A program made the position numbers and the translations under genes. Shown piece by piece: positions 1 through 64,000 of a stretch of DNA of 64,000 nucleotides. The stretch's first letter is position 1. The number at the start of each line of letters is the position of its first letter. Below the pieces are notes generated by a model. That model saw nothing but the letters and a program-made list of their open reading frames with translations, made no database searches and was not told where the DNA came from. Source of the stretch: Physcia stellaris (lineage: Eukaryota; Ascomycota; Lecanoromycetes; Caliciales; Physciaceae); the NCBI GenBank assembly GCA_018902385.1, contig JABSSW010000041.1:1-64000 (forward strand). The letters run 5' to 3'.

Positions 1-7
1 CCCTAAC
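1..7. repeat. telomere-type hexamer CCCTAA at the window edge
   Basis: The first seven bases read CCCTAAC, one copy of the C-rich strand of a TTAGGG telomere repeat plus one base. CC is almost absent elsewhere in the window and no further CC occurs before 1055, so a CCC at the very edge stands out. Read left to right, CCCTAA is the orientation expected at a left chromosome end. Only one copy is visible, so this could be chance or the last unit of an array cut off by the window edge. The helicase relic nearby supports a subtelomere. Confidence 0.4.
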
Positions 8-2090
8 TTTTGATCAGACATTGTTCATGAACAACGTCGACGTGATTTACGAAATAGTCTTCGAGTCATCACGATCTCGTAATGCGATCATGTTTGATTT
101 AAAGAATGATTTTGCTTAAATCGACAAATGCTTAAGCGATTTGCAAAGATTCGAAATCATCGAATAATTCATAGACAATCTTTATATGTTGAAATGATTT
201 GTTGATTGATTTTCAGTTCAAGATTTGAAACGTTTTCGTCATGACGCAATTCATTTTCTCGATCTGCAGACATTGAATTCGTTCATTCATGTTGATGAAC
301 ACATCACATTTTGAATTCAATCGAAACAAATGAATTTCGAAAACATGTTTCTATCTTTGAAACAACTCAATACTTTTCGAAATTTGACGATCGTTGTTCA
401 TGATAGTTTTTCAACAAATCACAAAAGATACTGTCAGCAACGAATTTACGATTATAATTCTCACAACTATCACAAGAAAAGCGTAGCGAAATATTCGAAG
501 AAAATTCGTTTTTTCATGTCTGTTGAATTGCTCTGAATGACTCACATGTCATCGTGAAATTGAATTGTTTTTTCGCATTGATATTTGACTCTCGATAGTT
601 TCGTGTTGAGTTGAAAATGAATGACGATTGACAGAAATGATGTTGTAATCAGCAAGTACATTGATAGAATTGCAAATATTGATTATTTTTCTCTTTGTTT
701 CGATCAGAAACAGCGTGACAACTTGAATGATTGTTAATGATTCGATTGTTCAAAACTAGAAAAACGCGCGACTTTGCTTGTGTTGCGCACGATAACAAAG
801 ACATGATGATTTAAATCAACAGCTTGACAACTCGAAACATTATCAATGTCATTCTGATTGTAATCGATGATAAGAACAATACTGAATTCAACAGATATGA
901 GCGATTGAATCGATGTATTCGTCAAGTTTGAAAATTTCATCTCGAATCGACATTGATGTCAGAAATTCTGATATTGATAATTTTTCGATTTTTTCTGTGA
1001 TTCTCAAGATAATTCTTGTCGTTTTACAAAATGCACTTTTCAGAATGTTCAATTCCGCGTGAAACCGTTCATAATTCAGTTTTTTCAATTTCATAATTCA
1101 GTTTTTCGACAAATTGTCAAGTTTTTCTCGTCTCATTCGATTTTCATAATTCAGTCCTGAATTACGAGCGTATTATGAATAGAATTTTCGATAAAATTAG
1201 AAATTGTCGACAAAGTGTTAATATTTGATTTTCTCGTTTTTCGCAAAAGCGATCAGCATTTTTGCTGATTATTGTTTTTGTGAATTCATTGATTGTTTTT
1301 GCATTGCGTTTTTCATTATTTTCATTCAAATCAATCGACTTTTTGAAACTTTTGTTCGTTTTTTTTTTTTCTTTCAGTTTCACATCTGGTCACATCACGA
1401 TAAAGAACTTCTTTTTTTCTGAAAGTCGATATTTCGATATCGATTCTTTTCTTAGCACGTGACTTTTTGAACGTTATCTCGCTGACGTTGCTGATGAATG
1501 AGACAGAAACAATGTTGATAATGAAGCTACGAAAATCGAATTCTATTTTATTCATAAGATTTCGACAAGATTTTGATAAAAACAAAATCGATTTTCAACA
1601 TCGAAAAATTGATCATGTTTATCATTTTATGTTTTTTTATTGTCGTGTAAAATATATGTGATTTCGATTCGAATGTTTTAAAATTAGAATATTTTTGTCT
1701 CGAGCTGATCAAAATTCTAGACGATGTTGAAATTGAGAAACTGAATTGTTTTTAACAGAGAGATATTGTTGAAAGATAATGCTCAATAAAATTAACGACT
1801 TTGAAAATTTTGCATGATTATTTTTTACACATGTAAATATCTTTTAGCAATGATTGCATAAAACACGAATAAATCATGATGCTATCTCAAATTTATCAAA
1901 TATCATCGACTCAAACTCATCAGTGAACATACTAAAACAAAAATAAACAATGTTAAATATATGTCACTATCGAAGTCGAAAAAAAGTTGAAATTAAACAA
2001 ATTGAACGAAAATTGACATACGAAAATTCGATTTAAATACGAGAGAAATATTCGCATCAAAAGTCATTTATCTAATATTTATAAAAATCA
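8..2090. other. no gene recognised; hypermutated AT-rich sequence
   Basis: I see no supported gene. Open frames here are short and show no family resemblance. The stretch has no GG or CC between 4 and 1054. A 13-base word, ttcataattcagt, occurs three times between about 1068 and 1157, as a small local duplication. Confidence 0.5.
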
Positions 2091-2099
2091 ATTCATTAA

Positions 2100-3400
2100 T
2101 TGCCTCGATGAATTTCTGTCTTCAAACAATTTTTACAGTCGTCGTTAGTGCTGTTGTTACGCAGACTATCAACAATATCAAAACAAAAATATATCAGAAT
2201 TTACAACACAATCAGCAAAACAATGATCAGTCTGATCAGTCAAAATTTTCTGATCTTTCAGATTTGTCTGATCGAAATTTCAGCATTGACAGAAGTTCAT
2301 TTTGATGTTCAGATGATTCGAACTTTTTGATTTCAAATCGTTTGCATTTTATAAATCGAATTCTGTGATTGAGCATGACAAAAATATCTATTATCGTGAT
2401 GTTCGTCTCTTTTGTAAAAAGTTCAAAAGCTAACTGTTATCAAGAATGAAAAGTTGATTTGAGTCAATTTGAATATTTGTTTTTTGACTACGCATTCGTC
2501 TGATCGATTGCAAAGTTGAACGTTTCGAATCAAGTCGATTTGTGTGATTTTTGACTTGAAAATGATTGAGTCAAGAAATTTCGATTACGTTTTAAATTTG
2601 ATCATTTTGTCGATGTCGATGTTCTCATTTCTCAGATTTTAGATGATATACTTTAGTCGAGATTTGAAATGAACGCGAGCTGTTCAGCTATGTGCAACAG
2701 ATTGTTAATTACGTCATGAATATCGATTTTCAGAACACGCGATAAAAATCAACTTAAATATGAAGAAATTTGAATTCTGATTTAAAGCGTGAAATTCTGA
2801 TGTCGAGTGAGATTATCTCGCTCGCAAATATTCTGCATATAATTAAAAACAGAAAAGAAATTTGACAAACGTTTTACATTTACGATAAAGATCAAGACGA
2901 TCACAGCGATCGAAATCGACGTTTTAATCGTCAAATCAACAAACTTAATCGACTAAACAGCAATCGTGACAGTTATTTAACGTTCGACGACATTTGCGCT
3001 CTCTACTTTTATACTATTCGTTGTTTAATTTATATCTTGCAAGTTCGACTTACGATAATCAGAAATATCAATATCGCAATTGTAATCAGCAATCAAACAA
3101 CGTCAAAGATCAGCAATATCAATCTGTTTTTATTTTTGCATCTCAGTTGTCAACTGTACGTCAGTTTTTTCGTCTAATCAGCGAAAACACGTCCGATTTC
3201 AGAAATCAGAATTTACATTCAAAAACAGATTTTTATCGTCATTTTGAAAGCTATTATATTTGTGAATTTACGCTTGTTCAAAACATCAAATCGATGATTG
3301 ATTCATATTTTCAAATTTTCTGTTATCTCGTCGCAATTCGAAATAGTTATTTCTATTCATCATGTCGTCTTTTCAGTCAGCAAGAATTTTTTACTTAAGC
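2100..3400 (+). mobile_element. Gag-like fossil of a Ty3/Gypsy LTR retrotransposon
   Basis: A Gln/Asn-rich start (from about 2108) is followed by a Ser/Asp/Leu run (2220-2290) lying where fungal Gypsy Gag proteins carry a Gly/Pro-rich linker. Then comes a block containing KNIYYRDVRLF (about 2380-2415), which resembles the conserved core that follows the linker in those Gags. A Gln/Asn/Tyr-rich tail lies near 3050-3130. I saw no protease, reverse transcriptase or integrase beside it and no clear LTRs, so only the Gag part seems to be left. It is broken in many places and heavily hypermutated, which suggests an old copy. The assignment rests on the order of the segments and one motif remembered from the family. 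Confidence 0.5.
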
Positions 3401-3599
3401 GAACTGACGATATCAAACTCACTGTATAAGCTCATTTGATGAATATTTCTATTTCAGTTATTTTGATTCGAAACAATCGAAATCAAATTATTCAAATTAG
3501 ATTTTTGCAATGTTCGGCTAAATCACATCACAGAACTAAATGTTTCAATCATTTTTCAAATCAGCGCTGACGATGTCATGAGCGTGAAATATCTGACAA

Positions 3600-4330
3600 C
3601 TATAAAGTTTCAATTTATTCACAAGAATGACTGATTTAAAAAAATGCTTGTTTTTGATCTTTTTCGACGTTTTCACATTTTTCGAAAATTTTTTCTTCGC
3701 TTCAGAATTCAATCGCAAAGACAAAAAAGAAATAACTAGATTTTGAAAATTGCTCTGCAAAATCATCTTGCTTTACAAAATTATTGCTTGCAGACCGATC
3801 ATGCTCAAAACATCAAGAATTTTATACATAGCAATAAAGAAAGTACACAGCATTAATTTCTTGATTTTGAATCGTCTTTTTTGTTTTTTGTTTTGTTTTT
3901 TTTTTCAATATCTTTTTCGAATCATTTTTTATTCACGATGTCATTTCTTGAATGACGAAATGTCTCGTCGTGAACGTAAATCTTCTCGTCATGAATGTGA
4001 ATTGTACGAATGAACGTTAATGCATCGTACTTCTTTTATTGCTATGTACAAAAATCTTGATGTTTTGTGTTTGATCGATTTGTAAATTTTTTGCATGAGC
4101 GAAATAGCTCAACAAAGCAACTTTCAGAATCTGATCATTTTTCTTGTCTTCGTGATTGAATTAAGAAGCGAAAACAAAAAAATTTCGAACAAAAATGACA
4201 AACAAAGTCTCATACAGAAGTGAAAAAGTCGAAAGAAATCAAAAAGTGAATGAGCGAAACAAAGAAAAAAAAAAGATGAAAAATGAAAGAAATGAAATAT
4301 TGATTTTTATTTAACGAGAAGATCAATTTT
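3600..4330. repeat. long imperfect inverted repeat (hairpin-capable)
   Basis: The left arm (about 3600-3860) and right arm (about 4015-4330) are imperfect reverse complements around a loop of about 150 bases. The best matching part is 3802-3855 against 4018-4072, sharing for example aaaacatcaaga and tacatagcaataaa. The match continues outward through 3660-3800 against 4075-4210. The right arm lies just past the 3' end of the helicase relic, so the left arm may be an inverted copy of its 3' flank. Transcripts across it could fold into a long hairpin. Confidence 0.65.
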
Positions 4331-4399
4331 TCAAATTCTATTCAGTTCGTCATTTCTGTAATAACATTCTCGTTCAGTCTGAACGAACTTTGATAATTA

Positions 4400-7300
4400 T
4401 TTCATTTTCGAATATTATCTCGATCATTATTTTTTAATTTCAATTTTTTTCACATTTTCATCATCATTTGATACATGTTTATGCTCTCATCGTGTTCGTT
4501 GATTTCAATAGTAATTCACATTGTTTCAATTCATTTCGATCGACATTCGTTTTCGCATCTGATCGCGAAATTTTTCTTGAACATGAATCAACATTGTCAA
4601 TAACTCGATTATCACATTTTGATATTGACAATGCTTTTTTTGTTTGAAAACACGCTCGTATCTTTTCACATTGCTTGTTTCAATCTTTTTCTTCACTGAT
4701 TACATCATTTTTGCGACACAAAACAAATATTACATTCTTCGTACAGTTTCAACGTTTTGTCACGTCGAATTCGCTGTTTACGTTTCTGATATTTTGTTCG
4801 AATCAAAAACAATTCTCGATTTGACAGTGAAACATGAAATGATCGCTTTCTTGCGTCTGTTCTGTGATGAAACAATATACACATCGCTCACGTAAACGAT
4901 TCAATGTTTGTCGCATGATTTGTATGTTTGCTTGCGCATTTCGAACTTTCTGTTGATGACGAATCACGATGATGTTCATGATGATGTTCTTGCATGTAAT
5001 CGAAATAACACGATTTGTTCGCGATGATGAATATTCATCTTGTGACAACATCGCATAGACGAAAATGCAATCTCGATGTTTTGATGTATTTGATATCGAA
5101 TTTGCATTTTTCGCTTTCATTGTTTTTTTATTTTCACAATTTTCACACGTTTGTTCGCTCATCTCACAGTTGTTTCGATTGATTTTGTCATTCAAATAAA
5201 GATTCAGCATCATTCGTTTGCACAACGCTTTCAAATATCTATTGATTCAGTGACGATTGATATCGATATAAAATTTGACATGATTTTTTTTTCTTTGTTC
5301 GATCTCGAATAATCATCGCTTGACTTGTGACGTCATTTCTTTTCGCACGTTCATTTTCTTGACTGTAATCGAGCAAAAATCGTAACTCATTGACGTAAAT
5401 AATTCATCGAATATGCGAAACATCAATTCTCATTTCGAACGCACTGATAACGACAATAATGTTACGTTGACTGTCGACAACAAAACGTTCGAACACGTTT
5501 GTCTTGTTTTCAATCTCGTGAAAATATGCATCACAATCAATAGATGCTGTCAACGATTGACAATCATTGATTTGATTGCTGTAAATAACTATTTTCTCAC
5601 GATCGATCAATCGATTTTGCGCTTCGCGAATGAATCGCAACAGATTCGTGTTTTGCTGATCGTCTGTACGTTCTCGAATGTGATATGTGCGATATCGAAT
5701 GTTTGTTCGCGTGATTTTGACTCGAAATATCTGAATTTCGTTGAATCGTAATCACATTTTTTCAGAAAACGCTTTTCGTCGATGAAAAGCAATGTGACTG
5801 TCAACATCACAATAGATATTCGCGTTCTGTTCAGTTCACTCAATTTTTGTAATTGAAAACGAAAATCGTATCGCTCGTTCAATACAACATGACACTCGTC
5901 AATCACAATTCGATTCAATCGCTTTTGTCTCTGAATACGATTCAGAAATCGAATGAAATCATCATTTCGAACGCTTTTCGAAATGATCAATACGATTCGA
6001 ACATCGTTTGATGAGTTTTCGTTTTTTCATTCTCGACAATCAATGTTTACTTTTCGACATCGTCGATGCAAATCTTGTCGTAATGCAATCAATGAAATCA
6101 TCATCTGTTTCAAATCGTTAATATTCATTTCTGACGTCTGTTCGTTTTACTTGACTACTTACAATGATCACGCTTTCGAATTCACAAAACATCGACAACA
6201 TAAACAATACGCTTTTGTTTTCTTCGATAGACATAACGGTTAAAATACGCGCGTGATCGACGAGAATGACTTTCAAAACAATCTTTTGCAATTTTCGAAA
6301 TTTCGCTTGTTTGTTTCATGCAACATTTGACGCAATTTCATGCGTAAATTCGTCGTTTCTAGTTCTCGTTGTCGTTTTCGTCGCTCAGATTTCGTTTTTT
6401 TTTTTCTGTTCTGCTTGCTCGCGTTTGCTTTTCGTATGCACATTCGCATTCGGAATTTGAAATTCTCAAAGACGATGTCAGCTTTCGCTGACTTTGCGAT
6501 ATTGTTGTCGTCTTTTTGTCATCTTTTCGTCTCGTTTTCGAATATTACGAACATACATCATGCTCGCAATATGCGTGTTATGTTCGACTTGCAAATTTTC
6601 AATATCGTCTTTTTTCGTTTTATCATTTAAATTTTCTTCGTCAAGCTCAAAACGTTCTTTTTCTTCTTTCAGATATCGACGACTGATGACGATATTGATA
6701 TTTCGTCATGATTGTAATGTTAATTCTTCGTCTAATTCTTTTTCGCTGATTCGTTTCATTTCTCGACTTATTCGTGTGAATGTTCATGAACGATTTCGAG
6801 CATCGATATGTCATATGTTTCATTGTCGACAAAATTTCTCGTCGCTGTTTATGTGTTGCAATGCATTTCACGTTGATCGTATTAATCACGCGTTTCATAT
6901 CAACAATGCATTCATTTCTTGAGACAAAAATCGATGAATCACTTTTTTCTGATCATTGATGTTGTATTCTTTATGATATCGAGTGATCAGTTCGATCTGA
7001 CATTTTTCAAACACATTACAATCATATTCATTCGCAAGAAACATGTTACGTTTTTGACTTTTTCGAAATTTCATTCACACATGCTCAAAAACTCAGATTC
7101 ACGCGCGTTTTGTTTTCACATTCATTGCATCAACGTGATCAATAATTCATGAAAATGATCGATCAATTCGTATCAATTTTCGCATTTGACTTTATTGATT
7201 TTTTCACGTCTGTGTTGCAATACTTTGAAATTCAGCAATCGATCATTCAATCATGTTCGTTCATTCATCGATTACAGATTTCGATCGTCTTCGACAAAAT

Positions 7301-9004
7301 TATGATCAATATTTTCTCGCGTGAAGTCATCTCGTAATTTCTTTCACGAAATTCTCGAAAATTTCGTTTCTGAATTGTACATCATCTTTTTCAACGCTCG
7401 ATATGCTTTGAACATCAATTCATGAATCAGATTTCGCAATTGAGACATGCTGAACTCGATTTGCTTGTATCGAATCTGATTTTTCATTCAATCGATATTG
7501 TCGGAAATTGTACTGATGTAATGAATTTTCATGTCGTATGCACGACGATCGAGAATTCATTGCATTGCAATGACTGTTTCGAATCATGCATTGATCAACA
7601 AGTCGAACAATCGATTTTAACATATTCAGTTCTTTTTTGATTCAGTCACGAATTCTTTCTCGATCAACTGAAATGTCGTTTGAATGATCATAAATCGCGC
7701 CATTTTGATTATCTGAAACATGATGAGAAAATACTCGTGAACATTGCGTCATTTTTGAATTTTGATTGTCAAAATCGTCATTGCGCATAACATGAATAAT
7801 TCATAATTTTTGTTTCGACATTGACGTTTCAGTAAAGTCAAACAAAATCGCAAACACGCTGCTTTCAATTCTTGTAATCGAATGATTGTGACTTGATTCG
7901 ACACATCATCGTCGCTACTGTTGTCGATATCTGTGATGATATTCGATCGATCGCTATCGTTGTCGCTGTTGTTACTGTTCGAACGATGATGACTTTTATG
8001 TTGAATACGTCGATTACGAAAACGTCGAGTTTGTTTGATCATGTTATCAAAACATTCTTGTTCGAATGTTTCGAATCGATATTTGAATTCTTCTTTTTCG
8101 TCGTGTCGTATACGCACGAACAATGCGATCATTTGTTTTCATGAACGCGTGTAATTCTTGACGACGTCGAAATGCATATACGATTGCAATGATCGACATT
8201 TAATTTGCTGAATTTCATTGCGCATCATTTTCTATGCGCAAATAATATTTCGTCTGTTTCTTAATCGTTTGTTGATTGTGACGTAACATGCTATTCATGA
8301 CATTTCACACAATAAATATCAATGATTTTTGATTCGCATCAGAAATTTTGATCAAATTCATCAACGTTTGTCGATTTAAAATTTTCAAATACGATCGTCA
8401 TTTCATTGTGTTCAATCACGACGAGAATTCGATATCTTCTTGACGATTTTGAATTTTCTGAATACTTTTTGAATCATCGCTTGTTGAATTTTTCGAATTT
8501 GTCGTTTTGTCTTCGCGATGACATCGTTAAATTGAATATTTTTTGTCGTTGCTCTTATCGATTCTATACGAAAAAATTGCTGACGTGTCATTGATTAAAC
8601 ATCTGCTGACATCTTATCGAAATTCATGTTTCGTTTTGAGTATTTTTCGTTTTGTAAATAAATCGTGATCGTCGTTCTGAATGCTGTTTTGCACGATGAT
8701 TCTTTATCGTATTGATTCTCAAAACGATGTAATAGCAAAATGACTCGACTGTACACGTTCATTTATCGTAATACATTTTCAATTCTGAAATAGACTTCTT
8801 TATCTGTTGAATTTGTTCGAATTGAGCAGAATTCTGTATTATCGTTTTCGTTTGAATTTCGCATTTGATTTTTGCGACTTCTTTGCGTGATAATTGATGT
8901 TGCTTTCGTAAATGATTTGCGACATGTTGAAATCAAACAGCATGTTGACATTGTTTGCAAATAGCGATTTGTCATTGAAACGAAATGTGAAAATATTGAT
9001 TCAT
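4400..9004 (-). pseudogene. telomere-linked RecQ-type helicase, hypermutated relic
   Basis: This is a relic of a large fungal subtelomeric RecQ-like DNA helicase (ATP-driven 3'-5' unwinding). I chose ATG 9004-9002 because MNQYFHISFH leads straight into a C2H2 module: CKQC near 8950-8959, HLRKQH at 8897-8914. A second module has Cys at 8755 and 8737 and His at 8698 and 8683. The conserved middle domain includes YKQIEFSMSQLRNLIHEL (about 7405-7475). The RecQ core follows: motif I reads SIEENKS (6231-6211) where the family has P-T-G-x-G-K-S. Motif Ia is LIALRQD (about 6092), motif II DECH is intact (5889-5900), and motif VI reads QENERAKRND (5332-5361) for Q-E-S-G-R-A-G-R-D-G. The C-terminus has RCVYC and CNICFVSQK (about 4710-4735). 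Several in-frame TGA codons replace Trp or Arg, and frame changes lie near 5725 and in an A-run near 5285. Mutated ATP-binding and arginine-finger residues mean it cannot work. The 3' end is approximate. Confidence 0.9.
6105..6162 (-). other. 58-nt spliceosomal intron inside the helicase relic
   Basis: On the minus strand the segment begins GTAAGT (6162-6157), has a branch-like TATTAAC, and ends AAACAG (6110-6105). Removing it joins the frame that carries motif I (...FCEFESVII) to the frame that carries motif Ia (...SLIALRQDLHRRC), exactly where RecQ proteins run on without a gap. The length and signals are typical of fungal introns. It explains one of the frame changes in the gene, and its splice sites survived the mutation, as AG/GT contexts were only partly hit. 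Confidence 0.8.
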
Positions 9005-9595
9005 TGTATTGAATTGATTACATCGACTTCGATGAGTATTTTGTGCAACGATCGTTGTGTTGAATTTTGCAGTCTACGACTGTGTATGACGTATTTGTGA
9101 TTGTCGATAAAGAGAAAATTGTAATTAATCTCGAGAATTAAAAAGTCGTGACGTACACGATATAAAAAAATAATTTTGACATATTTCAATCAAAACTCGA
9201 AAAAAATCGATGTGCAAAAAAGAAACGCATTTCACGTCTCTAATTCTATTTTTGTATTACAGATTGAATTTCGAAGCATTTTTCTTCTCATCATTGTTCA
9301 CAAGAATGTTTCTAAAAAAGAAAACTTTTATTTCTGTTTTTTACAGCAAGAGCGAAACATTGCATTGATGTTTGAAAAATTTTGAACAATGATCATTGTT
9401 TTTATTTTATTTATTTGTAATTTCAATGATGTTGATTTCAAACCTGTCATCTTTTCGACTAGACAAATAATTGTGAACTTTTAAAAAATTTTGTATTGAT
9501 ATTTTCATTAATTATAAATCATTTACTCATTTGAAAATTTTATAACTAAATTCAGATACAATTTCAATTCAATTTTCGTCTTTCAACAAACATCA
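9005..9595. other. 5' flank of the helicase relic; nothing else recognised
   Basis: AT-rich sequence upstream of the helicase start. A promoter would be expected here, but I see no motif that I can defend. The first 180 bases hold open frames on both strands with no family resemblance. Confidence 0.4.
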
Positions 9596-9599
9596 ATTT

Positions 9600-9990
9600 C
9601 AATGATTCAGAAATTGACGATTTCAAAAGCGATTGACGTGTCGATATTAAGAAAAAAAAATCTTCAAGCGCAAGCCTTGAATTTCTAAACTCGAAAAAAA
9701 TGATTTGTATTAATATTGAAAAGTTTTGCATAAAAACATTCGAATCTTGTCGAAATGAAACTCAATCATGATTGATGATTTTCTTTTTTTCGAAATCGTT
9801 CATTTCAATTAGTCGTTTTTCTACATATTATTTTTCATATTTTTCACAATACGTTGTCGTCGACAGAATCAGTCGTTCTGTTCGTCCGAAATCATCTGAA
9901 CAAGAACAAATATTTTATACTCGTCACATTCAAAATCGTGATTGATTTTTTCTTTCGAATCGTGTTCTTATCGACAATAATAGTAACAAT
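9600..9990. repeat. direct repeat copy A (partner at 12640-13010)
   Basis: It matches 12640-13010 in the same orientation. Shared stretches include gtgtcgatattaag, tcaagcgcaagc, tgtattaatattgaaaag and tatactcgtca, interrupted mainly by transitions and small length changes. The partner sits immediately upstream, in minus-strand sense, of a LINE RNase H relic. Both copies may therefore derive from the region of a LINE preceding its RNase H domain, but no reverse transcriptase motif is secure. Confidence 0.7.
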
Positions 9991-11260
9991 AATAGTTTTT
10001 TTCATATATCGATTCGCATTCTTGCGAGCATATGCGAATTCTAACTATGACGTTTTTGTCTAAACATCGTATTATTTATAGATTAAATACAAAAACGTCG
10101 TCTCTTTTGTACGCTTGTGATTTTCAATTCGAACACTTTACAAAATCAATTTGAGCTGTACGCTTGAATGCGAGTCGCTTTTGACTGAATGTTTTTAAAT
10201 GCTCGAACTGCTAATCTGCTCGTTGATATGTTTTTTCGTCTGTTTTGTCGACTTTTGAGCGATTTGTCGAGTCGCTTTTATGACTTCTTCTGTCGTCTGA
10301 CAATGAATCACTGAAATTCTCAAATATTTCAGCTGAATCTGTCTGATCTGTCCGTTCTTCGAGAGTTTTCAATTTTCAAAAATTCGAAATCGACGATGAT
10401 AAATTTGATTATAATAAAAATCTCATCGATGCGATTGCTGAGCAACGATATCAGATCGTCGAACATTTTCACGTTCAGATAAATTCTATCGCTTGTATCG
10501 TTGTTTAATGATATCGTTCATTTCTCTGATAATTTTATTTCAGAAAACTTCAACACGTCGACGATAATGAGTGAAAACTGACTTCATGAACGACTGTGAA
10601 AGAAATCGTTTGAAATTCATGAATTGAGAAAAAAAGAATCGATTTTTTCATTTCGACGTATTTTCTGACTGAGTCTGAATACTAGTTTCGCGAAAACGAC
10701 GTTGATGTACTTTCGAAATATCGATATTAAATCACGTCAAAATTTCATGTTTATGTAAAATTTGTTTCTGATGTCGTCGTTCACAGATATCGTCGATTTT
10801 CTTTTCATTTTCGTTTCGAAAAACTTTATCACATCATCAAACGTGATGAAATCTATGTCGTGCGAGCGATTTCGAAATCATTGATCAAACATTTTGAGTG
10901 AGTCGTTCGTGACTTTAAAAACTGATGAGAAAGCGTTGTGAAAACAAGTTGAAATGATGAAAAGTGACGAAAACAACGCTGTGTCAATGACTAGATATAA
11001 GCGAAATGTGATGAAATAAAAAAACAAATGAAATGTCGAAATATGAAAATTGATCGTCTCGTAAAGTTGCTGAGTGAGAATTTAAAATGTTGCTCGAAAA
11101 TTAAGATTCAAATTGTTCGTTCAATCATTTATATTTTGAGAAATTGATTGTTTGATTCGTCTGAAAGCTGATTATTTGATTCGTTTATTCAGCTTTCGTT
11201 GCTGTGAGAATTCGTTTCAGTTTTCTGTGTTTCGAATGCAAACAATGTCGATTTCTCAAT
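9978..11260 (+). repeat. 1.28-kb inverted duplication, left arm
   Basis: This segment is the reverse complement of 21741-23028, followed by eye along its whole length with many transitions and few gaps. Clear anchors are gacgtttttgtctaaaca near 10049, tttaaatgctcgaactgcta near 10196, and ttcatgtttatgtaaaattt near 10743. The match begins abruptly near 9978, at the edge of repeat copy A. No protein family is recognised; the minus strand has a charged, Gln/Lys-rich character. It is probably one copy of a dispersed element present twice in opposite orientation. Confidence 0.8.
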
Positions 11261-12190
11261 CTCTTTTCTCGCATTCGGCGTTGATTTCGTTATTCGAATG
11301 TGTCGAAAAGTCGTCATTTCGTCTTTTGATTCAGTTTCAATTCGAATTTCTTCAATCATTTTTCAAACGAAAAAGATGTACAAAAATCTTTCACGTTCTC
11401 GATCGCGTCAATGACAATGTGCATATGAAAGCTAATTTTCACTGTTTCGTCTTTTGACATTCATTCGAGATTTGATCATGAAACATATTTCGAGAATGTT
11501 GAATCGAAATTTGTTATTTCAAAAAATTCATTCAATGTCTGTTTAAAAGTCGAAAATTTCGTGATTTGAAATTTCGACAATTTCACTGTGCAATTGCAAA
11601 ACTGAAATAACAAATCTGATTTTATCACGAATGCTGTGATCAATCTGACTAATGTCGAATTATTTGAAAACTTTTCTTTGTCAGTCACAAATCTTGTTTT
11701 GTAAATCTCGTCTTTAAGTTTTGCTCATTTGAGACATTGCAATAACACATGCTGTACGTTCTTCATTTCGTCGCAATTGCAGCGATTTGCTGTTCGCTTT
11801 TTCGATTTTATATTGTTAATTGATCAGATTGATCTTTTCGATTCTGAATTGAATGAGAACAAAAATTTGAAATTTTTCAAATTTTTGAATTTGTCTAAAT
11901 TTCTTTTCGTGAAATATTCGTACAATTTAAAAAATGTTCATTTTTGTCTGCTTTCTTTTCACTTGTTTATTCATTTTTTATCTGTTCATCGTTTAACGCA
12001 AAACATCGATGTTGAAATCAGAATGTGAATTTCGAGAAATCGAGAAACTGCATCGTCAAAGTCTTTTTTTTTTTCAGTTCGTTGTTTTTTTTGTCATAAT
12101 ATCTGTCAGTTCGTTGCTCGAAACATTTATGTGAACGAAAATTCAATGAAAAATAATGCTGTGTTTGACACAGAGTTCGCGATGTAACTT
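11261..12190. other. weak continuation of the inverted duplication, then unassigned
   Basis: Traces of similarity to the reverse complement of 21480-21740 run on to about 11460. From there to 12190 I recognise nothing. On the minus strand this would be the region 3' of the LINE RNase H relic, but no zinc-knuckle or end sequence is clear. Confidence 0.35.
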
Positions 12191-12192
12191 CA

Positions 12193-12633
12193 TTATTTTT
12201 TCAATATGTATTGATTCGAGTCATGTTTTGATTTGTGACAGACGAATAGCGCTGTCTGATTGTCGACAAAGATGTGTATTGATTTGTCATCGTTCAAGTA
12301 CTCGTTTGTTTTGACTAGTTCAAAAATCATGAGAATGTCGTATAGTTTTTCAAAATAAATTGTGTATTCGTACATCGCGCTTATTAATGTCGTCTTATTG
12401 TAAATTGAAACGCGTGTTAGTTTTTCATTTTCTATTTTTATCGTTCATACTGTCGCGATCTCGATCGTGTTATTGATGTCGTTGTCATCGATGTAAATTG
12501 TGATGTTATTTGAATCGTTTAAAATGTGATCATGAATCTCGATGACTTTTTCTTTTTTTTTTTTCGTCGTTTTCGATGTGTATGACGATAAATAGTCATC
12601 ACGAAGATTGCACGTATGCGCATCGCTGTTCAA
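12193..12633 (-). mobile_element. RNase H domain relic of a Tad-like LINE
   Basis: A 147-codon minus-strand frame is open except for one TGA just after the first strand of the fold. It reads like the RNase H domain of fungal Tad-clade LINEs. ITIYIDDNDINNTIEIATV stands where the family has a Y-T-D-G-S-G-I-N-G type strand, so the first catalytic Asp is kept and glycines are turned to Asp or Asn. EKLYDIL stands for the family's E-L-Y-G-I helix, with the catalytic Glu apparently changed to Lys. IFVDNQTAL holds the third catalytic Asp and SNQYILKK follows. RNase H degrades the RNA strand during target-primed reverse transcription. The reverse transcriptase expected upstream (higher coordinates) is not identifiable, because repeat copy B lies there. 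Confidence 0.8.
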
Positions 12634-12639
12634 GTCGAA

Positions 12640-13010
12640 ATAGAAATTGATCGCAAATGATTTGATATTTGACTTCGTGTCGATATTAAGAGAAAGAAAT
12701 TTTCAAGCGCAAGCTCTCGTTCTCTAAATTCGAAAAAAAAAATGAATTGTATTAATATTGAAAAGTCTTGCATAAGAACATTCGAATATTGATTTCTTTT
12801 TTTCTTCGAAATCGTTCATTTCAGTCAGTCATTTTTTTGCATATCATTTCTCATTTTTTTTTTTTCACAATATGTTGTCATCGACAAAATCAAACATTCT
12901 GTTCAATCGAAATCACTTGCACAAGATCAAGTATTCTATACTCGTCATATTTAAAATCGAAATCAGTTTTTTTCTTTTCGAATCGCATTTTTATCGACAA
13001 AGTCATCATT
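12640..13010. repeat. direct repeat copy B (partner at 9600-9990)
   Basis: Second copy of the 0.37-0.39-kb repeat, in the same orientation as copy A about 3.04 kb away. Similarity stops near the join with the LINE RNase H relic. The two copies could bracket an inserted or rearranged segment (9990-12640) or be two remnants of one LINE family. Confidence 0.7.
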
Positions 13011-15230
13011 TCATCGCGAATTTATGTCAGACGACACGTCGTCAAACTTTTTCTTTTCAAATTTTGAAATGTTCAACTCAATTCTGTCGACATTGAGTAA
13101 TATTATTATCAATTTATTCGATCTTGATTTTATTCACGATTGAATGAACAATTCTCGCGTAAATGCTGCTTAAAATGTTGCAAAATCAATCGAAACTCGA
13201 AAAAGATTTTGAAAGATAATTTCAAAAATAAACATAGTTTTCTCGTCGTAGATTGTTGAAATGAGAAATCATTTGATTGATTTCAAATTTATTGAATAAA
13301 AAAGATCAGCTTGAACGACATGTAGATTTTAGAAATTTCGACATTTGAAATCGAAATATTCATGTCTTGATTCGTGAAAAGAGTTTCTGAAACAAGCATC
13401 GAGTGAAAATCTGATTGAATGCACTTGTTCATTATTGTCGATTGACAAATCAAAAAATCGAGAATGTCTTTCTCGAGTCAAAAGTCGATAATGAGAAGTT
13501 AATCAATCAAACTTTTTGAATATTTCATTGTTGATTACTGACACATTGAATGTTCATCTCGTATTTACACAAAGTTGATTTTCACAAAGAAAAAAAGTTT
13601 GCATTTTCTCACAAGCAAGCAATTCTCATGAAAATAAACAAGAACGTCTGAAATGCATCGACACTTTAGATTAAAAATTGTTGCTTTTGAACTCAAAAAC
13701 TGATGACAGTCATATCAATTGTCATGAACTTCTCATATGAATCTGATGAAATCGACAAAATTTGAAAAGAAAATTCTGATATACGACGTTCAAAATAACA
13801 ATATTGAACGTCGACGTAACTCGAACAAACGATTATTTGACATTGAAAAAATCGTTACATAAATATTGAGATATTTGAATCAACAAAGCGTAAATCTTAT
13901 TGCGACACTCAAATGTTCGAACTCGATGAATAAAACAAACAGTGTCACAACGAGTCTTTATGTCAATTCAATTTTTCATTTCATTTCATTTGCAACTATT
14001 CACAATCAAGTTTGCTTCGATTTTATTTGATTTCAATTCAAATGCGACTGTTCACAATCAAGTCTGCTCAAACTTTTCACGTTTTTCGCACTTCATCATA
14101 CGTCTGTCTCACTTGATCAAAGCGACGAGAAAAAACGAAATCGAAATTTCTCTTTTCTAACAATCAGAATCTGCTTGCATCTCAGTATTTCGATGCATTG
14201 TTTTTTTCAATCAGATGAATTCATCGAACTGTATTTGAAAAATACGACATTCAATAACTTTGACTTTTGATCGATTGTTTATATCACTTCGACTTCAAGA
14301 TTTCAAAATAAAATTCAATCACGATCAGAATTTTCAGACACAATTTCAGTATTTATATCGCATATGTCTTACATCGATTAAACTACAAGAATAAAACTTA
14401 AAAAACTTTTTTTGACTTAAAACTGTCTAGATTTATCATTTTAATCAAGTATCATGAAATTTTCGTACGACGTTTTGTCAATATTTGTCATCGACAGTAT
14501 GATTTTTCGAAAAAGCAAAACAGTCGAACTTCAAAATGATGATTTTTGAAAATCAATATCATTTTTCAGATCAACACAAACGAAATCTTTCTTCAAAATT
14601 GTCGTTTTCAGAAAACAAGAAGACTTGAAGAAATTATTTCTGTCTGTTCAAACAATGTAAGCTGAATACAGAAAATCTATCTTGACGAATCTTTTGTGAA
14701 CAAAATTATTTCAAAAGATCATGTGATTCGTATACGACAATTAAGATTGATCAATAAAATCTATCAATCGCTCAACGTCTTTCACAGCATGAAATGATTT
14801 TCTACGTTCATGCTGTACGAAAACAAAAAATCTCTGTTTTGTAAAACAAAATATGAGATGACTCATGAAAATCATATTCAAAAAGCAAAAGAAATTTTTC
14901 GATTTTGCTGAAAAATGTGTGCGAGACCTTTATTCACTCGAAATAAATGAAAAACATTGAAAAGACTCGACAACTTTAAGAGCAATCAAGCAAAATAAAT
15001 CATTTGATCATTTTTGTCATAATGTCAACATAATAATCTCTATTAAAAATAAACATACGGCAATTTCAAGTTTTCAATGTTCTAATACAAAGCAGTACAA
15101 CTTTGATGACTGTTTCGATAATAATAATGATATGTTCTGTGAAATTAAAATGACTGATTTGTACATCGAGTAAAACTTGAACGTGAATTTCGAAATCATT
15201 CGAACATGTCAGTTCAATATCAATCGTGTT
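13011..15230. other. no gene recognised
   Basis: AT-rich sequence with short open frames only. The longest (13942-14160, +) has an internal near-duplication of 'attcacaatcaagt' (about 13997 and 14051). I could not assign any family or repeat. Confidence 0.4.
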
Positions 15231-15280
15231 TGCAGAAATTTTCGTCTTCGTTGAGATTTTCGTTTCTCGCGTCTGATTTG

Positions 15281-15500
15281 CATTACGAATCAATAACTGT
15301 TACAAAACAAATGTCTTTTTTCATTTATTGCTTGTTGCTCATTACGAATCGAGATTTCGTAATCGTTACATGTTCAGTTCAATGCAATGTCAATTAATTC
15401 TAGAGTTCATTCGTCAGAAAAATTGATCGATTGAATTTTTTTTCGAAGACACGATCGACAATGTTGCGCTAACGATCGAATACATGAATGAAATAAATCG
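15281..15500. repeat. about 265-bp tandem unit, copy 1
   Basis: It carries tacgaatca...tgttaca, a 'ttattgcttgtt' block, 'cgttacatgttcagtt', and ends atacatgaatgaaataaat. Copies 2 and 3 follow with the same blocks in the same order. The start of each unit is a variable number of 18-bp 'agattttcgt...' words. Confidence 0.8.
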
Positions 15501-15533
15501 AACGTGCTTGTTGAAATTTCGATCTCTGTTGAG

Positions 15534-15715
15534 ATTTTCGTTTTTGCAGAGATTTTCGTCTTTGCAAAGATTTTCGTCTTTGCAAAGATTTTCGTCTCTG
15601 CAAAGATTTTCGTGTCTGCAAAGATTTTCGTGTTTGCAAAAATCTTCGTGTCTGCAGAGACTTTTTTCGTGTTTGCAAAGATTTTCGTCTTTGTTGAGAT
15701 TTTCGTCTTTTCGTC
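15534..15715. repeat. 18-bp minisatellite, about 10 units
   Basis: About ten head-to-tail units of the type agattttcgtctttgcaa, with variants ctttg/ctctg/tgtctg and one unit lengthened by extra T. As 18 is a multiple of 3, both strands read through it (Phe-Ser-Ser-Leu-Gln-Arg repeats on plus, Arg-Arg-Lys-Ser-Leu-Gln on minus); I take those frames as by-products. Neighbouring units 1 and 3 have only one or two copies of the word, so it expanded inside one unit. Confidence 0.9.
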
Positions 15716-15720
15716 TTGAT

Positions 15721-15947
15721 CTGATTTACGAATCAGTAATTGTTACAAGACAAATTTCTTTCTTTTTATTTATTGCTTGTTACGCATTACGAATCGAAAT
15801 TTTGTAATCGTTACATGTTCAGTTCAATGCAACGTCAACTGATTTTAGAACTCATTCGTCAAAGAAACTGATCGATTGAATTTCTTTTCGAAAACACGAT
15901 CAGCAATACTGCGCGAACGATCGAATACATGAATGAAATAAATCGAG
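15721..15947. repeat. about 265-bp tandem unit, copy 2
   Basis: Follows the minisatellite directly and repeats copy 1 block by block: tacgaatcagtaattgttac, ttattgcttgtt, cgttacatgttcagttcaat, gatcgattgaattt, atacatgaatgaaataaatc. Confidence 0.8.
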
Positions 15948-15990
15948 AAACGAAAATTTTCGTGATCGCGAAGATTTTCATTTCTCGACT

Positions 15991-16220
15991 CTGATCTGAG
16001 TTGCGAATCAGTAATCGATTCAAGACGAGCTTCTTTTGATTTCTCAATGTTTGTTTCACACGATGATTCAAACTTTTGTATTCGTTACATGCTCGATTTA
16101 ATACAGTGTCAAAATAATCTTAAAACTTATTTATCAGAGAAATTGATCGATTCAATTTTTTTTCGAAAGCGCGATCGACAATGCGACGCTAACAATCGAA
16201 TATATGAATGAAATAACTCG
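15991..16220. repeat. about 265-bp tandem unit, copy 3
   Basis: More diverged third copy: gcgaatcagtaatcg, cgttacatgctcgattt, gatcgattcaatttttttt, tatatgaatgaaataactcg. It has a single 18-bp-like word before it. Confidence 0.75.
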
Positions 16221-16499
16221 AGAAACTCAGACATGTTGAATGACTGAATCGTTCATTGTTTTTCGTCGAAAAATGAAAAATTGAATCGTCAATCAAATTG
16301 TAAAAAACAAAAATTATTGATTGCTATCATTTTATCTGAACTGAAACAACACTTTAGAAAATATTACTCAATTCACTTTTTTCTTTTCTTTTTGAATAAA
16401 ATAGACAGCATTATGATGATTAAAAAAGAAATGTGCATCAATTGAAAAAAATTCAAACACGATCAGTTATATTTGCAAGCAAAAATTGATCGATCATAT

Positions 16500-17360
16500 C
16501 GTTGAATAAATGTTTTGAATGATCAATTCTGTTTCAAAAAAAAAGAAATCGAAAATGATCAATTTCGATTGCTGAACAGAAATGTTGATGCAAATGATTT
16601 AAAACTCTCAAACTTTGATACGTCGAGTCGAAAAAATTCATCTTTTGTTTAATGATAATTTGAAAAAGTTCGACTCTGATTTGAGAATGATTTGAAAATT
16701 TCAAACTTTGATAAATCAAACAAGAAATGTTTATTTCTCGTCTGAAAATAATCTGAAATGATTTGTTATCAACTTAAGGTTGATTTGAAAACATCAAAGT
16801 CTGATAAAACGAACTGAAAACATCTATCTCGTGTCTGAAAATGATTCGACAAAATCTGACTTGAATCTAAGATTTATTTGAAAATATCAAACATCGATAC
16901 AACAAATTAGAAACGTCTATTTTTCGCTCGACGATAATTCGAGAAATGCTGATCTTGACGTGAGCTTGATTTGGAAATATTTGACTTCAGTTCGACAAGT
17001 TGAAAACATCTATTTCTCGTCTGAGAACAATCTGAACTGTTTCATTTTTGATCTGAAAAAATTGAAAAATGCATATTTCTGATTCGACAAACTGAATATG
17101 TTCATCACTTGTCTAAAGATAAATCGAAGTGATTTACTATTGATCTGAGAATGAATTGAAAATATTTTGTTTTGATTTGACAAGCTGAAGATATCGATTT
17201 CTCGTTTGAAAACAAGCTGAAAAATTTGATCTCGATCTGAAATTAAATTGAAATTAGTAAACTCTGATATAACAAACTAGAAATGTTCGTTTCTTGTCTG
17301 ATGATAACTTGAAAAATTTCATCTCTAAATCGAAAATGATTGAAAGATATCCAATTCTGA
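16500..17360 (-). repeat. 93-bp satellite, block 1
   Basis: Degenerate units each holding a 'tctcgtctgaaaataatctg'-like box, a 'gatctgaaaatgatttgaaaatgtc' box in variant forms and a 'gattcgacaaactgaaaa' box. Anchors fall about 93 bases apart. The minus strand tends to stay open, because 93 is 31 codons. This is the most diverged block. Confidence 0.8.
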
Positions 17361-18005
17361 TTCGATTCGTTTTAGAGTTAAAATTGTTCTTTTTTTTTCT
17401 CGACGTTCGAAACATCGACTCACGAGATCTGCTTCAACTGTTCAAACGAGTTACTAAAATCTGTGATACGTGACATGTACAAAAGAATGAAATCAATTTT
17501 GTGTTCAAATGATTATCTTCATTCAGAGCTTGTCTGATCATTTATCTGAAATATCAAAACTTAATGTTCTTTTTCATATTATTCACGCTTTTTGATGTGT
17601 GTATCATATCGACGAAACAAATATTTGATATGATCATCATGTTCGATATCGTGCATGCGTTGCTTTGAATGCCGATTGTATCAAAATCGTTGAATCAAAA
17701 CGTTGTGACTCTTGAAACAAAATCTTGAACGATCAGCACGAATTTGTTAAACGTGAAATGATCACTTCTATAAATTCGAATTCGAAAAAAACAATATGTC
17801 GAGTTGTCGTTGTCTCAATATGAATCACGTTTAAAAAACTGTTGAAAATATGTCTTCACTCTTTATATCTTTATATCTGTTCGGAAGCTGTCTTTTGAAA
17901 TCGATAAAAGACGTACAATGACTTCAATTCGCTCGAAAAAACACTTTCTGTGAAATAAAACTTAATCGTGAAGCAATTCTGATCCGAAATCGAAGAATAA
18001 TATAT
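17361..18005. other. spacer within the satellite region; nothing recognised
   Basis: No satellite units, gene or RNA recognised. It separates satellite block 1 from a fourth, isolated copy of the 265-bp unit. Confidence 0.4.
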
Positions 18006-18007
18006 CG

Positions 18008-18170
18008 TCACTACGAATCAATGATCGTAACAAGAAAAATTCTTTTTATTCATCGATTGCTTGCTACACATCTGCAATTCGAACTTTCGTGATCGTTACA
18101 CGTTCAGTCTAGTGATGTGTCAACTGATTCTGAAATTTTTTTGACAAAAAAATTGTGTCGATGAAATTTC
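18008..18170. repeat. stray fourth copy of the 265-bp unit
   Basis: tacgaatcaatgatcgtaac, a 'cgattgcttgct' block and cgttacacgttcagt match the units at 15.3-16.2 kb in the same order and orientation. It lies directly before more 93-bp satellite, so the two repeat families are interleaved. Confidence 0.65.
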
Positions 18171-19030
18171 TTCTGATGTTTATCTCTTGTCTAGAAATAC
18201 TGAAGAAATCTGAAGCTGATTTAAAATTAATTCGAAGAGAATTTACTTTGATTCGATCAACTGAAAATGTCTACCTTTCGCCTGATGATGATTTGAAAAG
18301 ATCTGATTTCGATCGAGTTTGATCTGAAAATGTCGAAATCGAGTAAAACAAACTGAAAACGTCTATTTCTTGTCTGAAAAGCAATCGAGACGCTTAATGA
18401 TGCAAATGATGCATTACAAATCTCGTATCATACTTGTGTCAACTGATGTCTTGTATTTTATCGCGAAAATTCTGTCATGAATTTCGGATTAAAGCATTCG
18501 AACGTTCTGTAAAATTGAAAAATATCAAGATTATTTGCATCACACATATTATCAATACACATCATATTTACAACTTCTACGTCGTATCAAATCAATTGAT
18601 GTGATACGACAAATGATTCAAACTATACGAACTGTTCGAGCTCGAAATCGTGATGCATCGAAAGTGCAAGTAAATAAATGCACTTGTGAGCGCCTTGTTG
18701 AAAATAATCTGTAAAAATCTGAATTCGACGTGAAGACGATTTGACGATGTTAAACTCTGATAAAAAAATTGAAAATGTCTATTTTCCGCCCGAAAATAAC
18801 CTGAAGTGATCTATCGTCGACTTGAAAATGATTCGGAAATGTCTAATTCTGATTCGATGAATTATAGATGTATATCTTTCGTCTGAAAATAATCTGAAAA
18901 AATCTGATTTCGATCTAGAATTGATTAACAGATGTCTATATTCAATCTGAGAAGTTAGAAATATCAATCTTTCGCCCGAAGACAATTTGAAGAAATCTGT
19001 TTTCGACTCAGAAATGATTTAGAAACAATC
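18171..19030 (-). repeat. 93-bp satellite, block 2 (interrupted)
   Basis: Satellite units at 18171-18400 and 18690-19030 flank about 290 bases of unrelated sequence. Units near 18780 and 18970 keep 'ttttccgcccgaa' and 'tttcgcccgaag', with CC intact, so this part seems less mutated than its surroundings. The minus-strand frame 18985-18779 reads through with a DFFRLFSDE-type repeat. Confidence 0.8.
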
Positions 19031-19430
19031 ATCTTCGATGTGATAAGATGATGAAATTCGAATCACGTCTCAAAATGATTGAAAATCGATCGACTGACTC
19101 AGAATGCTGAAGCAATGAAATCAAATTGCAATGATTGAAACTTGACGCGTCTACATAAAGACAATTTTCGTCTTTCTTCTTTTCGAGTTTCTGATTTCTG
19201 CATCTTTCGTCTCTTTTTTTCCTCATCTATTCACGTTTCAATGATCGTTTTTTTGCGTATCAACCTCACTTCGACCGAAAATCCTGTCGCATAAATAGAA
19301 GAAATTTGTTTCTCGACACAATGACAATTTCAATCGAAATCGTGTTGTTTTTTCGCAAACTACTACTCTTGTTAAAAAATTACTGCTCAAACAATCATGT
19401 ACATAATATGTTTTAGCAACAGAGCAAACG
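19031..19430. other. non-satellite gap in the array
   Basis: No gene recognised. A minus-strand Lys/Arg-rich open frame (19226-19029) has no family resemblance. The stretch keeps several CC and GG words near 19260-19290. Confidence 0.4.
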
Positions 19431-21000
19431 AGACTTTGACGAGTTCAACTCTGATTGAACAAATTGAAAACGTCTATCTATCACCTGAAGATAAATCGAA
19501 AAGATCTATTATTGATCTGAGAATAATTTTGAGATATCAATTTCTGATAAGACAAACTAGCAATGTTCATCTTTTGTCTGGAAATAACCTGACGAGATTC
19601 GACTCTGACCTGAGAGTGTTTTGAAAATGTCAAATTTTGATAAAACAAACTAGAAATGTTTATCTCTTGTCTGATAACAATCTGAAATGTTCTATCTTCG
19701 ACTTAGAAATGATTCGAGAATGTCAACTTTCGACAAAACGAGCTAAAAACGTCTATTTATTGTCTGAAATCGAACTGAGAAAATTCGACTCGAATCTCGA
19801 GAAAATTTGAAAGTGACAAACTCGAATAAAATCGACTGAAAACATCGATTTCTCGCCTGAAAATAATCTGAAAAATTTAAATTTCGTTTAGAATCGTTTC
19901 GAAAAAAAATCAACTCTGATTTGACAAAGTGAAAATGTTTATCTCTTGTTTAAAAACAATATAGAGCAATTCAATTCTGATTTGAAAATGATTTGAAAAA
20001 ATCAAATTCCGATTCGACGAATTGTAAATATCTATTTCTCATCTCAAGACAATCTGCAAAGATTTATCTTTGATTCAATGATTTGCAAATGCTTCACTCC
20101 GACTCGATAAATTGAAAAAATCTATTTTTTCTTCTCAAATATTCCGTAGAGATTCAATTTTGATTCTAAGCTGATTTGAAAATATTCGACTTTGATTGAA
20201 CGAATTGAAAATACATGCTTCTCGCATGAATATAATTTAAAGAAATTCATTTTCGATCTGAAATTATTTCGAAAAGACTTAATTTTAATTTGATCAGTTG
20301 AATGTATATATCTTTCGCTTAAAAATTCTTCAAAAAAGTTCATCTCTGATCTGAGACCGATTTGAAAATGTCTAATTCGAATTCGATGAGTTAAAAATGT
20401 CTATGTCTTGTCTTCAGACAATTCGATGAGATTTTCAACGATTCGACAAAATAACGATGTTCATCTCTCGTTCAAAAAGATAAATCGAGACGATTTAGTT
20501 TTGATTTGAAATTGATTCAAAAAAATCAACTGTGATTCAATATTCTGACGAATTCTGCCTCTGATCTGAAATGACTTGAAGAAATTTAATTTCGACTCAA
20601 AAAATTGAAAATAATTTACAAATAACGCACTCTGATTCAAGAAACCGAAAAAATCTGAATCTCGTCTGACGATGATATAGAGATAAATAAGTCTGACACG
20701 ACAAACTAAAAAATTCGAATTTTCTTTCGAAATGATTTGAAAATGTTTGATTTCGATTCGACAAACTGAAAAGAATTAAATCTGATCTGAAAATGATTTG
20801 AAAATGTCTATTTCTCGTCGAATGATAATCTGAAAAATTCAACATCGATTTAAAAACGATTCGAAAATGTCTAATTCTGATTGAATAAATTGAAAATGTC
20901 TAATTCTCGCTTAAAAGCAATCTGAAAAGATCTAACTCTGATCGAGAAATGTGATGAAAATGTCTAATTCCGATTCGACAAATTGAAAATGCTGTTATGA
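19431..21000 (-). repeat. 93-bp satellite, block 3 (main array)
   Basis: The regular core. The box beginning ctgaaaat (or its variant) starts at 19485, 19578, 19671, 19764, 19857, 19950 and 20043: six intervals in a row of exactly 93 bases. Beyond that spacing drifts by one to a few bases and units lose parts. Ninety-three bases are 31 codons, and the minus-strand translation repeats a motif like DFFRLFSDER...FQIIFRSKI. Either the unit descends from a coding repeat or the phase is chance. Confidence 0.9.
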
Positions 21001-21480
21001 ATTGACATGTGACTAGATCTTGAAAAAAACTTTTTGTATCTAACATTCAATCAACTGACATTCAGTCAGCCGAATGACTTGATCTATGTAATTGCTAAAA
21101 TATATATTTTATGTGTTCATAAGCTTTTAGACAGCGATTCGTCGTTTTTCTTCGCATTTCGCGTGCAACTTTTTTGATTCAAACTTGATATTTTCGTTTG
21201 ATTCAAAATCTCTACTGACTCGAGATTTCGACAAAATAGCGATTCAGAAATTTGTGAATCTATTTGCACGTCAATAGTTTTCAAATACTCGTCAATCATT
21301 AATTCTGATTTCGATCTGAACATCTCACGTCAATTTACTATCGAGTCAAATATTACGAGCAGTGAACGTCGTTCAGTCAACATTTAGATTGACAATAATC
21401 AGACATTTTTTTCATTCGAATCGTTCGTCGCATTATGTTTTCAACTCGATTATCGTTTGAGATTGATCAAATTTTCTGAT
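21001..21480. other. junction between satellite and inverted element
   Basis: No satellite units and no recognised gene. It separates the main array from the right arm of the inverted duplication. Confidence 0.4.
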
Positions 21481-21488
21481 TTGACATC

Positions 21489-21782
21489 ATGACTGTAACG
21501 ATCGTTTTCGTTTCGATATTTCGTCACGATACAAAAACATCTTTTCTTGTTATCGACGATATCTCACAGTCAGCTGTCAAGTCTGCCGAAAATATAAACT
21601 ACTTTGATTTTGATTATGAAAATCTGTTCGACACAGATCGAATCCTTATTAGTTTGAAAAGACACAATTTTTATCGTGACATTTTCATCTTGACTGATCA
21701 TCGAAAGAATCGAACAAAAACATTCTTTGATTTTAGAATGATGAGAAATCGACATCGTCTGCGTTCGAAACGCAAAAAGTGA
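21489..21782 (+). pseudogene. 97-codon unassigned frame at the edge of the inverted element
   Basis: An open frame of 97 codons, acidic in the middle (FDFDYENLFDTDR) and basic at the end (RNRHRLRSKRKK). Its last 40 bases already lie in the region duplicated at 9978-11260, and weak similarity extends over the rest. I do not recognise a family. Given the heavy mutation of the region, an intact gene is unlikely; it is probably a surviving stretch of the element's gene. Confidence 0.35.
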
Positions 21783-23028
21783 AAACGAATTTTCACAACA
21801 ACGAAATTTGACAAACGAGTCAAAACAATCAATTTTTCAGACGAATCAAACAATCAATCATCAAAATATCGATGATTGAACGAACAATTCGATTTTTCAG
21901 TTCTTCAAATAACATATAAACTTTCATTCAACAACTCAACGATGCGATCGATTTTCACATTTCGACATTTCATTTGCTTTTTTATCTCATCACACTCAAC
22001 TTACATTCAATTTTCGACATAGCTTTGTTCTCAGCATCTCAATTCGCTCGCACAATTTCATTCTCTCAATCTTTCAAATTCCGAACGACTCACACAGAAT
22101 GACTGATCAATGACTTCAGAAAACGTCGACACAACGTCGACTCTTTCTCATTTTACGATATTGTAAAGTTTTTCGAAATGAAGCTGAAAAAAGAACTCAC
22201 AATATCTGTGAACGACAACATCGAAAACAAATTCTACATAAACATGAAATATTGACGCGATCTGATATCGATGTTCCGAAAATACATTCATGACGTTTTC
22301 GTGACGTTGATACTCAAACTCAGCGAGAAAATACGTCAAGATTTCGTGATCGACGAATTATTCAACGTTTCAAAAGCACAATCGACTCGTTCATCAATCG
22401 CGACTGAAAACAACTTTCATTCATAATCGTCGATATACTGAAGTTTTCTGAAGTGAAACTGTCAAAGAAATCGACGATATCACTAAACAACAATACGAAA
22501 AACAAAATCTATTTGAACATGAAAATGCTGAACGATTTGATATCGATGCTCGACAATCGCATCGATGAAATTCTCACGATATTCAGACTCATCATCGTCA
22601 ATCTTGACGATTCTGTTGCTGATTGAAAAATCTCGAAAACGAAAAACTTAAACAAATTCAATCTGAATATCTGAAAAACGCAAAATTAGTTTGTGAAACA
22701 ATCGAAAAAGCGATACGAACAACTTGACAAATCGCTCACGATCTGACGATCTGACAAGAAAAAAGAGAAAACAACTCAACGAGCGAGCTAGCAATTCGAA
22801 CATTTAGAAACATTCAATCACAAAACGATTCGCATTCAAACGTACAGCTCGACTGATTTTGTAAAATGTCCGACCTAAAGATCTAAAGAGTACAAAAAAG
22901 ACGACGTTCTTGTATTTAGTCTATAAATAGCACGATGCTTAGACAAAAACGTCATAATTAAAATTCGCATATGTTCGCAAAAATGTGAGTCGATATACGA
23001 AAAAACTACTATTATTATTACTATTATC
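21741..23028 (-). repeat. 1.28-kb inverted duplication, right arm
   Basis: Reverse complement of 9978-11260, about 10.5 kb away. Lengths agree within a few bases (about 1,288 against 1,283). Inside, two related stretches (about 22165-22280 and 22435-22560) look like an internal duplication: both have a 'aagttttt...gaa' start and end 'gatatcgatg.tc'. It lies between two blocks of the 93-bp satellite. Confidence 0.8.
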
Positions 23029-23339
23029 AGCGTCTTTGACATTGATTTTCACACGAACGTCGACACTGATCATGACGTTCAAGACGAAAATTATGCACGT
23101 GTTCATGTAGTTTTATTTCTTACAATTAATGTCGAGTCTGTCTATGTAAACACGAACGTCGAGATAGCTCTTTGTGATCGTCAATTTTTCAAGAAACAAA
23201 CTTCGAATGTACTCAGTCAAATCATGATTACACATATTTCTGAACGTGATTTAGATGTCGACGAGCATATGACAATCGAATGTGCTATTTCGTCTATGTT
23301 TTTCTTGATCAAAAGAATGACGTCACGATTAAAACTAAA

Positions 23340-24290
23340 ATCATTAAAAAGATGTAATAGAAACAACTCGAAGAAATTTATCTCTGATCTAAAAATGAAT
23401 CGAAAATGTCTAGCTCTGACTTTCGTTTAGAAATATCTCGAAAAATCTACTTTTGATTCGTAGTGAATTTAGAGATGTCGAATTCTGATTCAATGAGTAA
23501 GAAATATTCATTTCTTCAATCAAAAATGATTTGAAAATGTCAATTCATGATAAAACAAACTGAAAGTGTTTATCTCTTGTCTGAAGATAATTCGAAGAAA
23601 TCTGATTTTGATTTGATATTAAATTTAAAAATAATTTGAAATGATCATTCTGCGATCTGAAAACGTTGAGAAATTTCTATCATCGACTCGATAAGTTAAA
23701 GATGTCTATTTTCTGTTTAGAAATAATCTGAAAAAGTCTATTTCTGTCTCAGAGTTGATTCAAAAAGAATTATCTCGATTCGACAAATCGAAAATGTCAA
23801 TCTCTTGTCTCGAAACAATTCGAAAAAATCTATTTTTGATTTGAAGATAATTTGCAAATGTTCAACTTTGATTTGATAAATCAGAAACGTATATCTCTTG
23901 TTTAAGAAAATTTTGAAACGATTCATCTCTTGTTTCGAAATTTTTTGAAAGAATTTATCTTTGATTTGAAGATGATTCGAAAATGTTCAATTCTGATTCG
24001 ACAAATCAAAAATGTATATTCAACGTGTGACGAATAATCTGAAGCGATTCACTTCTGACTCGAAAACGATTTGAAAATGTTTAATTTCGATTCGATAGAT
24101 TGAAGATGTTTATTTCTCGCTCGGAAATAATCTGAAAAAAGCTGTATTTCGTCTAGAAATGAGTCGCAAAGATCTAGTTCTGATCTAAAGTCGATTTGAA
24201 AGAAATCAAATCCGATTCGACAATCAAACGAGTTCAATCTCTGATTTGAAAATGAGTTGAAAATGACTCGTTCTGATTCGAAAAATTTCA
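23340..24290 (-). repeat. 93-bp satellite, block 4
   Basis: Same boxes as blocks 1-3 (for example tctcttgtctgaagataatt and tttctcgctcggaaataatc), spaced about 90-130 bases with partial units. Minus-strand frames at 23926-23738 and 24294-24049 read through repeats. Confidence 0.8.
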
Positions 24291-25320
24291 ACAATACAAC
24301 GATGAATTGTCGATGATCAAACTGTTTCGCATTTTGAAAAATGAAAATAAAAAAATGTATGTTTTGAGTTGTGTAAATGAATATCTGAAAGTAGAAATAT
24401 GTACGTTAAACATTTGTTGTTTGTAAAATGTCAATACTGAAATATTTTTCTGTAAGAACAGAAAAACGTTCTTGTTTATACAGTACACAATGATTAAAAC
24501 ACATGTTGATTATCAAACATATAAAACACAAAAAATCAAAAAAAAGAGATTAAGAACAAGAAAAACAGTAAAAACAAGAAGAAAACGAGAAAGAAAAAAA
24601 CAAGAATCTCAATCGTTCAATGACAAAAGATTGATTTCATGTAAATTATAATCATGAATATTAAACGTTAATAAATGTCAGAACTGAATAGATTAAATCG
24701 AAACAAAAAAAAATCGAAATTAGTCTTGATCTTTTAGATGAATTTAGAACAAATTCGTTATTCAAGAACATAGCATTAGAATTTTGAATTTTGACATGAT
24801 ACTAAATGTATATCTGATTTAATTGAAATGTTTAATAAAAACGTATAGTAATGAAATGTAAAAAAACATACGAAACGTCGAAAAATGCAATTTTTACAAA
24901 ATAAATGCGCAAGAGTTCGATTGATATAATTTGACAAAAAAACGATTGTTGCGTTCTTGTTTTTATCGAGACTAATGTTTTGCGATCACACACATCAGAG
25001 CTTTTGATTTGTCTGTATTTAGAAATCACACACAATTCATGCAATCAATGTCTATGTCTTGAATCTTGTTTTTTCAAAAAAGTTTGATAATTTGATGATA
25101 CTGATTTCAATTCACATATATTTCAATATTAATCATTCGACGCTTCTACACAAAAATGTCAATTAATTTCAAAAAAGAAACAGAGATAATTATAATAATC
25201 ATCGATTTGACATTGAATGATATATAATCACATCGAGATTTCGAGATTTAACACGATGATGAAAACATAATTAAGTCTGTCTTGACGAAATTAAAATATT
25301 CAATACAAATCAAAAATTAA
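24291..25320. other. no gene recognised; purine-rich patch
   Basis: Very AT-rich. A purine-rich run of short A/G words (about 24530-24610) is the only distinct feature. Nothing else recognised. Confidence 0.4.
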
Positions 25321-25324
25321 ATCG

Positions 25325-25510
25325 ATTCAAAATTTTTAAAATCTCAAAACTGCTGCAATTTTGAAACGATTTCTGTTATTTTTACAGCGTTCAATGCGCT
25401 TATTTTGCTCTACAATCTTGACTAAATAAGTGAAATTCAGATGTGATTGCTGAGAGATGATTGCTGATTGATATGTAAGTTGCGAAAAACTGTTCAAATA
25501 TTTTGATATT
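25325..25510. repeat. direct repeat copy (partner at 31540-31750)
   Basis: Shares the order 'gcgctcatttTgct', 'gattgctgattgatatgtaagttgc' and flanks with 31540-31750 (gcgctcattttgcttc, gttgattgatgtgcaagttgc). The two copies bracket the 2.4-kb tandem duplication. Identity is modest and the limits are approximate. Confidence 0.45.
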
Positions 25511-26740
25511 CTTTGTCAAAAAAACAGCCTAAATCAAGAAGATAATAAATTATTCAAAAAGAGAACGATATAGATTTTTTTCTGAAAAATAATCTGTGAT
25601 CGACAAAAGAACAAAAATCAGTAAATTGTCATTAAATGAAAATGAAAATTTCAAATCAAACAATACGATCATCACGACTTCAATTCCAAAAGTGAATCAA
25701 CAAAGAGTGAAATTTCAAAAAACAACAATCATCAATTAATTCGAATTCGAAGTTGAATCGTAAATCAATCAATTATTCAATAATCATAACTGATCACAAC
25801 TTCAGAAAAAGTGATAATAATTCAAGTTTGTTTCATGAAAATAATGATCGAATTGTATGATTTTAGCAATGATATTCTCAACTTTAACAGAGAATCAAAA
25901 CTGAGTTCGATCTCTATAAGCAATGAAAATCTACTCGATCATGACTCAAGAAGACAAATCGATCTGTCACAATAGACTGACAACAACAACGTTATTGCGA
26001 ATTTCATGATATCAACGTTTGAAATGTTTATCAGATAACAAGATCGTTTCATAAAGATGAAAATTGTAATTTTGAAATTTCTATACATGATTTGCTTATC
26101 GAAATAGTGAAACTATTTCGAAACAGTCGTCAAAGTTAATATTATTTTATCAATCAATCAAAAACTTCAAACTTTGATCGAAAATGCATGACAAACTTCA
26201 TAAAATTATAAAATAAACAAACGCTATGTAACAGTAAAAAGAAAATCATTTTCTCTTTTAATATTCAGATAGTGTTGTGAACATCGATAAAAGTTTACGA
26301 TATCAAGATAATTTCGCTGAGAAATCTCGAATGAAAAAAATTCGAAAATGTTTTTCAATTCAGTCATGAAATTAACTTGACGTATTCATGTATTTCATTC
26401 GAGTCGAAATTCTTTGTAATTTCACATCCGATTTGAAATCTTGAATAGATGCAATATTTATCGAGAAATCGATGAGATTGTCGCGAAGCTTTGAAAATCG
26501 ACAGAAATGTTCAAAGTAAAAAGTTCAAGAATTAACATAAAATCAGTGCCGAACATGATGAATAAATATTTTGTGAAAAAGAAATATCAACGTACGATCG
26601 AAATAATGTCATGTAATTGAGAATTCGATATAGCAATTGCCGTGTGAATTGTTAATTTACAAACGTTCAGTCGTATATCGATCAATGACAAATGATTTTT
26701 GTTTTCACAAAATGTCTTAATTTCAACTTTGAATCATCGA
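25511..26740. other. no gene recognised; one satellite monomer trace
   Basis: No gene seen. Near 26455 'atttatcgagaaatcgatgaga' matches the start of the 170-185-bp satellite that is common further right. Confidence 0.4.
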
Positions 26741-26744
26741 AACT

Positions 26745-26825
26745 ATTCGACGAATTCACTGTTACTCGACAAGTTCACTGTCATTCGATGAGTTCATTGT
26801 TTTTCGACAAACTCACTGAAGTTGA
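26745..26825. repeat. short tandem repeat, about 19-20 bp x 4
   Basis: Four near copies of tcgacaagttcactgtcat-type words in a row. They mark the left edge of the first copy of the 2.4-kb duplication. Confidence 0.7.
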
Positions 26826-28150
26826 CTGAATTCAAGTTTTTTTTTTCATAATTGCTATTCGATACTCAGTTTCCCGACGACAATTGTCGATAAGTGTTTT
26901 TTTTTCGTTGTTGTTTATTGTTGTTTCGTATGATTTTATGTTAGATGTTTTTTTCACATTTTTCTGTCAAATTTCGTCTTATTCGATCTTGTTTCAGTTC
27001 ACTTTCAGTTGACTTTCGGTTCGAATTCGATTCGAATTTTTCAAAACGATAAGTTGTTTGTTTTGCTATCGTTTGTCAATATTTCAAATTTAATTATGTT
27101 ATGTATGAGATTTTTACGAATTTGTGTCAGTTTCTAGTTGTATATGTCATTTCATTCTACGTCACTTTATTTATTTCAGTATTTTTACATCAATTTTCAG
27201 AAGAGAATTTCTGTTGTTATTGCAAAACTTTGTCGATTTCTCATTTTGACTTCTTTATTTGCTTTCTCTTTTTTATTATTTCTTATCGAAAGTTCATTTA
27301 CAGACATTATATTATTGTTAAAAAATTCTAAGTTTCGTCAGATTTCTCTTTCGTTTCTCGAATTTTGTTTGTCAAGAAAAATTGAAAAAAAAAAAATAAC
27401 AAATATATTCAACGATGTTTTTCAATCAGAATTCTTATCTCTTTCGTCGGTCCGAAAATCGCACAGAAAAGACAAAAAACTTTTTGAAAAAATGCAAAAT
27501 GTTCTTCAATATGCGCAGCGAAAAGTGCAATAAATTATGACTTGTTCACGAAATATTAAACGAAATTAACAATTTTGATTAATTTGAATTTTCTAATTAT
27601 ATCAAAAACAAAATCGTCGAATTCGAAATATCGATTGAAAACGAATTAAATTCTCAGAATCGTTCGATTTCAAGCGATGAAGAAATCGTGATCGACGACG
27701 AAAAATTCGCACTCTTGATTTGACAAAATTTTGTCAAATATCTGACGAGTCAACATGTCGACTGTCGCGACTCGAATAAGTGATTTTTCACTCAGTAAAT
27801 TGAATTTTGATTTGAGTCTGTTAACAATTGAATAATGAACGAATTTATTTCTTTCAGCGATTTCGAATGAGACGATTGATGCAATCTTTTGACCGAAATG
27901 AAATCGTTTTGAAAATTTAAATGTAACGAAATTGACGATCACACGACACAGAAATGAAAAAATTCGTATGAAATATGAAACGATGACGAATATCTGCTGA
28001 TCTGATTGAATGATTGAAAAAAATGCTTTTTACACGATCGAGCGAGATTCAGATTTTTGATTTCTGTTGTTGACTGTCGAGAAGCAAAACAACGACTAAA
28101 TTCATTATCAAAAGCACGACGTCAGATAGCATTGTTATAGAAACAGAACA
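26800..28150 (+). repeat. 2.4-kb tandem duplication, copy 1 (unassigned gene-like core)
   Basis: It matches 29180-30490 in the same orientation. Anchors are actcagtttcccgacgac / actcagtttctcgacggc, aaatg.t.ttcttcaatatgcgc / aagatgttcttcattacgc, and gacgaaaaattcgcactct / gacgaaaaatacgatttat. The plus strand keeps longer frames (27138-27533, 131 codons). In both copies it reads a basic segment with FEKMQ(N/D)VL(Q/H)YAQ. I do not recognise the family. Two frames differing between copies suggest that both are broken. Confidence 0.65.
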
Positions 28151-28460
28151 AAATTAATCGATTGTTATCGAGAAATCGATACAATATCACCGAAATTCTC
28201 GACACGTGATGAAGATCTCGAAATATCGCAATTCAAAAAATTGCATAAAAATAGTCGCTAATCCGATTCAACTTTATCATATATATGTTCATTTTTAGTT
28301 TATGCAAAAATTTCGAATCAAATTTCGCATTTTTGTACACGTAATTTTCATCGAGAAATCGATAAGACATCAACAGAATTTCGAAACTTGAAAAAAAAAA
28401 ATCGAAATAAAAATGTCAATATTAAAAATTTTCAAATTGTTTATAAAATCATCGACGAAT
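28151..28460. repeat. 170-185-bp satellite, two monomers
   Basis: Monomers begin 'ttatcgagaaatcgatacaat' (about 28170) and 'catcgagaaatcgataagac' (about 28349), with the typical following parts 'tctcgaaa' and 'aaaatagtcgctaatccgattc'. They lie between the two copies of the 2.4-kb duplication. Confidence 0.65.
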
Positions 28461-29179
28461 TGAAATGAATTTTCAAACAAAAAAATTTCATCTAAACAAT
28501 AAAACGTAATTTTCTATTTTTTGTACATATATTATTTATAAAAAGATTCTTATAAGTTCGAAAAACTTTCACAAGTTGAAATAAAATTATCAACAGAAAA
28601 ACTTTGAATATTGATACAGATCGAATATGTAAACAAATAAAATTATACTTCATACAAAAATCATGCGAAATGATTTGAAAAACACGTATGATTTTACGAA
28701 TGTTTGATTCGTGTATTGCTTATTGATAAAACATTACGATATTAACGTAAATTTGTTGACAAAAATCAAAACAAAAAAATTCAAAAACGTTTTTAAACTC
28801 AAACATAAATTCAACTTGACTTATTTCATCATTATATAAGTGTCAAAAATGATTGATTTTCAAACTCGATTTCAATCTCTCGATGCGATCAATATTGAGT
28901 TTGAAATTAATTTAATTATCAACAAATTTCGAAATTCGATAAAATTGTTCAAAACACAAACTTCAATAATAATTATAAAGCGAATCGATGATTCAATGAA
29001 AATCCGATTTGTAATGAATATTCACTAGTTTTTCATCGAAATAATCTCATACAAATGAAAATTTAATATAATAAACATTCTGTGAGATATTCAATTTCGA
29101 ATTTTCAATCGTACACAGATTGATGACAAATAACTTTTTTTCACTCGAAATTTGAACGTGAAATCAAGTTCATCGACGC
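28461..29179. other. no gene recognised
   Basis: AT-rich. A 62-codon plus-strand frame (28840-29028) has no family resemblance. Part of the spacer of the 2.4-kb repeat unit. Confidence 0.35.
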
Positions 29180-30490
29180 TATTCGACGTGCTCATTGAGT
29201 TTGAATACTTTCAAAATTTTCTTTTCTTTTTTTCGATTCGAAACTCAGTTTCTCGACGGCAGTTGACGATAAATTGAATTTTTTTCTTTATGTTGTTGTC
29301 ATTTCATGTTGTTTTATGTTATTTGTGATACTTTTATGTTTTTAATTTTTTTTTTCTTTGTAAATCTCATTTTATCATTCGTTGTTTTAGTTCAATTTGA
29401 GTTCAAACTTTGAAAATCAGTACGTTTTCTATTTTGTTATCAATTGTCGATATTTCGTGTTGTTTAATAATATATATGTTTTATTTTTATTTTTTGATCA
29501 AATTTCATTCGTATATGTCATTTTCCCATACGTTATTTCGTTTGATTTGGTTTTTTCAGCACGAGTGTCACGAAATGATTTCTGTTATTCTTGTCTGTGA
29601 TTTCTTTATTATTCATGATATTTTGACGGTTATTTTTTTGGGAATTTTACTATGAATATTTCACTTCTAAAGGTTTTTTTGCTTGAAAAGTCATTGATTT
29701 CATCGAGTTTTTCGATCATTTCTTAATTTTCTTTGAAACAAGAATTTCAGAATACTGATAATTCTTTTCAGAAATGTTTTCTGAAAAGGAAAATCCGCGC
29801 TATTTTCTTCGATCTGAAAATCGCATCGAAAAAACAAAAGCATTTTTCGAGAAAATGCAAGATGTTCTTCATTACGCTCAAAAAAAAACAGTGAGTTATT
29901 GTTTATTCACAATATATTAACAATTTTGATCAATTTTGATTTTTTTAGTGATGCTGTCAATGCAATCGATCTGTTAAAATCGATGATCGAAAATGACATT
30001 ATTTCATTCAATCGTCGAATTAGAATCAATGAAGAAATTGATATTCATGACGAAAAATACGATTTATTGATTTGACGAAATTTCGCGAAATGTCTGACTG
30101 AACATGTCGATTGTCGAGACTTCAATACGTATTTTATATTCAATATTTAAAAGTCGAAATTTAAGCTTATTAACGATTTAATAATGAATAAAAACATATC
30201 GTTCAGCGATGACGAATGACGTCGATGAATCAGTATTTTGACAAAAATGAGCGTTTTGTGAAAAATGATTTTAGAAAATTTAAGCGATTTTTCTCATTCT
30301 GATTCATATAACATATGAAAGATCAAGAGTAACGAAAACATGTTTTTCTGTTTCAACGACTGGCAAAACGATTCGTCAGAAGTTGTCAATCGCGACAGCG
30401 ATACATTTTTCAATCTGCTGACCAAAGAAAAGAAAAACAACGAAAAAATTCGTTGTTAACAAATAGCTCAACAAAGCATAATTAGATTAA
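29180..30490 (+). repeat. 2.4-kb tandem duplication, copy 2
   Basis: Second copy, about 2.37 kb downstream of copy 1. It keeps more GG and CC (for example ttgggaattt near 29638, gaaaaggaaaatccgcgc near 29785, ctggcaaaacg near 30361) than copy 1, and so seems less mutated. The core RYFLRSENR and FEKMQDVLHYAQ is easier to read than in copy 1. Function unknown. Confidence 0.65.
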
Positions 30491-31240
30491 CAAATTAAAA
30501 TAAGTTCGCTGCTCTTTACGATTAACAATTACTCGTACGAAATGTTAACGTTAATTTCAAAATGTGAATATTCGTTTTGAAGCATAATTTATATCGTATG
30601 AAATAAAATTACGAAAATACGCGTTGATCAAATTTTATTTTTCGATTTTTGATACGTTTATTAATCGTTCAGAAATCGATTCAAGTTCATTAAAAGTTTA
30701 AAATTGACAATTTTGAAAATTCGTGCAATATTTGTCGTCGATTAAATTCGATTTAATTTTACAATTTTCAGAATGCTTCTTCTTGTGTACAAATAAGATA
30801 CAGTTTTTATTTTTCAATATATGTCATATTCGTGAAAAAATCGATGAAATTTCAAAATAAAATTGAAATTTCATAGAAAATCTCGAGATACAACATTTCA
30901 TACATTTTTATAAAATCAATTCTAAATTCAATTTGATTTAGTTTTATCATTTTTCAGTTTCGTTTCTTACGTGAATTTCAAAAATAATTTCGAATTTTGA
31001 ACATTCGTATTATTTATCGAAAAAACAAGTTCACATTTAGCGAAATCTCGAAATGACGAAAAATTTTCAAGTCGAAAACTTTCAAAAAATTCTTTCAAAT
31101 CAGTTTCTAGTTCGATTGAATTTAATTTTATCATTTTTCAATTCGATTTTTTACGTAGATTTGAAATTTGATTTTAGAAGTTTGATACGTGTGTTTTTCA
31201 TTGAAAATCAATTTCATTTTTAATTTTATATCTCTAAACG
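30491..31240. repeat. diverged 170-185-bp satellite monomers
   Basis: Several diverged monomers. The 'ttcaatttgatttagttttatcattttt' and 'tacgt(g/a)gatttc(a/g)aa' boxes recur near 30930-30990 and 31100-31160, together with 'gaaatctcgaaa'-type boxes. Confidence 0.5.
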
Positions 31241-31339
31241 TTGAAAATAAAACTGAATAATTTTAATTTCATTCATCATGATTGATTTTTTATTTTTATT
31301 CTTTTTAAATTTTATTCAGACATAAGTTTCTGTCGATCG

Positions 31340-32060
31340 TGCATTAAAAACTTTTATTGTTAATATTGTTTAATCTATTTGTGCGTGATTTAATTTTTAT
31401 TAATAATATTATTAAGTTCAATTGTGCATGACTTTTTATTGAATCGATCATGAATTAATTTTATTCATGCATATTCACAAGCAGATTTCGAAGTTTTTAA
31501 AAAAAAAACTTCGATCGAAAACTCTTAGAGTTAGAATCAGATCTGATAAAATTGCGAAATTTTCGCATCAGAATCAAATTTCGCACAATTATTGCGATAA
31601 TGAGTCGATTTTTGTTTTCGTTGCAACGTTAAATTGCGCTCATTTTGCTTCGCAATTTAAATTGTATATCTGAAAATCATATGTTGTTGTTGATTGATGT
31701 GCAAGTTGCAAGATACTGTATAGACGCAATATTCGAATTTTAATGTTCGTGATCTGAATTCTGAAAATTTCGTGATTTCTTGTTCGATTAGTTTAGAACT
31801 TCAGAAAGAAACGCAAGACATTTTTTTATAGATTGTGTTCTGTTTATACGTATACGAGTTTTATTTTATTATTAATATTGTTTAATCTATTCGTGCATGA
31901 TTTAATTTTGATTGTTAATATCGATGATTTTATTTGTGTATGAATTTTTACCTAATCGTGCATGAGTTAATTTTTGATATTAATGATATTATACTTATTT
32001 GTGCATCAATAAAAATATTCATATATGAATTAAATTTATTTTTGAGTTAATTTTCATGTT
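31340..32060. repeat. AT-rich local repeats and partner of the 25.3-kb repeat
   Basis: The phrase 'taatattgtttaatctatt.gtgc.tgattta' occurs near 31360 and 31875, and 'gtgcatga(t/g)ttaatttttg' words recur at about 40-60-base spacing. Within it, 31540-31750 is the partner of 25325-25510. Confidence 0.55.
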
Positions 32061-32363
32061 TATTTAAACATTCATTTGTTTACGTTTTATTCGTTTTTTT
32101 TTTTGATTCAGCTTATTCAATAAATCACAATCAATTATACAACGAATTTATTCATTATTTATCATGAATATCTCGACTTTTGTACACGAAGAAATTCACG
32201 ATTCGATTACATCAATCGACAATTTCGAAACACATTTTGTTTGTTTTCTTGATCAAAAACTTATAATTAAGAACAAACCTTTGATTCAATTGCTCAATAC
32301 AAAAAAAAAAATCGAAATTTATTTTTGAATAAATATCGTCGATCACGATGAAAATCATGAAAA

Positions 32364-32549
32364 TTATTGAAAGAATCATGAATGACTATCATTCTATTGC
32401 TTTGAATTTCGTTTTTCTTGTAACATACATGCAGATGAAACACAAAAATGTGCGAATGTCAAGACGTTAATTTCGATTGATCGATTTATATCAATGAATT
32501 CTGATTGCAGCATTTGTCGAACACATTTGCGAAAATTGTATTTTCAACA
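32364..32549. repeat. terminal direct repeat, left (186 bp)
   Basis: Partner of 35332-35517 with no length difference. Long identical runs include gtgcgaatgtcaagacgtta and gatcgatttatatcaatgaa. Confidence 0.85.
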
Positions 32550-33302
32550 TTTTTTCACAGCAATCGCTTGTGTTTTCTGCTCAATATTTTAACGAGTTCA
32601 ATTTGAAGTTTTCGTGCAAACTTCTTCAGAACGACGAGTTTTAAAACTTTTTCAGAACGAGTTTTTTCAGCGACGCATTGTTTGAAACTTTCGAACAAAC
32701 TTTTTCAATGTCGAGTCATGTATCGATGCGAAGATTGCAAAAACGAACGAATCGAAATTCGATAAATTTGTTGATTTCAAATATGACGTAAAATCGAATT
32801 GTAAAACGTGCGATCGAACATCTGAAAAATTGCGACGTTCTGAATATGCATTTTCATGAAATGAAGCATCGATGTGAAATTCGATATTTAAAATTGATTA
32901 AAAGATACATCATGAAACAAGTATTTTGTGTTTGAGTTTTGCGATGACGAACGAGAATGCAAATCACATCATGTAACATCATTGTGAATTTCAAAATTTT
33001 CAAATACTTTTTGCGACATCAATGAATCGATTTCTATGTAATTTGATTGTAGAAAATTCATAAAATATGTCGATGCGATGCGAAAAGCTGAAAATGATCG
33101 AGAAATCGATAAAAAAAATGATGCATCGAATGCGTCGAGCATGCATCGATGCAAAGAATGCAGAATCGAACTTTTCTGATTTGACTAAACTCTGTCAGAA
33201 AATCAGATCGATTAGTATGCGAAAAGATCAAATATTTTCAACACTATTTGTTTTTCTTGATCGAGTTTTTGTTCTGCAAGATCGAGATGTAATGACTGCA
33301 TA

Positions 33303-33500
33303 ATACGCTTTTCCGAAACGATATTATGTGATTTCAAGTCGTATTTGTACAGTACGCTTTCTCGAAGCGATATTGATCTGATTCTTTGTCATACGAGACT
33401 GTATAGTACGCTTTTTCGAAGTCGTACTATCTAGTTTGCTTTTTTCTCTTCTAACAACTGTACGTACAGTACGCTTTTTTGAAATTGTATTGTCACTCTT
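33303..33500. repeat. about 60-bp tandem repeat x 4 with 'acgctttt' box
   Basis: Four units with a box of the type 'tacagtacgctttttcgaag' followed by 'cgatattg/cgtacta', starting near 33303, 33350, 33407 and 33470. On the minus strand they read as repeated SKKRTV-type basic segments. They lie inside the LTR-like element. Confidence 0.7.
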
Positions 33501-33981
33501 TTTTTTCTCGTATTTATCGAACGATTGAAATCTCAAAGAATAGTAAAAAATAAAGACGATGATCAGTCGTGTTAAATCAAAACGAAATCGCAAAAATAAG
33601 TTTCTATCATAGTGAAACAATAAAACAAAACATACAACAATTTGTAAAGTTCTCTCAAACCGATCAACGATTATTAAAAAAAACGAATGAGCAAAACAAA
33701 CAAACAACATGCTAATTTTTTCAAAGTAATGATTTCAAGAAGATCAATACTCCTTCAAAGTAAAATGAAAAAAAGCGAAACGTCAATAACGCATTCTCAT
33801 GAGTATTTCATTGTTCTCAATTCTTGAAACATTTGACGTGATTCAATCAATAAATCAATAGATGACAAAACGCTCATGACAATGTCTGCAAACAAGAAAA
33901 AAACGAGAAAATGTCGAGAGAAATGAACGCGTCGAAAAAAAAAATCGAAAGATTCGCGAAAGTGACGTGCGAATCGAATGT

Positions 33982-34719
33982 TTAAATCGAGACGTGTGTT
34001 GATGCAAATGTTTCAGATTTGATCGATTTGAAAACAGATAAAATTATCGCGTGAAAGTATGACGTAATGCGCGTTTGTATGAAATCACAATTGTTTTTGA
34101 GATTGCATTTGTCAAAACGACGTGAAGAAAACGAACGCATTTGATATCGTTGCAAATCAAATGAATTCGACTTTTCAACGAACATGCGAAACAAATCGTT
34201 CACGATGAGATGAAATTTCGATGATGTAAATGTTCGAAACGAAATAGACGATGAAATAAACGAGCAAGCAATGTTTGCATTTTTCAACGATTTGCACATC
34301 GATTTGAATGTCGCAATCGAAAAACGAGAAAATTTCGACGCAACAGATCGTGAGACTATTTCTGCTCAAGATATCGACTTTTTTGATGTTGCAATCGACA
34401 AGAATTCTGATAAGAATTTTGAAAAAATAGTTGATGATTCGATTACTAATTTCGATGACGTAAAAAATGACAAAGCAAAAATAATAAAAGATGAAACAAC
34501 GAATTCAACAAATTGCTGAGCAGATTGTTTCGACTTTTTCGCATGTCGATTGCGAATATGTTCGTGAAATTTGATGTTGTTGTCGAATTTGCTTTTGCAA
34601 CGTTTGCACGTATATTTTTCGACTCGTTTGACTGCTATGCGAATTTTCTCTTTTTGCTTTGTCAACTTTTTCGCTTTTTGCTTGATTTTGCTTTTCACTT
34701 TCATTTCGTGTTTTCGCAT
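33982..34719 (-). pseudogene. C2H2 zinc-finger protein relic inside the LTR-like element
   Basis: The minus-strand frame has a Lys-rich start and then CKRCKSKF...HEHIRNRH (34608-34543), a C-x2-C-x12-H-x4-H zinc finger. Further on come DLFRMF and QTRITSYF (about 34200-34020). From memory, many Pezizomycotina genomes hold repeated genes with a finger of this type, a T-x-x-D-L-x-x-M-F box and a final I-T-S-Y-F box, often in repeat-rich DNA; I could not check this. The role is unknown; nucleic-acid binding is likely from the finger. As part of a fossil element it looks broken. Confidence 0.65.
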
Positions 34720-34959
34720 CAGATAACTTTCTTGTGTTCTTTTTGCTTGAATGAATCAAGAAAGCATTTTTGATTTGTTTGATTCTGTTGATGTTGCTCG
34801 TACAAACATCGAAGATTTTGCGTTATTGATTCATTCGCGAATATGTCATTGATTGAAATGCAAATGCAAAGAAAAAATGATCAAGAAAAAAAAGCGAACG
34901 ACGATTCGGAAATGATCGCAAAAATAGAAATAGAAATCGTCATTCTGTTGAGTAATAGA

Positions 34960-35105
34960 ATTTCGCGTAAAGATTCGAGTAGATAGATACGCGAATTCGT
35001 CGAGAATTCGTGAGAGAATTCGATAGATAGACGAATTCGTAAGAAACTCGCGAAAAGTATGTAAATAAACGAATTCGCGAAAAATTCGTACGATGAATAA
35101 ATGTT
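34960..35105. repeat. cluster of 'gaattcg' words
   Basis: The word gaattcg(c/t) recurs many times in about 145 bases (acgaattcgt, gcgaattcgc) with 'gatagatagacg' between. A short degenerate tandem repeat inside the LTR-like element. Confidence 0.6.
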
Positions 35106-35331
35106 ATCGATGTAATTGAAAATGTATCAAGATATTGAATATTGCTCGATTGCAATTAAATCGATTTCGAATTTGACAAGACTGAATATTTCACGTGAAA
35201 TTGAATATTGCTGTTAATATTGCAAATTCTGCTGTATTGTTTGCGATTAATTATTACTTGTTCTGACATGCTTTCATGCTGCTGTAACTGATATTAGATG
35301 TAGCGAAAGTTGCTAATTCGATTCTCATAAT

Positions 35332-35517
35332 TTATTGAAAGATGTATGAGTGATTATCATTCTATTGCTTTGAATCTCGTTGTTCTTGTAACATACATGC
35401 AAATGAAACACAGAAATGTGCGAATGTCAAGACGTTAATTTCGATTGATCGATTTATATCAATGAATTTTGATTGCAACATCTGTCGAGCACATTTGCGA
35501 AGATTGTATTTTCAACA
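35332..35517. repeat. terminal direct repeat, right (186 bp)
   Basis: Right-hand partner of 32364-32549, same orientation and length. Confidence 0.85.
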
Positions 35518-35869
35518 GAAATCGATTGAATAAAATAATAATTCGTGTGAATATAAAGAATTCAATGTAAATGTTCAATAATTTGTGATAATAATTAAAC
35601 TTTCTAAATGTTTGAGAAATTTATTCAATTATCAAACAAACAAGAAAATTATTTTGCAAATTTGTGATCATGAAATTCATTGATTTTTCAAAATACAATG
35701 TAAGTTTGAAATTAGAATTATATTGATTTAAATTCTAAATTTATTTTTAATAGACAATAAAAACGTGTTAATTTTCTTTTATTTACTATTTATAAATCAA
35801 CGTCAATAGCGACTTCAGTAACGTTTTTTTTTTTTCATGAGACTGTTAAATTTTACGTCAATTTTTAAT

Positions 35870-38800
35870 CGATTATAAGTAAGAAAATTTGATATTCGAA
35901 ATATTTTCGTGACGAAAAATTCGAAAAGTTCGTATCGAATCAATAATTGATCACGTTAAATTTAATTTTATTATTTTTCGTTTTCAAGTTTCAATCGCAT
36001 CGGTTTCAACGAAATCTCGAAACTTCGAGAAATTTTCAAGACGAAAAGTTTCAAAACTTCGTATAAAATCAGTCGCTAATTCAACTCGATCTGATTTCAA
36101 CTCTTTTGTTTCGATTCTTTGATGTAAATCTCAAATCTGTTCTCAAAAATACGATACAACAAGTATTCATCGAGAAACAAGATGAATATCGCAAGAAGAT
36201 CGAGATTTCGTTGAAATTTTCAAACTACGAAATTTCAAAAATTTGTAGAAAATTAGTTGTTAATTCAATTCAAATGATTTTTTCGCGAAAAAGATGCGAA
36301 GTTCGACATTTATTTCATATTAAATTTCAAAAATGAAACAATTTGATAATTGATGTGAATGATAATTTTGATATTTTTTTTGTCGATTTTCTACAAAACA
36401 AAATTGTCAAAATTGTCGAATAAGAAAAAAATATATGTGTTTATTCACTGTTTTTTTCTTGATTGTATACGAAAAATGTCAAACTTCAGAAAATAAAATT
36501 TCAATTCTTTTTGATTGATCAAAAAAAAAAACGAGCAAAAAGAAAGAAAAAAATAATTCATACAAGAAATCGAATTGTCGATTTTTGAAAAGAAACATCT
36601 CAAGAATTTCTTGATTAGAATCAAGAAATTCGTGAGAAATTCCTGAAGCAAAATCAGTTTATTAAAATATATATTACAAAAAAAACAAGAAAAGATTTTC
36701 AAAAATTTGTATAAAATCAGACGCTAGTTCTATTCGACTCAATCTCATCACTCTTTATTGTTCTTTTTTACGTATATTTCAAAACTGATTTCAGATTTTG
36801 ATACATGTAATATTCATCGAAAAACGACTTCACTTTCAGTCAAATTTCAAGACTTCAAGAAATTTTCGAGTCAAAAAATTTTTAAAAATTTTATAAAATC
36901 AATCGCTAATTCGATCCGATTCACCATTTTCACTTTTTCTTTTCATTTCTTACGTAGATTTCGGAACTGATTTTAGATTTTCGATAAACGTAATATTCAT
37001 CGAGAGATTGCATCGATTTCAACGAAATCTCGAAACTTCGAAAAATTTTCAATACGAAAAATTTCAAGAATTCGTATAAAATCAATCGTTAACTCAACTC
37101 GATTTGATCTCAACTCTTTTTGTTTCGATTTTTGACGTGAATCTCAAATTCGTTTTCAAAGATACGATACAACAAGTATTCATCGAAAAATAACATCGAT
37201 ATCGCAAGAATCTCGAGATTCAATTAAAATTTTCGAATTAAAAAATTTCAAATATTGATAAAAAATGAATCGTTAAATTAATTCAGATGTTCTTTTCATG
37301 AAAAAGATGCCAATTTTGACATTTATTTTATATACATTTTCAAAAAAAAATCGAAAGTTGATTTCAATAGAAGTTTTGATAAATTTTTGTCGAATTTCTA
37401 CAAAACAAATTTGCAACTTTATCGTGATACTGTCAAAATTGTTCAATAAGAAAAAGTATATGTGTTCATTCACTGTTTTTTTCTTGATTGTATACGAAAA
37501 TATGTCAAGATTCGAAAAATAAAATTTCAATTCTTTTGATTGATTAAAAAAACGTGCGAAAAGAAAGAAAAAATAATTCATACAAGAAATCGAACTGTCG
37601 ATTTTTGAAAAAAGAAACATCTCAAGAATTTCTCGACTAAAGTCAAAAATCCGTGAGAAATTCCTGAAACAAAATCAATTTCTTAAAATATATACTCTAC
37701 AAAAATAAACAAGAAAAATCTTTCAAAAATTCGTATATAATGAAACGCTAGTCCGATTCGACTCAATCTCATCTTTTGACAATTTCATTTTTTACGCAGC
37801 TTTGAAAACTGATTTTGAATTCTTGATACATGTAAAATCTATCGAGAAACGATTTCACTTTCAGCAGATTCTTTAGTGATTGAAAGTAAAGTTAAACAGT
37901 TTTTACTTATTTCACTCATCGAAATGATTGAAAGTGATGCATCACTTCCGTTGAAATGAATGTTAGATACTTTGTATATGAAAATGATACAAAACTTGAA
38001 TTGAATTTCACTTTTAATCTCAAAATTGAATTCAATATAAAATTGTGATCGATGAAAATGTTGATAGATTTATTATTGAAACTTTGTGCGAAACAAATGT
38101 GAATTTTGTCGATATTCTCACGATTCTTATAACATTCACTAACGAAAAATGTAAAGTTATTGATTCTTTTCTTCAAGCAAAAAGCCATGTTGAGATTGAA
38201 TAAATAATATTTCAAGATTTTTCTGTTTAATACAAGAAAGAAGCAAGAAAACAAAACAAAAGAAAGTTCATAGAAAAATCGAACTGTCGATGTCTGACTT
38301 CGAAAACAAGAAAGATTTCATAAATATCTTGAGTCACGACAAGAAGTTCGTGAAAAACTTCTGAAGCAAAATGTTTTTATTCAATTACATATCAAATAAA
38401 CAGCGAAAAATTTCAAAAATCATATCAAATTAATTATTCATTCAATCGACTTACTATATAAACGAAAACTGTTTCTGTATTTGCAATGATTTCGAATTGA
38501 ATTCATGTTTTTTCATATGTCTAATATTTATTCAGAAATCGATACAGTATCAACGAAAGTCTCAAAACTTCGAACTTGATCGTATTCACTATTTATTTGA
38601 TTTTATGCACTGATTTTGAATCAGACTTTGAAATTTTTATACATGTAATTTTCATTGAAAAATCGATAAGATATTCACAAAGTCTTGAAATTTGAAATCT
38701 GTTTTTCAATTGTTGATTTCTTGTTTCCGTGTGAAAGAAAATGTTCAAACGGAAATCTATCAAATTTGAAGAATTTTTGATCATTGCACTGAAAAAATGC

Positions 38801-39300
38801 AAAAAATCAATAAATAAAATTTTCAAAAGAAATCGAACATCGACTTTAATATCGAAAACGACATTTTGTATGCATGTTTCGATTGTTGTTCAGTCAAATC
38901 GTTTTTCAATTCATTCGACAATCTCTTTATCAAAACTTATATTGTCGAAAACCGAGACAATTCAATTGTATTCATTGTTGCAAACTCGATCATCAACACG
39001 ATCGAAGCATGTTGTACACAAGAAATGTGCAAAATTTTGTGATGATTTCGAAAGAAATCATCAATTTTTGACATGTATATTATTGATCGAGAAATCGATA
39101 CGACATCAACGAAATCTCGAAACTTAATAAAAATTTCGAGATACAGAAATTTGAAAATTTTCACAAAATCGATCGTTAACTCGATCGTATTTTTTTTTTA
39201 TCGAGATTTTTGCATTGATTTCGAAACTGATTTCGAATTTTTCAAATCTGTAAGAAATATCGAGAAATCGAAACGATGTCAATGAAAAAGTCGAAACTTG
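35870..39300. repeat. 170-185-bp satellite with 1-kb higher-order units
   Basis: Monomers share, in order, 'ttcatcgagaaatcgatacg', 'tcaacgaaatctcgaaactt', 'aaaattcgtataaaatcaat', 'cgctaattcgattcgatt' and 'tacgtagatttcgaaactga'. Two higher-order copies about 1.0 kb apart (about 36000-37005 and 37010-37870) match in detail, for example gatacgatacaacaagtatt at both 36150 and 37160. A partial third copy lies at 38220-38460. Minus-strand frames in each copy (36702-36445, 37620-37273) read the same SKID(N/S)SISCMNYFF peptide; I treat them as by-products of the duplication. Confidence 0.8.
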
Positions 39301-40370
39301 ATAAAGATTTCGAAAGAAAATGATCAAAGTAATCGCTCGCTCGAAAGAGTCATATTGAATGTCGAAATAATGCGATTTTCTAGAAAACATCGAGATTTTG
39401 ATTCTTTTAACTCGAGATCGATGAAGAAGACTCGTGAATTCGTTGAGTTAACAATGATTTTTCTTTTTAAATTTCGATCATTCACATTTTCAACGCAACA
39501 GAAACGAACAATTTTATTATTCACAGAACAACAACAAATCTTTGTTTTACAAAACAATTGATATCTGTATTGTGAAAAATTCACAAATTACGTTGCAACA
39601 ATGATTTGTCGAGAAAAATCTAAAACATTTAACGAAATTCGCAACGATACAAACGAATGTATTTTTGATTGTATTTCACACGACGATTGAAATGCACATG
39701 AAATTCAATTTTTTTATAGTATGAAAGAATTCATCGAAATCAAGATCACAAAAAGAAAATCATTCGAAACTTCATAATTGTCTTGTTTTCTTCACAGATC
39801 ACTGTCGATTTCATTGAATATCGAGAAATTGTCACAAAAAGTCAGAAAGACAATCAATCATTCGAATTGTCAATAACATCGATTATTTTTCTGAAAAATC
39901 GATCGACAAATCACTTATTTGAGAAAATTCAAAGAATTTGTCGTGATCGATTCAGAACAAACGAAAAAAAACTCGAAAATGATTGTCAAAATCGTGAATT
40001 AAACACGTTTTTCGTCAAACTCGACTAATTCGTCTGATTTGAAACTGAAATTCTGACAAAAAAAAAAAAAAAAAAAAAAAAAAAACTTCAACGAGAAAAT
40101 TTTTAGTGAATCATGTTTTCGTGATAAATGATAGATTTACAAGTTGAAATTTTTCAAAAAGTTCAAAGAATTATTTTGATTCTTTGAAAATCATTCACGC
40201 GAAGAGAATATGTCTGTTTTGTCAATTTTCGTTTTTATTCTCGAAATCTTGAAAAATCTGACGAGCAATCAACGAAGAAATCAAAGAAATTCACATTCAA
40301 TCGAACACAAATAGCAATGATTGATTTTTCTGATGATGTTTTTTGTACACGCACTCAAAAGATTTGCGAT
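39301..40370. other. no gene recognised; 28-base poly-A run
   Basis: Open frames on both strands without family resemblance. A run of 28 A at 40058-40085 is the only clear feature; it might be an old retroposon tail, but nothing upstream supports that. Confidence 0.4.
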
Positions 40371-40830
40371 TGTATTTCGTTTTTGTAATTCGTTTTCGAT
40401 GATTCGAATTTGATATTCAACAAAGTTTTTCGATAATTCAATCTGTTGTTCGACGAATGTTTTGATAAATTGAATTCGTTTTTCGACATTTTTTCTGATG
40501 ATAAAGTTTGTTTCTCGACAAATTTTTCGATGAATCGAATTTATTACTCGACATTTCGTTTGATGATCTGAATCGCTATTCGACAGATTTTGACGAGTTT
40601 TTCGATGACGAAATTCGTTATTCGACAATCTTTTCGATAAATCAAATTCAATATTCAGCATTTCTTTTGATGATTCAAATCGTTGCTCGACAGATTCGTC
40701 AAATTTCTGAAAAACGAAATTCGTTGTTCGGCGATTTTTTCGAAAATTTGAATTCGATATTCGACATGATCGTTTGATGAATCGAAATATTTTTCGACAA
40801 CATTTTCGATCGACTCATCATCATCAAACG
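40370..40830 (-). repeat. about 33-bp degenerate tandem repeat
   Basis: About a dozen units of the type 'cgttattcgacaattttttcgatgaatcgaatt'-like words (variants of gttattcgac + tttttcgat + aaattc). Both strands read through in places; on the minus strand the repeats give an amphipathic VEQQIELSKNFVEYQIRI-type series. Whether this was once a coiled-coil gene or only a minisatellite cannot be told. Confidence 0.7.
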
Positions 40831-43800
40831 TCTTGTTCGTTCAATCACGACTCGAACTTGAATGAAACGTTGAATCGCAATTTCGCGATGCAGACTGATT
40901 CGTGTTCTCGCAAATGCTCGTGTTGTGTGTGAAATATCATCGAAAAAAAGTTTTTCGATAATTTCGTTCAGCGAAATCAATCAATGAACGACTTCAGCTT
41001 TCATTCGATTTCAGTGATCGACTTGTTCATGTTGTGTTCTGAAAAATAAACTTGACATGTGAATCGAATTCGAATCTTCTTCAAACGCTCGCGTGTAACG
41101 AATCGTTCGATGAAAAGAGTGCGTGTTTTCGCGCAAATCGAGACACTTGCGAATTGACGCTCAATAAATCGTAACAACAAGATTACTTTATTATTTACAC
41201 GATTCGAGTGCGCAATCAAGTCGTATGCAAGAAATTTAATTCCGCGCAAGATGAAATTGCAATTCGTCAGTTGAAAATCGAACGTTTTCGTTCAATCTCC
41301 GTTGCCGATCTGCTGAGATTCAAGATCGAAATTTATTCGTATTCAATTACGATGTGCGGGAAAAATCGTCGCGTTTTGACATGAATTTTGACTTAAAAAC
41401 GTTCAATCATAATTCAACGAATGATAGCGTCGCGACATTGTCTGATCAAACAATCACAAAAATCAATTATTCGAATCAACGATTTTTTTCGTACTAAGTT
41501 GAATTATCATTGCGATGACGATCATCAATAGAATAAAATTAATTTGTCTCACGACGATTTAAACTCAACTCACGTTTTCTATTAATGAATGAACAATTCA
41601 ACGCTTATCGAATTCTGTTTCGATATGATAGAAAGAATCGACATCGAAAATCAAAAAGCAACGTCGCTATGAACGCTTGACTGTCACAAATCAGTTCGTA
41701 TATTCTCGAACTCTGAACGGGCGAAAACAGTTCGTATCAAAAATCTCGAAAGATTTGCATCTTTGCGAGCGTTCGGACGCCGATCAACGATCAATCGCTT
41801 TCGAATTGTCGAAATCGACATTCTCGAAATCAGATGCAACGTCGAGAATCCGCTTCGATTGAAAGAAAAAAACAATCGATATGTCGATTTTTGTGATAAC
41901 TTTTTTGACATTTTTAGTTTCAAATTTCGAAAAATTAAAAAATCGATAAATCACATTTTCATGATTTGTATTCACATTGAAAATCAAAATCAAGAAAACT
42001 TTTATTCTTTTGTTTTATTGAAAATTTCTGTTTTTCATGAATTTCTCTTAAAACATCTAGAAAAAAGTTAGCATTGTTCAACAAAATTAAATTTTTTCGT
42101 AATCATTCATTTGCGTTATGATTTAACAAATGTGTCGTTTCAGTCAAACTTTTCATTTAACAATGTTTTCAATTCGAATCGATTCGCGAAAAATCTTAAC
42201 GTCAGAAGTTGAGCGATGAAGTTCAGTTTCGCTTTATTGAATAAGTAAAAAAACGATAAAGATAGTGATATTTCATCGACGTCGAAGTTTTCATCTATTT
42301 TACATTTTTTATGTCTTTTCACAATGTTAAATTAGAGTCAAGTTTCTTTGAGCGATATCATGCATTCGAGATCGAGTGGGAATAGCGCGTATTTGAATCG
42401 ATCGAAGTCAAATTTCGTCTCGACGACGTTCTGACGAGCGTTGAGATGATGTTTGAGAACATTCATCACGAAATCGATCTCAAAGAATTTTCTCCGTATC
42501 GAACATTTTGCGCGAAATCGTCAAGTTTTTCATTAAGCGAACTTCTCGCGAGATCACTTTTTTCTGTCAAGTTGAATTAACAGGATTTTTTTTTTTCGCT
42601 GATTTTGTCAAGCTCGTTCTCTTGATTGTGATTTCGCTAAATAATAGATAGAAACAGTGAGAATTTCGTTAATTCATTCATGCGCGTCATTAATTAAATG
42701 ACGAGACATTTGATTATTTAAACGTATACGATTAACATATATTCGCAATATCAAGTTCGCGAACATAACACATATCTTAAGAACTTGAGATCGTCGAAAC
42801 AGTCGAAACAAAGATTATATCTCAATCGAATCGACAGAGTCGATCATCGTTACATAATCGTTGAATCAAATTTCATGTTGCGACGATTTAGAAGCCGATT
42901 GCGAGTCATTTCAAAGTTTGTTGCTGTTATCGCACGTCGAACTTTCGTTGCGACGTTGATGAACAGATTCTGATAAAATCTTTTCGCAATTGAGCGTTGT
43001 TGAGACTTTGAAAGTCTTCAGCGAATTCATTTTAAACGTTCGTTCGTGATAATTTTCGTGTTTTTATTGAATCATAATTACTTTCGTCTAAAATACGATT
43101 AACATATTTTCTCAAAACACGAAATGAAAAGCAATGCAACATATCGTTTATTCGCGCTTATTCGAATTACATCGTTTTGATTTGCACATCTGTTAACAAA
43201 CGTTTTTCATCGACAAATTTGACGACGTACATTCAGAACACTGAACAAAAATCACATTGCGTCAACATCATTTTCTGATCATCGCAATGTTATGTTTTAA
43301 TTAAACAATCAAATTTTTCTTGTTCGTATCAATTTTAAGTTGATCGTTAATCGCACGTCGAACGATCGAAATCTGTCAAGAACGTCGAAATTTCGATGCG
43401 ATTCGACGTCGATTCGTTGTCGAATTAATATCGCGTTGTTTCGAAAACGTTTTCTCAAAACTCAACGTATTCAATCTTTAAAATCAATTCTTTTTTCGAA
43501 ATTACGAATCTATTTTGTCGACTTTTTTTATTTACATTGTTTTATCAATTAGAAACTGTTCATCTTGAAAATCTATTGCGATTATGAATACGATTTGACG
43601 TGAAAATTATTTCTTTTCGCGAATTTTCAAAAAACGTCGAGAGCGCGTCAAACTTCGCAAAAATGCGAAATTCTATCGATCGTTAAACTTTAACTTCGAA
43701 CAAATCGATTTCAAAATGATAAATCGTTAAAAAGAAAAAAAAATTTTTTCAGAATTTTCGTCGTCGTCTTCGCGTTCAGTTACGTTGCCGTGGAGAATTC

Positions 43801-45420
43801 ACATTCAAATGTCGAAATATTAATCGACTTTCCTTTCGAGAGACGGCGCACAAGTGCGCGTTTTGAAACGAAGTTTTTTTATCTTTTAGAATCGATTAAT
43901 TCATGTTCAATTGTTGTTCACATGAAATCTTTTTTCACTTCAGTTCTCAAAGTTCTCATTTGAGTATTTGCTATTGTTTATTGAATCGTTAGCATTCTTT
44001 AAAATAATTTCAAAGATTGTACATTTATCATCAAGATTTGCATTAGAGATCGTTTTATTCGAAATCACTCTCAAAATTTCGTCACGAATTTTCACGTTTG
44101 TTTATTCGTCAAAACATCGTTTCTATTCTGACGACGAGATATGAATAACACGCTTGAACGTCATTCATTTTCAAAACTAATTCATTCGATCGATGAGTTG
44201 TTACACATTTTTTAGCGAATTTCGACTTTCATGATCATCGTTCGATTGTCTGAATGAATTAACATCTTTTGCGCGAAACGACGAATTGTCATTCGTAAAT
44301 CGATCATATTTGGAACGATCGCAATGATCGTCGATTTTCATTTGATTTGTAAATCGCGAACGCTCGCGATTTCGAATAAACTACTGATTAGCGAATTTCG
44401 ATGATCAAAAATCTTGTCTGATTAGATTCGATTACATCACATAATGAAAATTCATTTTCGAACGTCGACTTCTCATGCGTTTGTGATGTTTGATTGATGA
44501 GCGTGCATTTCGACATTTTAATTTCGCGTTCGATTCATTTCGCATCGTCAATTCTGCTTATCAAAAATGATTCATTAATAACGATACATTCAAATGTTCA
44601 CGTTCAATTAAGTAACAAGAACTTCTTACATATTTAAAGTTTGAGAATAGATTAAGAATGTTTCATTTTCAAGATTTTTAATCATTCGCTTTATCTCATA
44701 AAATTGAAAACGTTATTGCTATTCTGAGAAAAATTTCGACAGAAATCAGTTATTAAATGATTCGATTAATTTTTCGCTTTTATATTTAAATTTGACGATC
44801 GATTTGCACGTCAAAATCGCTGCGAATTTTCATCAAGATTTCTTTTGATTTCACTCTATTCAGACATAATTCATCATTTATGAACACAATTAACATATTT
44901 ACTTCAAAAAATAATATGAAAAGATTGAGACATATTTTTCGAATTTCAATAATTATGTTTTTACTCAAATTCATTCGTAAACTTCCGAATCGATCGATGA
45001 TGCATTCTTAAGAATTCTCATTTTCGTTCATTTTCATTTCGCGCATGGATTTAACATTCAAACATTCGCATAAATATTAAATTTCTTGATTCGTGTTTCA
45101 AAACGAGTCGTTTACAATCATTACGTCAGCATTTTAATCGAAGCGCGATTTTCGATTCGAGTTGATTACATGACATCGAGACTATAACATTTTTCGAGAA
45201 GAGTTACGTTTTTCTGATTTTTATTCAATCGTTCAAATCGATGCTGATTCATAATCGGGCGAATGCATCATCGAAAACGGAAATTGATTATTCGAAGACG
45301 AATTTGATTGCAAGCGTTTCTCTTTCAACAATTTCACGTACTTTTTAATTTTTTTTTCAAAATGCTTTTCATTTTTCGATCATTTTACTTGTGCGCTATC
45401 GATTTCTGATCGATATTTAG
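40831..45420. other. no gene recognised; two patches keeping CC/GG
   Basis: No repeat family or gene assigned. Two short patches keep more CC and GG than the surroundings: around 41297-41360 (ctccgttgccgatctgctga, gtgcggg) and 43783-43855 (ttgccgtggag, gagacggcgcac). Others are at 41718 (acgggcg) and 41776 (cggacgccg). Several short frames between 41684 and 42071 overlap on both strands without family resemblance. Confidence 0.4.
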
Positions 45421-45426
45421 TTTTAG

Positions 45427-46047
45427 ATGAAATATATCATTCATTTTGAGTTGCATTTTCAAACAACTCGACTCGTCGAAAAAGTTTCACATGAAATCGA
45501 TCGTCAATCGCATACGAAATTCTCATTTTTTATGACGTTCTGTTTCAAGAAACTTAAATCGGCGTTTCGTTCGAAACATTCTTTACAAATTACAATTCGA
45601 ATTTCGAAGAAATCAAATTTCAAATTTGAGTTGTTGTCGTTTCACTCGCCGTTACTGAGACAATTTCTGTTGATTTCTTTTTTTTCGCTTATTGATATGC
45701 TTAAATTCAGCGAATATTTTTATTTGATTCGAAATCAATCATTGTAAAATGTAAGATTGTTTGATCGACACGCAGCGAAAAACTTGCAAAACGAAATGTC
45801 AAAATTTTGTTACGTTTCAAGTCTCATTGAATCGTCACGAAATTGCGAGCACGTCGCGAAAACGAAATTCAATATCAAACAATGCTTGAGAATTGCAATG
45901 ACGTTCGAACAGACATGTTTTTCGAAATATCAAAAAACGCAATGTGCGTTCAAAGATTCGATGATTCACGAAATTTTGCAATTCACATTATTTATCGCAT
46001 TTCGTTGCGTTTTTCATCGATGTCAAAATCAAGAAATTCGTTGTTGA
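45427..46047 (+). pseudogene. nearly open 207-codon frame, unassigned
   Basis: This is the longest nearly open frame in the window: 106 codons, one TAA at 45745-45747, then open again in the same frame to 46047. That stop could come from CAA by a single C-to-T change. The first part is basic (MKYIIHFELHFQTTRLVEKV). The second part is Cys-containing (CEHVAKTKF, QCLRIAMTFEQTC, FRCVFHRCQ). A second forward frame over the same bases is also long (45843-46085), so coding status is uncertain. I do not recognise a family and see no start signal that decides the issue. Confidence 0.35.
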
Positions 46048-49000
46048 AAATTTTAATTATTATAAATTTATTCGAACGACACTGATAACAGATTTTGCAT
46101 GAATCTTTGACGAATTAAAAATGTAAATTTTTCGAAACAAGCTCGAAACTCGTCAAAGCAACATAAATATGTAAACACGAATGAAAAATTGAAATCGATT
46201 AAATTTCGTCTCTCGATAATGATTTTTCGCAAATTTCGCGTTTCGCGTTTTTTCGAAATTGAAACGCGATCGATCATATTTCAATTTCAATTCATGAATC
46301 ATCGTTGTGTGATTTGTGAATCGCGATCGTGTTGAAATCGCGACTGCAAACGATAAAAAACTTTCGTTTTTTTTTTTCAACAATTGAACGATGACGTCAA
46401 CAGAAAATTGACAAATTATTATTTAAAATCGTTAAGATATCGATAGACGAATTTTTCATTTACGAAACATTTGATTTCATTTATTTTTAAATGATATCGA
46501 TCATATCTTAATTTCAAAATGTTATTCAAAGAAATCGTCTGATGATGATTTGTGAATCGAAAAATTAATTAATTAACATAACGATTGTTGATTGAATTTC
46601 ACGCGTTTTTCAACATCAATCAAGCGTCGTCTGATTACAAAAAGCAACAGACTTGTTTGTTCAAAACTTTCTATATATACTGATAACGAAGTTGAGTATT
46701 TCGTATCAATCAAACGACATTTTGTTACGATTTTTACTTTTTTTAAATGATCAAGTTTGATCAACTTTTCGATTTTGAATGATCGTTGTCGATTTTCTGA
46801 AATCAATTCGAAAATTTCACTGAATCATTCAATCGATAGTAACGACGAGCGATGTGTACAAAAAACAAAAACGTAATCAACGCAAATTGATGACTTGCGT
46901 TTATTAAACATTTCTCGTTGAAAAACAATAATTGCAATGTTTTATTCTCAGCACGACGAAGATTAACAAGATTATTCAAATCTTTCGATCAAGATGATGA
47001 ACTCGTTGTTTCTGTCAATGTAACGCGCTAAAAATCAATTAGCAAAAATCGTTCACGATAAAAAAACGAAACGAATATGAACGATTGAAATGATGATGAG
47101 TTTGACATGTCGACGTGTGACGCGTGAAAACGATGATCGATTTTCGCATGTTCGTCGCAATTGATTGCAAAAAGAAAAATTGACGTTTGCGCGACGTGCG
47201 TTTTCGTCGCAAATTTCGCGACAAATGTCTATTCTGATTTGCATGTTCGTTCGCTCGCGATCGACAGAAAAATCACAACGTCATGACGCGATGAATTTTG
47301 CGATGAACGCGTGAGAACGAAAACAAACAATCGCGCATGATCGCGACGATTTGCAAAAAACTATAAAAAGAAATGATTTGTTTGACTTTATTCGGAAAAT
47401 TTGAACAGTTTGACAAACATAGAAACGATTTTTTCGTTCGACGAATCAATCAAACATTTCATATTTCATCATCGACGAAATGACGTTCAAAAAGAAATCT
47501 GTTCAAAAACAAAATTGTTGAAATTTTTTTTTTTTGTTCATCAAAATCATTAACGCGATTCTTTCAACTTTGTCGATTTTTTTTTTGAAAAACAGAATTC
47601 TCGACGCTTGTTTGATGAAATGTTCGATAAATGAATTCTGAAATTCTCGATCGTCGAACGATTGAATTGATGAAAAATTAACGTTTTCGCGAATTTCGTT
47701 TCATTTTTCTTTGTCATTGTCGAATTTTCTGTCGCGTCGTTTGTTTTCGTGATTTCATCACGCTTTTTCTTTTTTGTTTCAAATTCATTTTCGACGAAAA
47801 AGCGTCGTCAACGTTGCTTTTGAATATCGAGTCGATCACGAGCAACTCGTAAAATTCGTGAAACTCGATTTGTTGCTCGATTTGTTGACGAAATCGTCAA
47901 CGTGATTATCGTCGTGATCGACATTCGAAATGTTTTCGACTTTTTTCTTTTCACATTCGTCGCGATCAATCTTTTCAAATCGTCAAAAACGATCGAGTCG
48001 AATTTGATTTCGAGAAATCAGACGAAAATGTCGAAAATCGCAAAAAAAATGTGAATGATCTTGACGTCGAGAATTGCACGACGCATTTTTGATCGTTTGA
48101 TCGACGAATATTCGACGAACGTCAAAGATGACGAAATTTCAATCGTCATCAGCAACGAATTGAGTTGCTGACTCGTCGACACATATTCGAAAAAAAAGCA
48201 TCGATTATCGAGTCGTCAAATCGTTTCGCGACGTCGTGATGAAGAAAAGAAACGAATCGTCGAAAAAACGCGATCAAAAACAAACGATGCATCGTCTCGT
48301 CGTGTTGATTTGACATTCAAAAAAGAACTTGCGACGATTGCTGTTCGAAAACAACGAAATTTCTCATCGTTGTCATCGAGCGACGTGTTTTCGTCCGGAT
48401 TATATTGTGATAAAAAAGCGCGATTCAAACGAAAATCGCAAAAATTGCGTTTTAATCGACGCGTGTTTTGTGCGAAAACGCGATCAAATGCGTTTTTTAA
48501 ATGTTTTTGGCAATCGTCAGACTTCGAAACGATTTCGTCAAACGTGAGAACGAAAATTCGCCGAAAAGATTGCTGAAATGAATATGATGTGTAAATAACA
48601 TGTAGAAAAATCAAAACAAAATAAAAAATGAAATGAAATGATCAATGTACGTATCGTGCAATTCAGAACATTTAAAAACATCACAAATCTGTTATTGTCT
48701 CAAATTTTCATCGATTTGAATCGATAATTTCTCTAAAAAGTCAACGATCAATCAAAATCGATCGAATTATTTAACAAATTAAAATCTCGTTCGTTATCGC
48801 AATTAAGCAAACAAATCACTTCATCAATTAAAAACGAAAATGCATTATCATCTTTGAAATCAAGAAAAAACTTTCAATTTGTCAATTCTTATCAAATCTG
48901 AATTTGATGAATTTTTTCGTGTTGAATCAAATTAAATCGCAAACTTCACGTTTGATAATGTTTTTTCGTCAATATTTTTAAGTTTCAGTCTTGCGATCAT

Positions 49001-52000
49001 ACTTTTCTCAGAACTCAAAGACTTTGATTTCTCGTAAAGTGTCGAACGAATCAAAATAATAACATCGTTCGATTTTTAGTCGACATAATTTATGATTAAG
49101 ATTACGACGATATTTGCGTATTTTTTCATTGAGCAATCAATAAAATTCGACTATATTAAAAACGATTTTCGAAAAAATCGCTCATCGACATTCAATCTGT
49201 AAATTGAGTTTCGAAAAATTTGATTGTGAATCGATCGAAGAAACAATTCTAAACAGTTTCATCAATTTATCAGTGTGATCAATGACAACAAAATTTCGAT
49301 TAGTTTTTGCTTTAAACGATCAAACATCTGTATCGTTTTCGATTTTCTAATTTTCGTTTCTTGATTAATGAAAACATTCTTGACGAATGCTTTCGCAATA
49401 ATTAGTTTTCAAAAAATTCAAGAATTTCATTTCTGACAATTGAATTTGCAAAATCGTTAACAATTTATTCAAAAAATGTGCAAGATTTAGTTTACACTGA
49501 CGTTTTCGACTATTTCTATTAATCATTACGACGATTTTAAAAATCAACAAAATAAAATCACACGTTCTATTTTATTATTTCATGCTAATGTATTCGAGCA
49601 TATGTTTGCTTTGAACATTTTAATTTTTTCAAAGTAAAAGTTCTGATTTCTCAACACATTCAATGAAAAGCATGAGATTTTTCAAAAAAAAAAATTCGAT
49701 CGAATCAATGCACGCGATGAGACGAATCGAACAATCAAATTCAAATTTCAATTACGAGCTTTTTAATTGCAACAACTTTAATATACGCTATTGAAGCTGA
49801 AATTATCGCGACTGTTGATCACTGTGAGAAAACGTTCGCGAAACGATTTCGTTTTCTATTCAAATTCTGATGTTGAGAGATTGATATCGACATGACGACG
49901 AGATTAGCACGTATTTTCAATGCATTGCAAGAACAAAACATCGATAATCAAACGCGCGTTCAAACAGAAATCACAAAGTTTCAGTCACGAGATAGAACAA
50001 GTCGCAATCTGTCTTTTTTCGAGTCGAAAATCTCGCAGACGACAAGCGTTCATTAAAATCGTTTCTCGAATTCGAAGATTTTGAAGAGACTTGTCGCTGA
50101 CGTCAACAGCAAAAATTTTCTTTTTCGTTGAAACATCGTTCATCAAATTTGTTTTTCAATTGTTTTTCGATAAAATATTTACGTCGTTCTCATTTCAATT
50201 ACAAGATTCAAAAGAGTTTTGTATCAGTATTTATTGTCATTTGACATATTGTTAGCGATTGCAGAATTTTTCTGAATTGACATGAACTTATTATTTCTTC
50301 GTGTCGAGATTGAATAATTTGCGCGTTTGCTGTCTTTCTTGAATGTGATAGTTTGCAAAGATACACGTTAATTGAAAATTTTACGAAAAAATTTGAAAAG
50401 AAAAAGAAACGTATCGTTTTTTAAACTTTCTTTTCGAAATCTCATTTTTATGATTCGTTATTCGTTGTCATCATGATAAATCATTACTCTATTATCGAAA
50501 ATTGATAAAACAGAAATTTGAATGAATTATCGCCGACGCAAAATCATGCGATTCGTGAAATTATTATGAATCAATCGAAAACTTCGAAAAGCATTGATTT
50601 TTTATCTAATAAATACATCTTTTTCGAAGTCGAAGTTTTTAACATGTATTAACTTTAGAATTATCACGATTATTTCATGTAGTAAAATATTATCAAATAA
50701 ACGATAATTGATTTAATGTCGTCGTCGCTCGGATTTTTCCAGACGAGAAATTATATTTCAATCGAAATCAATCGATCAATTGTTTTGTAATCGTTGAATC
50801 GAATTTTTCGACTGCGAATTGATCGAACATCGATCGCTCAACAATGTTCGCACGAAAACAATGTTGCGAATGAAAATTCGCTGAAAAAAATGAAATAGCT
50901 CATATAAATCATTCGCAATTTCACAATATAATTGTTTATACTTAAACATGCATGATTTAATTTTTGAAACAAACATATGACTATTGACAAAATCAATCAA
51001 ATAACTATTTTTATCGACACAAATCGAACAGACGAGTTATGTGATCGTCGAAATCTTTCGACAGAAAATTTAAAATTGTTGTTTGATTGAAAATCGATCG
51101 AAATCGAACGTTCAACTCGCAAATATATCGAGATCAACGTCGTCGAAAATTTTCGAGCTATTCAATTGTTCTCACTGAATTTCTCAAGAAACGATTCGTT
51201 TCAGAACAACGTCGAATTCGTCAAAGTCATTTTGTCGTTTGCGACATGCGTTTTCGAGTGAAAAATATCAGTCACTCGTCACGTTTCGAAAGACGAATAC
51301 AAACTTCGATCGATTTTCAAATATTTCGAGAATAATGATGATCATCGATCAAGCATTCACAAACTTTTTCAATGTTTGCGAGTAAATATTTACAAATTTT
51401 CGATAATTTGATCGCGATCACAAAATCGTTCGAAAACAAATTGCAACAAACGATCAAAAACGATTGATCGACATTCGAATCGAAAATCTTGAAATTCATG
51501 ATTGAAAAATTCTCGATTCACGATTGACGATTTGTCGACTTGAAAACGATGTGTTCGACAACGATACAGCATTGTCGAGAAAAGAAAAAATTCATCAAAA
51601 TTCTCGAAATTTCCGTGTCAAGACACGTGATAAAGAAATCACGTTCGATTAAAACGCGACATTTTTTAACGATGATTTGAACATTCACTCTGTTAAAATG
51701 AAAAATTCAAATGTCGCTAAATTTGTCGTCAGCGAAAACTCATTAATTGAATAATATGATCGTTCGTCATCGATGAATTTCGCGAATTCAAATGTTTCAA
51801 AATTCTGTTAAAACGATGAAAACATTTGATAGTCGCTAAAAAGTTATCAATTGTTTTCTATCAACACATCGTGTGACGATTGAAAATTGCGATTAAATTT
51901 TCGAATCATCACGTCGCGACGATGAAAATTCAAAAACTTTAAAAACATTTACGAAATCATATTCGTAATCTGAATGAATGAAACAAGACGCTCGAACAAA

Positions 52001-52255
52001 TAAATTGACGACGACATCACGATCTTTTTACGTGACATCTCATCATTTGTTTTTTTCATATATTTTTCGAGCACGTTTGTAACTGAAAACAATGAACATA
52101 CATTGTGTTCTAAAAATAATTTTCAAAAATCGCGTTTTTGTCAAAAAGTGCACGTCTTCGATATTTGTGTGATAAATAAAACAACGCGAATTCATTAAGC
52201 AAATGTTCACGACATTATCTGAAATCGTTTATCGCGATCGCGAGATTCGAAAAGA
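46048..52255. other. no gene or repeat recognised
   Basis: A long stretch without recognised features. Open frames overlap on opposite strands (for example 48216-48614 minus and 48310-48576 plus), which argues that low stop density from CG-rich words, not coding, explains them. 42785-42870 and 50740-50800 share a 'attatat.tcaatcga...gtaatcgttgaatc' phrase, perhaps the trace of an old duplication. Confidence 0.4.
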
Positions 52256-52257
52256 TG

Positions 52258-52354
52258 ATCGAAAAAAAAAAAAAAAAAAAAGAAAACTGAATGAAATATG
52301 AAGAGAATGAAAAAAAAAAAAAAAAAAAAAACTAAATGAGATATGAAGAGAGTG

Positions 52355-52389
<35 letters not shown>

Positions 52390-52520
52390 GAATGAAATAT
52401 GAAAAAAATGAGACGAAAAAAAAAAAAAAAAAAACGAAAAAAAAAAAACACTGAATGAGCTTTGTGAATGTGATTAAAAAAAAAAAAAAAAAAAAAAAAG
52501 AAAAATATGAAAGAAATTTG
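52258..52520. repeat. poly-A minisatellite, 4-5 units
   Basis: Units of a 20-30-base A run plus a core: ctgaatgaaatatgaagaga (about 52287), ctaaatgagatatgaagaga (52332), ctgaatgaaatatgaaaaaa (52388), ctgaatgagctttgtgaatg (52451). Spacing (45, 56, 63) varies only with A-run length. The long Phe-rich minus-strand frames here are translations of the A runs. Confidence 0.85.
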
Positions 52521-54200
52521 TGAATAAAGTTTGAAAAAAAGAAAAAAATCTGATGAGAAATCGAAAATGAATCTTGAAAAAAAAAAAAATTTCAAGAAAA
52601 TCTCGAAAAAAAGAAAAGAAAAGTTCGAGTGAAAAGAAAAATGAAAAAAATTTCGAAAAAAACGTTTTCTCGTGACATTTGTCATACAATGCTTTTGATG
52701 TTGAGACGCAATTCGATTAAAAATATAAATAATTGTTTCATAAATCGATTAACAATTAGTGATTTCGATAGAATTCGATTAAAAATGATTATGTTTTGAT
52801 TACAATTGATTTTATCATTATTAACACGTTAAATTTGAATTTATTGTTGTTGATTTCTTTAACTGTTAATGTATTATCAATTTCACAAAATGATTGAAAT
52901 TTTCGTTGTCATTGCGTTAACGTTGTTTTTCTTGACATTTTTCTCGAATATGATGTTATTTATATTATTTTATTTTTCGTTTTTATTTACTATCAACATT
53001 GTATTGAGTTTAATTTTTCTTACAGATAAAATTGCATGATTTTTTTAATATTCTAGAGTAACGATTGATTAATCTTCAATATTTTGTTTTCAATATTTGA
53101 ATGTATTTTTTTTTTTGAAATTATTTTTCGTTAAATATTATCGATACAATCGAATTTATCATCGTTGATGTTGATCATTTCATAATTTTTATGATGCTTT
53201 TATCGATAAACTTAATCTATTATTTTGTTTTGAGTTGAAAATTTGATTCAACAATTTTCGAGATTTTATTCTTGCGATTTTCTGAGAATTAAACTTGATT
53301 CTTTATTATTGATTTGTTGAACGATATTTATAATTTTCACGTTTGTTGATCGAAATCGTTATAATTGTTTTGCAATCTATGAATATCAAATTTTTGTCGT
53401 TAAACGAAAAATTTCAATCTTTTCACATTTTAATTTTGCAAACTTTACACGTGTATATTTTTATTTGCATATATAAGACGAACATATTTTGTTTTTCAAT
53501 TTTCAAAGATATCAACTTGATTCGACACGCGCGTGAAAAAAAAAAAAAAAAAAAAATTCAATTGAAAAATTTGTTGTCATTCGACGTGTTCGTTGTTGTT
53601 TTTCGATTGATCATTTGACATTTTGTTGTTTCATTTTTTTTTTTGAAATTTTCATCACGCTTCTCGACATATCGTTGCTCGCAACGATTGTTTGATGATT
53701 TTCGTGATATTCGACAGTTTTCTTGCGTGAACATTCTGTTTTTCGACAATTTGAACGTGAAAATTCATATGTTATTCGACAAGTCTCGAATGAAATTTCG
53801 ATGCTATTCGGAGCGACGTCTCAAATCGATGTCAAAATTCGATTTTCGAAATTTCAAATCACGAAATCGATTCGACGTTGACGTTCAACGTGAAAATGAC
53901 GTTCTTTAATTTTTAATATTTTTGATGATTTCATGTGTTCAATTTTTTGTTTTTGACAATCGATGCGAATTTCGCTATTCGATTCATTCGCTGAATGAAC
54001 ATTTCGTTGCTCGACATCGTTGTCGCGATCACGACAAATGTCGAATTCGATTTGCTCTTTTCATCAAATTGATATAGAATCGATATATTTTTTTGACAAA
54101 AACGCGATTTTGAAAAGTATTTTTGAAACACACTGTATGTTCGCTGTTTTGATTCAGAAACATGCTCGAAGAATATATGAAAAAACGAAAACATACGAAA
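52521..54200. other. no gene recognised; 22-base poly-A run
   Basis: AT-rich to about 53340. From 53590 to 54020 the words 'attcgaca' and 'cgttgctcgac' recur and resemble the 33-bp repeat at 40.4-40.8 kb. A run of 22 A lies at 53536-53557. Confidence 0.4.
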
Positions 54201-57200
54201 AAATGAAAACGTATGATGATATGAAAATACACGAAACGTCGAATCACGCAATATCGAGTGTCAACGACGATCAAAAATCGATGTCGTCACGATGTTTTCG
54301 ACGACATACAATTCGAATTCACGTTTTATCGACGAGAAACTCGTCAATCGAAAAAGCGATGCGAAAATATCTTGCACTAATTTCTCGATTGACGAGTTTG
54401 AAAATATCAATTGACATATCGTGAATTTTTCAATGTGAATTCAATCACAAACGAGTGAAAAGATGTCGCGAATTTCGCTAAACATCTGATTGATCGCATG
54501 ATTGATCACAATCGAATATTCATGATTCAGTTTCGAAAACATGTTTGTATTCGATTAAAACGCACTCACGATCCGGATCTGATTTTCCGACAATGACTCA
54601 AAATTTACGATGTTGACGACGTTCGACGCATGATTGTCGAACATGTCGAATTTTCGTACAATCAAATCGCGCTGTTGAAAAACAAATACGCTTTGCATTC
54701 GTCTTGAAAATGAAACTAATTCGTTCGTCATGTTCGCAATATTCGAACAGACAAAACTTGTCAAGACATACACGTCAATCGTTAATACTGATCATGCAAT
54801 CTTGTCGTAATCATTGTTCGATTTGAAAACAGAATTCACACGCTGATTTACAGATGTTTTGAGCGATGTCACGTCGAAAGCGTTTCTGTTCAATAAACGA
54901 CATTTTCACAAGTTTTCGACTTGTCAGTAAACTTGAGCGAGAAGTCATCGAGATAAAAAATTCACATGATTTGTTTCAGAAAAAACGACGAACGTTTCGA
55001 ATCGAAATTATCGATGTTATCACGAACGACGATAGTCAAATTGAACGAAAATTTTCGTCATTTTCACGATACGATTCAGAACAAAACATAAAATTGACGA
55101 CACAAAACGTGTCAAAAAACTTGAATTGATTTTTTCGTGCGTCGTCGTCGACGACAAACAATTCGAATTCACTTTCGATCGACAAGATAAAAAGATTTTT
55201 CAAAAAACGCTATGAAGATGATCGATCGAAAAATAAATATTTAAAAAGAAAAAACTCTTTTTTGCATATTAGATTTCTCGAGACACGCTGTAAAGAATTG
55301 AATTTCAAAGATCTTTTCAACGAAATTCACGATTTTGTCGAGTTGAAATGAATAAAACACGCGTGTTTCGAAAAATTCAATATGTATTATCAATTACGAA
55401 AAACAATTTCAATTCGACAAAGTCGTGAATCTCGCTGAAAAAATTTTTGAAATTCAAAACAAACAAATTGAAAACGATACACAAAAATCGAAAAAATGCA
55501 ACACACGAAAAAGAATACGACATTTCTGAAAGCGACGATATCAAACAAAAAAACGAAAATTTTCGATAACTCGTCAATGATCGTTGACGAGCTGTCGAAA
55601 ATCGTGATCGACAAATCGTACGAATTTTCGATACAGATTCGAATCGAGAATTGTGATCGACAAATCGTACGAATTTTCGATACAAATTCGAATCGAAAAT
55701 CGTGATCGACAAATCGTACGAATTTTCGATACGAAATCGAAAATGAAAAGAATAGAAAAAACTTGAGTTGATCGTTCGAAAAGAAAAATTCGACAAAATC
55801 GATTGATTTTCTTATCAGCGAGTTTCGACGTTTTTGAATCGCGAACTATCTCAATCGATTGTTGCGAAAATTTAACACGATCGTTCTTTTACGAAACGCG
55901 ATGCGATTGTGTTGAACGAAATCGTACAATTGCGCAAAAATTTCACGACAACAGTTCATTCACAGTCGAGCTCGATCATTTTTCGCACGACGTCGAAAAC
56001 GAAAAAAACGAAATCGAAAACGTTCATCGAAAAACACATCGCGAACAAATACGAAAAGCATTCATCAAATCTATCAATCGATCAATATTTTCGTCAAAAT
56101 TCGATTTGACGTGACAATTTCACATCAGAACAATCGTTGCGTCGAAATTTATTTATCACAACACGTTCATTCAAACGAAAACTCGACACGTTTTCGATCG
56201 CACAATATCGAAAACAATCGATTGCGAAAAATCAATATCGTCGCGAAGTTTTCGACGACATACAATTCGAAAACATTTCGATCGATCGATGATATGATTT
56301 TTTCAGAAACGTTATATTTTCGATCGATCGAAAGTCATCTATTAAAAACGAAATGCTTTTTCGTGAATCACATATTCGATTTCTCGAAACACGTTATAAC
56401 GAATTGAACTTCAAAAATCTTTTCGACGAAATTCACGATTTTGTTGAAAATGAATATAGCGTGCGCGTTTCGAAAAATTTAATTTGTATCGTCAAAAAAA
56501 AACGAAAAAACAATTTCAATTCAACAGAATCGTGAATCTCGTTGAAAAAATCTTTGAAATTCAAAATCGACAAATTGAAAATGCAACAATCGAAAAATAT
56601 AACACATCGCTGAAAACACAAAACGAAAATCGCGCAATCAACATTGAATTTCCGATCGATTGATGATATGATTTTTCAAAAAACGTCATTTTCACTCGAT
56701 CGATCGAAAACTCAATGATTAAAAAAAAAGTTCTTTTTCGCATATTCGATCTCTCGAGACGCGCTATAACGAATTGAATTTTTTCGACGAAATTCATGAT
56801 TCTGTCGAAATAAAAACAATATAACGTACGCGTTTCGAGAAATTCACTATGCATCATCAACTCAAGAAAAAGCATTTCATTTCGACAAAGTCATGAATCT
56901 CGTCGAAAAAAACTTTAAAATTCAAAGCGTTCGAATTAAAACGTTCGAAAACAATTGTCACATCATTTGTTTACAAGAATTTCGAACATTTATTTTGAGC
57001 GAACTTTTTCGATTGACGAGCGATCGAAAGCTGTGATCGACAAATCGTACGAATTCTTGATACAGAAAAGAACGAAACGTCGAATTCACGAAATTCGTCA
57101 ATCGATCAAAATTTTTTTCAAAATCGATTTAACGTGACGACGTCGAATTCGAATCGTCGCTCGAAATCAATCGAATTTAATCAACACAACAAGTTCGTCA

Positions 57201-57260
57201 AAATCGAATCTCGACGTGTTTCTGTCACATCGTTTACAAAAGAATTGAAACACTGTTTCG
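54200..57260. repeat. tandem block of about 1-kb units
   Basis: Parts recur in order. One box, 'gttttcgacgacatacaattcgaa', is found near 54292 and 56250, with a variant near 55150. A second box, 'cgaaattcacgattttgtcgagttgaaa', is found near 55320, 56427 and 56790, each time followed by '(cgcg)tttcgaaaaattca' and 'caatttcaattcgacaaa.tcgtgaatctcg'. A third, 'tcaatcgatca.tatttt.tcaaaat.cgattt..cgtgac', is found near 56073 and 57097. Forward frames of 60-139 codons occur but no family is recognised. Confidence 0.65.
55604..55740. repeat. 49-bp tandem repeat x 3
   Basis: Units start at 55604, 55653 and 55702, exactly 49 apart. Each begins gtgatcgacaaatcgtacga and continues attttcgata. A fourth, solitary copy of the start is at about 57033 (gtgatcgacaaatcgtacga), in the next unit of the 1-kb block. 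A period not divisible by three argues against a coding repeat. Confidence 0.9.
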
Positions 57261-57304
57261 AGTTCATCGCATGAAGCATTTTCTCTTGTGAAACGACTTT
57301 ATAA

Positions 57305-57640
57305 TCAGACATCGAATAAAGTATTCACAATATTTGAATAAATGCAATGACGAAACAGTCGATCTCATTGCATACGAACGCTTTTATCGCAACGAGATTG
57401 TTCAAATTAAGTACATCATTTCTTTTGATTCGTCTGTTGTCACATCGAGCAGCATTCAAAACATTGCGCATCGAAAAAAATTCAACACACAATTTATCGA
57501 AAGACAATATGATCGCATTAAGCGAACATCGAATGAAACATTCGCAACATTTGAAGTGAATACGACGACGAAAAAAATCGATTTCGTTTCATTCGAACAC
57601 TTCTATCGCAACGAAAATTCTCAATCACGATAAAGTGACT
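57305..57640. repeat. about 215-bp direct duplication
   Basis: 57310-57410 and 57525-57625 match: 'ttcacaatatttgaa' / 'ttcgcaacatttgaa', 'atgacgaaacagtcgatctcatt' / 'acgacgaaaaaaatcgatttcgtt', and 'cgaacgcttttatcgcaacgag' / 'cgaacacttctatcgcaacgaa'. A 99-codon plus-strand frame (57334-57633) spans both and reads ERFYRNE and EHFYRNE. Family unknown. Confidence 0.7.
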
Positions 57641-60600
57641 CAATTTCGAATTTCAAACAATGATTTCGCACTCACGTTTTAACAACGATATTTCGAAAAA
57701 CAAATTCATTTCGATCATAGATTCGCGAAAGAAAAAGCATTTTGATTCTTTGATGTGAATGAACGACGATGAAATTTTGTTCGAATTCTTTCAATAATAA
57801 CGCGAACTTTTTTGACAATATTGAAAAAATTCGAAAATCTCATGAAATAATTGAAATCACATCGTTTGATTTGATTTACTCGAGTTCTCTGTACAAAACT
57901 TACATGACGAACAAATTGATCTCATCGTCGACTCGAAAAAAAACATTTTGAGAAATAATCTGATGAATGCAATCACGAATCGATGATACAAGATTCGATT
58001 TCGCTCATACACACAAATCGAAATCGAAACGCGAAATTGTGCTCGACAATCATTCGAAAAATAGAAATTTTTCGCGATGTTTCAATGATGATAAATATAT
58101 GATCGTCGTTGACAATCACTGTTCGAATGATGTGAACTAACTGCAAACAAAAAAACAAATTGCAAATTTATTCGCATTTTTTGTCGTATCAATCGAATCA
58201 AATCAATCGACACGCGCAAAGAAAACAAAACGATTTTTCATTCAAAATAAACGTTGAACAGACTTCGTTTGATTTCGATTAATCGTGACGTAAATCGTAA
58301 TTTTTTTCTTCGTGTTCGAATATTCGCTCGTCGAGTTTACGACTCGTTGACGTTCGCGACGAGCATACGATGAATTTTGCAAATGACGTTCAAAGAAAAT
58401 TTGTGTGAAAATTGAAACATGCGTCGAATGAAATGTTTGAATTCGAGAAAAAATCGAAACATGTGCTGAATGAAATATTTGAATTCGAGAAAAAGTCGAT
58501 CGCGATAACGATGAGATTCTTTTTCTTCATTTAGACTGAAAATAGTCGAGTGAAAAAAAAACACGAAAACGATCGTGATGTAAAAATCTTTCGACAATCT
58601 TGTAAAATTGAACAATTAATATAAAACATTACTCGTTTGCATTCATTCGTTTGATTTTTGATTCGAATTTTGTCGAACGTGACTCGAATTTCGAATTCGA
58701 TTTTTGATTGTTCGAAAAACAAATTTGAGTGATTCAAATGATGAAAACAATATTATCGACATTTTTGTTTGTTGATTCGTTCGCGATTGTGAATCGTGAT
58801 ATTTCTTTGTCATCGAAAATGACAGTGATAATTTAGTTCATGAATTGATTCATTTTTGTATCGATGATATATACAGAATACGATGATGAACGTAATGTCA
58901 ACGCGCATCGTGACGATCGAATATTTGTGATACAAAATTCGTTGTGTTTTTTTTCGGCGATACACTGTCGATTCTTCGAAGATTCGACGAAATCGATTTA
59001 AATAAATCGAATGTGTGAAATGTATGACGTGCTGAAATTGAATGTTCTTGAAATTTCTTGAATTGCGTGACTTTTCGACTTGATAAATATTTGTCGTGAA
59101 TTTCGTTCGTGATTTCGAAAATTCTCTTTGTTTGTGATAATGTTTGTATGTTCGCTCATCGTTGATTCGACTTTATGCGAATTATCGAAAAGCGTCTTCG
59201 AACGAACGTACGAGAAAAATGAATTTTGATTTTGATCGATTCGATAAAAGCAATCAATTTTTTTTGATGTCATTGTCGATATTTGAATTGAAAAAATCGA
59301 CAATTGAAAATGACATTTTGCACGAACGAATTGCTTTTTCGTTTTGCAAAAATCATGCGAATTTACGTGATTCAAATTGAATCGCATCATATTCGCTGAG
59401 TAATTTGTGTGAAACTTTCGAATCGAACAGAGCTATTCTTTTTCGAAAATGAAAAATCATGATTTCAAATTTTCGACATCGAAAACTGTCGAGTCGTTTC
59501 GACTAAAAGACTTTCTTTTGATTGCGTGAAAAAAAACTTGAAATCGTTTTTTATCGCATTTTTCGAAGTCGTTTCTGTTGATTATCGTGCGTTCATCATG
59601 AATTTCGCTATACGTGAATTTTTGAAAAATCACGTTTTGTTTGTTTCGTCATGATCAACTCGACATTTTTCAATCATTTCTCATCCGAAATCATGTGCAA
59701 AGATTTGTGTACAAAAATTTCTATATTTTCGATTTCGTTTGATTTTTCGACATCTGTGAAATCGAACATGTTTTCGACAAAGATTTTGTTTTTTCTGTAG
59801 CGTTTGCTGCAGCGTGACTGATATTACGATCAAAATTTCTCAACGATTTGTTCGCATCGAAATCGAAATATCGCAGAAAAATTTTCGTGATCACATTCGA
59901 CGACAATTCACTGACTTCATTGATAAGAAAACGCGATTCGATATATCGATTACTCGTCACTATGACTCGAAACAATCGAACACGAAAAGTTAAAACATTA
60001 TGCACAAACGTTTGAGTTTTTCACGATCAGTAATCGTCAAAACTAAAAATGACAAAAAAAAAAAATGAAAAAATGAGAAAATTCGAATCAATGAAAACGA
60101 CATGCGATGAGTCGCTACATGTTATCTGAATTTTATCATGATCGTTGATAACAATTTGACATTCGTTTCGAATCATGTTGTGATTTGCTTCGAAATTATC
60201 ACATCTGCGCCGATCACGTATTTAAATGATTGACAAGTGATTTTCAAGACGATTTGACTATAATTCGACGATACGATACACAAGTGATCGTGACTGAAAG
60301 ATAAAATAAAATCAAAATGAAATTCGACTATAAACGCGCTGATGATCGAACTTGAAATCAATATCACAATCAAATTGTGATGAAAACATCGTCAATTTTT
60401 GTCTCGATAAAATCGATTTTTTTTTTTTTTTTTTGTCGAACGTCAACGATCGACTTTTGCATGTACGTTGTTCGTACAATGTGATTTGTTCGTCGATGAT
60501 TGTAATTTGCTGATTGACACGTTCATCGATAGTCGAATGCGTTTGAATAGTCGAATATCTGAATTTCGCAATTACATTCGAAATCTTGACAGAAGAAATT

Positions 60601-62090
60601 GACAACTGTCATCGACAAAAACGACGATTTGATAATAATCTTTCGATTCTTTGTTTTTTTCAACGCAAATCTGTAATTGAATCGAATCGATCGTCACAAA
60701 TTCAACATTTAAAATCACTTGAAAACAACATAACAACGACAGTCTCGACAATGTCGAAACTTTGAATCTTGATGATAAATGCAAACATGATGATGAAAAA
60801 ACGATGAGACTTGAAAAATGACTGTATCGTGTATGATCGACGACGTGATACGACGACTTTGTTGATTGTTGAAAAAAATTTCGATATGTTTGAATAAATG
60901 ATTCGAAAACGAACGAACTTGAAAACGAGCTTTGAAGAATTCGAGTCGTGAATTTTGTTGTCTGAAACAATCGATTTCTCTATGAATCGAGATTTGTGTA
61001 AAACGAAATCTAAAATCGCTGCGTGATATTGACAAGCACGAATCAAACGAAAACGACGTCACGAAATTCAGTTTTGTTCTCTTATTTTTGTTGTTGTTTT
61101 CATGTTTGAAATCGACGAAATCGCTGAATGATAATAGAACAAAATTGAATTGAAATAAAATTAAAACAATTTATGAAAAAATAATCAATATATTCGCTTA
61201 ACGCGAATGATCGACCGAAAAGCATTCTGTTCAATTCTGTGTTCGTTTTTCTTAAAATCGATAATTTTCATCAATTGAAAATTCGAATTTTCAATCGAAA
61301 TATGCGTCAAAATCATCTCGAAACGTTTCAGCAATTTGCGATTGCTTCACATCGTGCACGTCAATCAAAAATCACATATGATTTCGATTTATCTGATCAT
61401 TGTAATAAAGTGAAATCAATGCAATTCAAAATTGCGAAAATGACAACAATCGACTCATTCTCACAATGATTCTGATCAAAATTTTCATGATTATATCTCG
61501 AATGATGCGTCTCTCAAGACTCAATTCTTCGCACTGTTTGCAACGATTCAATGCGACTTCGATCATATTTCGATGCGCATTCGATCGATTTTTCATATTG
61601 TGAATGATTTGAATGAAACTCACTTCGAACTTTACAACAAATCTTTGTTTGTAAAATTTACTTATTGAATGCAACTGCTAGAAAGATGCGAAATCGTTGA
61701 AATCGCAAACTCATTGCGAGATGTCGAATTTCGCAATTTTATCAAATGCAAATCTAACTCTGAGTAATTGTATTTGTGATTTTTTTTTTCTTTCAAAGAA
61801 AAAAGTTCGAATTTACTCGTTGTTTCGATAAAAGAAAATCGCAAATAGAATCGAAAAAAATCGAAAAAAATCGAACATCGATTTTTAAAATGAGAACATC
61901 TTTGAATTCACAGTGTTTCTATTTTCGTTCAATCAAATCATAATGACAAAAAGAAAAGAAATTTTTTTATTAATCAATATATTATCAAAGTTGAAAAAAA
62001 ATATATTTTTTTACGTTGATAAGATTCACTGTTGATACGATTGAATATTCTCTAAATGAACACAACGCAATTGTTTTTATGAATAAATAC
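57641..62090. other. no gene recognised
   Basis: Frames of 60-132 codons overlap on both strands (for example 58998-59390, 60572-60970 and 60715-61062, all minus) without family resemblance. T/A homopolymers lie at 60418-60434 and 61782-61793. Apart from the 42-bp repeat at 58414-58498 I see no repeat. Confidence 0.35.
58414..58498. repeat. 42-bp tandem repeat x 2
   Basis: gaaacatgcgtcgaatgaaa (58414) and gaaacatgtgctgaatgaaa (58456) each run into ttgaattcgagaaaaa. The period is 42, that is 14 codons. Confidence 0.85.
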
Positions 62091-62094
62091 GATA

Positions 62095-62290
62095 CGATAC
62101 ATCAATCGAGTCTCGAAATCCGATAGAAATTCCGAAAAAGAACAAAATTTCAAAATTTCGAACAAATTCGATCGCTGATTCGATCGAGCTCAATCTTATC
62201 ACGTTGAAATTATCTTTTTTGTGATGACTTCAAGATCGATTTTGAAGTTTTTATATCTGTCGTAAACATTGAAATGACAAAGCATTTAAA
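62095..62290. repeat. 170-185-bp satellite monomer
   Basis: One monomer: 'gatacgatacatcaatcgagtctcgaaa', 'aaaatttcgaacaaattcgatcgctgattcgatcgagctcaatcttatcac', 'gacttcaagatcgattttga'. It is the same family as at 35.9-39.3 kb and the next one at 63.36 kb. Confidence 0.65.
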
Positions 62291-62549
62291 TCGATTCAAT
62301 AAAAAAAAAAAAGCAAAAATCGACAAAACACAAAAAAAATCGAATCGTCGATTCTTGCATTCAAAAACGAAAACATTTCATGACTTTTCCGAATCAAGTT
62401 CGCAAAATCTTGAAAGATTCTTGAAACAATATTTTATTTTCAATTTTGATACAACAGAAAATTTCAAAAATTATATGAAAATTGATCATCGAATCAAACT
62501 TCAAATTCGAATTTGTCGACTTAATTCGATTTGCAAGTCGAAAATCTCG

Positions 62550-62910
62550 ACTTGAATCAAGTTCAAATTTTCAATTCAATTTCAAAGTTTGATTTGATCA
62601 AGTTTCAAACTCAACTTTGAAACTTGCATTTGATTTGAAAATAACTTCATATATTAATTATAGTATAGAATTTTCTTAAAATAGAAAATTGTTGATAAAT
62701 GCATTACTTTTCTGCATTACTTTTTCTTCAAACGTAGTGTTTACTTCAAATTTCAATATTTAAAAAAATCAAGTCAAGTCAAGCAAATCAAGTCAAGCTT
62801 CAAATTCGATCACAAAGTTTGACTTGATGTCAAAACAAATTTCAAACTCAATGTTCAAAGTTTGATTTGATTTTTTCGAATCAAATTCTTGATTTTTTCA
62901 AGTTCTCGAC
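62550..62910. repeat. self-complementary 'caagttt/aaacttg' repeats with AAGTC run
   Basis: Dense words of the type caaagtttgatttgatcaag and their reverse complements alternate, so the stretch can fold on itself. A pentamer run, caagtcaagtcaagcaaatc, lies near 62770. Compact, and unlike anything else in the window. Confidence 0.65.
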
Positions 62911-63350
62911 TTGACGCGATCAATTTAATTATTATTATTGTCTATATCAATGCAATCGTTGTTTTTCTTGATTTATTATGCAAATAAAATTTCTTTGATT
63001 TTTTTATTCTATATTATCTTTCAATCATCAAATTCTCGTACGATTAACATTAAACAATATGTCGTGAAATCAATTCGAATTTTTGCTCGATCGAACGATG
63101 AAACTTGTCAGTCTTTCATCGAATTTTTTTTTTCTCAATCACGTTTTTCTCGACGCGATCTATTTATGCGCTCGCACGTTTGAACGATGAAAATTTCAAA
63201 TCTCGTGTCTCATATGTAATCATGTCTTTTTCGTTGATTTCTAATTTTTTGTCTTTTGTCTTGTTTGTTTAATCTAACATTTATCGCGTAAAAATTTCAA
63301 ATCGTTCATAACTCAATGAATACATTGAAAATTGCATTCGGATTTGAGTT
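62911..63350. other. no gene recognised
   Basis: An 81-codon plus-strand frame (62938-63183) begins with a hydrophobic stretch but has no family resemblance. Nothing else seen. Confidence 0.35.
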
Positions 63351-63354
63351 CTGA

Positions 63355-63770
63355 TCTATCGAACTGATACAATATCAACGAAATCTCGAAACTTGATGAA
63401 AAGCTCGAAATACAAAGACTTAAAATTCTTTGTAAAATCGATCGTTGATTCGATCGAGTTTCATCATTTTTTTTAATTGCATTTCTTGCATCGATTTCAG
63501 TTTTGATTTTGAAATTTTCTCACGCGTCAGATTCATTGAGAAGACAATACGATATCAACAGAAATCTCGAAATTCGATAAACATTTCGAAAAACAACAAT
63601 TCAAAATCCGATATAAAATCAATCGTTGATTCGATCAAGTTCAATCTTATCACGTTTCAATTGCAAATTCTGCGTCAATTGCCAAATCGATTTCAGATTT
63701 CTCATACATGAATCTTTTGTCGACAAATCGATACGATATCAACGAATTTCCGAAACATAGTAATTGTCTA
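63355..63770. repeat. 170-185-bp satellite, three monomer starts
   Basis: 'gatacaatatcaacgaaatc' (about 63367), 'aatacgatatcaacagaaat' (about 63546) and 'gatacgatatcaacgaattt' (about 63730) are about 178 and 184 bases apart. Each is followed by 'tcgaaa', 'aaaatc.at.gttgattcgatc' and 'gatttcag'. These give the clearest measure of the monomer length. Confidence 0.8.
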
Positions 63771-64000
63771 TTTCATCAATCGCTCGTTCGATGAAGACGT
63801 TTCGACTGTAAAAATAATTCAAATTCTTTGATCGATTGTGCAAAACTGTTTTCGAGATCGAGCTGAATTTCAATTTACGCTCGATACGAAGTTTGATAAT
63901 TTTCTTCTCGAATTTCTATGACACGACATCGCGAATTTCGTCAACGCTATATCAATCGTTTGTATATCGAACAAAAGAAATCGTGATCGTGAATTGTGTT

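Follow-up and report, generated by a model that had tools for sequence, protein, structure and literature searches.

RIP contexts are described by the base 3' of the mutated C, and RIP is reported to act strand-wise. In Neurospora crassa, RIP (RID, DIM-2) makes C to T changes on both strands and leaves AT-rich dead repeats, with the order CpA>CpT>CpG>CpC given in PMC5496416; for Trichoderma reesei, which mutates in crosses, the order given in the same source is CpA~CpG, then CpT, then CpC. CpT-type signatures, tied to a RID motif, have been described in transposons of Botrytis cinerea, Sclerotinia sclerotiorum and Magnaporthe oryzae (PMC4352252), and CpC is not among the signatures given for ten genomes in the accessible portion of that paper. 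CpT is also dominant in LARD alignments of RIP-capable control fungi (PMC7882544) and is found in Tad1 and short S. nodorum rDNA repeats (PMC2621366). In RIP-mutated ascomycete rRNA pseudogenes, CpA/TpG is given as the most mutated context, CpT taking a larger share in N. crassa (PMC5555474), and a survey covering 1,239 species of fungi presents RIP-like defences as sharing a CpA preference (PMC12543289). Microbotryum and other basidiomycetes are described as having repeat-associated C to T changes with a CpG/TpCpG target and an effect of a 5' T. For another basidiomycete, Rhizoctonia solani AG8, the authors give a CpG bias, with heterozygous C<->T changes hitting genes and repeats equally (PMC4014442); in Table 2 of that paper CpC is the closest-spaced C<->T class (214 bp vs 370 for CpG, across the whole genome and uncorrected for dinucleotide abundance). 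That table is the nearest precedent for CpC-led RIP, of which we found no claim in the accessible parts of the open-licence literature.

The window analysed here, that is, the whole stretch of DNA studied, comprises positions 1–64,000 of Physcia stellaris contig JABSSW010000041.1 (GCA_018902385.1), read on the forward strand. The original prediction held that GG and CC are almost missing over 64 kb, and the dinucleotide odds ratios for which it called, computed in the window, bear this out: the symmetrised CC/GG odds ratio is 0.055 (109 CC and 53 GG in 64,000 bases, or 2.5 CC+GG per kb), and the CC/GG-poor region, to which no strand is assigned, spans the whole length (1–64000). The claim that none occurs from 4 to 1054 is exact, as occurrences start at 1, 2 and then 1055. 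CG (2.44) and CA/TG (1.18) are common, as had been stated, TC/GA stands at 1.59 and CT/AG at 0.60, while TA, which had been called not raised, is in fact lowered (0.41), so that the earlier wording was right but understated. Decay of methylated CpG by deamination, with CpG loss and TpG/CpA gain, was rejected as the cause, since the CpG odds ratio is 2.44. The shortage is present in each of the 32 two-kb bins (rho CC 0.00–0.19), an evenness that would suit an untargeted genome-wide bias or drift against CC/GG acting on genes and repeats alike, a reading to which we return below. By the standard RIP indices (thresholds TpA/ApT >= 0.89 and (CA+TG)/(AC+GT) <= 1.03), all 16 four-kb bins are negative, with values of 0.31–0.56 and 1.17–1.51, respectively.

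The window contains a mutated 18S-5.8S-28S rDNA unit on the minus strand (41133–51003), from which the ancestral sequence can be inferred. CC+GG density is 118 per kb in the intact 18S of a yeast-like rDNA reference (L002) vs 1.9 per kb in the interval of the 18S relic. The 28S (LSU) relic (41133–45737, minus), which carries intron-like inserts, was the main substrate of the substitution tally. A position was scored if the consensus gave both it and its 3' neighbour in upper case, up to position 2784 of the LSU model; 989 conserved positions were scored, 335 of them C or G with a conserved 3' neighbour. With both strands combined, C had become T at 86/93 CpC sites (95% confidence interval 0.85–0.97) and 56/109 CpT sites, as opposed to 2/76 CpA and 0/57 CpG sites (CpY vs CpR, Fisher p 1e-42). 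The two strands agreed at CpC (sense 34/36, antisense 52/57). Ten pieces, most of them next to inserts or where a block was truncated, had been excluded by hand from this tally; taken alone (183 positions), they gave CpC 14/20, CpT 11/16, CpA 0/13 and CpG 2/13, and inclusion of the lower-confidence blocks gave CpC 100/113, CpT 67/125, CpA 2/89 and CpG 2/70. Three of the four CpR changes in all blocks adjoin inserts and the fourth adjoins a variable base. A tally by neighbouring base, of the kind that the original prediction had proposed for the helicase relic and satellite copies, found the CpC preference in the rRNA relic, and the changes are C to T on both strands, nearly complete at the first C of CpC, with CpA and CpG spared, all as predicted. 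The description 'CpC, with some CpT' was correct for CpC and too narrow for CpT, about half of which is hit, and the rule is better written as CpY. Other changes at conserved A/T positions were few (12/537; 23/626 with the lower-confidence blocks), and that these positions are scarcely changed while ~90% of CpC is lost indicates fast mutation as opposed to slow drift.

Comparison with the yeast-like reference (18S, 5.8S and the 5' end of 28S; aligned blocks shorter than 8 dropped) gave the same order, with CpC 232/262, CpT 166/287, CpA 24/280 and CpG 16/208, the CpR changes here including genuine divergence between the two sequences. Alignment without tolerance for C>T left the proportions similar (CpC 0.84, CpT 0.54, CpA 0.06, CpG 0.08). 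Of 261 CC dinucleotides, 139 had become TC, 90 TT and 10 CT, 2 remained CC and 20 had other fates. In the full-length 5.8S relic (45899–46052, minus), scored against the same reference, 13/13 CpC, 9/12 CpT, 0/24 CpA and 2/24 CpG sites had changed to T, and a second reference (L001) gave 10/10, 12/16, 2/26 and 2/22, respectively. An exact search of viral contigs with a 48-base fungal 5.8S pattern found no match. The 5.8S also bears on the idea that the assembly was built from bisulfite- or enzyme-converted reads, an artefact that would account for large-scale C-to-T change with some contexts spared. One converted molecule shows either C>T or G>A, never both within a few bases, whereas in the 154 nt of the 5.8S 10 C>T changes are interspersed with 14 G>A changes, and the artefact would also require complete methylation of CpA; we rejected this very improbable explanation on the interspersion.

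To define the sequence rule, we fitted a logistic model to 896 sites of the comparison with the yeast-like reference, after removal of blocks shorter than 12, of the outermost four positions at both ends of every block and of any C that had become A or G. The +1 base gave a likelihood ratio of 537, and once it was modelled every other position from -5 to +5 contributed 4.3 at most, the -1 base 0.4. The only sequence requirement detected is thus the base on the 3' side of the mutated C, with CpC > CpT >> CpA, CpG. At CpT sites no effect of the +2 base was seen (CTA 37/61, CTC 36/71, CTG 37/56, CTT 56/99), nor was there a signal of strand runs or clustering among CpT sites within 20 nt (same strand 173/326, opposite strand 164/312, chance 0.51).

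This rule bears on three further explanations. UV-type damage, to which an organism such as a lichen is exposed, turns C to T at dipyrimidines, and both CpC and CpT belong to this class. It predicts targets with a 5' pyrimidine as well, but YCR was changed at 16/230 sites vs 171/228 for purine-C-pyrimidine, TCR and CCR together at 1/84 conserved LSU sites, and the 5' base was without effect; a UV signature, which would embrace C in any dipyrimidine, was rejected and seems to us scarcely credible. APOBEC-type deaminases recognise the 5' base, and CC is the context of APOBEC3G, which edits the 3' C of CC and yields CT. An APOBEC3G/AID-like deamination of single strands in CC context would therefore match the dinucleotide and fail on its product, as CT is depleted and TC raised in the window, and the second C of CCR was changed at 12/113 sites against the yeast-like reference and 0/42 in the conserved LSU. 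Together with the negligible -1 term, the CCR count led us to reject this editing too, as an explanation with next to no probability. Finally, C might be deaminated non-specifically in repeats with repair or protection confined to CpR, a pattern that sequence cannot separate from a mutator reading CpY. Such protection must cover CpA as well as CpG (2/76 and 0/57), the graded order CpC > CpT requires an extra assumption, and we know of no repair preference for CpR of this kind, so that we regard this as quite improbable.

Several features suggest that the rRNA copy is dead. The sarcin-ricin loop of the 28S relic (41480–41495, minus), read by eye against what we take to be the universal loop sequence, is altered in its GAGA and CC, at CpY sites only. 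Among 76 of 86 G-C pairs of the 28S (pairs with other changes were dropped), 32 were AT, 8 AC, 10 GT and 26 GC, compared with 25.7, 11.5, 5.5 and 33.3 expected under independent strands; the pairs change much as if the two strands had mutated independently. In light of the altered universal sites and these near-independent pair changes, the copy looks dead, and a functional AT-rich rRNA was rejected on the same grounds. As universal sites have changed, intact copies bearing CC/GG must exist elsewhere, and we infer such rDNA copies elsewhere in the genome. These copies argue against a genome-wide bias, as does a process much faster than the background (CpC 86/93 vs A/T 12/537), and despite the even shortage along the window we consider that bias improbable. 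The 18S (SSU) relic (46704–51003, minus) contains six inserts that are 30 nt or longer (50–1627 nt) and split it, the shortest of which may be variable regions. The group I intron families of Rfam gave no match to 41000–51200 at E<=5. A pattern search for the 18S 3' tail found no match; two possible tail pieces (46455–46468 and 46217–46235) were then picked out by eye.

Beyond the rDNA, the signature was found in dispersed repeats and in a helicase relic. In the closest repeat pair, 32361–32549 and 35329–35517 (both plus, 92% identical), C/T differences fell at 10/15 CpT, 1/33 CpA and 0/14 CpG sites; the rDNA and the closest dispersed repeats share this signature. The pair 15224–15501 and 15667–15946 (plus, within 15224–15946, 85% identical) differed at CpT 22/30, CpA 4/35 and CpG 5/38, and the 1.3-kb inverted repeat at 9977–11258 (plus), 74% identical to its partner at 21742–23027, at CpT 107/141, CpA 37/164 and CpG 56/172, with 95 transversions. 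The CpT difference rate exceeded those of CpA and CpG in 15/15 pairs of at least 74% identity, some of which share copies. Across all 115 repeat pairs kept, the difference ratios were CpC 0.78, CpT 0.71, CpA 0.45 and CpG 0.46; the more diverged pairs differ at CpA and CpG too, with many transversions, which we read as older divergence, and an additional past CpR process may also lie behind these differences. Along the window, CpC loss and CpT loss were weakly correlated (Spearman 0.29, p 0.02).

The RecQ-type helicase relic (5239–7191, minus) contains both texts quoted in the prediction, SIEENKS (6211–6231, minus) and QENERAKRND (5332–5361, minus), motif-like and altered at GG (CpC) sites. The match to RecQ-family helicases lies in its C-terminal part (E 1e-4 for the best PDB entry), and its Pfam matches, to DEAD (E 3.6e-4) and Helicase_C (E 0.0044), fall below the Pfam cut-offs; none of the 20 read-through frames searched in Pfam, out of 83, matched at the curated cut-off. 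With TGA read as Trp, there were 30 stop-to-stop frames of at least 250 aa, whereas 20 dinucleotide-shuffled versions averaged 5.15. The prediction that Trp codons are TGA is in keeping with this excess, but frames of at least 150 aa exceeded shuffles under every stop set (all stops 6 vs 0.8; TGA as Trp 132 vs 66; TAA read 28 vs 12.3; TAG read 11 vs 1.35), so that the excess does not single out TGA and, as a general test, lends TGA-as-Trp only weak support. It is the CpY rule and the genetic code, not the frame-length test, from which the predicted codon effects follow: CAA, CAG and CGA would not be made stops, and the only sense codon so converted would be TGG, to TGA.

Akin to N. crassa RIP, the process at this locus causes C:G to T:A transitions on both strands in a 3'-base context and leaves AT-rich dead repeats. 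It departs from N. crassa in that CpC>CpT>>CpA, CpG and TpA is lowered, not raised, CpA being changed at 2/76 sites vs 86/93 for CpC (2/89 vs 100/113 in all blocks). The species-specific context of C to T change is shared with T. reesei, where CpC comes last in the published order and here it leads. As in the CpT-type signatures, CpT is a main C-to-T site in the window, although the species described in PMC4352252 pair CpT with CpA, which is spared here. The rDNA units of ascomycete rRNA pseudogenes are likewise mutated C to T and G to A, with CpA, again spared here, most mutated there (PMC5555474). The Microbotryum process differs as well, since in the window CpG was changed at 0/57 sites (2/70 with the lower-confidence blocks), TCG at 0/17, and no 5' effect was found; the earlier view that this locus differs from both CpA-type RIP and the Microbotryum process, as far as these are described in the sources, therefore holds. 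In R. solani AG8, as reported, mutation is not near completion, whereas here CpC loss is near-complete.

We consider it probable that a silent, repeat-rich region has undergone RIP-like hypermutation by a methyltransferase-type mutator of the RID/DIM-2 kind, with the order CpC > CpT >> CpA, CpG (the last two near zero). In such a scheme, a DNA methyltransferase-type enzyme would act on repeated DNA (rDNA, transposons), probably before meiosis; its target recognition would have moved from a 3' purine to a 3' pyrimidine, and repeated rounds would have brought CpC close to saturation with CpT half used. Counted against this reading are the CpA and CpG differences of the more diverged repeat pairs, the weak correlation between CpC and CpT loss and the lack of strand runs at CpT sites, given that RIP is reported to act strand-wise. 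The ordinary, index-positive RIP described in at least one lichen-forming fungus, Endocarpon (PMC3897900), counts against it as well. A mutator unrelated to RID/DIM-2, whether a methyltransferase of another kind or a deaminase that recognises the 3' base, would fit the published N. crassa and T. reesei orders, both of which rank CpC last (PMC5496416); RIP contexts however vary by species in the accounts cited (CpA, CpT, CpA~CpG), so that a change of preference inside the family is the simpler account, and we hold an unrelated enzyme to be unlikely, albeit conceivable.

The inversion of the order relative to those published for N. crassa and T. reesei is the new aspect of this locus, as far as those accounts describe it. 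An inverted specificity offers a handle on which part of a RID-type protein selects the base beside C, and on the question of RID itself being the mutator. A gain of TpA and a loss of CpA are what the standard indices score, and the window is negative on both despite the loss of ~90% of CpC at conserved rRNA positions. Taken together, our results make it likely that this lineage harbours a genome-defence mutator with a strict 3'-pyrimidine requirement, the reverse of the N. crassa and T. reesei orders, be it a re-specified RID-like protein or a different enzyme; if so, the lineage would score as RIP-negative in surveys using standard indices.

The window is AT-rich (25–35% GC per 2-kb bin), and its 64 kb contain neither a start-to-stop ORF longer than 143 aa nor, by ARAGORN, a tRNA. 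The near-absence of CC and GG that had been read from the sequence was confirmed, the two together occurring 162 times in 64 kb (odds ratio 0.055) and being low in every 2-kb bin; over the same 64 kb CG (2.44) and TC/GA (1.59) are raised, and CT/AG (0.60) and TA (0.41) lowered. Among pyrimidines, C accounts for 0.5–11% before C, depending on the next base, for 15–21% before T and for 44–64% before A or G (the rare CGG/TGG class excepted), the low shares before C and T suggesting loss of C in CpC and CpT. The base most often following residual CC is G (100 of 162 are CCG, both strands). A diverged satellite (unit ∼93 bp) at 16593–20434, within the stretch with the window's highest CC + GG count and CT index, has perhaps undergone fewer rounds of mutation; the CC/GG odds ratio is 0.19 at 18–20 kb and likewise at 28–30 kb.

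As rRNA is conserved enough to replace the unmutated ancestor, substitutions were scored in a mutated rDNA unit that Rfam places on the minus strand (28S, 41133–45737; 5.8S, 45899–46052; 18S, 46704–51003). The 18S relic carries six inserts of 50–1627 nt (the longest at 47029–48655), and its apparent 3′ tail was recognised by eye in two minus-strand pieces (46455–46468 and 46217–46235). The inserts are possibly group I introns, with no Rfam intron match found for those of the relic; their positions, which we take to be plausible group I sites, and an ITS1 start that we regard as Lecanoromycetes-like hint at a lichen-forming fungus, and the 5.8S relic is presumably Pezizomycotina-like (e.g. GTTCGAACGTCA). 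Three ancestral references were used: the Rfam consensus at conserved positions; L002, an intact contaminant rDNA within a bacterial assembly (apparent yeast rDNA in Planomonospora BMQD01000062.1, Saccharomyces by our reading); and, for 5.8S, L001, a fungal 5.8S/ITS in which the Armatimonadota MAG contig JACMMA010000039.1 ends.

The 28S tally, taken over 989 conserved positions, shows C turned into T in 86/93 CpC and 56/109 CpT sites, compared with 2/76 CpA and 0/57 CpG, with sense and antisense concordant, and 12 of 537 conserved A/T positions were altered. Adding ten 28S pieces omitted from this tally, most of which adjoin inserts, gave 100/113, 67/125, 2/89 and 2/70, respectively. Against L002 the counts were CpC 232/262, CpT 166/287, CpA 24/280 and CpG 16/208, the last two including true between-species divergence. 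The original prediction of C-to-T change on both strands, directed mostly at CpC and sparing CpA and CpG, thus holds for direction and context; the target has to be widened from CpC to CpY, with CpT as a second site. If hits are independent, the 28S tally puts the relative rate at 2.59 in CpC, against 0.72 in CpT and no more than 0.055 in CpR (∼3.6 : 1 : <0.08). The outcomes of 261 CC pairs were TC 139, TT 90, CT 10, CC 2 and other 20. In a logistic model of 896 sites, the +1 base had a likelihood ratio of 537 and, once it was included, all other positions from −5 to +5 had 4.3 or less; APOBEC and UV, in whose contexts the 5′ base counts, do not fit this model.

RIP-type mutation is described by a 3′-base rule. 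The mutator works on both DNA strands with the 3′ base as its cue, bringing CpC near saturation, leaving CpA and CpG alone and making few other alterations at conserved sites; it is probably a process of the RID/DIM-2 type whose specificity is inverted. No strand-runs were seen among the substitutions of the relic, which is compatible with many rounds of mutation.

The sarcin–ricin loop, universal among ribosomes, reads AGTACGAAAAAAATCG in the 28S relic (41480–41495). Among 76 G-C pairs of 28S helices we observed AT 32, AC 8, GT 10 and GC 26, close to the 25.7, 11.5, 5.5 and 33.3 expected if each strand mutates independently by its own +1 base, with no clear sign of compensation in these pairs. 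The rRNA copy looks dead, so that intact copies with normal CC/GG must presumably exist in the organism, which argues against a genome-wide bias as the cause of the CC/GG loss.

Outside the rDNA, the closest repeats show the same preference. C/T differences in the closest pair (32361–32549 and 35329–35517, 92% identical) affect CpT 10/15, CpA 1/33 and CpG 0/14 sites, those in the second-closest (85%) CpT 22/30, CpA 4/35 and CpG 5/38, and in all 15 pairs at least 74% identical, some of which share copies, differences are more frequent at CpT than at CpA or CpG. Older pairs also differ at CpA and CpG, with numerous transversions, and may record an older CpR mutation component; CpY sites nevertheless remain the most variable class, also when 115 pairs are pooled (difference ratios: CpC 0.78, CpT 0.71, CpA 0.45, CpG 0.46). 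In a RecQ-family helicase relic (5239–7191, minus strand), whose place near the window start we liken to that of fungal telomere-linked helicases, motif-like texts are changed at GG sites, consistent with the CpY rule; the proposed reading of Trp codons as TGA found no specific support from frame lengths, which exceed shuffles with TGA=Trp and likewise with other stop sets. Positions 1–7 read CCCTAAC, a fungal telomere unit and the sole CCCTAA on either strand of the 64 kb; the start of the contig may be that of a chromosome, in which case the region would be subtelomeric. On the minus strand, a read-through frame at 33982–35103 contains C2H2-like text and a weak match, below cut-off (E 0.0067), to DUF3435, a domain of fungal Starship/Crypton recombinases, and read-through text at 11290–12126 looks by eye like a LINE-type element near its C terminus, with no Pfam match at E ≤ 1.

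Two published orders place CpC last, in Neurospora crassa (CpA>CpT>CpG>CpC) and Trichoderma reesei (CpA∼CpG>CpT>CpC) (PMC5496416; similar orders in PMC10170752), whereas in the window it comes first. Other studies describe CpA, CpT and CpG signatures in ten genomes (PMC4352252), Monacrosporium repeats in which CpA is not lost (PMC3828140) and, from a k-mer screen of 1,239 species, a CpA preference concluded to be common to RIP-like defences (PMC12543289). RIP-mutated rRNA pseudogenes are led by CpA, with a greater CpT share in N. crassa (PMC5555474), unlike the CpC-led relic. Among the open-licence papers searched, the nearest likeness is a Rhizoctonia solani AG8 table whose closest-spaced C↔T class is CpC, in values uncorrected for abundance, although the authors report a CpG bias (PMC4014442). 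Of two lichen studies, one measures GC content (PMC12542154) and the other is positive by the standard indices (PMC3897900); both indices are negative in 16/16 four-kb bins of the window. CpT dominance is already in print for aligned retrotransposons from RIP-capable control fungi (PMC7882544) and for Tad1 and short Stagonospora nodorum rDNA repeats (PMC2621366), so that targeting of CpT has precedents. What is new, relative to the open-licence papers searched, is the lead of CpC with CpA spared: a variant of RIP-like hypermutation whose specificity is reversed relative to the known orders.
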